Source of the DNA: Scytalidium lignicola
Lineage: Eukaryota; Ascomycota; Leotiomycetes
Reading direction: 5' to 3'
Length of the DNA stretch: 64,000 nt
NCBI GenBank assembly: GCA_002812745.2
Contig: NCSJ02000081.1
Span: 1 to 64,000, forward strand
In this document: in pieces, positions 1-64,000 of the stretch
Position numbering within the stretch: position 1 is the first letter of the stretch
Layout of the letters: every line of letters begins with the position of its first letter
Position numbers and translations under genes: made by a program
Notes under the pieces: model-generated
The model's input: only the letters and a program-made list of their open reading frames with translations
The model's database searches: none
Told to the model about the DNA's origin: nothing

Positions 1-111
1 TTCAAAGTAATAGAATGGCAAAATAATGGGAATATTAGTGGAGGAAACCATGTACTGTAGCCTGAGGAGTCTCTACAGACGCCTATAAATTAGGAGGTCA
101 AATAAAGAGTA

Positions 112-905
112 ATGNATTGTAAAAAANAAAGTCTATTCTTATTTAAAAAGTCACTTTTAAGCTTAAAAGCATTGTTTGTCTTATTTAAACATGTTAAGCA
201 TATAACTACTACTTCAGCATACTTACTACTCATTTTAGCTAGCAAGTACTCCTCAACGACTCTCACCAAAATCCTCTTTAACTTGAAGGCTTGTTTTCAT
301 TTATCCTTAATCAAGGAATCAAAGATAATCTTTAAGAAGACATTGGGCACTAGCTGATCGAATTCATAATATACGAACAAAGTAACTATTCTAATCTCTA
401 ACAAGCAAACACCGAGGGAGTATATATCGTACTGCATGACATAATCCTTTTAAGGCAAATACCCTGACGCATCGAATGCCAGTACAAGTTCTTCTCCTAT
501 AGATCATCGCCTTGAAGGAGTGTCTTGCTCTGATCGAGTTAGAAGTTCATGAACCCCATGAGAAAAGCATAAGGTTCATAAGCTATGTCGTAGAAGATCA
601 ACGTCGATTCAAGGTGGATGTTCTTATGGACAAATCCGGCCGAATGCATGAATATGACAACTTTGGCAAGTTATCTTACCAGTAAAAATTACTCTTCTAA
701 AGGCCTTATTTCCTATTAGCTGTACTAGTTTAGTCTCTCTCTATGAAGATGTAACGTCATTATCCATCACAGACAATACCATCTTCGACATTTGATGACG
801 GTTGACTTTTACACAACGTGACGCTGTTAACTAGGTTACTATAGTCGTTCACCTAGATCATCCTCTTTAGATAATCCACAAATCCAAATAAATAACTGCC
901 GATGG
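112..905 (-). pseudogene. Kinase-like pseudogene, fungal HeLo/prion-associated type
   Basis: Read on the minus strand, 614-658 gives VIFMHSAGFVHKNIH, the catalytic-loop region of a fungal kinase-like family often attached to HeLo or prion-propagation N-termini. About 411-430 gives YDIYSLGVCLLEI (helix F region), and about 190-330 gives a C-terminal tail including YAEVVVICLTCL. The order is colinear. At least two frame changes and several in-frame stops (for example where Trp or Gln is expected) show decay. The loop reads HKN where active kinases have HRD, so even the ancestor was probably a pseudokinase; that fits my memory of this family. Likely ancestral role: sensing or scaffolding in non-self recognition, inferred from family. 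The N-terminal domain is not recognisable in the AT-rich sequence above about 905. Confidence 0.6.
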
Positions 906-1540
906 CTAATAGGTTGATAAAATGCTTTTTGTATACTTAATATACAGTTAGCCTTTGTTTGCTTTAAGACTTTACTATCCAGATACATCAATTTTGTACA
1001 CAGATAGTACATCGGTTGTATACAACGGAAATAATGTCTCCAAAACCTTACTCCTCAAAGGCTAATGCATAAAGTTGAGGTATCTATAGCCTATATGACT
1101 CTCTGTATCATTATCGCTCACGCCAACCCCTACTCTGTAAACTGGAGTTTGCTTGAGTATGCTATGAGCAGCCTTTAGACCCTTGTTATCTTAAGTACTA
1201 AACAAGAATAAGCGCAATGTATGGCTATGCCAAATTCGATTTCATCGAACACACTTGTAATTGATATATATATTTACACTAGCGAAGTACTTAGTGAACA
1301 TGTTAAGCGATGTATAAATACAAACTACATAATGAGAGAGTCCTTAAGTTGGCCATTACACCACCTGACTCCCCCTTAAATGGTTGTTGTTAACTTATGC
1401 TACGTCCACTTCTTGTCCCTTCCAATATCTCATATAGAGTACCTTCCTCTAGTAACTCAGTATTAAGATGATTTTGCAGTTGAAACTTAAGGTATAGTCA
1501 AGAGACTTTTAAGAATTATGAGCTTGTTTAATTTGTTGTA
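906..1540. other. Decayed sequence without a recognised gene
   Basis: Moderately AT-rich. It may hold the N-terminal part of the kinase-like pseudogene to its left on the minus strand, but I could not follow a frame with confidence. Nothing else was recognised. Confidence 0.35.
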
Positions 1541-1544
1541 GGAA

Positions 1545-2815
1545 TCACAGGTCATAATAACAACTCTATCCATGAAGATAAAGTAAGGAATAATGATGAC
1601 GACGATGATAACTTGCTACTGATCAAAGAGTTCTTAAATCTGGATTTACATTGTAAAATCTTAACATAAGACTATAATATTAACTATAACTCTAAAAACC
1701 TTGATAAGCAAGTACTTGATACAAATGAAAGCTGTATTAGCTTAAAACAATTAAGATTAGATAATGTTAAAAGATATACTCAAGGTATTCAAGGTATGTA
1801 TAAGAATTCTTTATTGTTAAAGGAATTAACTTCTTTATATAAACAAACTAATAATTTTCAAAAACAATAAGTTAAATACCTTTAGCCTTCAAGTTGTTAA
1901 TGTTTTTACTTGTAAGCTAAGTGAGTAACTTAACCTATCAAGTTATAACATATAATATAATCTTAAAAACGATTATTATATTAACAAGAATAAATGCTTA
2001 ATTCCTCAACTTAGGCTGGATAACTTAGTTTTTACATTTATGCTAACTTAAAGTAATCTCTCCTCTTATTATTACTTTACTCAGTTATCCGAAGATTAGA
2101 CTAGTCAACATGGTAATGATAAAACTATGTTATTAAGTATATTTAACAATCAAATGTTATAAGCCTTCTTTATACAGTTAGAGGAAAAGAGTAAAAGAAA
2201 GAAAGAGGATAAAAGCATGAATAAGCTTGAGAAAGATATACTTCTAACTTTTAAGAAGTAAGAGAAGTTATCATTTGTTACTTCTCCTAACTCCTTACAA
2301 CTCCTTTAGGACAATATTAAGTTATTACAAACTTTAATAAATGAGGAATATCATTAAAGTAAAGATATTTACAATATATTAAAGAAGTCTAAGTATAACT
2401 TCTTACTTAATAATCAAAGCCAGAAAGACAAGAAGTTACAAAATTAAGAGTAATAAGAAGAAGTAATAAAGGTGATTAATGTAAAAGACTATTATGTCCA
2501 AGATTTATAACTTCTAAGAAGGCTGTATTTTCACTTAAAATCTACTGAAGTTTTAATCATAGAATTTAATATTAATAAGTATTATTTCTAGATTTGTAGA
2601 ATATATACTCAACAAGTAATTGACTATTAGTTAAAGACAGTTTAATATTATGTTATATAAGATGAACAATTAAACAAGTATAACTCTTAGGTTAATGAGG
2701 ATAACATATAAATATATATATTATTATCACTTAACATAGAGTATTTTACAAACTTGTATATATTACTAAAGCTGAAAATTACAAGAATTCACAAGATATA
2801 TCTTAAACAGTATAA
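1545..2815 (+). pseudogene. Long decayed coding frame, unknown product
   Basis: A reading frame of roughly 400 codons can be followed on the plus strand with one probable frame change or lost intron near 1,865-1,915. It is broken by many TAA/TAG codons and, in the part I followed closely, hardly any TGA. They fall where Gln would fit a hydrophilic, Lys/Asn/Gln-rich protein: CAA/CAG changed to TAA/TAG, the RIP pattern. Visible pieces are an Asp-run near 1,600, a charged stretch IQLEEKSKRKKED near 2,175 and a C-terminal part with INKYYFQICRIYTQQ (one stop read as Gln). Product not recognised. The downstream gene-free sequence is the AT-rich block. Confidence 0.45.
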
Positions 2816-5570
2816 TNAAAAACAGAAAATCTTATAAGTACTTAGTTAATAATTATCCTCTCTAAATCAACGAAGAATAATTAAGAATCTTATTCTGCTT
2901 TATGTTCTTCTTTAAGCTTATAAATAATTAGTTATATTATAAACCTTTATCTTGAAAATTTCAAAAAACAAATTGTTAACAAAATATAATAATATTACCT
3001 CTTAATCTTTTAAGCTAAGTAAAGTCTAAAGTTAATCTTATACATCTTATAAGCTTCTTAAAGCCTTTTTGGTCTCTTTACTTCACTAAGCTTAACATTA
3101 AGCTATAAGCTTAAACTATAAAAAAAAAAGAGNAAAAAGCNAAAAATGCTCAAGTTCAAATTAGAAGACTAATAATAACAATTACAATTCTGTAAACACT
3201 TAATATAATCATAATAAATTAACGAAAATCATGTTTAAAGCTTATTATAACATTAGTTATTTATTTTAATAATACTTTAAAAACTTATCTTAAAGAATTA
3301 TATATACTTATAATATCTTCAACTGTTAAACCTAAGCTAAATGATCTTTAAGTTAAGACTAATCATAAATATACTTTAACTTTTCTTAATAATAATTGCT
3401 AACTAATACATATTGTACAAGGTCTTAACTTATATCTTTTATTATAACTCTTATAAAGTAAGAAAATTATAATAATTATCTGAAAGTTAAATTATAAATA
3501 TATTATAACTAGAAGTTAATTAAAGTAGAATATATTTATTAACTTTGTAACTTTTACATTAAAAGTTATACTATTAAAGAGTTATAATGATAATAATAAT
3601 AATTTAAGTTATAACAATTTTAATGTTTATAATAATNAAAAATTTTAATGAAGATGAATAAGAAGCTTTAAGCATAAAAAAAGTTATAGTTAAAAAAAAG
3701 ATGAACAATGTTTAATAACATAAAGGAAAAAGAGTAAGCCTTAAAATTAAATCTTTTGCTAATTTTCAGGCAAAACTTTAAATATAATACAAATATATTC
3801 AATTATAACACAAAAGAAAAAAGTAATAACTAAAGTAAAAAACAAAAGATCAAAAGATTTAACATTATAGTTTTAACCTTAATAAAATTAACTTTAAAAG
3901 TTAATTAATCTTCTAAACATTAACTTTAAAAGTGAACAGTTTATCTGTAAAACAGTCTGTTATAATATTATAAGGCTAAAGCTTTAAATGATGTACAATC
4001 AATTTATATAAAAAGAAAATAAGTTTATAAACCTTAACTAACTTATAAGATTATCTAATACTTATGTTATAACATTATAAAAGTATATAAAAGACTATCT
4101 GTGAACAGTAAAAGAGAATATAATATTAATCAAGTTAAAAGAGAAAAATTACTTGTAAACAAAAATTCATAAAGTTATATTTAGTCAAAATGAAGATAAA
4201 ATCTACAAGTATTATTCGAAAAAGTTAAAAAGGATATACAATTATACTTTATAATATTAAGCTTAACAATGTTAATTATATAACAACGAATAAACATAAT
4301 GCTTTACTTGTTTGATCTTTTTAACTTTTAAACTTAAAAAACTTTAATAATAAGTTTTATTAAAAATTATTTGTATATTAAAATATCTGACATACATCTT
4401 TAATGAGATCTTGATAGAATAATCTTATTATAGTCTGTAAACTTTTAATAAAAGCTATTAACAAGTTTACTTTTTACTTATTCTTCTAATTGTATACTTT
4501 TATAAAAGTAATATAAGAAGTACTCTTGAAGTTAAAAATTAATAATTGTTATTCGTTATTGTTAATATAAGATTAACTGTAAAATCATTCTTTTCTTAAT
4601 AATATAATAATAAGAATAAAAGAAAAGCAAGGAAAAACAAACAAGTTCTTACTTAAATGGATATTTATACTCTTCGTATAATTTGTTTTATTATATCTTC
4701 TATGATCTTAATCTCTTTTTCTCTTTAGTTAAGCAAAAGTATTATTACCTTTTCATCAAATCTTTTTATGATTTGTTTTATTGCATTTCTTATAATCTTA
4801 ATCTTTTCTTCTCTTTAGTCAAGTAAAAACATTATAATTTTTTTTATTATTATCGNTTTTTTGTTATTACTTTTACTATTACTTTTATAATCTTAATCTC
4901 TTCTCCTCTCTGGTCATGCAAAAGTGTTATAACCTCTTTACTATAATAATTTCTTACTATTACTTTTACTATTACTTTTATAATCTTAATCTCTTCTTCT
5001 TTCTAGTTAAGCAAAACTGATTTCATGTTTGTTAGATATTTTATACTTAATTTGAGAATATCAAACATACAACAAAACTTAAGAGTTAATCTTAGCATGT
5101 TTTCCTTAACTCAAACATATAACAAAACTTGAGAATTAGTCTTAATAGTTTTCCTTATTATTTTAATATAAATTATAACCAAAGTTAATATTATTTTAAT
5201 TATTAATTTATAATCTAAAAAGAAGTCATCTATTAATCAGTAAAAAACATTAATTGTTAACATTAAAACAAAGTATTATTAATTAAAGTTTAATCAGATC
5301 AATTTTATACATTTCAATTTTATAACTATATATTAAATAATATAATATTGAAGGTAATATGCTTATATAAACTTTAAGTGTGGCTTTATTTACTTAAATT
5401 AGCGTTGTAAAGTTATATGCCACTTTGTTAATCAAGTATGTTATAATAAACAATGTGTAACGTACCTCGTATACCCGTTAATAGAGTATCCGGACATCTA
5501 CTCTATGTAGATATCGTATCGTTCGCTCAGGGGCTCGCACACGAATGTAAAGTTACAAGCACTGGTTGAG
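2816..5570. other. AT-rich RIP-type block
   Basis: Very AT-rich sequence with frequent TA-containing words, A and T runs, and single N characters beside homopolymers. At 4,680-5,000 a short phrase recurs several times on the plus strand, approximately 'ttataatcttaatctcttctcctct', which suggests a degenerate tandem repeat. No gene recognised. Confidence 0.6.
4670..5010. repeat. Degenerate tandem repeat, unit about 80-110 bp
   Basis: A phrase close to 'tataatcttaatctcttc' followed by 'tctctttagt(t/c)aagcaaaa' recurs four times, near 4,700, 4,790, 4,885 and 4,980. Spacing is roughly 90 bp. Copies differ mostly by C/T and by length of T-runs. Origin unknown. Confidence 0.5.
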
Positions 5571-5587
5571 TAGTTGATGGTGAACGT

Positions 5588-6215
5588 CACTTTTTATCAA
5601 ACTGGGAACAGACGTGGCTGCCTGAATCTGCACTGGAGAGGGCAAAAAAGTTGATAGATAAGTATTTAGCTGGACTCCAATCTTCACGGTCCAAGAGCTC
5701 TGAGAAGCACAAAGAAAGGGTTTGTCTAGAGTGCAAGCAGAAAATAAGCGCTGGTGGAGTAGACAAGCCAAAGTCAAAGAAACGGCGAGGACAACCTCCG
5801 AAGTTGAAGCCAATTAATCCTTTACATCCCTTGGAAGCATCCCAAGAGCAACCAGTCTTTAATAATACTACAAGACCAAAGTCTCGAACGACCTGCAATC
5901 AATCCAGGCCGGATAAAGATGAGTTTTCGGACCTTAACTAGCCTGTAGGTTTGTCTAGTATTCACTTTGCAACGTCGCAGCAGCAAATCGAGGAAATCCC
6001 ATAAACAGTAGAAGAAGATATGATGGTAGTCCAGAAAGGAGGAAAGATACACAAGGGCAGAGATCAATGAGGTTATGCCTCATCGGAAATGTGAGATCGA
6101 GTGGTATTATTTCAAGAAGTTGAAGAAGCACGATCGAACTTTACAGCATTAGACAAGAAAAGGAGGTCAAAGAGGGAGAAGGCAAGAGACTAAGCCTACC
6201 AGTAGAATATAAGCC
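5588..6215 (+). pseudogene. AT-hook protein remnant, copy A
   Basis: The open part runs 5,591-5,941 and continues in broken frames to about 6,200. It contains NWEQTWLPESALERAKKLID, then an AT-hook-like KKRRGQPPKLKP near 5,776-5,811 (minor-groove DNA binding). After 5,941 a shifted frame gives CEIEWYYFKKLKKHDRTL. The block from about 5,918 to 6,190 is matched by copy B at 13,280-13,570, where most differences are G-to-A or C-to-T. The 5' end is cut off at the AT-rich block, so a Myb-like domain like the one in copy B is missing. Likely a DNA-binding protein; exact role unknown. Confidence 0.5.
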
Positions 6216-6392
6216 GACATGGATAAGTTAAGGTGAAAGAATAAGAGCAAAGACACTGAAATATATAATTTTATGTTGTAATAAGTGGAGGGCAACATTT
6301 ACAAGACTTTATGCACAGTTATATTATAATATAGCTCTATTACTCATTGTTGTTCAAGTTAGGATAATATTCCCCTGGTTCAAGACATCACT

Positions 6393-7095
6393 TTGACTAC
6401 AACGAGTAGTGTAGTTGTAAACAAGCCCCCGAGATCTCCTCGTCTAGCATACACAGTTAATGACGGTGGAGTGTACATTTCCTACTACTTCTGTAGAAGA
6501 TTATCTGCATCACTGCTACTGCTATCATTCATCCCCTTCGTTATGTTTTCCTTAGCCTTTAATTGCTCAACACCCATTATTCTCATTGTCTCTAGCATCT
6601 TCTCTAACTGTGATCCTTTATCTTGCTTTACAAGAATCTAATCATCAAACTTCTCACCTTCTTCTTAATGATGACGGATATATACAAAGCATTCTTACCA
6701 AGCATCTAGACCTCGAGTCTTATATCTGATTAGTTTTTTGTAATGTCCACACCAGAACTGCCAATAACGCCTGTGCTCAATGTGACATTCTCTGACATGG
6801 CTTTCCTTCTCTTCCTCATCGTTGCCGTTTGCATCAGCTTGATGCTTGTCTTGTAAATGTGCTTTAAAGGTCTTTTTTGTATAGTATACTTCTTCACATT
6901 CATTACAATACTATATATTAGGCTAAGGGGTAAAAGTTTTCGTGTTTTTTCCAGTCATCTTCTAACTCGAACGTCTTTAAGCAATCTAAAAAGGTGTAAT
7001 GGTAATCAATGGCGGTCATATCTTTGAATTTCTCCTTTTGAGCTTGATAAAAAGCTTGCTTTAGCTTATGGTGTTAGAATCTAACTAGGAAGTTA
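6393..7095 (-). pseudogene. C2H2 zinc-finger protein pseudogene
   Basis: On the minus strand, about 6,842-6,907 gives a C2H2 finger (CNECEEVYYTKKTFKAHLQ, then DKH; C-x2-C-x13-H-x4-H). Downstream near 6,740-6,760 lies QFWCGHYKKLI, then RGLDAW near 6,700. This order, finger followed by FWCG and an 'RGLDAWxERFxHI' motif, is typical of a large fungal C2H2 family, presumed transcription regulators. The rest is acidic and Ser-rich. Stops occur where Asp/Gln/Trp codons would be expected, and one frame shift precedes the finger. The ordinary base composition contrasts with the AT-rich block upstream. Confidence 0.6.
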
Positions 7096-7099
7096 GAAG

Positions 7100-7430
7100 A
7101 GAGAGTGAAAGAAGTGTAAAGGCAGAAGGCCAAGTAAGTCCAGAAGTAAAAGGAGGAAAAGATAAAGATAGTCAGATTGTGTGTACGTGTCTGATAAGCC
7201 AAATGCAGGGTATTCTTAATCTATCAAGGAATTAGGTGATCATATGCAAGGTAATTGTATTGCAGATACAGGAATGCATATCTTGATTACCACATTACAG
7301 GAAAGTAAAAGGTATACGCCTTTATACACCAAGGCTCATCACATAACCTAACATTCATTAGCCACGGACATTCCATAAGCTACCTTTTAGCACTTATCAG
7401 GTTGTGACAGTAAGAATTATAATAAAATCT
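7100..7430. other. Intergenic, no gene seen
   Basis: Mixed composition; possibly the 5' region of the zinc-finger pseudogene. No motif recognised. Confidence 0.4.
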
Positions 7431-10090
7431 GTAAAGTTTTTTTAATTATATGCTAATTATCTAATTAAAAATAGCTTAAAATCCTTTTTCTATAAGATTT
7501 TCTGTTTTATTATTTATACTATTATGTTTTACTTATTTTATTACTTTTAATTGTACTTTATTAATATCTAACAGTTATTTTAAAGTATTAAATAACNTTT
7601 TTTTTAATTATAAAGTTAGTTAAATTTGTAATTTTTTTAATCTATTATACTTTAATAATTTAATATTATTTGTACACTTAGCAAAAGTACATTATATTAA
7701 TTATAAGTTGCNTTTTTTGTATAATTCTTAACTTAACAAAATAATTGTATAATAATTTTAAATTTGTACATATAATTAGTAAGAAGTTGATTTCAAGGAT
7801 TTTTTTAATAGTTAACTTAATTATAACTTTTATATTAAATTTGTAAGCTATTTTGTATAATTTTAAAGTTAAAATACTATATATAACTTTTTTTACATTT
7901 AATCGATGTTTAGTATAATGTATTTGTATTTCTCTTACAGTTTATAAGTATTACGGTATAATTAATTTATAATAATAAGTTTTTATTATTTATAAATAAA
8001 ACGTTTATAAAGATTAATAATTGTAATGTTTTTTTTTATCAAGCTTAACAAATTGTANTTTTTTTAATAGTGTTCTAAATCTACTATTATAATCGTTTAT
8101 TTAGCGATTTTACATTTTTTTTGCTAGAATTAATAGTTTAAACGGTTATTAATAAGTTATATAATGTTTTTAATTAGCAAACTAAAGCTATATAAGCTTT
8201 TTAAGTATATTATATAATATATTACTTTTTAATAATAAAATTTTAATATATAATTCTTCATAAATTTGTAATAATAGCTGTTTTTTTTGTTATAAGCTAT
8301 AAGTTAACATATTAACACTTTTGAGTAAGTAAAGTTCTAATATTATTTAATTGTATAGTACNTTTTATTAAACTTGANTTTTTTTGTTAGTAATTAACAT
8401 TTTATATTCTTTTGCTAGAAAATTAGCTTTTTTTTAACTATTCTTGTTTAAGTTCAGTAAATTGGACATTTTTAACGAACAAGGTATTATTAGTTTAAAG
8501 CTTTATAACATTAAAAAGTTTAATATTATATAATAAATAAAGATTATATATTAACAGTTTTATAGTAAATGCTTTGATATAATAAGAGTAATAAGTTTAG
8601 AATTAGTAATTTTTAGCTTTAAAGATTTTATAAAGTAATTTTACATCTTGTAAAATTAAACTTTTACAAAGATTAAGTTATTTTATAAGCTTTAAAAATA
8701 ACTATATATAGAAATTTTAATTTAGTAAAGTAGTAAATTATATATATGTTTATAAAATGTTTTATAAGTATAAGTTTATGCTTTTGTGCTTTATAATAAT
8801 AATATAAAGAATAATATACTAGTTAATGTATTAAATAGTAAATAATTAAGTTAAAACAAGCTTTTTCTTATTATTCTTATAAGCTTATATTATAAAATAT
8901 GATTTTTAAAAGCTTTTTCAATTCTTTTGTTTTTAATTTTATTTACAAACTTAACATTGAATATACATATATTATTAAGTATATTTTAAAAGTTTATAAT
9001 TTCAAAAATANTTTTTTTCGAGTAATTCTAATATTTTAGCTTAATATAAAACTGTAAATTAAAANTTTTAGNTTTTTTATTTTATAAGAAAATAGTAATT
9101 TCAAAGTATTTACAAAGNTTTTTTACGTTTATATTTTACGAATAATACTAATAATAAAGTAATAACTATAATTAACTTATTAAANTTTTTTAATGCTTTT
9201 TAATAGCTATAATTTCCGATTTTAACTTTAACAACTTAATTTTATTAATTTCTTTTATAAGTATAAAGTATAGTTTTATAATTATTAACTTGAATAGTAT
9301 ATTTTTATACAATAATGTTAATATATATATTTCTTCGTTTATACTTATAAGTTTGTATAGCTTTTCCTAGCTTCTGTTTTAGTTTGTATTTTTTTGTTTT
9401 CTACACAAGAACATTTGAATTTAATAATAAATTGTAAATAGCATTTATATTAAAGCTATTATACATATTAATTATATTTTATACTCATTATTTTACTCTA
9501 ACTTTACTAATTTTCTTTATAGTTTTCTTGATTGTTATNAACTTTTTGATTAATAATTAAAGTTAAAGTGTTAAAGTTTAATATACATGAGTAAGTATTA
9601 TAAACTAATAGTGTAAAAACAAGTTTATTAAGTTTTACTAAGTTGTTAATAGTTTTAAATGTTATTTGTAAAGTTATATTTTTGTTAAGATTGCGGATTT
9701 TAACTATAATTATTTAATAAGTATATTGTATAAATGTATAATTAAAGCTAATATTGTTTTATAAGTTAAATCTAAACNTTTTTTAACAACNTTTTTATAA
9801 CATTAGTAATGAGCATAAAATTTAATAAAATATTCTAATATATTTTTGTTAATATTATAGTTTGTACAATTTAATATATACTGTAATTTAACTATTAACA
9901 AGTAGTTGAAATATTAGTATAAATATTATAATTTTACATTAATTAAAAAATAAAAGNTTTTTTTAATAAATTAAAAACAAGAATTTTTAAAAATATATTT
10001 TAAAGTAAAAAGTTATAATTGAATTATCATATAATTAAAATGCATTTTTGTAAAATAATAAGTAAATTTGTAAAATTATTAAAATATATG
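7431..10090. other. AT-rich RIP-type block
   Basis: Extremely AT-rich with long T runs and about fourteen single N characters, nearly all directly before a T run. No frame could be followed on either strand. It ends abruptly at about 10,095. Confidence 0.65.
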
Positions 10091-10095
10091 TTTAA

Positions 10096-11320
10096 TTAGT
10101 ATTTAACGAGGCAGCAAGTGTGCATCAGGAAACCGCGACCTTCCGCACCAGGAAACGCGGTGTGCACGGACCAGTCGCCGCCTGAGCGGGGTATAAGAGC
10201 TCGTGCTGNCCCCCCCATTTCGACATCCTTCTTGCCAGTTTTCTCTCTCCAATTTCTCTTCCTCCTCTGCCGCCTAACACTGCCGTCCAACGCTGCTGTT
10301 CATGCCGGTGATCTCCACCCTCATGCTGTGACACGCTACTTTCGCTTTCGGCCCTTCTGCCTGGTCCGCGCAGGTCTCTCGACCAGCCCTCCCTTCTCTC
10401 GGTCTCCTAGTCGCAGTTGAGATCCATCCTTCAAGCAGGACTCTTCCAATCGACGCCTAATCTTGATGCTGCTACTGGTCCTCAATGTCCTAGTCTCGGA
10501 ATCGCCGTGCTATCAGCTGAGATACGAGCTCGACCAGCTCCAAGCGCCCTCGATCTGCCTCGCCGTCGCGCTCTCATGTAAGTTGATCCCCTCCAGGAAG
10601 AAAGAGCTGGGAAATGGAGTGCGTTTCGAAATAGCACTTGCCCAATCGCAAAAATGCCGCAGGCTGACGTGGCCGGATTGACGCCTAGCCGTGATTCAGC
10701 TGGGATGGTTGAGATGACGTGGACGGAGTTGTTCTTGTATTGGTGGCTTTCTTCTTGCGACAACTGAGTCTAGTGGACTGTCTAGGCTGGTTCAAAATAA
10801 TCAAGATCATACGAGGAGTGTAAGAAGCATGACACAAATTGACCTTGTGCTGGATTCATTGGATGTCGAAGATGGGATCGACGGGAGCACAATTACAGCT
10901 GAGGGGCTTGGATGAGCGGGAAATGAAGCTTCCGGAGTCATGCGACCTTGTTCCTTTGAAATTGACTCTGTCCTTTACTTTACATTCTCGTTAGCATATT
11001 CCAGATTGAGAAATCAAGTTGCTGGTCACCGGCTGTTCACATACATGGTTTTGAAGTTTTGGGTCAAGCGCAAGACTCAAGGATTTCAATCCTTGCAACT
11101 ACAACGAGTCTCTCTTGACTGAGCCTTGAATGTATTACCAACAAGGCTGAGAGGAAGAGGGCGCAGGAGGATTTTCAGCGGATCTAGCGGTATGGAAACG
11201 GCTAGGTCAAAGTAAGAGGTAGGCTTGGGCGAGTCTGCAGCAAGTCATGCACAACAAGACAAGATTATAAGAAGCCTTAGGATGCTCAACCTCCTTGTGA
11301 AATCCTAAACTAGGATTAAT
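10096..11320. other. GC-richer island, unidentified
   Basis: The composition changes sharply near 10,096. The first 350 bp resemble a fungal core promoter on the plus strand: a TATA-like 'ggtataagagc' at 10,189-10,199, then long CT-rich tracts. A possible splice donor 'catgtaagttg' lies near 10,575. It could be a promoter and 5' exon, or a solo LTR. Short frames here (10,118-10,420, 10,482-10,763) do not resemble known proteins. Around 11,100-11,280 the sequence has coding-like texture, but I could not identify it. Confidence 0.35.
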
Positions 11321-11399
11321 AGCTAACGAGGCTTAGCTTGTTTTCGATAATTTTAAATCTCTGTTTCGCTTGAGATGACTTTTACTCCAAGACAATATA

Positions 11400-13575
11400 C
11401 TTATGTTCTAATTATACTACGCAAGAAAAAATTGACGATGGTTAATGGTATACAATCAGTTAAGTATGACAGCCCGATGAAGAGAGTATTGAGATTAGTA
11501 GCAGTTATATAACTAAATCTTAGGATAGTCAAGAAGTTGACAATTTGAGGTATGCAAAATTTAGACATTTTAGCGATGAAAGACCAAAAGCTAACTCGTA
11601 TAAAATTCAAGTAAGAGTAGACGTCACTTATAAGGACAACAAGAATATGGAGGATGGTGATCTTCTTACAGTCGAAGAGATATTACATGTTAAGTCATTA
11701 ACATATAAGAGTACCTTAATAGACGTTAGCCTAGTTGAGGGTAGTGGGTTGATGGTGCTAAGTCAGGATCCAAGGATAGACCAAAGTCAGGTTACTTGCT
11801 AGATTACTCTAGATCCCTAATGTTAAGATTTGATATAGGTAATCCCATTTTTTTAGAAGATGAGTTGGACTTGGACTTGAACTCAGACTTGGACTCAGAC
11901 TTAAACTCAAGTAGTTCATCGAATGGTCGTTCCAGATCACTATCCATGTTGTTACTCTTTGGTTCTCGTGATCTATCCTCAGTCAGCTTGAAAATATCAT
12001 CGTAGAGTCTACTTGATGACGAAGGCCATCCTTGTACAGATGAAGGAATACCAGAAGAAAGTGAGCTTGCTTACCTTACACTCGGTGGTAATACTTTCGA
12101 CTAGACCATGGACATGTGTGAACACTAGCAAAGGAAGCTTGAATTCGACAGATTACTGTCAGAACAACCGTTGAACCATGTAGATTCAGTGTTAATAGCT
12201 AAAGAAAATCGTAATATAGATCTGTTTAATGGAAATGATGAAAATCATGTAATGACAAGACAGTAAGCTTTTTTACCCATTACAAATAAATTATCAAAGT
12301 TGTATTAAGAAGAAATGAGAGTTGATAATAGCAAGAATAATGTTGATTTGGAAGACAAGAGGATGAAACTGCATTCTTGCAAACGGAAATGCTTGTTAAG
12401 GCCAGACAATGACTATGCTTTTAAGAAATCAAGTTGTTATGAACATTAACCCCACATCATAGCTTGATTACCCTTGCTCAGTTGCTTTGCATCAAATGCT
12501 ATAAATGCAGAGAGTATGTAAGAACCTGAGTTTTTTGATGTACTACCTAAAGACAGCCTCTTTGTAATAGTTAAGATTATGTTCAGTTTGTGGTCCTTAT
12601 ATCTTCAGTGCTTTAAAGTAATGATCTAGACTGACCTTGACTAGCTAAGTTTTTATTTGGACTAACTAAGTTGACTTCTCCAAAACATAGGACATGTTGG
12701 GGCTATCACCCTTACTGAAGTGGAATTATTGTTGTTGTATACTTTCTTGGTAAAAGGCTTTAGCTGATATGATCTATCAAAGTAACTCTTGTGTAAGACG
12801 ATGATGTTGGAGATTATTGCATAAGCAAGTTCTTGACAAAGTGTAGTAGACTACTTCTGGATATGTCAAGGTGTATCGCTGGAATCTACTGAATTTATTG
12901 GTTCTTCGACAGCTTTACAGTAGAGAGATATGACATTGTATAACGAGAGTGATAGTGATGGTAATCCTAATCGTTGTAATAAGGGAAGAAGTTTAAATAT
13001 GAGAAAACATGTGGAATGGTCAGACCTAGATGAGCAGTACTTACTTGTATATAATAAGGAAGGAATGCCTTTTTAAGAGATCTATGAGTGATTCCTTGAA
13101 AGAACTGAAAATGCAATATGTACATGCTTATCTATGGTAAAGAGTAAAGACTAGAAGTCTAAAGCGAAGAACAGGTCTGGGAATGTAGTGTAAATATCAA
13201 AACGTTGATAAGGTTGTCCTTTAAAGCAGACTTAAAACTAGTAATAATTCCTTGACTTGATTTATCAGTTGAAGCTTTTTAAGCTATATCAGATGAAGAT
13301 GAGCTCTTGGACTTTTACTAGCTTGTAAGATTGTTAGACATTTATATTACAAATGTCAAAGTGCAAATAGAGGAGATCTTATGGACAGTGAACGAGGATA
13401 TAATGGTTGTTAAGTTAGTAGAAGAAGGCATTAGCTAGGCTGAAATCCATGAGTTTATACTATATCGGAGTAAACGTAAGATTGAGTAGTATTATTTTAA
13501 GAAGTTGAAAAAGAAGTGCAAAAGAACTTTGTAATGTTAAGTAAGAAAAGGAGATTTAAGAGGAAGAAGGCAAAT
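11400..13575 (+). pseudogene. Myb/SANT-like plus AT-hook protein remnant, copy B
   Basis: Near 13,018-13,140 the plus strand reads WSDLDEQYLLVYNKEGMPF, then EIYEWFLERTENAI, the pattern of a fungal Myb/SANT-like helix-turn-helix (acidic start, hydrophobic core, GR/ERT-x-xA turn). About 13,198-13,230 holds a damaged AT-hook aligned with copy A. The block 13,280-13,570 matches copy A at 5,918-6,200. Upstream frames (11,545-12,005) are acidic, Ser/Asp-rich and open but unassigned; they may be N-terminal exons. Many stops. Myb/SANT genes are, from memory, one of the families recurrent in Starship elements; that link is inference. Confidence 0.5.
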
Positions 13576-13775
13576 GATTGAATTATAAAAGAGATTCGTT
13601 ATTCACTTCTTATATGACTGGACAGGAAATCAATAAAAGTAGTACTAGATTTATATCACAAAGCTTGAAGTAGAAATTGCCTTGTTATTTTCTCTTATAC
13701 CTTTTTGTTATATAACTTAACTTTTTACAATTAAAATATAATCTATCTTGTTTTTGTTTCTCATGAAGTTGGGCA

Positions 13776-14024
13776 TCAATGTCTAGTACTGTTTTTATAC
13801 ATGTCCTCAGTTATATTAGGTAATTTTCCAAGTTGATAAATCTTATCTTGTATTTTGGTTTTAAGGTTGACAGAGAAAAGAGACGTTAAGTATGTCTTCT
13901 GAGTAATCCTACTTGACAGTATTTGAAATTCCAATGTATATTCCTTTATACTTCTGATTTGCTTAAAGTGCTGAAATTTGATTGCTACTTCTATTTTGGT
14001 GAGGTTTTTATGTGGTATGGACAT
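13776..14024 (-). mobile_element. LTR-retrotransposon gag fragment
   Basis: An 82-codon open frame with the helix pattern of gypsy-type capsid: KFQHFKQIRSIKEYTLEFQI, then a spacer and VNLKTKIQDKIYQLGKLPNI. The motif 'x-L-K-Q-x-x-S-V-x-x-Y-x-x-x-F' followed by 'L-K-x-x-I-x-D' is characteristic. No protease, RT or LTR was seen next to it, so this is an isolated relic. Confidence 0.55.
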
Positions 14025-14239
14025 ATTCCTGGCTTTTGATCAGTTAGTCTAAAGGAGAATTGTTTTAAGTATATGTACCTTGTAATGTAACTGATTTGAC
14101 TTCAACGTATGCTCGAAGTCAATCATCATTGACATATTAGTAGCTGAGAGAAGGATTTTTTGGTGGTGGTTAGTTTAATGGCTAATGACTTTAACCTGCT
14201 ATCCTGGCCTTGGTCTATCCTCTTGCACTGTTCCTTGAC

Positions 14240-14834
14240 CTAACTTGCCTAATTATAATTATTTTGGGTTCAATCATAGATGCTTTAGCAGTGTTGTTAC
14301 ACNTTTTTTGTTCTTTGGGAACTTATCGAAGCATTGACATGATGAAATCAAGAAATAATTCAACATCTGCTTCTTCAAGTTTGTTGTGTAGAGAAATTGG
14401 TGTAATATCGCCGTTGCTCTACTTACTTATCATAACTATTAGCATAAATTTATCAACCAACGAAAAGTATTTATCCACTGACCATGTTCATCAAAATATA
14501 GAGAAGGTAGCGAAGTACGCTGCAAAAATTCTTTAGGTAGAGGACTTAGATATGCAATCATTATTCTGAGGCATTCTCTTTCTGTTTTATTTCCAAATAT
14601 CTGTTCGGAGAAAAGGAGTTCCCAGACTTGTTAAAATTATCAGTATCCAAGTAGATGCGAATTATATTCAGCTGAAAAATGGTAACAGACAAGAACTCCC
14701 ACATTCCAAATGTCTACGCTGTAAGTCCACTTCATGCTTAAAATTACCTCTGGAGCTCTATAAGGGATTGGTTGAATGAGTCCCTCATATTCTTCTTGGT
14801 TAAATCTTGCCATCCCAAGATCGCAGATTATCCT
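14240..14834 (-). pseudogene. SRPK-like protein kinase C-lobe, truncated
   Basis: On the minus strand 14,643-14,834 encodes CDLGMARF (DFG position), then [11 protein letters not shown] (APE motif) and [11 protein letters not shown] (helix F). An intron-like gap of about 65 nt follows, then FGNKTERECLRIMIAYLSPL and a YFDEHGQW segment near 14,470. A last exon-like stretch near 14,300-14,390 ends in the 'MLR-stop-VPKEQK' version of the family's MLRWxPEERKTA motif. The N-lobe is absent: a LINE occupies the upstream side and is read in frame into the kinase. A Trp-to-stop change and an N in an A-run mark decay. SRPK-like assignment rests on the short activation segment and the C-lobe order. Confidence 0.65.
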
Positions 14835-17807
14835 AGATGTCTGCATTTCAATAGCACCTCCCATTCCTACTACACCATTTCGGGCCGAGCTACTTACAGC
14901 CATACGGATGGCCGAGTCTCTCTTGGCTAATTCCACTGCTGATTCTTCGACGATAATTTGCATTCGTCTCTCCCATGGTGCTAATGCAAAAGGATTGACC
15001 GTTTCAAGACATTCCATGGGCACCTCTTTGAGCGTGTCTACCACCTGATAGAGTAATGAACGGTGGAACCTTCTAAATTTCCGCATTCGGGATGTGATAC
15101 TGCGTAACGGGTGTGTTGCAGGGAGGGTATGGATGTCCGTCCACAGCTTTATCGCCCTCCTCCAAAACCTATCGTGGGCAGTGGCAATATGAGCCTCTGC
15201 TTCTGCTACACTTACTGCTACTGTAACAAACGTTCCTATGATTGCCTGCGCTCCTATTTTCTGGATTCGGTTGATGGATCTTGCAGCTTTGTAATTGCAT
15301 TCGTGCATCCATACATTGGAGGCATAATCTACCACTGGGGCAACTGTGGCTATGAACAGCTGACGTGCCGTAGGTGGAGACAACCCTCTCAATCGCTTCA
15401 GTTCCATTACCGCTTCCAGGCCTTTAGAGGCCGCTCTTGCTATATGTTCTTTGTACTTGAGCTTGGCATCCATGATAACTCCCAGGATTTTGGCGCAATT
15501 TTTAGGTAGGACTGCTTCCCCTTTAATGATGAAAGGTTCTGAGTCAGACTTATATGATCTGCGGGTAAAGTGAATAATTGCTGTTTTCTCCGCTTCAAAT
15601 GTGGCGCCACTCCTTCTTTCCCAGTCTAGGGCATCATTGATGATCGCTTCTATACCTTCGCGATTGCTCTGTGCCGTTGGTCCCATGACCCAAGCCGTAA
15701 AATCGTCTACAAATGCTATTGCACCTCCATAGCAATCAATCCGACGCTGCACCAAGTCGGCATTGAAGAACAAAAACAGGATTGGGGATAGAGGGGAGCC
15801 TTGAGGTAGTCCAGCCTGTGGTAACCTTCGAGTTTCCGAAGACTGTCCGTTAATCTGGATCGTTGCTGTGCGTTCTGAGCAGAATGCATTTACCCATCGG
15901 CACAGGTCTTCCGGTATACCTCTTGCTTGCATTCTCTGGAGCAATCGCTCCTTGCAAACCCCATTGTAGGCTCCTTTAACGTCAAAACTGATGAGGCTCA
16001 CCATTTTCCGGCCTCTCCATGCAGCATAAATCTGTTCTTGTAGGAGTAGGAGTGCTTGCTCTGCTGACCGCTGCTTGCGAGCTCCAAAGTGATTAGTCGG
16101 AAGAAGGCCATATGTCTCTACTGCATGAGATATTCTCTCTGCCACTACTGATTCTAGGATCTTGCCGAGTATTGCAAGAAGTGAGATAGGTCTCCATGCT
16201 TTTGCTATTGTGTAATCTTCTTTACCAGGCTTTTTAAGTGGTATAATTTTCGCATGTCTCCATTGGCTGGGCAGTGTTCCTTCTTGCAGAGATGCACGAA
16301 ATGTCGCCAAAACGTGGTGCTTTACCGCAGGCCAGATTTCTTTCCACACAATGGCAGGCAATCCATCATCTCCTGGTGCTTTCCATGACTTAGCTGCATG
16401 CAATTGTCGTTCTACTTCTTCCATGGTGATACCTTGCATCGTTATCGGAGCTCTTCGTGGTCACGGTCCTTCATCCTCAATATCATTTGGCAAAGGCAGG
16501 AAGAACTTAGTTAAGAGCTCTTCTGCTTGCTCTTGATGATTGGTTGTACCTGATCCATCCGTTCTAACCAGTTGTGGTATCTTTCCGAATGCAGTATCAT
16601 CTCCAGATTTGAGGTATTTGGCAGCAGTCCAAATATTATCATTATCTGCAAGAAATTCATTCCAGTGCTTCTTCTTTTGCTGCCGGATAGCTTCATGATA
16701 TTGTTTTGCTGCACTTTTCGCTAACTCTTCTAGCTCACTCCGGATCTGCCCTGCCCGTCTTTCAGCTCGAGCCCGGTTTCTCAATTATGTGTATACTTGA
16801 CGAAGTTGCGTCAGATCATTTGTCCACCAACACTTTGCGTATGGCGATGATTTAGCTTTCGGTGTTAGAGCCTGGACTGCATCCAACACTGCTGACATGA
16901 GCTTATCTGTTTTCTGCTGAACTGTTCCCTCAAATGAGGTACGTTCCAGTGATTTAGTAATCCTGGCCCTTATTTCTTTCCATGGTGCATTCTTAAGCAG
17001 CAGTCGCTCTGGTGGTTTAGCTATTGTAGCAGAGATGTCGAAAACAGTCTTGATTGCTTCGTGATCCGATCCATGGTTCGTATCGTGTACTGCACATCTA
17101 ATCACCGAATCTGCCAGACCTTCTGTAGCTAGTATGAGGTCAATAGTTGTTTCATAGTCTCCGCTATGCCATGTTTTCGTGCCGCGCAGAAGAAGACTTC
17201 TAAAGCCAAAATCGCTCATCAGGTCGATAATCGGATCCGCTTCGCCTTGTCTCGAAAATACTTCGTCTCCTCCCCATAGCTGGTCATGCCGATTGAAGTC
17301 TCCAGCAATCACCACTTCCACTCCCGTGCTTACATTTCGCCTTACATCTGTGATGGCCCTCTGTATATTCATGCACATATCTCTCAATGCAGCCACATCT
17401 CCTCCTGGTACATAAACAGATGCTACCAAGACTAGTCGACCCGGAAATTGTATGACTGCTGCTGTTATATCGGGAGACTCTATTGGAACTTGCTCAGCCT
17501 CTACTTCCTTATTCACCCAGAGCATACTTCGAATTGCCCATCTCCCTTCTCTCCATGCTGAGGGAACCATTTTGGTCCATTTGTGGTGCACCATAAGTGT
17601 TGTCAAAAGTCGTCCCTTGATTCTCCGTGCTTGAGGTTCTTGAATTGCTAATATTGTTGCTTTTTGTGTTTCTTCGTCGTTCATTAAGCTTTCATGTACT
17701 GTATCTTGTTTTCTTACATTAAGTTGGATCATGTGAAAGATTTTATTCATGGGCGGAGGGATAAAGCTTCTGGCAGTTCTTGCTGTATGACTCATGGGGA
17801 CCTCCAC
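14835..17807 (-). pseudogene. LINE ORF2: endonuclease and reverse transcriptase
   Basis: The endonuclease part (16,785-17,807) keeps the signature residues: QLNVRK, IQEPQ, AGDFNRHD, TTIDLIL and SDHEA. The RT part (minus frame beginning at 16,439) keeps [18 protein letters not shown] and FVDD at residues 243-246 of that frame; FVDD replaces the commoner YADD. A C-terminal GNxxAD-like region is weak, and an RNase H start ([15 protein letters not shown]) is cut off at about 14,835. In-frame stops after VYT at 16,785 and after DEGP at 16,461 interrupt the protein. Its normal role is target-primed reverse transcription of its own RNA. The frame then runs into kinase sequence. Confidence 0.85.
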
Positions 17808-19032
17808 ACAAGACGCATTTCAGGATTGATTCATTGCAATTGTCGTGATGATGGCCCTCTTTGGCACACTTCCCACAAACCTGAGGCTTAATACACTTAA
17901 ATACTTTGTGACCGATTTCCTAGCATCTGTAACATTGATCCAGGCGTAGTCGATGTTCAAACTGTCCTGTGAATCCTGATTCCCCTCCTGCATAGAAGAA
18001 GCCTTCTTCAAGAAGTCTCTTTGCATCAAATGCTTTAGTCAAGTACACCACCATCGAACCATATGCCTTGGGGACGTCTTTCTTGCTCAACCACACAATC
18101 TTGGAAACTGTAGTTTCGTTTTCTTGTCCCAATCCCTCAGCTGCTCCCACTCGGATCTCATTGTTTTCGTCCAAGACTGCAGTGCGTCTTACACCGTCTA
18201 CCTTGATTGCGTAAAGATCATCACGGAGTATTCGTGCTCCACACACCACATTTGCCTCTACGACCCGCTTCACCAACTGATGCTCCACTTCGTCTCGACA
18301 TGCAATCTTGATACGGTTCTCTCTCCTTGGATCTACTGTCACCGCACGGCATCGCCAGTTGTCCTGGTCCTTTGTTGCACGAATTGCTTGTTCCAGCATT
18401 ACCCTGATTGATCCTGCAGTCACCTTCTCTTTTTCCGTGTCCTCGACCCTCGAGATGTCAATTGTGCAGAACAAGGTGTCAGTGAAGGAGGATGGTGTTG
18501 TATTCATCGAGGAAATGGTGCGTATGTTGCTGGGTTGGCTTGTTGGTGGTGTACGTGCAACATCTACATAAGATACTTGTGGACTGGTTCCTTCTGCACC
18601 TGTGATAATTGTCTGATTGGTTTTGAGCTCGTCCATTTGATTATTTAATTGTTCCATTTGGATCTTGACATCCCGAACTTCTTGTTAAGCCTCTTAAGCA
18701 TATTTTTCTAAGTTTTTAATAATATCCTGCTGTTGCAAGATAATTTGCGTCAATTTGCTGATTTCTTCATGTGATTTTCCCACTACCTCCAACACCTTTT
18801 GCCATCCCGACACGTCCCCCAGTGATAGACCAGGATTCACGCCTTCTGTTGGACCTCCACTTGTCGCCTTTAATGCTCGTTTTGAGGTCCTTGCTGCTGT
18901 CGCATTCACGTTTTCGAGCTGGGCCTGATTTTGCCTGGCTTTTTCGCTGAGCGTGCATACACGCTGGTTCACCTGGGGCGTCATATCAACCTCAATTACA
19001 TCGGTCGCGATCTCCGCTTCACGACCCGCCAT
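17743..19032 (-). pseudogene. LINE ORF1, gag-like with zinc knuckles
   Basis: Starts at MAGREAEIATDV (19,032). The N-terminal half has a coiled-coil-like SHEEISKLTQIILQQQDII. Two in-frame stops near 18,680-18,695 interrupt it. The frame resumes at MEQLNNQMDELK and ends in CCHC-type knuckles: CYRC-stop-EIGHKVFKC (Gln to stop), CGKCAKEGHHDDNC, and a third CVLCGGPHESYSKNC. The stop codon at 17,743-17,745 overlaps the ORF2 frame, so ORF2 translation probably depends on termination-reinitiation or starts upstream at 17,807. RNA-binding particle protein of the element. Confidence 0.8.
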
Positions 19033-19200
19033 AGTGGAGACGAAGCGTGTTTCGCGTCAGGCCGCGTTTGGTGACACCACAACAATGAATAATTCGAATA
19101 ATTCTCAGAACAATATAGTCAAAAGGTATCTAATCTCTTCCTCTACTACCTTTTAAAATCTTCCTATGTAGTTTCCCCTGTAGATATACAGTTGATTCAC

Positions 19201-19571
19201 TACAGTAAGTTGCAAATTTGGCTTCCCATCTCAAACTTAATGTTTTTAGTTTAACTAGTCGTATAACTTTTAGCACGCTAGCTCTAATGCCGTTAGACAA
19301 CTTTCAGCCACCAGATAACCGACTACTCCTTTGCAACCTGCACATTGCATAAAATAATGCTGTTGCTCAATTAATAAGGCTCCAAGCTTATTCATTATCC
19401 AATATCGGTACAAAATAATTGTCACGTGATAAAGCCTTCCTTTTGACGCATGGCCAAAGTAGTCACTTAGATATGCCTTTGTTTATGATTCTTTTTCAAA
19501 TCCATTTAATATATATAATAATTTAACCTTCATTCTTAACATAATATAAATTATACAACAAAATATTAATA
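19201..19571 (-). repeat. Dispersed repeat R1, copy A
   Basis: A block of about 370 bp starting 'tacagtaagttgcaaatttggc'. It recurs at 42,812-43,184 and 47,310-47,668, both inverted relative to this copy, and in part at 47,856-48,135. The outer end 'TACAGTAAG' at a TA step resembles a Tc1/pogo-type terminus, so a MITE is possible, but a matching inverted terminus was not found at the other end. Confidence 0.65.
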
Positions 19572-19639
19572 ATGGCTTATGTCAATTCAGCACTGTTGAC
19601 TGTTAAATGGCCATGCTCCTATGCCCACCAATCCTACAA

Positions 19640-21711
19640 GTACAGAACTCCTACCTTGCTCTTATTCTTTTACAGTATCCCGTGAAGAAACCATGTCAAG
19701 ATGGTATTCACCCAACTTTTGCTGTTGTAATTGAAAGTACTCTCTCATTAGTTTCAAGGCTTTATAATTGCGACTTAAAGACTTCCATGTGAACACTAGA
19801 TTAGCCATGCTAGTCAATGTCGAGGGATGCTCTTCTCTTAACACTCTCGACCTTGTCTTCATCACTTGCACGTCCAGCTTTTCAGCCTCATTCCATCATC
19901 CTTGGTTCTTGTATGTTGATGCTAAGTTGGCTATGTTGGTTAGCGTCAAGGGATGCTCTTCTCCTAGCACTCTCAAACTTGTCTTTATTACTTACATCTC
20001 CAGCTTTTCAACATCATTCCATCATCCTTGATCCTTATATACATGACCTATTATTATCATACTATTTAGGGTATATTTATACTCTTGACTAAATAATTTC
20101 TTTTGTACTTGCATTGATTACACTGTTAATTTCTTAGTATCAATTAAATTCCCTTTTCTCTATGCATACCATGCTACTTTATATTGTAGTAAAGCTTAAT
20201 CTTCTAAAACATCTTCAAATTTAAGCTTCTGCTCTGCTGATAATTTTGCATGCAGGAAAAGTGTCTGGCACTTTGTCTAATTCTTGTATTCGCTTGTCAG
20301 AAATTCTGTACATAAACTTTGGACAAATTACTTTTCCCATTTTCCCAACTGCTTATTAATTTTAAGCCATTTCTTCATTGCTAGTTATACAAGCCTATAC
20401 ATTTCAAATATAAACTATTTTGCTTGTTTATTCTGTTCATCTTGTTTATCCTACTTTTCGATAATAGAAATAAATGAATAGTTTCTTAATATAAGTATAT
20501 TATCCTCAAATTCATCAACATAATTAATCTCATTATATAACTCTTCGTTGTCTTGCTTTTGCTCAAGTTCTTCAAGTTCTAACTTATTTTAAATGACTTT
20601 CTTAGGAATTCCTTGTTAGTCAAACATACTTATTAATGATAATACCTTAACTGTTGATAACTTTATTTTGTAAATATACTTAAATGATATATGCTAAGTA
20701 ATAATAATAGAATTCTTAACTTCTTAGTCTTGTCAAAGCTGTCTTGCCTTCATATTTAAAAGACTTGTTTTTACTTGATTACTCTTGTAGAACTACTTAA
20801 GATATTGTCTTACTGAACAACATAATGCTTGTTAAGAGATATATACTACCACTTGTACAATAACAAGTGACATGAACTTGAGTACAATTACAAGCTTGTT
20901 AATACCTTCACCATGACCTTTCTTTAATTTCTTCTGAAATAAAGCTAATGCATCAGCCTCATCCATAGGAGAGAGCTGAATAGTTTCCTCATCTTCTACT
21001 AGCTTCAAGGCTGTATCTTTACTTCTGGTTGTGATAAGAACCAATCCATTCTCACTTTGAGGCAGAAAATCTCAAAGTGGTTTCGAGGACTAGTCTGAAT
21101 CAGTGTTCTGGATGAATAAAAAACTAGCATCATCGATATTGTCAAGAATAAGAATCCATTGTCTCTTATTATTGCGCAACCAGTTGTACACGAGCTTGAA
21201 TATGTTGGCCTTTGGATCCTCCCGGCCAGGAATCTTCACGACATCTGCAATCTCTCGATAGCTTTGCTCGAAACGAGCTGCATTGCTGGCATGAACCCAG
21301 AAAACCCATATATCTGGTGATTGGTCACGAATTTGATAGGCATATTCGATGGCAAGTTGCGATTTCCTTTGCGGTTATTAGCAGACCGAACTGGGAATGC
21401 TTTCGCCTTGACTCACCCAACGCCGCCAAGGCCAACAAGAGCTGTCCAAGACCCTAGAACAGTGCATCTTTGATGAATCTGATCAAGTATTGTCGCACGG
21501 CCAATGAAATCTGGGTCGCGACGGAATGGGACGGTGCATGTCGGGCTTGGTGGAGTTTCTGGTCTCGCTGAGTGGGCCTGTTAGCATCTGCCCCGCCTGG
21601 GCCACCGCTCAACTTACCAGGAAGATGATAAGCAACACTGACACCTCCGTGGATTGTGTGGGCTTGGACGCCAGAGTTACGATCACCGAAATTAGTCGCG
21701 GCAGCCATCAT
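19640..21711 (-). pseudogene. NB-ARC/TPR NLR-type pseudogene, copy 1
   Basis: Start taken at MMAAATNF (21,711), which aligns with the start of the NACHT gene at 53,935. The N-terminus has the family motif NSGVQAHTIHGGV. The linker CTVPFRRDPDFIGRATILDQ leads to a Walker A GLGGVG-KS split by a 50-nt intron (21,367-21,416: GTGAGT donor, CTAAT branch region, AAAG acceptor). ILILDNIDD is Walker B (near 21,150). LVLITTRSKD follows (sensor). TPR repeats with the KLC-type RVLREEHPSTLTSMANL lie at 19,700-20,050. Stops replace CGA/TGG codons in the NB-ARC. Ancestral role: STAND NTPase switch in non-self recognition (inferred). It is divergently arranged with an NP fragment. Confidence 0.8.
21367..21416 (-). 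other. Intron inside the Walker A motif
   Basis: A 50-nt intron with GT..AG ends interrupts the codon pair V-G|K-S of GLGGVGKS. Removing it restores an uninterrupted frame of about 100 codons. The length and branch-like 'gctaata' fit ascomycete introns. Confidence 0.75.
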
Positions 21712-21990
21712 CGCAGTAATCGATGAACTGCTCGGAATGGTCGAGGAAAAGGATGGCGATGAGGCTGGCATGTTTGGGTGAGATTGAATTCAGCCCATCG
21801 CAGGCGCCTAGTCCGCATGCAGTGCCTCAGCCTTGTCATAGTTATCTGTTGGAAGTCTTTCCTTGCATAAAGTTGGATCCAAGTTGGCATCACTGTTAAC
21901 TCAGTAGATTTGGCAACAGGTGTGCGAAACTACTGCAGTCAAAACGACTTCGTATATGACAATCTTATGAGCAACCGTATTGACGCCTCG
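21712..21990. promoter_or_regulatory. Divergent intergenic region, NB-ARC and NP genes (locus 1)
   Basis: This interval separates the NB-ARC gene (-) from the NP fragment (+). Parts of it match the interval at 53,724-53,934 between an NP fragment and a NACHT gene: shared phrases include 'gaggctggca', 'cccatc(g)c-ggcg-ctagtcc' and 'tggatccaa-tt'. It is therefore a candidate bidirectional promoter that was duplicated with its flanking starts. Confidence 0.5.
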
Positions 21991-22140
21991 ATGGCCTATC
22001 CTCACCGAACACACGACGATTACCAAATTGGTATCATGTGCGTCTTATCGACTGAGAAGGCTGCTGTGGTATGTAGCCATGCTGGATGAAACCCATCTCA
22101 AATTGAAGGAGGATGGCGATGAATACACAGCTGGGCAGCT
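21991..22140 (+). pseudogene. Nucleoside-phosphorylase-like (NP) N-terminal fragment, copy 1
   Basis: From ATG at 21,991 the frame gives DYQIGIMCVLSTEKAA. After a one-base frame change near 22,070 it gives AMLDETHLKLKEDGDEYT. This is the beginning of the PNP/UDP-phosphorylase-like domain that fungi fuse to NACHT/NB-ARC proteins. Homology stops soon after DEYT, close to where copy 2 also stops. No catalytic core is present. Confidence 0.7.
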
Positions 22141-22497
22141 GATTCACGTGATTTGTCGCGAAAGTGCAACGTGGCCTTGTAACCAGAGCGGCGCTGGATC
22201 GAGGGTGTTATGAATCTCCCAATAGCCATCGAACTACCCACTTCTAAAATGGCGCCACCCATGGCAGACGTGGAGCATGCAGAAATCACTGACATGTTGC
22301 AGAGTAAGTTATTCACAGATAGACAGATAGCTAAGGCAAATCATTGTAGTAGGCGCTCCATCATCACAATAAAGAAAAACCTCCGCTGCTATGGCTCGAC
22401 GAAGGCCCCTTCGAACCGCGTCGGACGCCGGCGAAGTATCACGCCTCTGATGTTTGAAGTTCTAGAAGAGCGCCTGCTACAAAAACCCGTTTCATAA
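22141..22497 (+). mobile_element. Tc1/mariner-like transposase N-terminal fragment
   Basis: From MAPPMADVEHAEI (about 22,249) it encodes a helix-turn-helix domain: QIAKANHCSRRSIITIKKNL, then CYGSTKAPSNRVGRRRSITP, ending at LLQKP-VS-stop at 22,497. The DDE catalytic part is missing. It is closely related to the element at 51,270-52,037. It lies directly after the NP fragment and may have inserted into it. DNA-binding module of a cut-and-paste transposase. Confidence 0.7.
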
Positions 22498-24195
22498 ATC
22501 TCGAGCATAAATCTCTGCGATGTCCCCGGCTAATGTTGGTGCATTGGCGGAAGCAAACAACAGACAAACAGCGCAGCGGCAGCACCATGGCAGATCATAA
22601 GGCAGTGGGCGGATACACGGCATGGGCAGGACAGAGGATACAAGGTCGAAAGCAAGGCATAGAAGAGGTGGAAAGACGGAGAACATGGGAGACACAGAAT
22701 ACGAGGCAAATATGGGTATGAAATGCGGAACATGAAGCATAGAGTATACAACATGCACAGGATGCAGACGGCGGCAGTTGATGTCGTAGGTTAGGTGTTG
22801 TTCTCCCTCGCTGGCATCGACCAAGAACATCCAGTACGCAGCCATTGCAGATGTTTTGTGGGCAGATTGAAGAGATAGGATCGCCAGAGCTTAGAAGACA
22901 CTTCTCGAAGTAACAATCCTTGACAAGCGCTTCATCATGAGTCTTCTCCATGTCTTTCTCTCATATTACCCTTGGTACCGCAATTTATCTGGTATATGTC
23001 CACAATCATGAAAGTCTCGATTGATAGCCAATATAAACTAACCCCTCGATCAGATTGCTCCCTGAATAACCGTTTTCTTTCAATTACGAAATCGATAGCG
23101 ATCATTTTAGTTCCTGATCATTCTGAGACCTTGACAGCCTCTCTTCCGATGAGCTCACACAGTGATACTTGGCCACAGTACTCCGACCTTCTCCTCCACC
23201 CACCCTTCCCGGATCAATGCTCTAGACCACGAATATGCAACATTGATTTGCACAATGCAGGCTGACACTTTAGCATCTGCCAAGCATAAGTAGGTTGATC
23301 AGATTCCAGATATGCATGTATGACCACTAGATTAGAAGTATAGAGGTATTATGCTAGGGAATGCATTGGTCGACAAGAGTAATATGTAGTAGACTGATTT
23401 GGAGGAGATTATACTCGAAGCATTGTGGGTAACTCAACAAGTATGGCCTTGAAGTATCTTTAACCCTCAGAGAATAACTACTTATTCATCATGTCGAAAC
23501 ATCATACAACGCTAACTCTTTACATGTTTTAACTTTAGATACTGATTATATTATTTGATTTGATTTAGACTTACAGAACTAAAATGCAAAAGTTACAAAT
23601 ATACAGTTAAATTGATATTGTATAATTCCAATCAAATGTTAGTTCTTACAACTATATATTTATATATGCTTATTGTTAGTCAATAAACATAAGAGAAATT
23701 ATGTTTGAACTTTAAAGTTAATGATTTCTCCTTTAATAATGTATATAGTTGACGTTCTAGCATATATATCTACATAGACTTCAAGTGTTGGTGAATACTA
23801 AAAGATATAATCTTTTGAAAAAGTATTATTCTTCTTGTAAAACAGTTTTATTTTAATAATAGTTATCGATTATTACTAAGTGAAAAATTTGACTTTAGTA
23901 TTCAGGTTCTCTTATGACTAACTAGATAAGGACTTGAGTAAGTGTTATTTGTATAAATAAGTCAAAAACAATTGTACCAAGCGTTTACTATGTATTAATG
24001 CCTCTTAGCTTGTGTTTTCTGATCAACCTAGCTAATGGTAGTTTCATTTAGTGTTGGTGTGATTTTAACCTGTATTATATTAGACTATCTTGATCTACAC
24101 TTACTCAAATTAAGTATAACTTCTGTAAACTTAACCTTACATTAAATAACAATGTATGATGGATTCTTGTGTTTCTACCAACTAACAAGAGCTAG
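22498..24195. other. No recognised gene; contains repeat R3
   Basis: 22,500-23,270 has balanced composition and several open frames on both strands, including one on the minus strand starting METHIONINE at 22,951 (EKTHDEALVKDCYFEKC). I could not assign them; that frame has Cys-rich spacing but no known pattern. 23,280-24,190 is AT-rich. Repeat R3 is annotated separately. Confidence 0.4.
23672..23860. repeat. Dispersed repeat R3, copy A
   Basis: About 190 bp starting 'ttgttagtcaataaacat', matched at 47,669-47,859. Differences run almost entirely as C-to-T or G-to-A in this copy, for example 'ggcatacatatctacgcag' there against 'agcatatatatctacatag' here. A clear RIP pair. Confidence 0.7.
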
Positions 24196-24199
24196 TTGT

Positions 24200-25790
24200 T
24201 CTATTGTTCTCTATACCCTAACATATCCTCATACCTTCTCTTAAACTTAGCCTTGGCCTGGAAGACTGTTTTATATCTCTCTTTTTCTAGATTTCTCTTG
24301 CCAGTATCTGGATGTCCATCGCTCAAGAACAGAGTTTACCTTGTTGTAAGAGACAGTATGCTGAAGCAGAATCATTTGATTATCCGCCTGAATTATTACC
24401 TTCGAAACAGCAGAGGTTGTTCATAAAGCTTTATTTAGCAGAATTCTATAATTCTCTTATAAAGGTGTGGCTTACACCCTGTGCTCTGAAGGAGCTCAAT
24501 CGACGAACAAGCTAAGTTAACTGCTTTTCATGACTTGCTTTTGTGCCTTGAGGTGTGAACGAAGAAGATTTAGACGAAAGTAATAAAGAGATAAAACACT
24601 TTGCTAGACATGGTGGTCTGGATCTTCGTGATCTTCGAGGGGTAAGAGCGAAATGTCAAATATCTGGATTAATTCTAATTTCTGTTAGTATCTTATGCTG
24701 TTGACGAAACTTAGCTATGGACAAAGGAAGTAAATGAATTCTAGTGTATTATCGGAGGTTACAAATGTGGTGAATTATAATGAATCTTCTAGGAGTAACA
24801 GCTATACTTAATCTACTGTACTGACGAGTAAGTTTGGAAAGACTAGAAGATCTTTTGCTTATAATAACAATTTTGAACAAAAGCTTATTAAGCATCATAT
24901 CTACTTAGCAGGATACTATTATCATGATGATGGTAAGACATTAGAACCAAGGAATTTAGAAGAACTATATAAAGTTTTAATGCAACCTAGATGTTCTCTT
25001 TTATTGTCTAAATTTAGCAAATTGCAATTTAAGGACTTTTAGATGAAAAACGATCAAGTAATCTTTGAAGGTAAGGTTATGAGCATTGTTCTTCTTGTAG
25101 TATATAATAACGTTGATATCCTAAGCAAAAGAGACTTAGTCTTCATGTGGCTTGCGCTAATAGCTGATGGAATAATTGTTGATGTCAAACCAGACATATA
25201 TGACAGAGCTCACCTTAAGGATGTGATAGAAAAAGTTTGAGAAGACTTGAGACACTTGATTATTCCTACGGGGCATGTAAGAGCTCCAGTGGTGCTTAAC
25301 TTCTTCCTTAAAGCTAAACCTCCTAAGGGAGGTGCAGATGTGGTGAAACGACAAGCTTGTTATGACAGTGCTCTTGACGCTCATGCTATGTATGCACTGT
25401 AGTCGTACAATTCAGACTAAGTCTACGACGGTAATGCTTATACCATTAACTCCACTTATTATGCTAGTACTGGCACACTCTAGATGTACACTACTCATCT
25501 CACCCAAGCAGGCGATGGCACTACTGAATACTACATGACTCAAGTAAAAGCTTGGGCTTTAACTAGTGACACTGACACTTTTCGACAAGGTGTAGTAGCA
25601 TTCTGAAATGTCAGGGACTGGACTTAAGAACAGCGTGATGAATTCATTGTAAAAGCAAATAAGAAGGCGAGATCTGTGAACATGATGATGTCTTGTTCTG
25701 AGTTGTGTAGTCACTATACTGTCTTAAATACTGTGTATATGCAGGACATGGCATATTTTGCAACACAAGATCATAAGGATAATACTTAGT
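24200..25790 (+). pseudogene. Decayed uncharacterised fungal protein
   Basis: Frames follow one another on the plus strand: PPELLPSKQQRLFIKLYLAE near 24,390; then KPDIYDRAHLKDVIEKV (about 25,190); then VVLNFFLKAKPPKGG and RQACYDSALDAHAMYAL near 25,290-25,400; then YDGNAYTINSTYYASTGTL; then EYYMTQVKAWALTSDTDTFR (25,528-25,587). This order matches a widespread ascomycete family of unknown function that I remember only as a pattern (KPDxYxG...PNFFxExKGP...RQAxYDGAxGAR). The spacing of D, E and K recalls a PD-(D/E)XK nuclease fold, but that is speculation, and the Glu is Lys here. Stops mostly replace Gln, Arg or Trp. Confidence 0.45.
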
Positions 25791-26290
25791 ATTATATATC
25801 ATAACAGAATTTTGAAGAAGGGTACAATATCAAGTTGTCTAGTTTCTTATACGATTTTAATGGCTTTTTAAATATTATAATAGTATAATGGTTTAATAAC
25901 CTTGAACTCACATTTCCAAATGAAAGAACAGACACAGAACTCTTGGCTTTCGAATTTATTGATTATTATAACAGCTTATCTACTTTGGTTGTGTATATTA
26001 TTAAGTTTGAAACCTTAGCTGATGAATTTGCTTTTGATATATATACTAAACCAAAAGCCTCTAGTAAATGTTAAAATGTAACATTGGAGAGAAGTATTGT
26101 TAAAGCTTTATATTGTAATGATAAATCTGAGTTTGAATCCACAAAGTCTTGGCTATTAACTTTGGATGATCTTGTAGATAATCATAAGAAAGGCTTATTA
26201 TACTGACAACCTTGCATCAGTTACAAGAAAGGTAAAAGTAAAGGCACTTCCTCTAGCAAAGGTAAAGGAAACGACTGGAACTGAGATGAT
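25791..26290 (+). pseudogene. Decayed coding frame, unknown
   Basis: A continuing plus-strand frame with few stops: SSFLYDFNGFLNII, then LLAFEFIDYYNSLST and a basic, low-complexity end KGKSKGTSSSKGKGND. It could be the C-terminal part of the preceding gene or a separate protein. Not identified. Confidence 0.35.
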
Positions 26291-27820
26291 GAATGAAAAT
26301 AAACAATACTCAAAATGATTGTCTTGGATATTAGTATGTTAGGATAAGAAGTATTAGGTTGAAAATACTAAATTGCAGAGAAGAATAATGGGATATATGC
26401 GATGGCTGAGTAAATGTTTAGGTTCTTTAGACGTGCCCGAGGTGATATATTAGTATAATTAGTAATAGCTTGTTCGATAGATATTACTCTTCTTCATGTT
26501 TATGTGGAGTTAAAGGAGGATATTAAGACAGAACTTGGTGTTGGTAGTAGTATAAACTAGTATAAACATGTTTTGAGCTTTATAAACTCTGTATTTATGA
26601 AGTAAGTAGAATGACTATCTACATTTATTATTCAATTTGACTTTGATCGTCGTTGTTTTGCTCATTGAACTCTTCATCATTAAGACATCCCTTCTTGATT
26701 TATAATATATCTAAAAGTAAAGTTTATTTATTTACTCTGTTGACTTAATGTTTGGTGTATATTAGTAAAGTAGCTATTAACACTAATATCCACAAGTTAG
26801 GTTATGAGGAGGACTATGAGATTATTGGGTTATATTATAGTACTTTACCATTTCATCAGATCTTGGTAATTAACTAGTATCCAGCTATATTGTTTAACTT
26901 AGGTTATTAGATGATAGTTTAATAATCTTGTTCGTTGTTGGTCTAATTGTATTTTCAACAGAAATTTTGTCTTGTTGGTAGAAGTTGAAGTTGGAAAGTT
27001 TGTAAAATCACATGATCAGATTCATATAATTATTTAACCTAGTTGAAACAGCTGATTTTGCTTGGCTAATCCAACATGCTGAGTTACTTTTGGCATACCA
27101 AGATTTTGGCTTGATATTGCTCATTCTTTTTGGCTACAAACAGATCTTTGTCTCCAAATTTCAGATTTAAAAATGGAAGCTTCTGGATTAGCATAAGAAT
27201 AGGTAGCATTTTCATGTTATGCTTAGAGATTGATTATAATTGTGCCTTGGAGACTAAAGCCAAATAGGGTAGAAATTGAAGGCTTTGTCAAAAGTGGTAG
27301 TAGAGTTTGAGCTATCCATTTCAGTACAATACTGTTAGTACTCTGAAGCATTGTTATACTGATAATATTAATAATAAATTACTAATGCATTGTTATTAGG
27401 TACTTTCAAAAATGTGATTTCTAGATCTAAACGTCAAATTACGTTATTATTAATAACATATTATTAAAGTTCTATGATTTCTACTCAGGCAAGCTCTTAC
27501 ATGATTTTTGATCTAGTCAATCATTATGTAAGGAGTAGTTAGAATTCTGCACAAAGAACAGTTTTCATTAGACATATTATACATAGGTAGGAAACCCTTT
27601 TCTTAAAAAGGTAAATCAAGCAATTTATATTTAAGCTTAATAATAAGGATTTGGAATTGGTCCTTCGAAATTCAATTTTACAATTCTTAACATCTGAAAG
27701 GCTATGTATATATAATCAATTTTAAACTTATTCAACTAAATATATTTATTCAAAAGCATGCCTCCTGTTTACTTTTAATCTTCATAGAAAATAGTTATAT
27801 CCATTTTAGTCATGATTGTC
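26291..27820. other. No recognised gene
   Basis: AT-rich with scattered stops in all frames. I found no motif or repeat match here. Confidence 0.45.
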
Positions 27821-27835
27821 AAAACAATAAAAAAG

Positions 27836-28022
27836 ACAAAACGAACAATTTAATAGAAGGAAGGATACTCTAATTAATAAGGCTTATAAGCTTGCTGAGC
27901 TTTGTAATACTGATATATTACTTACAATCTACAATCGTAAAATTGGTTGTTATTTTACTTATAATTCTGTTGATATTGAGTCTTGGCTACTATCTAAAGA
28001 ACAAATAGTAAGTTTAGTTGTT
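27836..28022 (+). pseudogene. MADS-box gene remnant, copy 2
   Basis: A plus-strand frame reads FNRRKDTLINKAYKLAELCN, then a hydrophobic strand ILLTIYNRKIGCYFTYNSVD and SKEQI. It aligns throughout with the better-preserved MADS-box gene at 52,961-53,161. The splice donor GTAAGT directly after the SKEQI codons is also conserved. Differences are mostly C-to-T/G-to-A. The start and first residues are lost. A MADS box binds DNA as a dimer; this copy is dead. Confidence 0.7.
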
Positions 28023-28439
28023 CGATTGGGGAGTGTACTAATAATAAATAAAATAACAATTATATCCGTTACTAGTTAATGACTTTATATCCACATGATA
28101 TAGACATTAAGCAAAAGCAAAAGAATATAAATATTGTTTAAGACAAGGTAAAGACTAGTTCTACAAGAAATAGAACAAATTCAGATGAGAATGGATTATG
28201 TTGGGCAATTACCTGTTGAGACAAGGAATCAGAAGTTGATAGTCATCACTGGATTTCAAGCATTGATATATAAATTAAAGATTTAATTAAATTAATATCA
28301 TCTCCTATGACCTCTCATTAGTTACTTATATATCATGTACATTACCTCTTAGCTTTATCAATCTCTGCTGTACAAGCAGTTCTATGATTGTTTTGATCTT
28401 ATGATGTAACTTCTTGTTATGTTAGTATTACATTTTTGA

Positions 28440-29538
28440 TGAATCCAGTAGAGTACTTGGCCATGCTGCTTGTGTGCTTCGTCATGCTCATTTAGATTTG
28501 TATAGAAATATGTTTGTTGATGATATGCTAATTATTAGGCACCTAGATAAGGTAAAACAAGCCAAATTAAAGATCATGAATCAATGGAAGTACAAAGATC
28601 TAGAGGAGGCAAAGCTATTTGTTGGATTTCAGATTCAACACGATCGAAAAGCTAGATCTTTACACCTCTACCAAACGTTGTATATCACCAAGTTGTTGAA
28701 ACGATTTCAAATAGAGAAATGCAATCCTATATCACTACCACTACCTCCTAGTACAGTGTTAGCCAAGTTAAGTGAAATGGACACTAAATCAATCAATCAT
28801 AACGATGATTACCAACCTTTAGAACCCTCAGAACATACATTGTATCAACAGCTAGTTGGATCCTTCATTTACCTGTCAAATGACACTCGCTTAGATATTA
28901 GTTACACGGTCAGCCAACTGGCCAGGCATATGGCCAACCCTTGCAACCTGCACTTAAAGCTTGCAAAACAAGTGTTACGATATCTGAAGGGATCCGTAAC
29001 AACTGGAATATAGTACGATGGATCGATTCCAAGTGGTGCCAATCCATACACACTGTACAGCGACGCTACATGGGGAACTGAAGGTGATAAGAAGTCATTT
29101 AACGGCTGGACGGCTACCAGAGCTGGGGGAGCCATATTATAGGTTGCACAACGTCAGAAATCGACCGCTTTAAGCTCCATAGAAGCTGAATTCATGGCAG
29201 CGAGCGAAGCTTCGAAGGAAGTGGCATAGCTGGAGAAACTGAACCATGACCTACAAGAACGGCCAGAACGGCCACCAACGCTCCATATCGATAACTTGGG
29301 AGCTGTAGAGCTCATTCACAATAACAAGTATCATAAGAAGGCAAAGCACATAGACATACAGTACAACTATATCAAGTCTAACATGGTAGAGGCAAACAGA
29401 CTCTTAGTGGAGCACATCCCTGGGACTGAACAACCAGCTGATATATTGACTAAACAACTACCTTTCGCCACATTCCAAAAGCACTGCCAGACATTAGGGA
29501 TAAGGAAGGCAGGACAGGAACCTAATCAAATTAGGTAG
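28440..29538 (+). mobile_element. Ty1/copia retrotransposon, RT/RNase H 3' part
   Basis: Begins within reverse transcriptase at FVDDMLIIRHL (28,510 region; the catalytic (Y/F)VDD). It continues through YQQLVGSFIYLSNDTRLDIS and the RNase H part: SIEAEFMAASEASKEVA, then HIDIQYNYIKSNMVE and PADILTKQL near the end. Gag, protease, integrase and the 5' half of RT are missing. Three TAG stops (after SVTTGI, after AGGAIL, after SKEVA) sit at expected Gln/Trp positions. Confidence 0.85.
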
Positions 29539-29781
29539 GAAAGCGTCGAGAACGACTGAATGAAGATGCAGTAAGCACTCTTGTACCATAACACAAGTCA
29601 GCATTTGAACTTCCACTTCAGGGGGAGACGTAGAACCTGATAGCTATGGAGTGGTCGAACTCCATGGGAGACATAGACACTACGAGCCATACACTCGTTA
29701 TAGGAGTTAATGAGGCCTAAACATAACTGATTAACTTGTACGATTGAAGTTACGTGTGGTCAAGTACGATGTATAAGGGAG

Positions 29782-29981
29782 TGTTAAGAATATGCTTATG
29801 TAACGGACCCGTAGCCAATCAGAGTGGAGAGAGAGATTAGTCAGGAAGCAGGAAAAGTCTTTCCTGCTATTACTTGTAGATTTTTGTACTATCATCAAGC
29901 ATAGCTACTAACAACCAATTAAGTCACTCTCTTATACTACCTATGTATTGTATACTTACTACTACGCCATAACTCGTGACA
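29782..29981 (+). repeat. Probable 3' LTR of the copia element
   Basis: The interval begins TGTTAAGAATATGC directly after a purine run 'aagggag' (possible polypurine tract) and ends ACTCGTGACA, giving TG...CA ends and about 200 bp. Length and termini fit small fungal copia LTRs. A 5' partner was not found in the window, so the assignment is tentative. Confidence 0.45.
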
Positions 29982-30255
29982 GACTTTCTCGTTGAACCCG
30001 GTGTACATGAGCTTGTAGTTGAGCTGACCTCTTGATAAGTAGCAACGATTACACTGTTACACAGCCTTATGCGCTTGTTGGGCGCCAACTCGCAAGTTAC
30101 TCGATATGTTCTATGCTATGATATTCATGATACTTGAAGAAATCTTAAAAGATATTTGCCATTACTCGGCGCTTCCTGGCTCACCGCAATAATACACTTA
30201 TATTACAGCTAAGTTTGATTAACATTTGCTCGTACAAGAATACACAGGTGCCATA

Positions 30256-32885
30256 ATGCGCTTGCTGAAGCGTTTATCGAACGGCGACTTAAAGCTGATT
30301 CCTTTCAACAATGACAACCTTCTATCATATGCCATCCTATTGCACACTTGGACTGAGGGTCAAGAAGTCATGTATAATGAGCTGGTTTCCGGTACAGGCA
30401 AAGACAAGACTAGGTATGCCAAAATCCGCTTCTGTGTAGACAGAGCTACCAAGGATAGGCTATAGTATTCCTGGGTGGATACCTGTTGCATTAACAAGTC
30501 TACGAGTGATGAACTTAGCATAACTATCAACTCAATGTTCTGCTGGTATCAGCGTACAAGCAAGTGCTATGTATACTTGTCTGATGTCCAGGTACTGGCG
30601 GAAGTTGTTGACACTCAAGCCTTCCTGATAACGTGAGTGGAAGCCTTTCGACAACACCGGTGGTTTACACAAGGCTAGACATTGCAAGAGCTTTTAACAC
30701 CGCCCACAGTTGAGTTCTTCTCCAAGGATAGCAAACTGCTAGGTAATAAAATATCATTAGAGCAGGAAATCCATCAGATCACCGAGATTCCTATCAGAGT
30801 TTTAAGAGGGCAGAGATTCTCTGATTTCACTATTGATGAGCGGATGAAGTAGGCAGCCAATTGTACAACAACGTTAAAAGAGGATAAAATATATTGTTTA
30901 CTAGGAATCTTCAAGGTATTCTTACCACTTATATATGGAGAAGGAGAAGAATATACGACTAGACAGCTGAGGAAGAAGATACATAAACGACAAGAAGGGC
31001 GAGGAACAGAAAGCCTTCAAGATCTGACAGGTATATCCTTGTTGAAACAGAGCAGTATTCCTCTTGCAAATCTTTATGTGGCTAATGAGGTCCAGTCCCT
31101 TCGCTATTACCTTTTCCGCGAAACAAGCTCTTCGTCGGACGAGAAGACAAGCTTCAATCTCTTGAACGGTTCCTCCTCCTTAACATTCACCGACGCATGA
31201 CAATATACGGTCTAGGAGGTTATGGAAAATCAGCACTCGCCCTTGAATTTGCATATTGCATGTTGACTCAATACACTAAACGTTTAATTTTCTGAGTACT
31301 TGTTATTAGCCAAGAGAGCTTTGAGCTTGCTTATCAGGAGATCAGAATACACCTTTGTATACAAGGAATTGCCAATGATAATGCAGACATCAAGTGGCTT
31401 GTTAAAGACGTATTGAACTCGAACAACATAGGTCGCTGGTTGATGATTGTTGACAATGTTGACGATCTTGGAGTTCTTATAGGGGGGAGTACTGGAGGTA
31501 ATCTAGGGTTAGCTCAACTTCGTGATTATCTCCTATATAATTCTCAAGGCAAAATCCTCTTTACTACATGAAACAAAAAAGTCGTCGAAGGTTTAACTCT
31601 GAGCAGTGTATTAGAGCTTGATGATATGAGTGAAGCTGAGGCTTAGCGACTACTGGAACAGTGAATATCGAAGCTAGCGTTGCTTTATAACCAAAAGGCT
31701 ATTAGCCAACTGTTAAAGGTACTTACTTATCTACTGCTTGTTATTGTGCAGGCAATTGCTTTTATGAACAATAATGACAGATCCATATCTGGGTATGTTT
31801 TATTGTTTCAAGAAGTAGGTATTACAACTAAGCTCTTCGGTAAGTATGTCAAAGACCTTAGTTGATATCAAGGGATGGAAAGTACGATTGTGAAAACATG
31901 GTATATCTTGTTTGATCAAATACAAAAGCAAGACCCACTTGCTGCAAAGTATCTCTTGTTTATAGTGTGCATCAATCACATCAACATTCCCCAGTCGCTG
32001 TTACCTCCTGGAGGCTCTGTAGTGCAGCAAGCTGAAGTAGTCAGGACGTTGAAAGGATATGCATTTGTTATGGAATACTAACAAGCCTTGTAAGAGTTAG
32101 AAAACGAGAAGTTCTTCGATATACACCGACTGGTCCACATGACGTTGGAATGGTGGTTGGACAGACGTGATGAACAGACGACTTGGACAGCCAAAACAAC
32201 AACATGACTTAAGGAGCTCATCCTATACGGCGGGCATGAGAGAAAGGAAGCATGGACAATATACCTCCTTTATGTAATCTATGTAGTTAGATCAGACGGC
32301 AGGCTGGATGAAATAGAAAGAGCTTTGCTTTTATATTGGATAAGGCTATGTCAAAGAAGCCTAGGACAATATTCAGTGGCAGAGAAGACGCTCTGACAAG
32401 CTCTTTCATTGTGAGNAAAAAGTGCTTGGGCCTAAGCATCTAGACATGCTGGCGAGCATGAATAACTTGGCACTTGTACTATATAGCCAAGGCAAGTACA
32501 AGGAGGCGGAATCTATACACTAGCAGACGTTGGCGTAAAGGGAGAAGGTGCTTGGGCCTGAGCATCTAGACATGCTGACGAGCATGAACAACTTGGCAAA
32601 TGCGCTATACAGCCAAGGCAAGTACAAGGAGGTGGAATTTATGTACTGGCAGACATTGGCGTAAAGGGAGAAGGTGCTTGGGCTTGAGCATCCAGACATG
32701 CTGACGAGCATGTACTGCCTTGCTCTCCTCCTTGCTACTTAGCAGCATTATGACGAATCTATTGTTCTGTATAAAAAGGCATGTGCTGAGTATAATATTG
32801 TTCTTGGAAAGGATTACTCAATTATACATATATGTTATAAACACTATTCTGACATGTTTGTATCACAAGAGTAAGAGTAAAGCTT
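30256..32885 (+). pseudogene. HET/NB-ARC/TPR incompatibility-type pseudogene, copy 1
   Basis: From ATG 30,256 (MRLLKRLSNGDLKLIPF) a HET domain is clear: SYAILLHTW, VDTCCINKST, INSMFCWYQRTSKCYVYLSD, WFTQG-stop-TLQELL (Trp to stop), CLLGIF and PLIYGEGEE. Near 31,110 KLFVGREDKLQSLERF leads to Walker A GLGGYGKS (31,209-31,232) and Walker B LMIVDNVDD. TPR repeats of 42 residues (126 bp) end the gene at 32,420-32,760. Many TAG/TGA replace CAG, TGG and CGA. HET domains trigger cell death on non-self recognition in the fungal cytoplasm (family knowledge). Here the gene is broken throughout. Confidence 0.85.
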
Positions 32886-33719
32886 ATTATATAGAATTAA
32901 GAATATCTTTATTTCTTAGAGGATCTTAGGGAACCATCTACTTATATACTATTTTAGAATTGTCATTTACCTTCTAGCATTTTCTAAAAAAATATAATAT
33001 TTAATGGATTTGTCATAAATCTATTAATCTTTTGTATAGACAATACAGGTCTTAATTACTAAGCCTTTGAATAGTTATATAAGAGAGTAAGTTCAAGAGT
33101 TGATATAGTATGAGATTATATTTCACAGAAGTAGCTAGTGTAAGTATATAAGCTGGTGTAAGACTATGGGCTTGTATTAAGCTGATAGATGATAACATCT
33201 TGATCATTATCATATGGGTAATTATAACTTTTTATTTTTCTTACATCTTATAAAGAATGTACAGTATATACAGTAGCATAAGTATTTGTGATTATGCATT
33301 ATGCTGTTTTAACCTTATTGATAGTCTTTATTTCCCTTCTCTTTTGTAGTAAAGTCTCCTTCTGACATTAGCCTGGAGATCAAGGTCTTTAGTTGTTTAT
33401 TAATGTTGATCTCTACCTTTAGAATCAGGAGAATAGTATTGTTTCCATTGGTGATCATTGCCTTGAAGTACTTTGTTAAAGTTAATATATTCAGTTTAGT
33501 ATCAAATAGCCTTAACNTTTTTCTTTATATACTTTATTATAACCTACTTAACTTTAGATGGATTAGAAGGATTTATATTAAGACTGTGTAAAGTTCTTTA
33601 AACATTATGTTCTCGAACTTTGAAAGTTATATAAATAGAATATAATATCTCTTAAGCTAGTAGAGTCTGGCTTTATAGAAGTAAGTGATGTTAGAGGATG
33701 ATGCAAGACTAATATATAC
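32886..33719. other. No recognised gene
   Basis: AT-rich spacer between the 3' end of the HET pseudogene and the 3' end of the DUF3723 pseudogene. Convergent orientation of these two genes. No motif seen. Confidence 0.4.
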
Positions 33720-36341
33720 TTATTGTTTGTTGGAATAATTGTTTGCTAGATTGTGAAGTTGATGGTTGTTTGCCTTAGCTTGTTGACCTTTTTGTGGTTG
33801 ATCTAAAAGAGAAGGATTACCTTGCTTGCTTGTAGTAGTATTAGATATAAGGCTCTTCATATTAATTTACGTATGATGTTTTCTAGGCTGTTCAGAATCT
33901 TTGAGTGTCTTCTCTTGTTCCTTTCTGCTTTGTTCTTGAGCTTCTTGCTGTTGCTTCTTCTCCTCTTGCTTTTCTTGTTCTTGTTTCTCTTGTTCTTGCT
34001 GACGTTGCTTCTCTTGGTCTGAGATTTCTTGTGCTTGTAAAGCTTATGTTAACCTTTCTTGCAAATCTTCTTACTCTAGCCTCTCCTTGATTCTCTTAAG
34101 CTCTAACCTCTCTTGCTCTTGTCTCTCTTGCTCTTGCCTCTCTTGATTTGCCCTCTCCTGCTCTAGTCTCTCCTGTTCCGCCCTCTCCTGCTCCAGTCTC
34201 TCCTGCTCTAGTCTTTCCTGCTCTAGTCTCTTCTGCTCTAGTCTCTCCTGCTCTAGTCTCTCCTGCTCTNAGTCTCTCCTGCTTTAGTCTCTCTTGCTCT
34301 AGTCTCTCCTGCTCTAGTCTCTCCTGCTCTAGTCTCTCCTGCTTTAGTCTCTCCTGCTTTAGTCTCTCCTGCTCTGGCATCTCCTCTTCTACCCTCTCCT
34401 GTTCTTGTCTTTCCTGCTCCTGGTTTTCTTGTTCTTGTTGTTCTTGTAGTGCTGATTGATCATGATCTGACTATTTTGTTTTATTTGTATTCAACTCTTG
34501 AGTAGAGAATCTGGTTCTTTGAGCATTGTGACATGGTGATTGTAGGTGATCAGAATTAGTATTTATACTGAAATCCGTTGGCTTATCAAAAAAAGCAAAG
34601 TATATAGATTAACGTATAAAGAATGATATGATCTCCTCACCTTACCCTTTACTCTCCTTGTGCATATGTGTGATGAATAGAAACTTGTTGTCTTGTTCTT
34701 AGGCATCTTTGTCTAGGAATTTACATTGATTTTTTGTTGTGTTAGGATTCTTGGAAACAAGAGCTGGACTTAAAGATTTAGGCAGGACTAAGACTGTTGT
34801 TGTAAATAGCTTTATGATTTGCGTTATATTAGTTTTAAAAATAGCATCTTCATATTGGTAGTAGTTAGGTTTTCAAGCTCTTAGGAGGGTGTTCTGTGTA
34901 ATCTTTTTATTTGGTGACTGTTGTATTAAATCATGGATTTGCTTTAACTTGAAGCTTAACTGGTTGGTAGAAGTAATGAAATCAAATAAAACCTCCTTGT
35001 CTGCTCTTCTTACCTTTACTTTTGTAAACAAGTCTTTTTTNCTTTTTCTTTGTGTCCGTTAGTATTTCTTGATAATATTGTATTGTATAAAGTTATAATT
35101 GCTGGTATAATAAATCGAAATGATCTGTTGTTTGTCTTGGTTTAGGCACAAAATTGCTCTTGGCAACCTTTATAATGTATTGGTCATTAGTCTGGTTTAT
35201 ATATAAGAAGTGGTGTTGTAAGGCTATTAAGACTGTGTTATGGTATGATATTTTCACTAGTCACTTTAGACAATCAGTGTAAGTACTGAAGTACTTGTAG
35301 TTCTCGAAGAAGGTATAGAGGGTAAGGAAAAGCTTGTCTAAGAATTGTAGCTTATCTTAAATTACCTTATGCTCTTGTTGGCTAAAGGCGTTAAAAATCT
35401 TCTTATTGAGCAGTTGCTCTTGTAAGTATTGTATATTACTCTTAGAGTACCTTGGAGCTTTTATTTCTAATGTTCTAATAGTAGTTTGGTTTACCTTTTA
35501 CAAGGTTGTCTTAGTTTGTATTAGTTGTAAAATAGCTTTTTTNAATCTACTGAAGATAATGGACATTGTGCTGCTTATAGTGTTAGTGAGGTTAAGAGGA
35601 TTAAGAAAAAGGATTGACCTTATAGTATTTATCTTTAATAATTTTATGTATAATGTTGAGTTGTATGTTATACCATATCTTAGGTATCTTTAACATGTCG
35701 TCAAATGTAGTAATAAGCTCCTTATAGTTGTTAAGTTGTTAAAGTCCTTTTTGTTTATAGTCGGAGAGGAAAGCCTTCTAGTAATTCTTGAAGTAAAAAT
35801 TACATTTGTGCTTATATTGGCGGATTTTGTAATAAATCTTTTTNATTAGACGGTTTCTTCTCATTGAAATATTCTTTAATTAATATTATTTTGAATATCA
35901 GGTTTGTATTTAGAGAAAAGTTAGGTAATGTTGTCTTGGAATTACTTTGAAGATTGTTATGCTTATAAGATATAGATTAATTGTCTACTATGCATTTATT
36001 GAAGGTAAGACTTCTTGAGTAGTCTAGATATGATGATGTTTATAGAGGTAGACTAAGTAGGAACTTGTAAGAAATCTTAGTTTAAGAGGGTTGTTGTTAG
36101 GATTACTTAGCAAAGTCTTTGTTGAAGTCTTAAAAGCTTGGATAACATCGTTAAGATTTGACTGTTTAACTATAATAAGAATATGATTTTTAAGCTTTAG
36201 TTTATAAATGTTATCTTTTTGAAATACTTCCTTTAATCTCTTGATATTCTTTTAATTGAGTTCTCTTGGTTTATTCTACTGAAAGTGCAAAATGTTAAGT
36301 CTTATACATATAATATCTTTATACTTAATATATCTTTTCAT
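33720..36341 (-). pseudogene. DUF3723-family pseudogene with coiled-coil tail
   Basis: N-terminal motifs on the minus strand are CIRLNILHFQ, then KLKLKNHIL, SSYLVYLYKHHHI (the LHGQHR region) and a TINLYL strand. The middle holds KIYYKIRQYK, a damaged 'W-AFLSDYKQKGL', and TLYTFFENYKYFSTY with LK-stop-LVKIS near 35,260-35,330. These fit DUF3723 in order. The C-terminus is a Gln/Glu/Arg coiled coil made of near-identical pentapeptides (LEQER) at about 34,060-34,400, then SNKQ-stop at 33,720. Length about 870 codons. Stops and N-marked homopolymers break it. DUF3723 genes are, from published Starship surveys as I recall them, frequent Starship cargo; biochemical role unknown. Confidence 0.75.
34060..34410. 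repeat. 15-bp tandem repeat encoding (LEQER)n
   Basis: About twenty units of approximately 'tctctcctgctctag' on the plus strand; on the minus strand they encode [15 protein letters not shown] pentapeptides. Units differ by single bases. One N interrupts the array at 34,270. It forms the coiled-coil part of the DUF3723 protein. Confidence 0.8.
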
Positions 36342-39300
36342 CTTGAAGTTTAACTTTTACTCAAGAAAATAAGATAAAGATATCTAGAAGATCTCTTCTA
36401 ACTTAACCAAGAGATTGTTATATCCTAGGACAAAGAAGGATAAGATACATATTATATAAAGAGAGAGGAAGATAAAGTGTAATAGTAGGTAGAACTATAA
36501 GCTTAAGGTAAGATGAGGGAGTTAAATTCTGCTGTCCTTCATCTTTTGTTGCTCTTTATCTTTTGTTTAGTCATAATCTTAAAATAACAGTCTTAACTTA
36601 TTTAAATCTTTTNACTAACTTTTATATTAGTAAAATACATAAACAACAATATCCTTTATACTTTTAAGTTAGTCTTTTGTTTAATTAACCTTCTCTCTTT
36701 TATATTCTTATTTTATATACTAACTAGCATTGATTTCGAACTTTTATCTTAAAATAAGTTTTTTTNGATAATTGTTTTACACAGATTGATATGTATGTAT
36801 TAATAGAGGCTAAATCGCCAACCTAGGTTGAGGAGTATGTTGTTATACTTGACTTGCCTGGTTATAACTTGACCTCCAAGGGTAATACCTTGAGCAAGAG
36901 AACCTTCTCTTTAGAAATTGCTTTTGATATCCTGATTAGGATAGGAAAGACATAATTGAGGATTGTTAGATTTATAACAATTAGTCTTCTTTAGCTTTAA
37001 ATGGCATAAGAATCACCTTAGAGGAAGTATGAAAAGATTTATGACATTGAACTTGGTAGCATTATGGAAGTAGTTGTTCAGAAGGCTCCTCTTGTTGAGC
37101 TTGTTTATATAAGAGCATTTTCGACTTAAGTAGCTGTAAAGGTATTGTATCTTTTTTGACAACTTTAGTATTAAACTATTATTGTTGCCTTTAAAGCTTT
37201 TATAATTGATAACGGTCTTTATATTATTTTTAAGCATATGTTAATCTTCTTTGAGTAAATCATAAGTTTGTTAACTTATCTTGATGAGTAATAATTTATA
37301 GTTATCCTTAGACAAGTAAGCTTTTTACAAGTTATTAAAGAAATATAGTATTGATCATAGTAGATTATGATTAGTGTAATTTATCTCATAAGAGAAAGAT
37401 TTGAATATAAAGCTTTGACTTCTTTAAATATCTTATTGAATATAAATGACAATGTTAAGATTAGTAAGTAAACTCTTTATATAAGTGATACTTGGTTTGA
37501 CTAAATTTTACAACAAATCAAGAATGTTGTTAAGTAATCTTATAATCAAGGACTAAGCCTTGTGATGTTAGAGCTCTTTTGTTCATTATAATGGAATTAA
37601 TATAAAAGTACATTAAGGAGGATAAGGTAATTAGTGTTGATAATATGCATTGTTAGTATTCAAGTTTAAATGCTCTTAAATTCTTTTTTATAATGACATT
37701 TACTGTTTTTACGGTGGAATTACTCAAGGTATATTACCTTTTCTTTTTCATGTTGTAGAAGACTTACATTGACCGTTGTAGCATTTGCTCTTAATATATA
37801 TATAGCAGAAAGAATTATTTATCAGTCTAATATCCTTAGCTTAAAATTGTATGTATGAGCATTATAAGTATATATTATAAGAGTAATTTTGAATAGTAAT
37901 GTGAAGTTGTACATATATATGTACAGTATGTATTTGAATTAAAAAAGTTTATTGTATTATATTTTTACTAAATTATAAAATTCTTATTATATGTTATCTT
38001 ATTCTATTTATTCTTATGTTGAACTTCTTCTTATTATAAATTTATATGAAGATTTAATAGTTAGAATCTTTGTGAAATGGTTTGTTGCTAAAACTTTAAC
38101 TTGGATTTTATCAACGTCATAAGTTCTGGTTAGTATACAGTTTATTTGGATGATTTGTACTTCTCTTTTATAACTTGCTTGTTGGAAGGAGTTGATTATG
38201 GCTATTGTTTTGTAAGAGGACTTTATTAAAAGACCTTTTCGTCTTATTTGAAATCCTTTATTATAAATAGTAGGTGTTTAATTCAGGCTCTTTCTAAATC
38301 TGAAGTATTTTTGTGCTCTTTAAGATTATAAGCAATATATTCTAGATGAAGACAACCCTTATATGTTTTTAAAGTAAACATAGTTAGAATTAGCCTTTAG
38401 CTATCTTGGTGTTTAATTTAAGCTCTCTTAATATTTTAAATATTATTACTTTAGGATTATTGATTATATATTTTGGATAGTAATTATCTTTAATATGTTG
38501 GAAATATAAGAGTAATTGTAAATAGTATAGTGTTTTAACGAAGAGTCATCTTTAAACTTTAATAAGCAAAGATATTCAGTATTTTGGTTGTAAGTTGATT
38601 GTTAGAAGTCTTTTTTTTATCTTCAGAGGTTCTTTTTTTTAACTTTATCTTTAAAAGTTTTTTNCTTATTGTTTTACTCTTAGAATTTGTCTTTTTTTTA
38701 CTTTTGTTTCTCTTTCCCTTCTATTTTCTTTCCTTTTTCCCTTGTTCTTCTTGAGATTTCTTCATTTTTGTTTTCTTCTTTATAATAATCTCTTTTTAAC
38801 TTTATAAACCTTTTTAATTCTTCTTCTTGTGCGTTTGTTATGGATGTTATTACAGGATATGTTATTATCATAGGCGGTGGCTTTACTCTCCTCTTGCTTA
38901 TCAATGGCCTTCCTTTGATCATTTACATGAGTAAATATTTTTGCCTTCTGATAATAAAACATTTAATCTACTGTTATGTCTTTTACTAGTATTAGTTCTT
39001 AGGTCTATGGAGTTGAGTTGATGTTTTAGTATAGCTGATTTATATTATAGGGAATATATGTTACTTCAAGTTTTAGGATACAACCATTGTATAAGCAAGA
39101 CTTTGAGTTAGGATACTTGTTGTGATCAACTTGATTCCTTTGTTCATGAGTCCTTACCTTAGTGCTTTTGTTGATCTACTAGGAATGACCCTTAGTATAT
39201 TTCAACAGATTTATCAGTTAGCAAGCATGATGATGGTTATACTTATTATTTTCTATCTCTTTGTTATGATATTCTCTTAATTATCTTTTCCTTTGCATTT

Positions 39301-41145
39301 GTTATAAAACTTGTTTATGATTATAATAAGTAGTCTTTTGGTTATATTTCTCTTTGCTGATATTGTTGTACAGGCAAAATTATTATTAAGACTTATTATT
39401 ATACTATCTTTACCTCTTTTTCGTAAACTTTCTTATAAACTCTTCTTTTATACTTATTAAGTCTTGGTAATACTTGTTACTTTCTCTGTCTGGTAATACT
39501 TGTACTCTGAAAAAACTAACTCTTGTGTATACTTTTATATCTTAAGAGGATTGTTTTTGTTCATGTGTATTGTTTAAGGGTATATGATTATCCAGTGAAA
39601 TGGTGTCTTCTATTATAATTGTGTACAAGCTTATATTTCGTATGAGTATAATATGGTTAGAGTCTATATACAGCTTCAAAAGCTTCTTGAGGTGAAGGCT
39701 AGTCAAGCTATTAATCTTTGGATCTTATTTGTTAACTTTTAGTCTTTCTTATAAAGTTATTCATTCATGGTGATCTTATAAGTAGAGAAGCCTTAAGACT
39801 ATCTGGATCTCTTCATTGAACCTTAAAGAGGTCTGACTTAGGAACTCCTTTACCATGTTAAAAATAAGCATACTATTAATTTACTAGTAATGTTCAATGG
39901 ACTACATAAGAAGAGTATTCTTATGGATAAGTATAAGAATATTCTTATGGTAATTAATAGCTTTAGAATCGTAGTCTACTTATTATATCTAAAGAAGCTT
40001 ATCCATGGTTATAATGTTTATGAGGTTTGTACTTGTTAAATTCATCTTGTTTAGCAAGTTCAGGACATTGGTAAGTTTTAACTTCTCTTACCCTCTTTAG
40101 AATTGAGATCTAATATGGCTAGATATCACAATCGTAGCCTAGCTACTCTTTAATAGTATGTTAAACGAGGATACTTTAGATGATGGTTGGGTATGTCTTA
40201 TAACAGTTATGACCTTATTGATCTTGTTAACCTTGGAAATAGATTTTAGCTATCTCGATTTATTATGAGTTGAGTAACATTAATAATAAATCCTTTAGGA
40301 AATATGCTTATGTTTATCTAGGCAAAGCTTTATTGCAAAAGATCCTTTAAGCAGAAGTTACTAGAGAGTATATTGAGAAGAAGCTAATGGAGAACATTGA
40401 GTAAGACATAAAGATATATGTAGAAGGAGAAGTTGAATTTAGAAGACAGATTAAGAAGGATGGCTAGTTACTTGTTATAGGTGAGTTGTTCAGTCTGTTG
40501 TTCTGGTGATGTTAACGAGTAGAAGTCTTTGGTACTAACGATGTTCATGATGATTTACAAAATGTAGTATGAGAACATTTGACAGAGAAAATAAGTTACT
40601 TTGAACTTGACTATTAACCTTTGTAGAAGTGAGCTAGATGGAGTAATTGGGTAGTATGTCTTGTAGAGTACTGGTAGTTCGTCTTCATTACTTTTAGATA
40701 GAATATAAATATACCAAGTTGTACTTATGGTTGTTATATTATACTTGTAAAAGAATTGTAAGTTTATATAAGAGTAATTATGTAATTCTTTGACAAGTAA
40801 TAGTAAAGGCTTTGTTAAGCCTTAAAGTTAGGATTAAGAGAATCTTGAGTATTATAAGACTCTTGAATTCCTTAATCAACAACTTGAACAACGAGTATTG
40901 ATTCTAGGATAAATATACGCTCAGGGTAGACATGTTAGGACAAATATGCTTTTAGGATTAATGTTGTAAAACAAATATCCTAGGATAAATGTGCTGGGAC
41001 AAATATATGTTTAGGGCAGATGTGCTAGGATAAATAAGCCGTTAGGATAAATATGCTAGGACAGAGTCTGTTCTAGAGGCTTGTTTGCCTTGGGACAAGT
41101 GTCTTAGGACAGATTCTTGGTTAGGACTGCTCATTTAGCATAATC
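36342..41145. other. Heavily decayed AT-rich block with coding relics
   Basis: No intact gene. A 74-codon minus frame (37,013-37,237) is followed downstream on the same strand by frames with coding-like texture (FLCHLKLKKTNCYKS). Another minus frame at 38,698-38,922 (PPPMIITYPVITSITNAQEE, then a charged tail) looks like part of a real protein. A plus frame near 39,780-40,200 reads NLLVMFNGLHKKSILMDKYK. None was assigned. Probably several mutated transposon or gene copies. Confidence 0.5.
40885..41135. repeat. Degenerate minisatellite, unit about 16 or 32 bp
   Basis: Imperfect copies of 'taggacaaatatgct' alternating with 'taggataaatgtgct' and similar words. At least twelve 16-bp half-units can be recognised. 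Variation is mostly C/T and G/A. It directly precedes the truncated NB-ARC/TPR copy 2. Confidence 0.55.
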
Positions 41146-41149
41146 ACTG

Positions 41150-42720
41150 GGAGGATTTAAAGGTTAATATATTTAAGCTTGTGTATAACTGGTTGTGTAA
41201 TAATAAGAGACAATGGATTCTTATTCTTGACAATATTGATGATGTTAGTTTTTTATTTATCTAGAATATTGATTTAGATTAGTTCTTGAAATTACTTTGA
41301 GATTTTTTGCCTTAAAGTAAGAATAAATTAGTTCTTATTACAATTAGAAGTAAAGATACAACTTTGAAGTTAGTAGAAGATGAGGAAACTATTCAGCTTT
41401 CTCTTATGGATAAGGTTGATATATTGGCTTTATTTTAAAAGAAATTAAAGAAAGGTTATAATGAAGATATTAATAAGCTTGTAATTATGCTTAAGTTCAT
41501 GTTACTTACTATTATACAAGTAGTAGTATATATCTCTTAGTAAGCACTATGTTGTTCAGTAAGACAATACCTTAAGTAGTTTTGCAAAANGTGATCAAGT
41601 TAAAACAAGTCTTTTAGATGTAGAAGTTAAACAACTTTGATAAGACTAAAAAGTTAAGAATTCTATTATCATTACTTGACATATATCATTTGAGTATATT
41701 TGCTAAACTAGAGTGTTAACAACTGAATTGTTATTGTTGATAAGTATGTTTGACTGACAAGGAATTCTTGAGGAAGTTATTCAAAATAGATTAAAACTTG
41801 AAGAACTTGAGCAAAATCAAGACAACTAAGAATTATATGATAAGATTGGTTATACTGATGGATTTGAGGATAACATACTTATGTTGAGAAACTATTCATT
41901 TATTTCTATTACTAGAGTACAGGAAAAACAAGATGAACAGGTTAAAAGGGATAAACAGGAGAAATGGTTTACATTTGAAATGCATAGGCTTGTACAACTG
42001 GCAATGAAGAAATGGCTCAAAATTAATGGCCAGCTAGAAAAATGGACTAGGTAATTTGTCCGAAGTCTTTGTGCAGAATTTCCAATGGGCAAATATGAAA
42101 ATTGGACAAAGTGCTAGATGCTCTTCTTACATGCAAAATTATCAGCAGAACAGAAACCTGAGTGTGAAGATATTTTGGAAGACTAGGCTTCATTGCAATA
42201 CAAAGTAGTGTGGTATGTACTCGAAAAAGGGAGTTTCGTTGATGCAGAGAAATTGGCAGTGCAATTAATGGAAACACAAAGAGAACTATTTGGGCTAAAG
42301 AATAAATATACTCTAAATAGTATGATAATAATAGGTCATGCATATAAGGATCAAGGATGATGGAATGATGCTGAAAAGTTGGACGTGCAAGTGATGGAGA
42401 CGAGTTTGAGAGTGCTAGGAGAAGAGTATCCCTCGACGCTGACCAGCATGGCCAACTTGGCATCAACATATAGGAACTAAGGATGATGGAATGAGGCAGA
42501 AAAGCTGGAGGTGNAAGNGATGGAGATGAGTTCGAGAGTGCTAGGAGAAGAGCATCCCTCAACGCTGACTAGCATAGCCAATCTAGTGTTCACTTGGAAG
42601 TCTTTGAGTTGTAATTATAAAGCCTTGAAACTAATAAGAGAGTACCTTCAATTACAACAGCAAAAGTTGAGTGAATACTATCTTGACATAGTTTCTTTGC
42701 AGGATACTATAAAAGAATAA
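41150..42720 (+). pseudogene. NB-ARC/TPR NLR-type pseudogene, copy 2
   Basis: Begins inside the NB-ARC at NIFKLVYNWLCNNKRQW, followed by ILILDNIDD (Walker B) and LVLITIRSKDTTLKLVEDEE. Then comes a helical region, with MGKYENWTKC and SAEQKPECEDILED, and TPR repeats ending KLSEYYLDIVSLQDTIKE. It is the inverted duplicate of 19,640-21,250 with the same residues almost throughout; N-terminus and Walker A are missing. Stops replace Gln/Arg/Trp codons. The duplicated block continues into repeat R1 at its 3' end, as in copy 1. Confidence 0.8.
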
Positions 42721-42811
42721 GAGTAAGGTAGGAGTTCTGTACTTGTGAGATTGGCAAGCATAGGAGCATGGCCATTTAGCAGTTAACAATGCTAAATTAA
42801 CATAAGCTATT

Positions 42812-43184
42812 ACCAATATTTTGTTATATAATTTATATTGTATTAAGAATAGAAGTTAAATTATTATATACTTTATATATTAAATGGATTTGAAAAAGAA
42901 TCATAAACGAAGGCATATTTAAGTAATTGCTTTAGCCATGTGTCAAAAGGAAAGCTTTGTCACATGACAATTATTTTATACTAATATCAGATAATGAATA
43001 AGTTTAGAGCTTTATTAATTGAGTAACAACATTATTTTATGCAATGTGCAGGTTGCAAGGGAGTAGTTGGTTATCTGGTGGCTGAAAGTTGTTTAACAGC
43101 ATTAGAGCTAACATGTTAAAAGTTATAGGACTAAACTAAAAACATGAAGTTTGAGATGGGAAGCCAAATTTGCAACTTACCAGT
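42812..43184 (+). repeat. Dispersed repeat R1, copy B
   Basis: Inverse orientation to 19,201-19,571, ending 'tttgcaacttaccagta'. Together with the adjoining NB-ARC/TPR copy it is part of a roughly 2-kb inverted duplication. Confidence 0.65.
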
Positions 43185-43450
43185 AGGCTGTACAATCAGC
43201 TTCTTAAGAATTCAATGTTTTTCATTTTGTCCCGTAACTTTTGGCACCCTAACTAATACGTTTATGGCTAGTCTCATCAGTAGTCAGATAAGCGATTCAT
43301 CGCCGCTATGAACATTCCGATACAAAACGGCGGCTTTATTGCCTTAGGGATTGAACTGATATTGCTGACAAAGCCTTGGCATTACCTGATATCGGGGTAG
43401 TTTTACCTGGTTACCCCACTACTGAATTGCTGCCTGAGGAATAATAAATT
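43185..43450 (+). repeat. Dispersed repeat R2, copy A
   Basis: Starts 'taggctgtacaatcagcttc' immediately after R1 and contains 'gcgattcatcgccgc' and 'attgctgacaaagcc'. An inverted relative lies at 47,093-47,309. It shares the phrase 'aatgttttt...gt(c/a)ac-ttttggca' with R1, so R1 and R2 are probably related families. Confidence 0.6.
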
Positions 43451-43807
43451 CATAACAGCCACCGGTCGCACAATCTGCTTTTCTGACTTGTGTCATCCAC
43501 CTTAAAATTTTTATCTCAGGTTCGCTGCCTTTTAAAAGTGTATGATTGTCTTTCTACTTTTTGGCTCAGATCTTATACTGTATGCAGTCACGGCCTTAAA
43601 TCAACTCATGGTTTAATCGCGCATCTAGAATGGGTTAGCCTGCTTGCAGTAATGTTGGTCAACACCGACCACCATGGTCGCAAGGCTGTGGTTCAGCTGG
43701 ATCCAACTTCATTGCCAGCGACACAACTTGCTTCGTATGGATCCTAATTCGATGACTTTATTCGCTGAGAACTCTCAGGCTTATTGTCTTTCAAATAAAT
43801 TCGAATC
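43451..43807. promoter_or_regulatory. 5' flank of HET gene copy 2
   Basis: Balanced composition. An open frame at 43,490-43,747 has no similarity I recognise. The phrase 'ctggatccaacttcattgcc' (about 43,700) resembles a part of the 53.7-kb divergent region. It lies just upstream of the HET start codon at 43,808, so a promoter is likely. Confidence 0.35.
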
Positions 43808-46720
43808 ATGCGGCTTCTACAATATGATAGTGAGGATGCAATCAGTTTGACTCAAGACTTTGTCAACAACATTCCTCCATATGCTATCCTTTCGCACAGA
43901 TGAGGAGCAGATACCGAAGAGGTTACCTTTCAAGATATAATAAATGGTGCAGGCAAACAGAAGGTAGGATACAGCAAGATCTAATTCTGCAGTAAACAAG
44001 TTAAACATAATGGCTTGAAATACTTTTGGGTAAACACTTGTTATATTAACAAATCAAATAACACTAAGTTATTTAAAGCTATCAATTCTATGTTTTAGTA
44101 GTATCGTGATGCAGCTAAATGTTATGTCTATTTATCCAATGTTTCGAAACCTGCCTTCAATGTGGATAATCAGTTTGGTCAGTTATCTTGGGAATCAGCA
44201 TTTTACAAAAGTACATGGTTTACTCGAGGTTAGACTCTTCAAGAACTTATTACACCAACTTTGGTTGAATTCTTTTCTGAAGATTGGAAATGGCTAAGCA
44301 ACAAAGTATCTTTGGAAAGACATATTTGTGAAATAACAGGAATTCTGACTAAAGCTCTTCGAGAAAATCCTCTCTCTGAATTTAGCATAGCTAAGCGAAT
44401 GCTATAAGCAGAGAAACATGAAACAACTTGTAATAAGGATAAAGCATATTCATTATTAAGCATTTTTGGTGTTAATATACCACTTATCTATAATGAAGAA
44501 AGAGAAAATGCATTCAAAAGACTTTGTGAAGAAATTACCAGAAAAGAAAAGGGTAAGTTAATTTCCAGATCAAGGCTTATAATTATTAATTAAAATAAAT
44601 ATTAAATACAAAGATTTCTCAATATCTTTTAGCCTTTCTGATGTTTCTGAAATTGAACACTTTATGACAAGAAAAGAAGAACTTGCAGAAATGTATAAAG
44701 AACTTCATAATGATAATTCTTAGCATGCTATTATTCTTTATAGATTAAGTAGAATTGGCAAAATACAACTAAACATTACATATGTAAAATAATACAAAGA
44801 CAACTATTCAACTATATTCTGGTTGAATATCAAAGATGTAAATTCATTAAAATAAAGCTTTTCCAGGATAACAAAGCAAATATTATGAGAATATCCTTTA
44901 GCTTTCTAACTTTTTGATATTAATACAACAGAAGATCTTGATAAGATGATAAATACTGTTAAAACATAGCTTAGTATATCTGATAACACAAGATGGTTGA
45001 TGATATATAATAATTATAATAATCCAAAAGTACTAGGAAATCAGGATTCTACAACTTTAGATATTCAGAAATTTCTTCTGAAAGCATACTAAGAATCAGT
45101 TATTATTACAACACAATCATCACAAGTTCAAATTGGTTATATTATTCTGATTTGGAAATTAAAAGATTTGAATAATAACATTGAAATTTTATCAAACACA
45201 TCAAATCGAAAAGAACTTATAAATAATGAGGATATAGTATTCTAAGTTTAATTATTATAACTCTAATCTTATTACATATTAGATCTTGATATAATAAAGC
45301 TTGTTAAAGAATTAGATAGTCTCTTACTTGCATTAATTACAGTTAAAGCTTATCTTAACTAGTCAATAATAAGTATTTCATGTTATTATTCTTTATACAA
45401 AGAATCATAGGCAAAACTTCAAAAAATTAGTCTTAAAGTTAGTTTATACAAGGATTAAACACTTTATTCTACATAGCAGATTTCATTTAATTATATTATA
45501 TAACAAAACTAGCTTTCAACTAAACTTCTTCAGTTGTAAGCTTACTTTGATAATCAAGATCTATAATTAGAGCTTTTTCAACATAGTAATTCTGAAGATG
45601 TGACTTGGATATATGAAGTTGCTAAAGATGAATTAAGCTTTGACAATGCAATGCAAATACTTATTAATTATAGATTAGTAAAGGTAAATACATCTTCGTA
45701 AGAACAAATTAAGTTATAAGGATATTTTATTTATAGATGTTTTCATTCATGGACAATATCTGTTTTGAATGAAAAATAAGATTATAACCTAGTCAAAACA
45801 GTAATAAAATTTGTAGCTTCTCATGTTCTAGAAGAAGATGATATCCAACCTTGGTTGACATAACAACAGCTTCTTCTACATGTAAGCAGATACTTATATA
45901 TTACGTTGAATAGCTTAGTTACAGAGGATGATATGGAATGGACATATCACCGTTTAGGCCTTCTTTATTATGCTCAGGGCAAGCTTATGGAGGCTAAGCA
46001 GATGTACGAGCAAGTGCTGCAGGGCTATGAGAAGGCGTTAGGACCGGAGTATACATCGACGCTTTATACCGTCCACGCTCTAGGCATTCTTTATAAAGAC
46101 TAGGGCAAGCTTGCAGAGGCTGAGCAGATGTACAAGCAGGCGTTGTAAGGCTATGAGAAGGCGTTAAGACCAGAGTACACATCAACGCTTAGTATCATCG
46201 GCAATCTAGGCAATCTCTATAAAGATCAGGGCAAGCTCACAGAGGCTAAGCGCATGTACAAGCAGGTATTGCAAGGCTATGGGAAGGCGTTAGGACTGGA
46301 GCATATATTGACGCTTAGTACCATCAGCAATCTAGGCAATCTTTATAAAGATCAGAGCAAGCTCGTAGAGGCTAAGCGTATGTACAAGTAGGCATTGTAA
46401 GGCTACGAGAAGGTGATGAGTCTAGACAATATTACAACCTATATCCTAGTACTTAACACAATATATAATCTTGGTTTTCTTTTTGAAAGTCAAGGTAATC
46501 TAGCAAAAGCTAGAACAATGTATTTAAAAGCTTTGAAAGGATATAATGCAATCAATGGACTTGATTATCTAAAATCTAGGACTTTGTATAACAAGCTTCA
46601 TGAGTTGAATATGATAGAGAAAAATAATAAAAGTCTTCTTAAATCTGAAAAGACATCTGAACAAATCCTAGAAGAGACATTGCCTTTGACAAACAAGAAA
46701 GGTATATTAAATTCTAAATA
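43808..46720 (+). pseudogene. HET/NB-ARC/TPR incompatibility-type pseudogene, copy 2
   Basis: From ATG 43,808 (MRLLQYDSEDAISLTQDF) the HET domain gives PPYAILSHR, CYINKSN, YRDAAKCYVYLSN, STWFTRG-stop-TLQEL and PLIYNEERENAFKRL. A GTAAGT donor near 44,551 suggests an intron. The NB-ARC follows: HFMTRKEELAEMYKEL, a decayed P-loop LSRIGKIQLNI, TRWLMIYNNYNN, then helices ending HSWTISVLNEK. From 45,930 TPR repeats carry LEAEQMYKQAL-type motifs. The end SEKTSEQILEETLPLTNKKG is open. Same architecture and orientation as 30,256-32,885 but a different subfamily. Dozens of stops, mainly Gln/Trp/Arg positions. Confidence 0.85.
45950..46450. repeat. 126-bp TPR-coding tandem repeats
   Basis: Four units at about 126-bp spacing, marked by '(c/t)ag-c-(t)tgcaaggctatgagaaggcg' at about 46,010, 46,136, 46,262 and 46,388. 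Each encodes a 42-residue TPR unit (GKLxEAxxMYxQALxGYEKALG). Units differ mostly by point changes. Confidence 0.75.
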
Positions 46721-46724
46721 GTAC

Positions 46725-47092
46725 AAGCTTCTTAAAAAACTTGGTTTTAAGTAGTTGGACAGACTACAAGACTTTGCATGAATATATTCTTGATAATATT
46801 TTTTTATTCTCTATGATATAGAGGGTTAAGGGGAATGTATACCTTTATAGTGAACTATAATTGCTGTTGAAACTCTAGAACATTCCCTCCTGTGGTTGTC
46901 ATAACGAGGATACAATGACCACCTTGAACAGTTATAACAATAGCAAACTGTTCTCTAGTATAGTATATAGTACTTACGTACATAATGTACCCTATATAAA
47001 ATCATACAGCTGTATCATAGTAGGATATATCTACATTATAGCCAATATTCGTGAATTCAGTCGTTGTTAGTAGAGAGGTGAAGTGATGAGCT
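46725..47092. other. Intergenic, no gene seen
   Basis: 3' flank of the HET gene. A phrase 'tatagagggttaaggggaatgt' recurs as 'catagagggttcaaggggagtgt' at 56,844, also directly downstream of an NLR-type gene, so a short shared 3' flank is present. Confidence 0.45.
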
Positions 47093-47309
47093 AGACACTG
47101 ATACTGGGGAATGTTAAGCCTTTGTCAGCAGTATTGGCCTAATTACTGAGGCAAAAGCAAAGCCCTTTATTTTTTTTGTGATTGGCATGTTCAAAGCGGC
47201 GATGATTCGCTAATCTGTGCTAACCATAAACGTATTAGTTAAAGTGCTAAAAGTTATAGGACAAATCGAAAAACATTGAATTTTTGGGAAGCTGATTGTG
47301 CGGCCTACT
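47093..47309 (-). repeat. Dispersed repeat R2, copy B
   Basis: Inverted relative to 43,185-43,450, ending 'gctgattgtgcggccta'. Directly followed by R1 copy C. Confidence 0.6.
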
Positions 47310-47668
47310 ATAATATTTTGTTGTATAATTTATATTGTGTTAGGAATGGAGATTAAATTATTGTGCATGTTACATAAATGAATTTGAATTTGAATTGTAA
47401 ACAAAGAGATGTCGATGTGACTGCTTTGGCCATGGGTCAAGAGGAAGATCCTTATCATAACACCGATATCGGATAATGCACGAACATGGAGCCTTATAAA
47501 TTGGGCAACAGTATTATTTTATGCAACATGCAGGGTTGCAGGGAAACGGTCGGTTATCTGGTGGCTGAAAAGTCGTCTAACGATATTCGTGCTAGCGTGA
47601 TAAAAGTTATAGGACTAAATCAAAAACATTAAGTTCGAGATGGGAAGCTAAATTTGCACCTTACTGTA
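47310..47668 (+). repeat. Dispersed repeat R1, copy C
   Basis: Same orientation as copy B. It ends 'gcaccttactgta' and carries more C and G than the other copies, so it is closest to the pre-RIP form. Confidence 0.7.
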
Positions 47669-47859
47669 TTGTTAGTCAATAAACATGAGAGAAATTGTGT
47701 TTGGACTCTAGAGTTAACAATTTCTCCTCTAATAATGCACATAGTTAACGTTCTGGCATACATATCTACGCAGACTTCATATGTTGGTGGATACTAAAAG
47801 ATACAATCTTTCGAAAAGTATTACTCTTCTTGCAAAACAGTTTCATTTCAGTAATACAG
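47669..47859. repeat. Dispersed repeat R3, copy B
   Basis: Begins exactly where R1 copy C ends and is less mutated than copy A at 23,672-23,860. Confidence 0.7.
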
Positions 47860-48135
47860 TGAAATGCAAAATTAGCGTCCCACCAACGAACAATGTTTTT
47901 AGTTTTGTCCTGTAACTTTTCATGCACTAGTGCTATTATGGTTAGCTAAATTTCAGCCACCAGATAAGCGAATTATCTCCGTCATGTGAGTATCCACAAG
48001 GAAATAGTGTTGCTGCCTAAGTTGCGAGGCTTATATCTATGAATACTTGCTGGGCATTTGCCGATATCGGCGCTTATGTTCGCTCAGCATCGGATTTCGT
48101 CGAGATGTTACTGAATTCTGCCTGAGAATGAAAAC
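47856..48135 (-). repeat. R1/R2-related repeat
   Basis: Starts 'tacagtgaaatgcaaaattagc' and includes 'ttcagccaccagataagcga', as in R1, and ends with 'ttactgaattctgcctgag', as in R2 (43,420 region). The minus-strand frame 48,037-48,363 overlaps this repeat and is not treated as a gene. Confidence 0.55.
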
Positions 48136-48350
48136 TATCCCGAAAGTGCTAATTACAGTAACAGCTGGATGACCGAAAAATGTATTCTGGCTCCCTAACT
48201 TTGTGCCAACTACTTTATGCTTTTCCCGATACAAACCAACTGCAAAATCCGTGTCAGGCTTGGATATTCCCTGATTTAATATCACCTTCCTAAAGTCCAA
48301 ATCCAAAAAAAAAAGTCGGCAGGCAAAAGCCAATAACATTATCTCGGTGG

Positions 48351-50879
48351 TCAATGAGGACATTGTGCCTCAAGCTCGCGGAGACTAGGATACTGCTTGG
48401 TGCGAGTGCGCCATTCCTCGTCCTGCCGATCTTTATATGCTTGCAGCTCCGTACCAGTCAGGTCCTTCTCCAGCCAGTACACATCGTAGAAGATCACGCG
48501 AGTCGCCTTTGATGCAACATCTTCTAGCACAGTGTGATCCTTGACACTGAAGCAACCATCTTGGCCCCACTTCCGTCCCCACGAGTTGAGGAATGTGAGT
48601 GAGCCAGGACTGCAACTTTTTAAGACAACAGCATGCCTTCCACTGTCGGAATCGCTGTCGGAATCGTAGTCGCAATCGCTGCTGTCCTCATCACCGTTGT
48701 CCTCGTTGCTGCTGTTCTCATCATCGCTGTCCTCGTTGTTACTGTCCTCATCATCGCTGTCCTGATTATCGCTGTCCTGATTATCGCTGTCCTCATCATC
48801 GCTGTCCTCATCATCGCTGTCCTCATCATCGCTGTCCTCATCATCGCTGTCCTGATTATCACTGTCCTTGTCGTCGCTGTCCTTGTCGTCGCTATCCCTG
48901 TCACATGGCCGGTATTGCGCCATCTTATCACGTGTAAGCAGTGGATCATAAGTCTCAGCCTTTTTGTAACGCTTGACCTTTTTGAAGTGCTTTTCGAATG
49001 CGTACCAGCCTTTGCCTGAGAGATAGAATGTTGTCAACACAGGACGCCGGCGTAGCACCGCCTCACGTGCTCCTACTTCATCAGTTTTACAGAATTGGAG
49101 TGGACGATACCATGAGATTGCCTTCTTCAGGACCTTCTCATCGGTGAATCCATGTCCAGGCGGAAACTTCTTCAGGATCCTTGTCCGGATTTTTTTGATT
49201 CTCGGACAACCTCCTTCACGCCCTTCAATGCGAAGAAGTGCAAGATGAAGAGCTGCAGCAATTGCATGCGCATAGCAAGTCTTCGATTGGCCTTGGTTTG
49301 AAGGCTTCCTGCAGGTACGTACCTGCTTATCATTGATGTATCTGTCGAATGCGACGTCCATCAATGCATCTGCCAAACCAAAACGCGCAGAAAGTAACAG
49401 CGAGCAGAACTGGTCGAGTATAGCAGCACTCGACACCGCAGTATATAAGTTGCACTCACCGATTGGGGGTATCTCCCAACCCACTGAAGCAAGCACAGGT
49501 ATTGGATGCGTATGACAAGAAACAGTAGAAGCCATACCAAAGAGTGTGCGCTGACCTTCACTCCAGTTATCTGCAGCTTCGTAATAGAGGCAGCGGTGGT
49601 AGCGTGGAATTTCTCCATCGCTGGTGAGATATACTGTTGCTATTGTGATGCCTTTCTTCCGTAACTCACAAGCAAGTGGCAGTGGGTCGCCATCAGTTGA
49701 GAAACCGTCCGATACAAGTATAAGAACACGGCGCTCCTCCTTCTGTTCCTCCTTCTGCTCCTCCTTCTGCTCCTCCTTCTGCTCCTCCTTCTCCTCCTCC
49801 TCCTCCTTCTTCTCCTCCTCTTTCTTGAGTACGAGGCGCTTGCAAAACACATCCTGTGACTTGCTTAGAACTTCTCGCATTGGAGTCTTGCCGTACATAT
49901 AAGGACGCAGGGTGTCAAGCAATTTATGAGTCCCTCGCTCTTCTTCGCTCCTATTGTCACTAGCTTCTGGGTAATGTTGCAATCGCTGAAGCAAGTCAAT
50001 AACTTCGTGAACTGGACGTGGCTCAAAGTTGACGTAATCCTGCCACCACTTCTCGCACATGCTTCGCGCGACATTTAAAGCCTCTGAGTTCTCTACTATG
50101 TGGTCCTCAATGACAGGCACATATGCTTCAATCATGTTGCCAACGGTTTTGCCTGCGGTTTGGCCGATGGCTTGGCCAACGGCTTGGCCAACAGATTGAC
50201 GAACAAATTTGCCAGCAAAGCTAAATATTCCCGCCTCCATACCGCTCTCTCCAGTCACTTCCCCTGCGATATTCTTAGTCACACCCTCTGCAATTGTCTT
50301 AGCCACTTTCTCTGCTGTGATCTCCTGAAAATTCATCTGGTCCGCAGGTGGGATGTGCTTGAGAAATTCGGCTGTGCTCTCTGGGTGCTGGTTTAGGTAC
50401 GCGTGGAGAATACGTGCCTCAGCATCACTGAGCTTGGTTCGGATATACTTTTCGACATGCTTTTGTTTGTTCTTATTAGCTAATGAGATAAGAAGTTCAT
50501 GGCCAGTCTGGTGATTGTCATCGTCATGAAAGAGCGCCTTAACGATACCGCATAGATCTACCGTTGGAGGGCATTTAGTATCGTCAGTGTTCAATCCAAA
50601 CACGCCCACGAACACGCGAGCAAGGCTATCGCGACGTTGCTCTGCCTGAGCAAGCTTGAGCACCGCCCGGAGAACAGCATGGAGACGCTCGCCCACATGT
50701 TCCTCATCCTGGCGACCCGACTGTAAAGCCTCGCGCATAGAACCGGATACATCGAGGAGGCAGCCAACAACCGCTGTGGGGGACTGGTCAGGCATCGCGA
50801 GCAGAGGATCAAGACGAGCGGCATAGACAACATAGAAGGATTTAAGGGTGCTGGTATGGGAGCGGGAATAGACCTTCAA
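48351..50879 (-). CDS. vWA domain plus papain-like cysteine protease, intact
   Basis: An uninterrupted 842-codon frame. A von Willebrand A fold starts with the MIDAS motif DVSGSM (residues 43-48) and resumes near 385-397 with VLILVSDGFSTDGD. Between them lies a long insertion with amphipathic GQAVGQAIGQTAGKTVG (231-247) and a Lys/Glu repeat tract (353-383). The C-terminal half is C1A papain-like: Gln529 and Cys535 (NQGQSKTC), His749 (GRHAVVL) and Asn765 (LNSWG). The Q-C spacing of 6 and H-N spacing of 16 equal papain's, so the tetrad looks complete. An Asp/Ser-rich repeat (about 661-747) sits between Cys and His. The start is 50,879 or the second Met at 50,795. No signal peptide is evident, so it is probably cytoplasmic. 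No introns needed. Substrate unknown. Confidence 0.85.
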   Translation of the reverse strand: MKVYSRSHTSTLKSFYVVYAARLDPLLAMPDQSPTAVVGCLLDVSGSMREALQSGRQDEEHVGERLHAVLRAVLKLAQAEQRRDSLARVFVGVFGLNTDDTKCPPTVDLCGIVKALFHDDDNHQTGHELLISLANKNKQKHVEKYIRTKLSDAEARILHAYLNQHPESTAEFLKHIPPADQMNFQEITAEKVAKTIAEGVTKNIAGEVTGESGMEAGIFSFAGKFVRQSVGQAVGQAIGQTAGKTVGNMIEAYVPVIEDHIVENSEALNVARSMCEKWWQDYVNFEPRPVHEVIDLLQRLQHYPEASDNRSEEERGTHKLLDTLRPYMYGKTPMREVLSKSQDVFCKRLVLKKEEEKKEEEEEKEEQKEEQKEEQKEEQKEERRVLILVSDGFSTDGDPLPLACELRKKGITIATVYLTSDGEIPRYHRCLYYEAADNWSEGQRTLFGMASTVSCHTHPIPVLASVGWEIPPIGECNLYTAVSSAAILDQFCSLLLSARFGLADALMDVAFDRYINDKQVRTCRKPSNQGQSKTCYAHAIAAALHLALLRIEGREGGCPRIKKIRTRILKKFPPGHGFTDEKVLKKAISWYRPLQFCKTDEVGAREAVLRRRPVLTTFYLSGKGWYAFEKHFKKVKRYKKAETYDPLLTRDKMAQYRPCDRDSDDKDSDDKDSDNQDSDDEDSDDEDSDDEDSDDEDSDNQDSDNQDSDDEDSNNEDSDDENSSNEDNGDEDSSDCDYDSDSDSDSGRHAVVLKSCSPGSLTFLNSWGRKWGQDGCFSVKDHTVLEDVASKATRVIFYDVYWLEKDLTGTELQAYKDRQDEEWRTRTKQYPSLRELEAQCPH
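48640..48905. repeat. 15-bp tandem repeat coding for Asp/Ser-rich linker
   Basis: Units of about 'gctgtcctcatcatc' on the plus strand, encoding DSDDE/DSDNQ on the minus strand. It lies inside the protease domain of the vWA/protease gene. Variants change D, N, K and Q. Confidence 0.8.
49735..49825. repeat. 12-bp tandem repeat coding for Lys/Glu tract
   Basis: 'ctcctccttctg' repeated about five times and shading into a CTC/CTT run; it encodes (KEEQ)n then KKEEE on the minus strand in the vWA/protease protein. Confidence 0.8.
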
Positions 50880-51269
50880 TTTTCAGACAATAATCCATTC
50901 TTTTTCGAGACTTGTTCGATCGTTTGAAGACTGTTACCTTCCTCGCCTTACGGTTGCCAAACGTGGGTGCTAGCATCGTGGCGATCGTTTATTGGAAGTC
51001 TGGCAACGACGCGTTGGATTCGATTTTTATAACAACTATTGAATTCTAAGCAATGTCGACACATGGCTTTGCACAGAAATTAAAATTGAAATCGCTGCCA
51101 CCCAGTGATTCAAGAAAACTCACCGTACGTTGAAGGACCACGACAGTAAACAAGGCAGAAGGGTGCGTAAAAGAGAAGGGTTGTTTCATTTGACGTTCGT
51201 TCTTGTTGGCCGCTCAGCAATATTATTTTCCCTCTAAAAATAACAGTCAATAAAATGATTCGGCCAAGG
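50880..51269. promoter_or_regulatory. 5' flank of vWA/protease gene
   Basis: Balanced composition without open frames of note. Likely holds the promoter of the minus-strand gene; no distinct TATA or operator-like motif was identified. Confidence 0.35.
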
Positions 51270-52037
51270 AGGGAAAAGGCACAGTGAATTGGATACCACC
51301 ATTAGGGTCACGTGGCATACCCCACAGCACTCCAGAACATGCAACGTGTCCTTTTTGTCGGCAAAACGTTGACGGAAAATGTTATCGATGCCTCTTAAAG
51401 GCAATCCGATATATTAGAATGGCGCCGAATCTCCCAAAGGTGCAGCATGCAGAAATTAATGATCTGCTACAGAGTAAGTTATTTACAAGTGAAGAGATAG
51501 CTAAAGCAAATCATTGTAGCAGACGCTCCGTCACTAGAATAAAGAAAAACCTCCGTTGCTAAGCGTAAAATAGGATGGATGTTTTGGGGTTGTATAAGTG
51601 GTTTATACGGCAAAGGTTCAGGAATATTCTGGGAAAAAGAATGGAAAACAATTACTGCAGAATCATATACAGAGCATATTGTTTCAGCTGTTTCCGAGTA
51701 CATGCAGAATCATCCTTTTCTCGAATTTCAGCAAGATGGTGGACCTGGCCATACAGCAAAGTATACGCTTGAAGCTTTTGCAGATAAAGGGATTATGCCT
51801 GTTTTTTGGCCTCCATATTCGCCAGATTTATCGCCAATTGAGACAATATGGAATAGAATGAAGGATATATTGGAGGAATTGGATCCTGAAACTCACAGAA
51901 ATTATTTAAGGCTCAGAAGTGTAGTTTCGAGCTCCTGGGACTCCGTTACCGATGCAGAAATCAGGGATATTATTCATACAATGCCACAGCGTTGTAAAGA
52001 TGTAATTGAAGCTAAAGGAGCGTATACAAAGTGGTAG
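51270..52037 (+). mobile_element. Tc1/mariner-like element, internally deleted
   Basis: The HTH part (51,419-51,562: LQSKLFTSEEIAKANHCSRR, then SVTRIKKNLRC) is followed directly by the DDE domain's second half (51,579-52,037). That half holds GWMFWGCISGLYG, FQQDGGPGHTA (second Asp), YSPDLSPIETIWNRMKD (catalytic Glu) and the end GAYTKW. The first catalytic Asp and about 130-170 codons are missing at a junction near 51,560. A possible 5' terminus begins 'acagtgaattggatacc' at 51,281; no mirrored 3' terminus was found. Non-autonomous. Confidence 0.8.
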
Positions 52038-52954
52038 AAATACTAGTAAAGCAGCGTTGCAAAAGGTGGTGTGCTGAAGGTGGCAAGGGGTCTGTGCATT
52101 AACAATTAAAAGGGCCTGTACGTAGTAGTTCGACAATGATGATCCTATGGAGCTTCTGGGGCCATTCTGGACAGTTCCAATCCACAGTACTCAAATATAG
52201 ATAGCGTTGAGTGAGTATTAGTACGTAGATAAGGGAAGGCCCAGAAAAGCCTAACAAATTCAGAGACACTGAACAGGTTTCAAAACTATGCGTAGAGAAA
52301 GTTTCATTCGTCAATTAAGAAGGAAATAAACCCGGCGAGGATTTGCTTAATTTCTGAAAACGAGTAGAGGCTATCATAATTACTGGCGTGCAGAGAACAG
52401 CTGGACTACATACATATAGAATATAGAATGGAAAGAGAAAAAGGGTTTGAATTTGATTGATTGCGAAGCCTGGTAGAAGGCTGAGCTCATGATATCATCC
52501 GAGAAGTCATCCGCGATAATTGGGAAATTGTGGGGATCGTAGTCAAAAGATTACCTCGGATAATCAAAAGGGTAGGTTATCACATGTCATTTTTATTTTC
52601 CCACTAGCAAGAACCAATCACATTTTTAGTTGCCTCGACATCGCGTGAAGGCGACGACACATTCTATTGGCCAATCTCGGCTCCGAGTTCCCTCACCATG
52701 AGCTCGGATGTTTATTATGCACGTGATCAATTTGCTGCTACTGTTTCTGCCACTTATTCACACGGGGAAAACGACTCATATTATCATCCGTATCCGAATC
52801 CACATATCTTTCATTCGTATCCTATCCGGAGTGGTGTTTGGGAGGTTTCTTATACTTAGCTTTCATATCATGTGGGAGCAAGCTTACTGGTATGGGATAC
52901 GACAATTGCTACTTCACAGTTAATAAAATCCCTTTTCCAGAACTACAAGTGGTG
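52038..52954. other. 3' flank of Tc1-like element and MADS intron/exon region
   Basis: 52,040-52,600 holds no recognised gene. 52,600-52,954 lies downstream of the MADS exon 1 donor and should contain the intron and later exons of that gene on the minus strand, but no exon could be picked with confidence. Confidence 0.35.
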
Positions 52955-52960
52955 ACTTAC

Positions 52961-53161
52961 GATTTGCTCTTTAGACGGCGGCCAAGGCTCAAGATCAACA
53001 GAATTGTAAGTGAAATAACGACCACTCTTGCGACTACGGATAATAAGTGCTACGTCAGCTTCGCAAAACTCTGCAAGCTCATGAGCCTTCTTGATCAAGG
53101 TGTTCTTCCTTCTGTTTAGCCTTTCGCTTCTTCTTTTGGGAGGGGCGATAGCCATAATCAA
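52961..53161 (-). CDS. MADS-box transcription factor, first exon
   Basis: From ATG 53,161 (or Met3 at 53,155) the exon encodes PPKRRSERLNRRKNTLIKKA, then HELAEFCEADVALIIRSRKS and a GRYFTYNSVD strand. That is a nearly complete MADS box: basic helix, KKA-HEL turn, and the hydrophobic beta strand. It ends at SKEQI with a GTAAGT donor at 52,955-52,960, also conserved in the copy at 27.8 kb. The short box without a long SRF/MEF2 extension fits a fungal-specific MADS-like family I recall. Exon 1 has no stop or frameshift, so it may be functional; the rest of the gene is not resolved. Nuclear DNA binding expected. Confidence 0.7.
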
Positions 53162-53438
53162 TTGAGGAATTAAGTTTAGATTGAAAATAAGGATGGCGTC
53201 TTTTCAGTACATTACAAGTTCCGTCAATTTAGGTTTCTCTCTAGCAAATATTTCATTCTCAAGAACCAGGATCTCAGTACGGGGATTCGATGTTGGCTCC
53301 CGCCTAGCCTGTCTGAAGCTGACTTTAATAAGACTCGAGTTTGGCTAAATTTAGCCGCTGACCACCATCATGTCTGATGAGTTATAGGCTTGTACGAGCT
53401 TTTAAGATAGTGCGAGAAGATATGTTAATACAGTCATA
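53162..53438. other. Intergenic, no gene seen
   Basis: Spacer between the MADS exon and the NP fragment. It contains the likely MADS promoter. No motif recognised. Confidence 0.35.
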
Positions 53439-53723
53439 CTAGCTAGTGCAAGACTGAAAGTTCATACAAGCCTGCAGATTGTGAACCCCAATTCTGCCTA
53501 ATGTATATTCGTTGTCATCGCCATCTCCCTTCTTCAATTTAGGATGAGTTTCATCCAACATAGCTACCATGGCAGCCTTCTCGGTTGCTAAAGCGCATAT
53601 GACTCCGATTTGGTAATCTTGGTGTGTTCGGTGTGTTTGATGATAAGGTTGTCGCTCATGAGATAGTAGTATGCGAAGTTGTTTGTTGGGTAGGAGTGAA
53701 GTTGGATCCAGACAGGGGCTCAT
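53439..53723 (-). pseudogene. Nucleoside-phosphorylase-like (NP) N-terminal fragment, copy 2
   Basis: Open from ATG 53,723: DYQIGVICALATEKAAMVAM, LDETHPKLKKGDGD, NEYTLGRIGVHN, then unrelated residues to a stop. This is the first 60 or so residues of the PNP/UDP-phosphorylase-like domain found at the N-terminus of fungal NACHT/NB-ARC proteins. The catalytic core is missing. Better preserved than copy 1 at 21,991. It diverges from the NACHT gene with 211 bp between start codons. Confidence 0.7.
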
Positions 53724-53934
53724 ATTGACTCAGTTGAAGAGCAGCCTTGCGGCTATGGAAGCATCGGCGAGGGTCGTTGGGCTTTGCTGCGAGCACGATT
53801 CAGGCTCAGGCAGTGCATGTGTTTGATTTGGACTAGACGCCCGTGATGGGTTGGATTCGCTCGCATTCAGCTTGCCAGCCTCAGCGCATTTCTGTCCTTC
53901 AACCATTTCACGCACCCCACCGATTCCTGCAATT
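53724..53934. promoter_or_regulatory. Divergent intergenic region, NP and NACHT genes (locus 2)
   Basis: Shares several phrases with the interval at 21,712-21,990. The frame 53,730-53,915 (-) inside it is not regarded as a gene because the homologous interval at locus 1 does not keep it. Confidence 0.5.
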
Positions 53935-54016
53935 ATGGCATCTGTGAATGTGAGTTTTGAACGTGATAATTCTGGTGGCCAGTTCGGAATTGTTAATGGA
54001 GACGTCCATCTTTCTG

Positions 54017-54065
54017 GTAAGCTTAGAGCAGTCCAAGCGTGCGGGCGCTAACAAACTACACGTAG
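54017..54065 (+). other. Intron upstream of NACHT
   Basis: GTAAGC...GCTAAC...GTAG; 49 nt. Removing it joins the NSGGQFG exon in frame to the QEEPLFLPFATNAPFNS exon. Confidence 0.75.
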
Positions 54066-55912
54066 TACACCAAGAAGAGCCGCTCTTCCTCCCTTTCGCA
54101 ACTAATGCACCCTTTAACTCCTGCGACCGCCAGCATGAACCTGCCTGCCTCCCCAACACGCGCGTCGACCTTCTACGAGATATATATAACTGGGCTGATG
54201 GAGGAGATGAACAAGATGAGTAATGCATCTTCTGGTTGAATGGCTTAGCTGGGACAGGGAAGTCAACAATCTCCTGCACTGTTGTTCGCAAATTCTTTGA
54301 GCAGAAACGTCTTGGAGCTAGCTTTTTCTTCTCGAAGGATAATAGAGATGTAAGCTATGCCGGCAAGTTCTTTACAAGTCTTGTCGTACAACTTGCGTCT
54401 GCTGTGCTATCTCTCAAGACTCATATTCGTGATGCAGTGAGAGAACGGAATAATATTACAAGCTTATCTTTCTTGGACTAGTAGAGAGACCTTATTTTTA
54501 GTTTGCTTTCGAAGTTAAAGAACAGCTTCAAATCGTATTACATTATTATTGTTAATGCACTCGATGAGTGTGAGAACGATAAAGACATCCAGCTTATTAT
54601 CCAGTTCTTGGCTGAAGCTCGATCATTAAGAACAGTAAAGCTATGAATCTTTTTGACGAGCAGACTAAAAGTTCTGATCTGACATAGCATAAACAATATC
54701 CTATATACTAAGTACCAAGACTTCATACTTTATAACATAGAACTTATTATTGTGAACTATGATATCTTTTTATTCTTAGAATATAATCTAAGAAAAATCA
54801 GAGAAAAATGGGCTCTTGATGTAGATTGGCTAGGTAAAGTGATTTTGAGTTAACTGGTTTTATACACTTATAGTCTTTTTNATTTAGGTTGTTATTACTT
54901 GTTGATTTATTACCAAGGGCAAAGAGTTGGCTGAAGATTGACTTGTTGAGATTTTAGAAGGTATTAACTTTGAAGGTATACTAGAGTAACATCTTGACTA
55001 AATATATCTCATTATACTCCAAAGCTTTATACTTAACACTTTGAGAGTACTGGAGAAAGTGAAGTTATATACAAGATAACAAACAATACTCGGAAGCATT
55101 ACTATCTTATTATCCTTGCTTTTTGTTGCCTTGCTAGCAAAGGTAATTAACATCCTTAAGAAACAGGTTATGTAAAGGATTGAGAAACTACAAGTTATCC
55201 TAGAGGTTTCAAAGGATGTTATTAGTTTTATCTACTTATATTACCTTTTATTTTGTGACTTCCTTCTTAACCAAAATCGATGTAGGTACTTCTAGGTGGA
55301 TAAGAAGGAAGTATAACAGAGATTGACTATTAGCTGTATACAGCTAATGTCTTAGATACTTAAGAAGGATATTTGTGAAATATATGCTTTTGGTAGTCAA
55401 GTTAACCAAGTTGAGAGTAGTCAGATTAAGAAATACCTTCTGCCTGAGGTTTAATATATATACTTTTATTGGGTTCAGCATCTGTAAAAGAGTAGTTCTT
55501 AGGCTTAGAATAGCAAGGAAGCTTATTGGTTTTTGCAGGTTTATCTACTGCACTGGCTTGAGGCGTTTAGGTGGATGAGCAAGATGTTAGAAGGGATTCA
55601 AGCAATATTATCCTTAGAAGTTCATGTTCTTATAAGTTGTTTTATCTATTGTTTTATAATATCATTAAAGAAATTAAACTAATATATTTATAAGCAAGTG
55701 AAAGTCTTGAATTACATGTATTTGTATATGATGCAAGATGATTTGTTTTATATAATCGATCAGTAATTAAAGAAATACCTCTTCAAATATACTGTTTAAC
55801 GTTTATTTTTGTGTTAGAAAGAAGTGTTATTCAGAATCAATTTGAGAAAGATATTCTATGTTGGATAAAAATAAAACCAAAAATGCAAGTATATTAGAAC
55901 GCAGCATTACAG

Positions 55913-56600
55913 ACGCTTGAGGGCTACTTGAGAGTGGTCAGCTTTGTAGCCTTCTCGCTTGACAGTAAGCAGATCGTCTTGGGCTTTAACGACAAGACAG
56001 TCTGGGTCTGGGATGTTGTTACAGGAAAATCATTCCAGATACTTAAGGGCTACTCAAGAGTAGTCAGCTCTGTAGCCTTCTTGTCTGACGACAAGCAGAT
56101 TGTCTTAGGCTTTAACGACAAGATGGTCTGGGTCTGGGATGTTGTTATAGGAAAATCACTCTAGACACTCAAGGGCTACTCGAGTTGGGTTAGCTCTGTA
56201 GCCTTCTTGCCTGACGGCAGGCAGATTGTCTTGGGCTCTAACAACGAGACGGTCTGGGTCTAGGACGCTGCTACAGGAAAATCACTCTAGATACTCAAGG
56301 GCTACTCGAGAGCAGTCAGCTCTGTAGCCTTCTCGCCTGATGGCAAGCAGATCGTCTTGGGCTTTAACGATAAGACAGTCTAGGTCTGGGATGTTGCTAC
56401 AGGAAAATCACTCCAGACACTCAAGGGCTACTCGAGTTGGGTCAGCTCTGTAGCCTTCTNGCCNGACGGCAGGCAGATNGTCTTGGGCTCTGACGACGAG
56501 ATGGTCTGGGTCTGGGACGCTGTTACAGGAAAATTACTCCAGACACTCAAGGGCCACTCGAGTTGGGTCTACTCTGTAGCCTTCTTGCTTGACGGTAAAG
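55913..56600 (+). repeat. 126-bp WD40-coding tandem repeats, five full and one partial
   Basis: Units begin at 55,913, 56,039, 56,165, 56,291, 56,417 and 56,543, exactly 126 bp apart. Each encodes TLKGYSSWVSSVAFLPDGxQ-like and VWVWDxxTGKSL motifs. Unit-to-unit differences concentrate at a few positions (Ser-Ser-Trp versus Ser-Arg-Val/Ala; Phe/Ser-Asn/Asp-Asp/Asn-Lys/Glu). N characters lie at 56,460, 56,464 and 56,479. Confidence 0.9.
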
Positions 56601-57087
56601 TAATACATGCTCTACTTGTGTCAAATAATTGGATAACAGAAGATGGCACAAATATTCTTTGGCTGCCTCTTGACTATCGACTAAGTCGAATAGCTGTTTG
56701 GAACGAAATTCTTGCTTTAGGATGCACATCAAGGAAAATTTATATTCTTGGATTTCAGAAAGGATCGAAATTTATTTAATTTAGATTAGTCTAGTAATTA
56801 TCATTGACTATATAATATCTTTTTCTTTTTNATCTCTATTTCATAGAGGGTTCAAGGGGAGTGTGTGACTTTATAGTGGTTAATAGTTGTTACTCAGTTT
56901 CTAGAATCTTCTAGAATACTCTTTATGTGATATGACAAGACGATGGTAAGCTTGTATGTTGTGGGTATTAAAGTTAGTCACTAAACATACAGCCGACACC
57001 ATGACAAGATCCTTTTCTAGTGAAAAGATAAAACCTTCATTTACAAGAAAACTATTTTTTCCTTGAGCTACAAATAGTATGACCATG

Positions 57088-59552
57088 TCATGAGACTATT
57101 CCATGGATTCTTAATGCATGATTCTGGAAATGCATCTTATGCTCAAGGGTTATTCGACAGATTTTGCACTCGCTTGGGCCTTTTTTNATAGTTAGATAAA
57201 TGTCTTCACTTGAAGTGCTTAGTCAAATCTCCTGAAGTATAGAACTCATGAACAAGTTCTTCGATACAAAGGTTATCTGGTGGCAAAGACATTACTATTC
57301 TGACACAGATGAAGTATCTTCGAGGTCTCTCCTTCTGATTTTTGACGAAAAGGGACATTATAGCAGTATGTAATAAGCTCTTAAGGGGCAGGTCCAGGCT
57401 GGAAGAGACATGTGGTTGTTGTGTTAATCCTGAGGACTTTAGAGGCATAGTGCATCCTTCCTCTACTGTGCAGTACGATATAATAGCGTCAATAGCCTTA
57501 TCCCTCTGTTGGTACTGCCTCTTGAGGTCGGTGGCGGCTGAGGCCTTGAGCGCCTCCATCAATTGCTTCTGCGCTGGCCGTTGAGGACGACATGACATAT
57601 TTGGTGTGAGCTTGGCAAACCCAAGGCTGTTGAGTTGACGCTTGATATCCTTTATGGCTTACTCGGCTGTCCAATTGTCTTTGATCTGCTGCTTGAGCTC
57701 TCTCCGCAATCGTTGCCTTTCATTTTTCCGTATTCAGTATATCGCTCTGTATTCTTTAAATCCTTTGCGCAGTTTCCGGAGTTCTAGGGTCAGGCGTTGA
57801 ATCATCAGATTGGTGTTAACAGATGCAGACTGCTCAGGTGTCAGATTAATAGGCTGACGTTTGCTAATGGAATGGCCGACGTTGTAAGACTGTTTCACGA
57901 GTGCATGTTGTAGCTTTGTTCCCCTTAGGATGTTAAAGAGATCTTTGTCTATATTATGTCCAAGATAATGCTTTTGGAGTAGTACCAAGTTGGCATGGTC
58001 TATCGTAAGATTCTGAAGAGCTTTACTTACATCGACTGCATTGGCCTAGGTTAGCTTAGCATTATACTTAGAGAGGGAGATACAAACCGTTTGAAGTCTA
58101 CTTGTTAGCAGCATTGTAGTATAAATTGTAAGGGATAGTTGGAATCTCTAATCCTAGTATCTTACTGATCCTTCTGATTTATGCTGTCATCATTGCATAG
58201 GATATAGGCTTGTTATCGGATATATCAAGGCCTGTGAGTGTCTGGACTGCTTGCTGGAATACATAAACGTCTTTCAAATCCTGCTTTAGTGGCAATTGCA
58301 TCTCAAGCTTGCTGGGGTGGATATTGAGTGTCTTCAATTGTTGTGGTGAAGTAAGGTTAGGTGTGTAGAATGCTCTATGGCGGAATAAGATGCTTAGGAG
58401 GAAGATGTACAAACTCAAGAGCAAGGACTTGGCAAATAACGTCTTAAGAAGGGGATAAGTTTTCCTGTGAAGATGTTAATAATCAACTTTTGTTGTAGAT
58501 GTTAAGGTGTACATACACATCCTTCTTGTCAAGATATATTTTGGTGAATGTAAGTATAAACTTGATTAGAATATTATGTGGTCTGCCTTTTGGATCTTGT
58601 ATTAGTACAGTCAAGATATCTTTGAATTGTAGTTGTAATATTGATGTTGGACGAGTACTAGCTAGGGTAAGTAAGAGAAGGAAGAGTATAACAAGGATTT
58701 GTAATTCCTTAAGCTTGAATGACTTCTTCGTTGTGCTTAGCGTAGTCTTGATTTGCTGTTTAAGATTGTTGATTATTATACAGTGATTAGCCCTTCTTTA
58801 GTTACTTAGCTTATACTTCTTTGCTAGTACTCTAAGAACTTATAAAAGCCAGAGATTAGTAAGGGTTCTTGCTTTAGTGCTAGAATAAAGAAGATACTTT
58901 ATGTATGCTATGATTTAGTTTAGGATTTAACTTGTCACTTGTAACTCTCTTATAAACGAGCTAAAAAACCTTTTAAAGTGTACTTAATAAGCTTTTCTTC
59001 TTAATCTTGTATAACTTCTTGTTATCTTTATTAAGTCTTTGATTCAGCCTTTAATCAAAAAATCCTTGAAGAAGGTTAGTTAAAAACTTAAAATGTTCTG
59101 CCTTTAAAATAAAAAGTAACTTGATGCTTTCTTAAGAGAGTATAAGTAACTTGAAATATTCTTCAGGATTTTGATCAACAACAAGGTAGTATCTGTAAGT
59201 AAATATCATCAACAAACAAACAAGCAAGTAAACAAAGAAAGCAATCGTAAGCTTCTTACAAGTGTTATTGTTCCTCCACTACATCCAAGAGTAAGTTAGT
59301 CCTTGAACAGTAATCCTTGGAATTAAAAGTAATCTTGTTGAAATTCTTCAATACTTGCCAGTAATACTCTGGAAGGTAAATGTTCCTAGCAAAGAGTTGG
59401 ATCTAATCTTCAACGTTAATCTCAAGGTTATTGTTGTCGTCAGTGTCAGGATCTTCGACGCTTGTAGGTTTGCTTTCCAAATCACTTTAGAGCTCATTGA
59501 TATTGAATATTATATTACTCTTTGATAATGACAAAGTGTCTGATTTGTCCAT
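57088..59552 (-). pseudogene. DUF3435 tyrosine-recombinase-like (captain superfamily) pseudogene
   Basis: Start ATG 59,552 (MDKSDTLSLSKSNI). N-terminal motifs: IYLPEYYWQVLKNFN, LLLDVVEEQ, NPEEYFKLL. The catalytic region carries KKSFKLKELQILVI, LASTRPTSILQLQF (first Arg kept), LFRHRAFY, DLKDVYVFQQAVQTLTG, then PYNLYYNAAN where the second catalytic Arg has become Tyr. QKHYLGHN keeps the presumed nucleophile Tyr. ISKRQPINLTPEQSAS, CRPQRPAQKQ and a C-terminal C2H2 finger (CKICRITLEHKMHFQNHALR) end at a TGA at 57,088. About 820 codons, with at least one dozen stops and several frame changes. Members of DUF3435 integrate and excise Starship elements; only some are true captains. Confidence 0.8.
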
Positions 59553-60095
59553 ATCATCTGATTTGGCTAAAATCTGCTGATGTCATAACATGCTAATGGT
59601 AGAAGTATAAATAGTGTAAAGAGATGTGATAAGAAGTAACTGCTAGAAGGATCGTGTTGAGGGAGGAGAAAAGAGATAGAGCAAGAAGAGGTAATTTGAG
59701 TTTGAAAGGTTTGGAGAGAAAATGGAGGAGAGGAGATGGAGGAAAGAAGGCGGGAGAAGGTAGGCAAAGAGATAAGACAGCCGTCATCTTAAGTTAGCGA
59801 AAGATGGAGGGCATCCATTTTCTGCTCCTTGAAAAGGCTCCTCGCAAAGTAAGAACGAGAATAAAGAGAAACGCTTTTTGGGTTATGCTCGCAAGCTCGC
59901 TTTAGTCTTTTTTTAGCGGTCCCTGCCAAGTGCTTAACAAGGCTTTGACAAGGGTGGATGAGGCTGTAAAGCCACAGCGCTTTAGTCGAAGGAGAAGTGA
60001 GCTGCTAAAAGCAACGTGAGATTCTGGCAAGTAGGCTACTGAAAACAGCGACCAAAACCCCTCAAAACAACAGCCAAATTGCTGTCTCATTATTT
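59553..60095. promoter_or_regulatory. 5' flank of the DUF3435 gene
   Basis: On the minus strand a TATA-like 'ctatttatac' lies at 59,603-59,613, about 50 bp from the start codon, and CT-rich tracts at 59,650-59,790 resemble fungal promoters. Composition is balanced up to about 60,090, then turns AT-rich at once. If the gene is a captain, the element's 5' edge should fall in this interval. No short direct repeat was identified. Confidence 0.4.
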
Positions 60096-61111
60096 ATATA
60101 AGTTTATATTTATTAAGTATAATAAGAAGAATATAATTAATTTAATTATATAAAATTCAATTTGTTTAATTAGTATATTTACTAATATAAAACTTATTAA
60201 AGTTATATTTTTAATTTTAAACTGTACTATTATTATACTTTTAATAGTAGTATTAAGTGTTATAATTTGATTTGTTTGTTGTAAAACTTCAAATTAATTG
60301 TAACTAGTTATAAAGTACTTTACAACTTTTATATCAATTAAAATTCTATAAAATTGCTTTAAATTATATTTTACTAAGTTTTTTACATTATATACTTTTA
60401 TTATAATTATTATAAAAGTTTTAAAATCAAGTTTTTAAAAGTAATTTTCAGTTATTAACACTTTAGTTGTTAATTGTTATACAACCTTTAAAAACACAGC
60501 TATATAAGCTTAAACTAATTATTCTTTGTAAAGTTTATATAAAAGTAAATCACTTTAAGTTATAATAAACAAGTATATATAATAGAGTTATAATTTAAGT
60601 TGAACATAAAGTTTTTAATTAAAGCTTAAAGAGTATATTCTTATATAAACATTTGATATTCCATTTGTATAAACTAATATAAACTTGTATAATTATATAT
60701 CTTTATACACCTTTATACATTAAAACTTTATTATATAACTTAATATTTGTTAATTTACTAATGTTTTATAAGTTATTCTCTTAACTTATCAAGTTATAAA
60801 AGTAAAATCTATAATATTATCTTCTTCNTTTTTTTAATATTACTTTAACATTTAACTAATAACATTAAATAATCTTTATTATTCTTTAATTATGCTTTTT
60901 ATCTATTATATTATACAAATATTAAACTTGCTTTTATAAAGTAGAAAATATAAAAATAATAAGTTTTAAAATGTTCTTCCTTTGTTGTTATTGCAAAAAA
61001 AATAAAAAATCTTGTTATTATTTTTTAATTCCTTAAAATACTTTAAATACACTTATTATAATAGTTGTTATAAACTTCTTAAACTATCCTTTAAGGAAAT
61101 CAATTATTATC
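60096..61111. other. AT-rich RIP-type block
   Basis: Extremely AT-rich, no frames, one N in a T-run (60,828). Nothing recognised. Confidence 0.6.
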
Positions 61112-61828
61112 TTGTTATAAAATTACATTATCTAGGTTATTGGATAGTCAAGGGTAAGGTAGATGTTTAAGGATAATGGAAACAGAAGACACTTGAACAA
61201 GTAACTAAGTTAAAGGTAAGATCTAGTAATATATTTAAGTTGAACATAAGAAGTCTACTCTTATATTCTTATAATATACTTATATAAATAAAGAAATCCA
61301 TTTAGATCCTTTAGAGTCATTGAAGTCCTTTAAAGTTCTTTAAGGATCTTAAGACTTTATCATATAACCCTTGATTATTAAGTTCTCTATGTACACTTTC
61401 TGTATACTAAACCTTAAGCTTATACTAATTAGCTTGTTAAGTAAAACTTATAATATTATCCTCTTTTGTTATAGGTTTTACCTAACAAGCTGATTAGTGT
61501 AGGCTTGAGGCTTGGTACACAAAAGGTGTACATAGAGAACCTAACAATCAGAAGTCATGTGATAGAGTCCTAGGATCCCTAGAGGACTTCAAAGGACTCC
61601 AAGGACTCTAAAGGACTTTAAGGACTCTAAAAGGCTCAGCAGGATTTCATTATCTATATAAGCACACTGTAAGAACATAAGAGTAAACTCTTTGTATTCA
61701 ATCAAAATACATTACTAAACCCTACCTTGGACTTAGTCACTTGCTTGTGTGTCACACGTTTCCATTATCCTTGAACATCTACCTTACCTTTGGCTATCCA
61801 ATGACCTGGATGATGTAGTTTTGTAACA
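61112..61828. repeat. Palindrome of two LTR-plus-leader copies
   Basis: Left arm 61,112-61,449, right arm 61,473-61,828, spacer about 24 bp. The right arm holds, in order, 'ttttacctaacaagctgatt', 'gtgtacatagagaacctaac', a run of 'aaggactcyaaaggac' phrases, 'tctatataagcaca' (TATA-like) and 'ccattatccttgaacatc'. The left arm is its reverse complement with many G-to-A/C-to-T differences. The right arm directly precedes a gag gene, so it is probably its 5' LTR and leader. Confidence 0.75.
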
Positions 61829-61849
61829 TTTTGAATACTACTTATCTTA

Positions 61850-63181
61850 ATGAATCAGGATTTGAAAACAAGCACACCAGTAGATAACAACAACAAACAA
61901 CAACCTGAAGAAGGTTTTGAAGAAAGCTCTGAAGAAGAATCTGAAGAGGAATCGGAAGAAGTATCTGAGGAGAGTTCAAAAGATAATTCTGAAGAAGATC
62001 AAGGTGAGAATCAAATTATCAAGAAAATTAACATCTAATAAGGAGTATTAGAGGAAGTTGTTATACTACCAAAGCAATTTACTAAGTCAACAGAAAGATT
62101 AACTGTTAGAGAATCGTTAAAAGCTTTAAGGAAGAAGTTAGCACTTCTATTACCTAAACTTAATCCAGAACCAGTCCAAGTACTAAGAGCTCCAAGTCCA
62201 GACCTTGATCCAAACTCTAAACTAGAAGACAACGTTGAACAAGTTTTAATGGCAACACTTAAAAAAGTCAAAATCACCAAGCCAGACTTGTTCTATGAGG
62301 ACAAAAAGAAGCTTAAGGTATACCTTGCACAAACAAGAACTTATTTGGTATTGAACAATCACTTATTGCTTGGAGATATACATAAGGTTTTATAAGCATC
62401 CATGTACTTAAGAGGAATAGTAGAAACTTGGTTTCAACCCTTTAAAGATGAATAGTTTACTACAAATGGAAGAATAACAAACCAAAGGATAAGAAACATT
62501 CTTAGAAGTTAGAAGAACTACACAAGAGAACTTAAACGCTTGTATAAGGATGTTGACGAAAAGAGGAATGCCAAAAGACAATTAGCTTACCTTAAACAAA
62601 CTAAAAGCCTTAATGAGTATATGATACTCTATTGCTAATATGCAGTATCGGTCAATTAAAGAGAAGAAGCATATATACACCAGTTTAGGATCAGACTGAA
62701 GGACTTCATAAAGGAAGAATTATACTAATAGTTTGTAGTTAATAAACTCAACGCCCTTATTGACTTGGCTATCAAGATTAGAAACAAACAATACAAGATG
62801 ATCTTGGACAAGAAAAGTAGATCTTACTTCAACAGAAAGAAGAGTAACAATAAAAAGGATTATAATAACCTTATAAAGTTAAATACTATAAGAAAAGGAA
62901 AGACCTTCAAAGGAAAAGGAAAGAAGTATTATAAAGGAAAGAGCAAAAAAGGAAACTCCTTTAGAATTTCCTCTGAAGAACTTGATAAAAGAAGAAAGAA
63001 CAAGTTATATTTCAAATACAGACTCTTTGGTCATATAGCAAATACTTATAAGAAGGACAACAAGTCAAGTGTAACAATTAAAGTTGAAGTTATAAGAATC
63101 CTAAAGATTATGAATATCTTGTTTTCAGAAGAGGAAAGCTCAGATAAGGAGGGGAACTCCTCAGAGGAAGAAGAAGAATGA
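61850..63181 (+). mobile_element. Gypsy-like gag pseudogene
   Basis: From ATG 61,850 an acidic N-terminus (Glu/Ser repeats) runs to a stop at 62,036. The frame continues in pieces: LKALRKKLALLLPKLNPEP, FYEDKKKLKVYLAQTRTYL, RGIVETWFQPFKDE, RIRLKDFIKEELY, and then a basic region and a decayed zinc knuckle (YFKYRLFGHIANTYKK, with Cys lost). It ends with an acidic tail at 63,181. This is the gag order of fungal Ty3/gypsy elements. Stops mostly replace Gln. Structural protein of the retrotransposon particle. Confidence 0.7.
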
Positions 63182-64000
63182 CCAAGTTTGATAATTATAC
63201 TAGAGATTACTGTTGAAACTAACGTAGATAAAATGGTAATGATAAGAATCCTAAAAACAAGTTTTATACTAATGAGAAGAACTCAGTGTATAGGACACCC
63301 TTGAAATCAAGGGGAGGCTGTTAGCCCAAATAGATGGAGATCTATACCAGGAGTTAGTGGAATCTGGATGATTATGCTGGTGGAGTTTAAGGTTATACTA
63401 ACAGAGTAATATCTTGTTTCTAGAGAATTATTAGTCTTGAAATATTACCTCATGATTAACATAAGAGGGCTAAGAGGATAAGAGATCCTGGATAAGAGCT
63501 AACTCTATAGAACTGTGTAATAGGAAGAAGTGATTGTCAAGGAATAAGAACTCAATCTTGAAGATCTTACTTTAGTCTATAAGACCAACTTACAGAGTAT
63601 TGTTATAAAGAAAGGATTACATGAAATCCTCTTACCAGTAGAAAAAACCTAAATCCAGAATGACTTTGACTAAATGTCTAAGGATGCTTGGATAATAATA
63701 GAAAAAGGATTAAACTATGTTATATAAGGGTAGTATAACATTCAACATAAAGGACTTCTAATGATAACCTACTAACAAGACTGTTTAGAAGCAGAAACAT
63801 AACATAGAGAAATCTGAGGTTTAGGAAAGTCAATAAAACAACTACCAAAAGTTGAATAATATTATACTTAACAAGAATGAAGGGAACTAGTTGAGATTGT
63901 TGTTGAACAAGCCAATTAAAATAAGGAAACTCTGCTTATGGTTAATGAACTAAAAGAAGATTTACTACCTTTGGAAGTATCTATTATGTTACTAGGAGAA
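63182..64000 (+). mobile_element. Downstream part of gypsy-like element, decayed
   Basis: Frames resume with stops (for example ELKEDLLPLEVSIMLLGE at the very end), as expected for the region between gag and reverse transcriptase. No protease or RT motif could be read before the window ends. Confidence 0.4.

What the first reader, a model, noticed from the sequence alone, without database searches (positions are those of the whole stretch)
30256..60095. Probable relic of a Starship-like giant transposon
A DUF3435 gene (57,088-59,552) transcribes leftward from a composition step, and on its downstream side lie a DUF3723 gene, two HET/NB-ARC/TPR genes, an NB-ARC/TPR gene, a NACHT/WD40 gene and MADS genes. 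A Myb/SANT-like gene occurs further left. DUF3435 is the Starship captain superfamily; DUF3723 and NLR genes are recurrent cargo (recalled from the literature). Sequence shows the genes; the single-element reading is inference.
Basis: partly seen in the sequence, partly recalled or inferred. Interest (0 to 1): 0.85.

Follow-up and report, generated by a model that had tools for sequence, protein, structure and literature searches.

The report
Decayed giant fungal transposon, five-prime end
This stretch of a mould genome holds the worn-out front end of a giant gene-carrying transposon (a Starship), with its dead recombinase gene and pieces of cargo that also follow sister copies of that recombinase elsewhere in the genome; the far end of the element was not found.

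Summary
The listed genes are present, except the Myb/SANT gene, which was not found in the stretches scanned. The genome is almost certainly Scytalidium lignicola (Leotiomycetes). The DUF3435 gene (57,088-59,591, minus) is a dead copy of a Cre-like tyrosine recombinase: 13 in-frame stops in six aligned pieces, one conserved Arg lost. A transposon end lies about 0.5 kb upstream: eight places share sequence starting at window ~60,093-60,102, with unrelated flanks. A sister copy (C331) has no stop in its aligned exons. Some cargo recurs at other sites: a kinase-like gene (36,767-37,749) follows this terminus in C577 and, weakly, the captain in C488; DUF3723 (34,588-36,203) follows the captain in C488. 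Within 35 kb of 16 captain loci, MADS and DUF3723 genes lie downstream (5 and 2) and none upstream. This supports a derelict Starship covering at least 34.6-60.1 kb. The left (3') end, target-site repeat and empty site were not found; the 30.3-kb boundary is unsupported. At least one NLR seems to have come in its own inverted-repeat element. The captain nests among Sordariomycete homologues, suggesting horizontal transfer. A new, decayed member of a known kind.

The parts
60008..60098 (-). 5' terminus of the element; conserved core at 60,034-60,069; the edge to unrelated AT-rich DNA is at about 60,093-60,102
   Evidence: blastn homology to C331 stops at 60,098; 8 genome matches, the query itself included, to the terminal 106 bp of the C331 copy; mean pairwise identity of 8 copies 0.24-0.35 outside and 0.53-0.91 inside
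57088..59591 (-). captain relic: DUF3435 tyrosine recombinase pseudogene with C-terminal C2H2-type region
   Evidence: PF11917 pieces in 3 frames; tblastn of Xylogone homologue P0001: 6 pieces, 13 in-frame stops (one may be intronic), Arg429 changed to Tyr, His453 and Tyr463 kept; Cre-like fold for P0001
54188..56776 (+). NACHT (NPHP3_N)/WD40 NLR relic, first gene found after the captain
   Evidence: stops inside
52946..53155 (-). mini-MADS (SRF-type) gene, about 70 aa open exon
51543..52034 (+). DDE_3 (Tc1/pogo-type) transposase fragment, a secondary transposon insertion
48354..50882 (-). 843-residue open frame, no Pfam family above its cut-off (weak VWA, 21.7 against 23.8 bits)
43182..47309 (+). 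inverted-repeat-bounded unit holding a HET/TPR NLR relic; probably a separate DNA transposon nested here
   Evidence: (arms 43,182-43,271 and 47,220-47,309, 86% complementary)
41149..43180 (+). TPR-type NLR relic, 84% identical to a second copy at 19,205-21,223 (minus)
36741..38304 (+). kinase-like cargo gene relic (36,767-37,749) and flank, shared with C577 and, more weakly, C488; antisense to the captain
   Evidence: DNA 65% over 1,593 columns to C577:119,533-121,071; tblastn 39-49% to C577; genome search with the C577 piece: itself, this locus (E 2.5e-24) and two weak matches
34588..36203 (-). DUF3723 relic, same strand as the captain
   Evidence: PF12520; second captain-linked copy C488:86,914-88,104 (+)
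30328..32697 (+). HET/TPR NLR relic; membership in the element unproven
27831..28076 (+). second mini-MADS gene; membership in the element unproven
60103..61000 (.). AT-rich flank outside the element (17% GC, RIP-like dinucleotide bias)

Best explanation
The window holds the 5' part of a derelict Starship, a giant tyrosine-recombinase transposon. Its right edge is at about 60,093-60,102. The dead captain is the first gene inside, transcribed inward, and the element runs left at least to DUF3723 at 34.6 kb (about 25.5 kb or more). When the captain was alive it presumably bound the conserved terminus, cut the element out with its tyrosine nucleophile and re-inserted it elsewhere, together with a kinase-like gene, DUF3723, a mini-MADS gene and possibly NLRs. 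Since landing, the copy has been inactivated by mutation, mostly C:G to T:A, and broken up by other transposons. Shown: the terminus, the dead captain, a Cre-like fold predicted for its Xylogone homologue, the shared cargo and the one-sided placement of cargo. Inferred: past mobility as one unit, the cut-and-paste mechanism (from the literature on other captains), and the existence and place of the missing 3' end.
Against: No 3' end, target-site duplication or terminal inverted repeat was found in the window or C331. The DNA homology block around the window captain is only about 3.1 kb against C331 and 2.7 kb against C488. The gene that follows the captain in C331 and, inverted, in C488 is not in the window. 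The kinase match to C488 is weak and was not listed by the genome-wide search, and one C488 block is inverted relative to C577. One NLR lies upstream of a terminus without a detected captain (C129). The draft is from 200-bp Ion Torrent reads (PMC6256649), so long-range order through repeats may be wrong.
Confidence: 0.72

Rival explanations
1. A solo DUF3435 recombinase or Crypton-like element of about 3.1 kb (57.0-60.1 kb) that moved alone; the genes to its left are unrelated residents of a repeat-rich island.
For: DNA homology to C331 and C488 ends about 90-120 bp after the gene. No 3' end was found further left. Solo DUF3435 genes are common and not separable from captains by phylogeny (PMC12134995, passages). 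One Starship study dropped elements under 15 kb as captain-only indels (PMC12153272, passages).
Against: The kinase-like gene follows the same terminus in C577, in the same relative orientation, 12-13 kb in. Within 35 kb of 16 captain loci, DUF3723 and MADS genes lie only downstream.
Confidence: 0.18
2. A RIP-worn repeat island where captains, NLRs, MADS and DUF3723 relics gather because selection is weak there, with no single element behind them.
For: RIP-like bias is positive at 1-10, 34-42 and 60-64 kb. The window has a copia RT, a Tc1/pogo fragment, a weak gypsy-type gag (21.8 against 24.1 bits) and, by eye, a LINE. One NLR has its own inverted-repeat unit.
Against: A passive island predicts no side bias, but 7 MADS/DUF3723 genes lie downstream and 0 upstream of captains.
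Confidence: 0.07
3. Assembly artefact: short reads collapsed repeated captains, NLRs and transposons into a chimeric contig.
For: Ion Torrent 200-bp library assembled with MIRA (PMC6256649, whole text); 42 N in the window and many diverged repeats.
Against: Captain-to-kinase order is the same in two separate contigs, and those copies are 27-35% diverged, which short reads should separate.
Confidence: 0.03

Closest known systems
Starship superfamily (captain-mobilised giant elements of Pezizomycotina)
   Same: DUF3435 tyrosine recombinase as first gene at the 5' end, pointing inward; DUF3723 and NLR genes nearby (both named as Starship cargo in PMC12134995)
   Different: captain dead here, 3' end and direct repeats not found; MADS genes were not found mentioned with Starships in the searches made; kinase cargo was not searched in the literature
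Phoenix-family Starship Janus of Aspergillus fumigatus
   Same: predicted target A(N3)TTACTA(N2)A(N15)CT (PMC12153272 Table 1); the C331 and C577 copies have TTACTA(N2)ATAAAC at the edge of the terminus
   Different: the window copy lacks TTACTA at that place; the resemblance is a lead, captain family not assigned
Crypton elements
   Same: tyrosine-recombinase DNA transposons first found in fungi (PMC12134995)
   Different: very distantly related recombinase domain (PMC12134995); cargo is shared between copies here
Cre / Xer tyrosine recombinases
   Same: predicted fold of the catalytic part
   Different: 11-18% sequence identity; the captain adds N- and C-terminal regions including a C2H2-type tail

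Membership tests
Starship | DUF3435 tyrosine recombinase (captain) | tested here: met
   PF11917 over cut-off; predicted Cre-like fold of the Xylogone homologue P0001; the window copy is a pseudogene
Starship | captain is the first gene at the 5' end, transcribed inward | tested here: met
   terminus at ~60,093-60,102, captain start homologous to ~59,591 on the minus strand
Starship | same element family at different genomic sites | tested here: met
   8 copies of the terminus with unrelated flanks; cargo shared with C577 and C488
Starship | large size with cargo (15 kb or more) | tested here: inconclusive
   shared cargo 22-25 kb from the terminus, but no 3' end
Starship | flanking short direct repeats at both ends | tested here: inconclusive
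   3' end not located, so no pair could be compared; no copy of the 20-nt terminus in inverted orientation within 4 mismatches in the window or C331
Starship | empty site or presence/absence in related isolates | not testable with these tools
   only the window's own genome is held (G000 has no relatives)
Starship | recurrent auxiliary genes (DUF3723, NLR, patatin-like, ferric reductase) | tested here: inconclusive
   DUF3723 linked to captains at 2 of 5 loci; NLR present but one is in its own inverted-repeat unit; patatin-like and ferric reductase genes did not appear in the stretches scanned, which are not all of the window
Starship | captain assigned to a named captain family | not testable with these tools
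   no reference captains available; the tree has homologues only
Crypton-like or solo DUF3435 element | recombinase gene moves without cargo | tested here: inconclusive
   the ~3 kb homology block with C331/C488 fits; shared cargo with C577 speaks against

The most novel reading that the evidence does not exclude
An undescribed Starship lineage in Scytalidium/Xylogone (Leotiomycetes), acquired horizontally from Sordariomycetes. It has a conserved ~100-bp 5' terminus whose core is shared even with some divergent captains, and a recurring cargo module: a kinase-like gene antisense to the captain beside DUF3723, plus a mobile mini-MADS regulator. At least one copy (C331) has a captain with no stop in its aligned exons.
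Probability: 0.35. Interest if true: 0.62.

Novelty: new member of a known kind. Interest (0 to 1): 0.48.

Why it matters
Starship detection usually relies on comparing occupied and empty sites between isolates. Here one genome holds diverged copies of one family, and these define the 5' terminus and hint at conserved cargo. If the mini-MADS and kinase-like genes prove to be recurrent cargo, they add a transcription factor and a kinase to the genes that travel with captains. The nesting of the captain among Sordariomycete relatives gives a concrete, testable case of transfer between classes.

Tried and rejected
Left end: a search for an inverted copy of the 20-nt terminus found nothing with fewer than 5 mismatches in C331 or 6 in the window. 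Direct repeats of the TTACTA-type site in C331 gave a few short matches that I judged to be chance; no expectation was computed. DNA comparison of 20-57 kb with the whole genome showed no shared left edge.

Target motif: the TTACTA site is present at C331 and C577 but not in the window, so no target was assigned.

RIP as sole cause: window changes against the agreement of two sister copies are mostly C:G to T:A (203 of 344), but not mainly CpA; the C488 copy is CpA-rich (83 of 158 C>T). So RIP is clear for C488 and the AT-rich tracts and mixed for the window captain.

I first read the C331 captain as broken (my reading). Alignment to its Xylogone homologue shows that the four stops in that reading fall in two stretches absent from the homologue, likely introns, so I withdrew that.

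A C554 match to the kinase-like piece (22%, E 7e-4) was judged too weak to count. The C331 gene called F-box/LRR-like in my notes had no Pfam hit; only the C577 one has a sub-threshold F-box (21.6 against 24.3 bits).

Foldseek and VIA-align cover mainly model residues 85-561; residues 1-67 and 458-465, which include Tyr463, have low confidence.

Papers: PMC12153272, PMC12134995 and PMC13373834 seen as passages; PMC6256649 read whole; PMC11162782, PMC9156397 and PMC13004909 were not held. Starship + captain + MADS gave 0 papers of the held library. No paper listed held both Scytalidium lignicola and Starship (8 of 183 listed, papers with more of the terms first).

Full report
Where it is. The window is contig C644:1-64,000 of a 46.85-Mb, 664-contig assembly. 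A mini-MADS hit is annotated as Scytalidium lignicola B7463_g7278 on a contig of 106,525 bp, which is exactly the length of contig C46, and its first residues agree with the C46 reading. The Pol I subunit RPA2 (identified) is 95% identical to Xylogone sp. PMI_703, 78-89% to the other named Leotiomycetes and 77-79% to nearly all named Sordariomycetes among the 120 rows listed of 2,797 (class assignments recalled). The published S. lignicola draft is 47.7 Mb in 826 contigs from 200-bp Ion Torrent reads (PMC6256649, read whole). The counts differ somewhat from the assembly held here, and homopolymer errors and repeat mis-joins must be kept in mind.

The 5' end. Homology between the window and C331 continues upstream of the gene and stops at window 60,098, at the composition step. 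The first 106 bp of the C331 copy match 8 places, itself included. DUF3435 follows in C331, C644, C554 and C77. In C577 the family's captain N-terminus follows, interrupted by what reads as a DDE-type transposon and cut off by a LINE-like element (by eye from open frames). C129, C29 and C634 have no detected DUF3435. Mean pairwise identity of the 8 copies is 0.24-0.35 outside and 0.53-0.91 inside, up to about 55 nt past the core, with the step at 35-45 nt before the core, that is window ~60,093-60,102. The core also appears with 6-8 mismatches of 26, on the right strand and 0.8-1.8 kb upstream, at three more distant captains (C75, C284, C361). Eight shuffles per locus gave best values of 10, 9 and 9 mismatches, so C361 (8) is marginal. 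At 8 of the 14 captain loci scanned (L008-L011, L013, L014, L016, L017) the best match was no better than shuffles.

Cargo. Window 36,741-38,304 matches C577:119,533-121,071 at 65% over 1,593 columns, in the same orientation relative to the terminus. It encodes a kinase-like protein (Pkinase E 1.7e-4, 21.5 bits against a cut-off of 31.7, for one C577 piece; no Pfam hit for the window frames). A genome search with the 109-aa C577 piece gave four matches: itself, this locus (E 2.5e-24) and two weak ones (E 0.002 and 0.0098). C488 has a weaker relative at 85,249-85,952 (42% over 57 aa, E 8e-10 against the fetched loci), which the genome search did not list. In C488 and the window DUF3723 lies next to it, on the captain's strand, about 30 and 22 kb downstream of the captain. 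C488 also shares an F-box-like block with C577, inverted and split by a copia element. C534 carries segments matching window 40.2-38.8 and 35.0-34.6 kb in that order, with no DUF3435 detected on the contig.

Side bias. For 16 captain loci and 35 kb on each side (425,503 bp downstream, 441,895 bp upstream), 5 of the genome's 16 MADS loci and 2 of its 5 DUF3723 loci lie downstream and none upstream. Leaving out this window, 3 of 14 and 1 of 4 remain downstream, none upstream. These families were looked at because the window had them, and repeat-rich DNA is not uniform, so the Poisson values (4.8e-7 and 0.001; 2.4e-4 and 0.033 without the window) are optimistic. NACHT-type NLRs show 3 downstream and 0 upstream (hand-merged), but one lies upstream of the terminus in C129 that has no detected captain.

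Not everything here is cargo. The HET/TPR gene at 43.9-46.7 kb lies between inverted repeats at 43,182-43,386 and 47,107-47,309 (74% over 214 columns). Similar inverted arms enclose NLR-like pieces at C80:5,398-7,964 and C488:61,292-71,278, and a 136-bp probe from this repeat has 16 matches in the genome, itself included. A fourth candidate, C22, did not show such arms around its NLR piece in the 3.6 kb fetched. So some NLRs probably arrived in smaller DNA transposons. The gene at 30.3-32.7 kb has its best matches on C437, C198 and C130, where no DUF3435 was detected. A copia fragment, a Tc1/pogo fragment and, by eye, a LINE (14.6-19.1 kb) add to the debris.

Origin of the captain family. Among 71 homologues the only Leotiomycete named is Xylogone (2 rows, 84-85%); the other named rows are Sordariomycetes or Geoglossum (class assignments recalled), and four rows carry no organism. 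In a 26-row tree (23 of the 71 homologues plus three own copies) the Scytalidium and Xylogone copies are sister to Apiospora (100/99) within an Apiospora+Colletotrichum clade (97/98); the genome's own C46 and C75 captains are distant. This fits horizontal transfer into this lineage. The Scytalidium row is a C-terminal piece (42% of columns), and the word-based search can miss distant relatives.

Decay. The composite RIP index is positive at 1-10, 34-42 and 60-64 kb and weakly so at 24-26, 54-56 and 58-60 kb, mixed over the captain, and negative in every step of C331.

Verdict. A derelict Starship with a well-placed 5' end, a dead captain and cargo support to 34.6 kb; left end unknown. The claim that it works like a Starship is well supported. 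Formal membership lacks the 3' end, the direct repeats and an empty site.

Noticed in passing
window 43182-47309; also C80:5398-7964 (L032), C488:61292-71278: NLR (HET/TPR) relics sit between inverted terminal repeats of one repeat family (16 genome matches to a 136-bp probe, itself included), as if NLR genes had been carried by a small DNA transposon family. C22, also fetched, did not show the arms around its NLR piece.
   Followed up: partly
window 52946-53155 and 27831-28076; C331:31104; C46:13439; C488:75458; C244:219407: A short MADS-box protein family, multi-copy here, with 74 relatives in the protein search (lengths 52-151 aa; 67 of 74 at 72-89% identity); the named hits are Leotiomycetes. 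The C244 copy lies next to DUF3723 on a contig without a detected captain.
   Followed up: partly
L004 2948-5888 (contig C331): A sister captain with no stop in its aligned exons, a conserved 5' terminus abutted by a copia element, and downstream ADH, GH20, epimerase, MADS and AAA genes; possibly a younger element.
   Followed up: partly
L015 7339-7364, L012 3039-3064, L005 6235-6260: The 5' terminal core recurs weakly upstream of divergent DUF3435 genes on the right strand, suggesting a terminus motif shared across captain subfamilies.
   Followed up: partly
window 48354-50882 (-): A long open frame of 843 residues in a field of pseudogenes, with no Pfam family above cut-off, in DNA of 48-50% GC.
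   Followed up: no
C534:8871-10847: Two segments colinear with window 40.2-38.8 and 35.0-34.6 kb (DUF3723) with no DUF3435 detected on the contig; possibly a captain-less relic of the same cargo.
   Followed up: no
window 7425-8547: An AT-rich block 80% identical to C46 (L010 8639-9756) and, in part, 70% to C284 (L012), both captain contigs; nature unknown.
   Followed up: no
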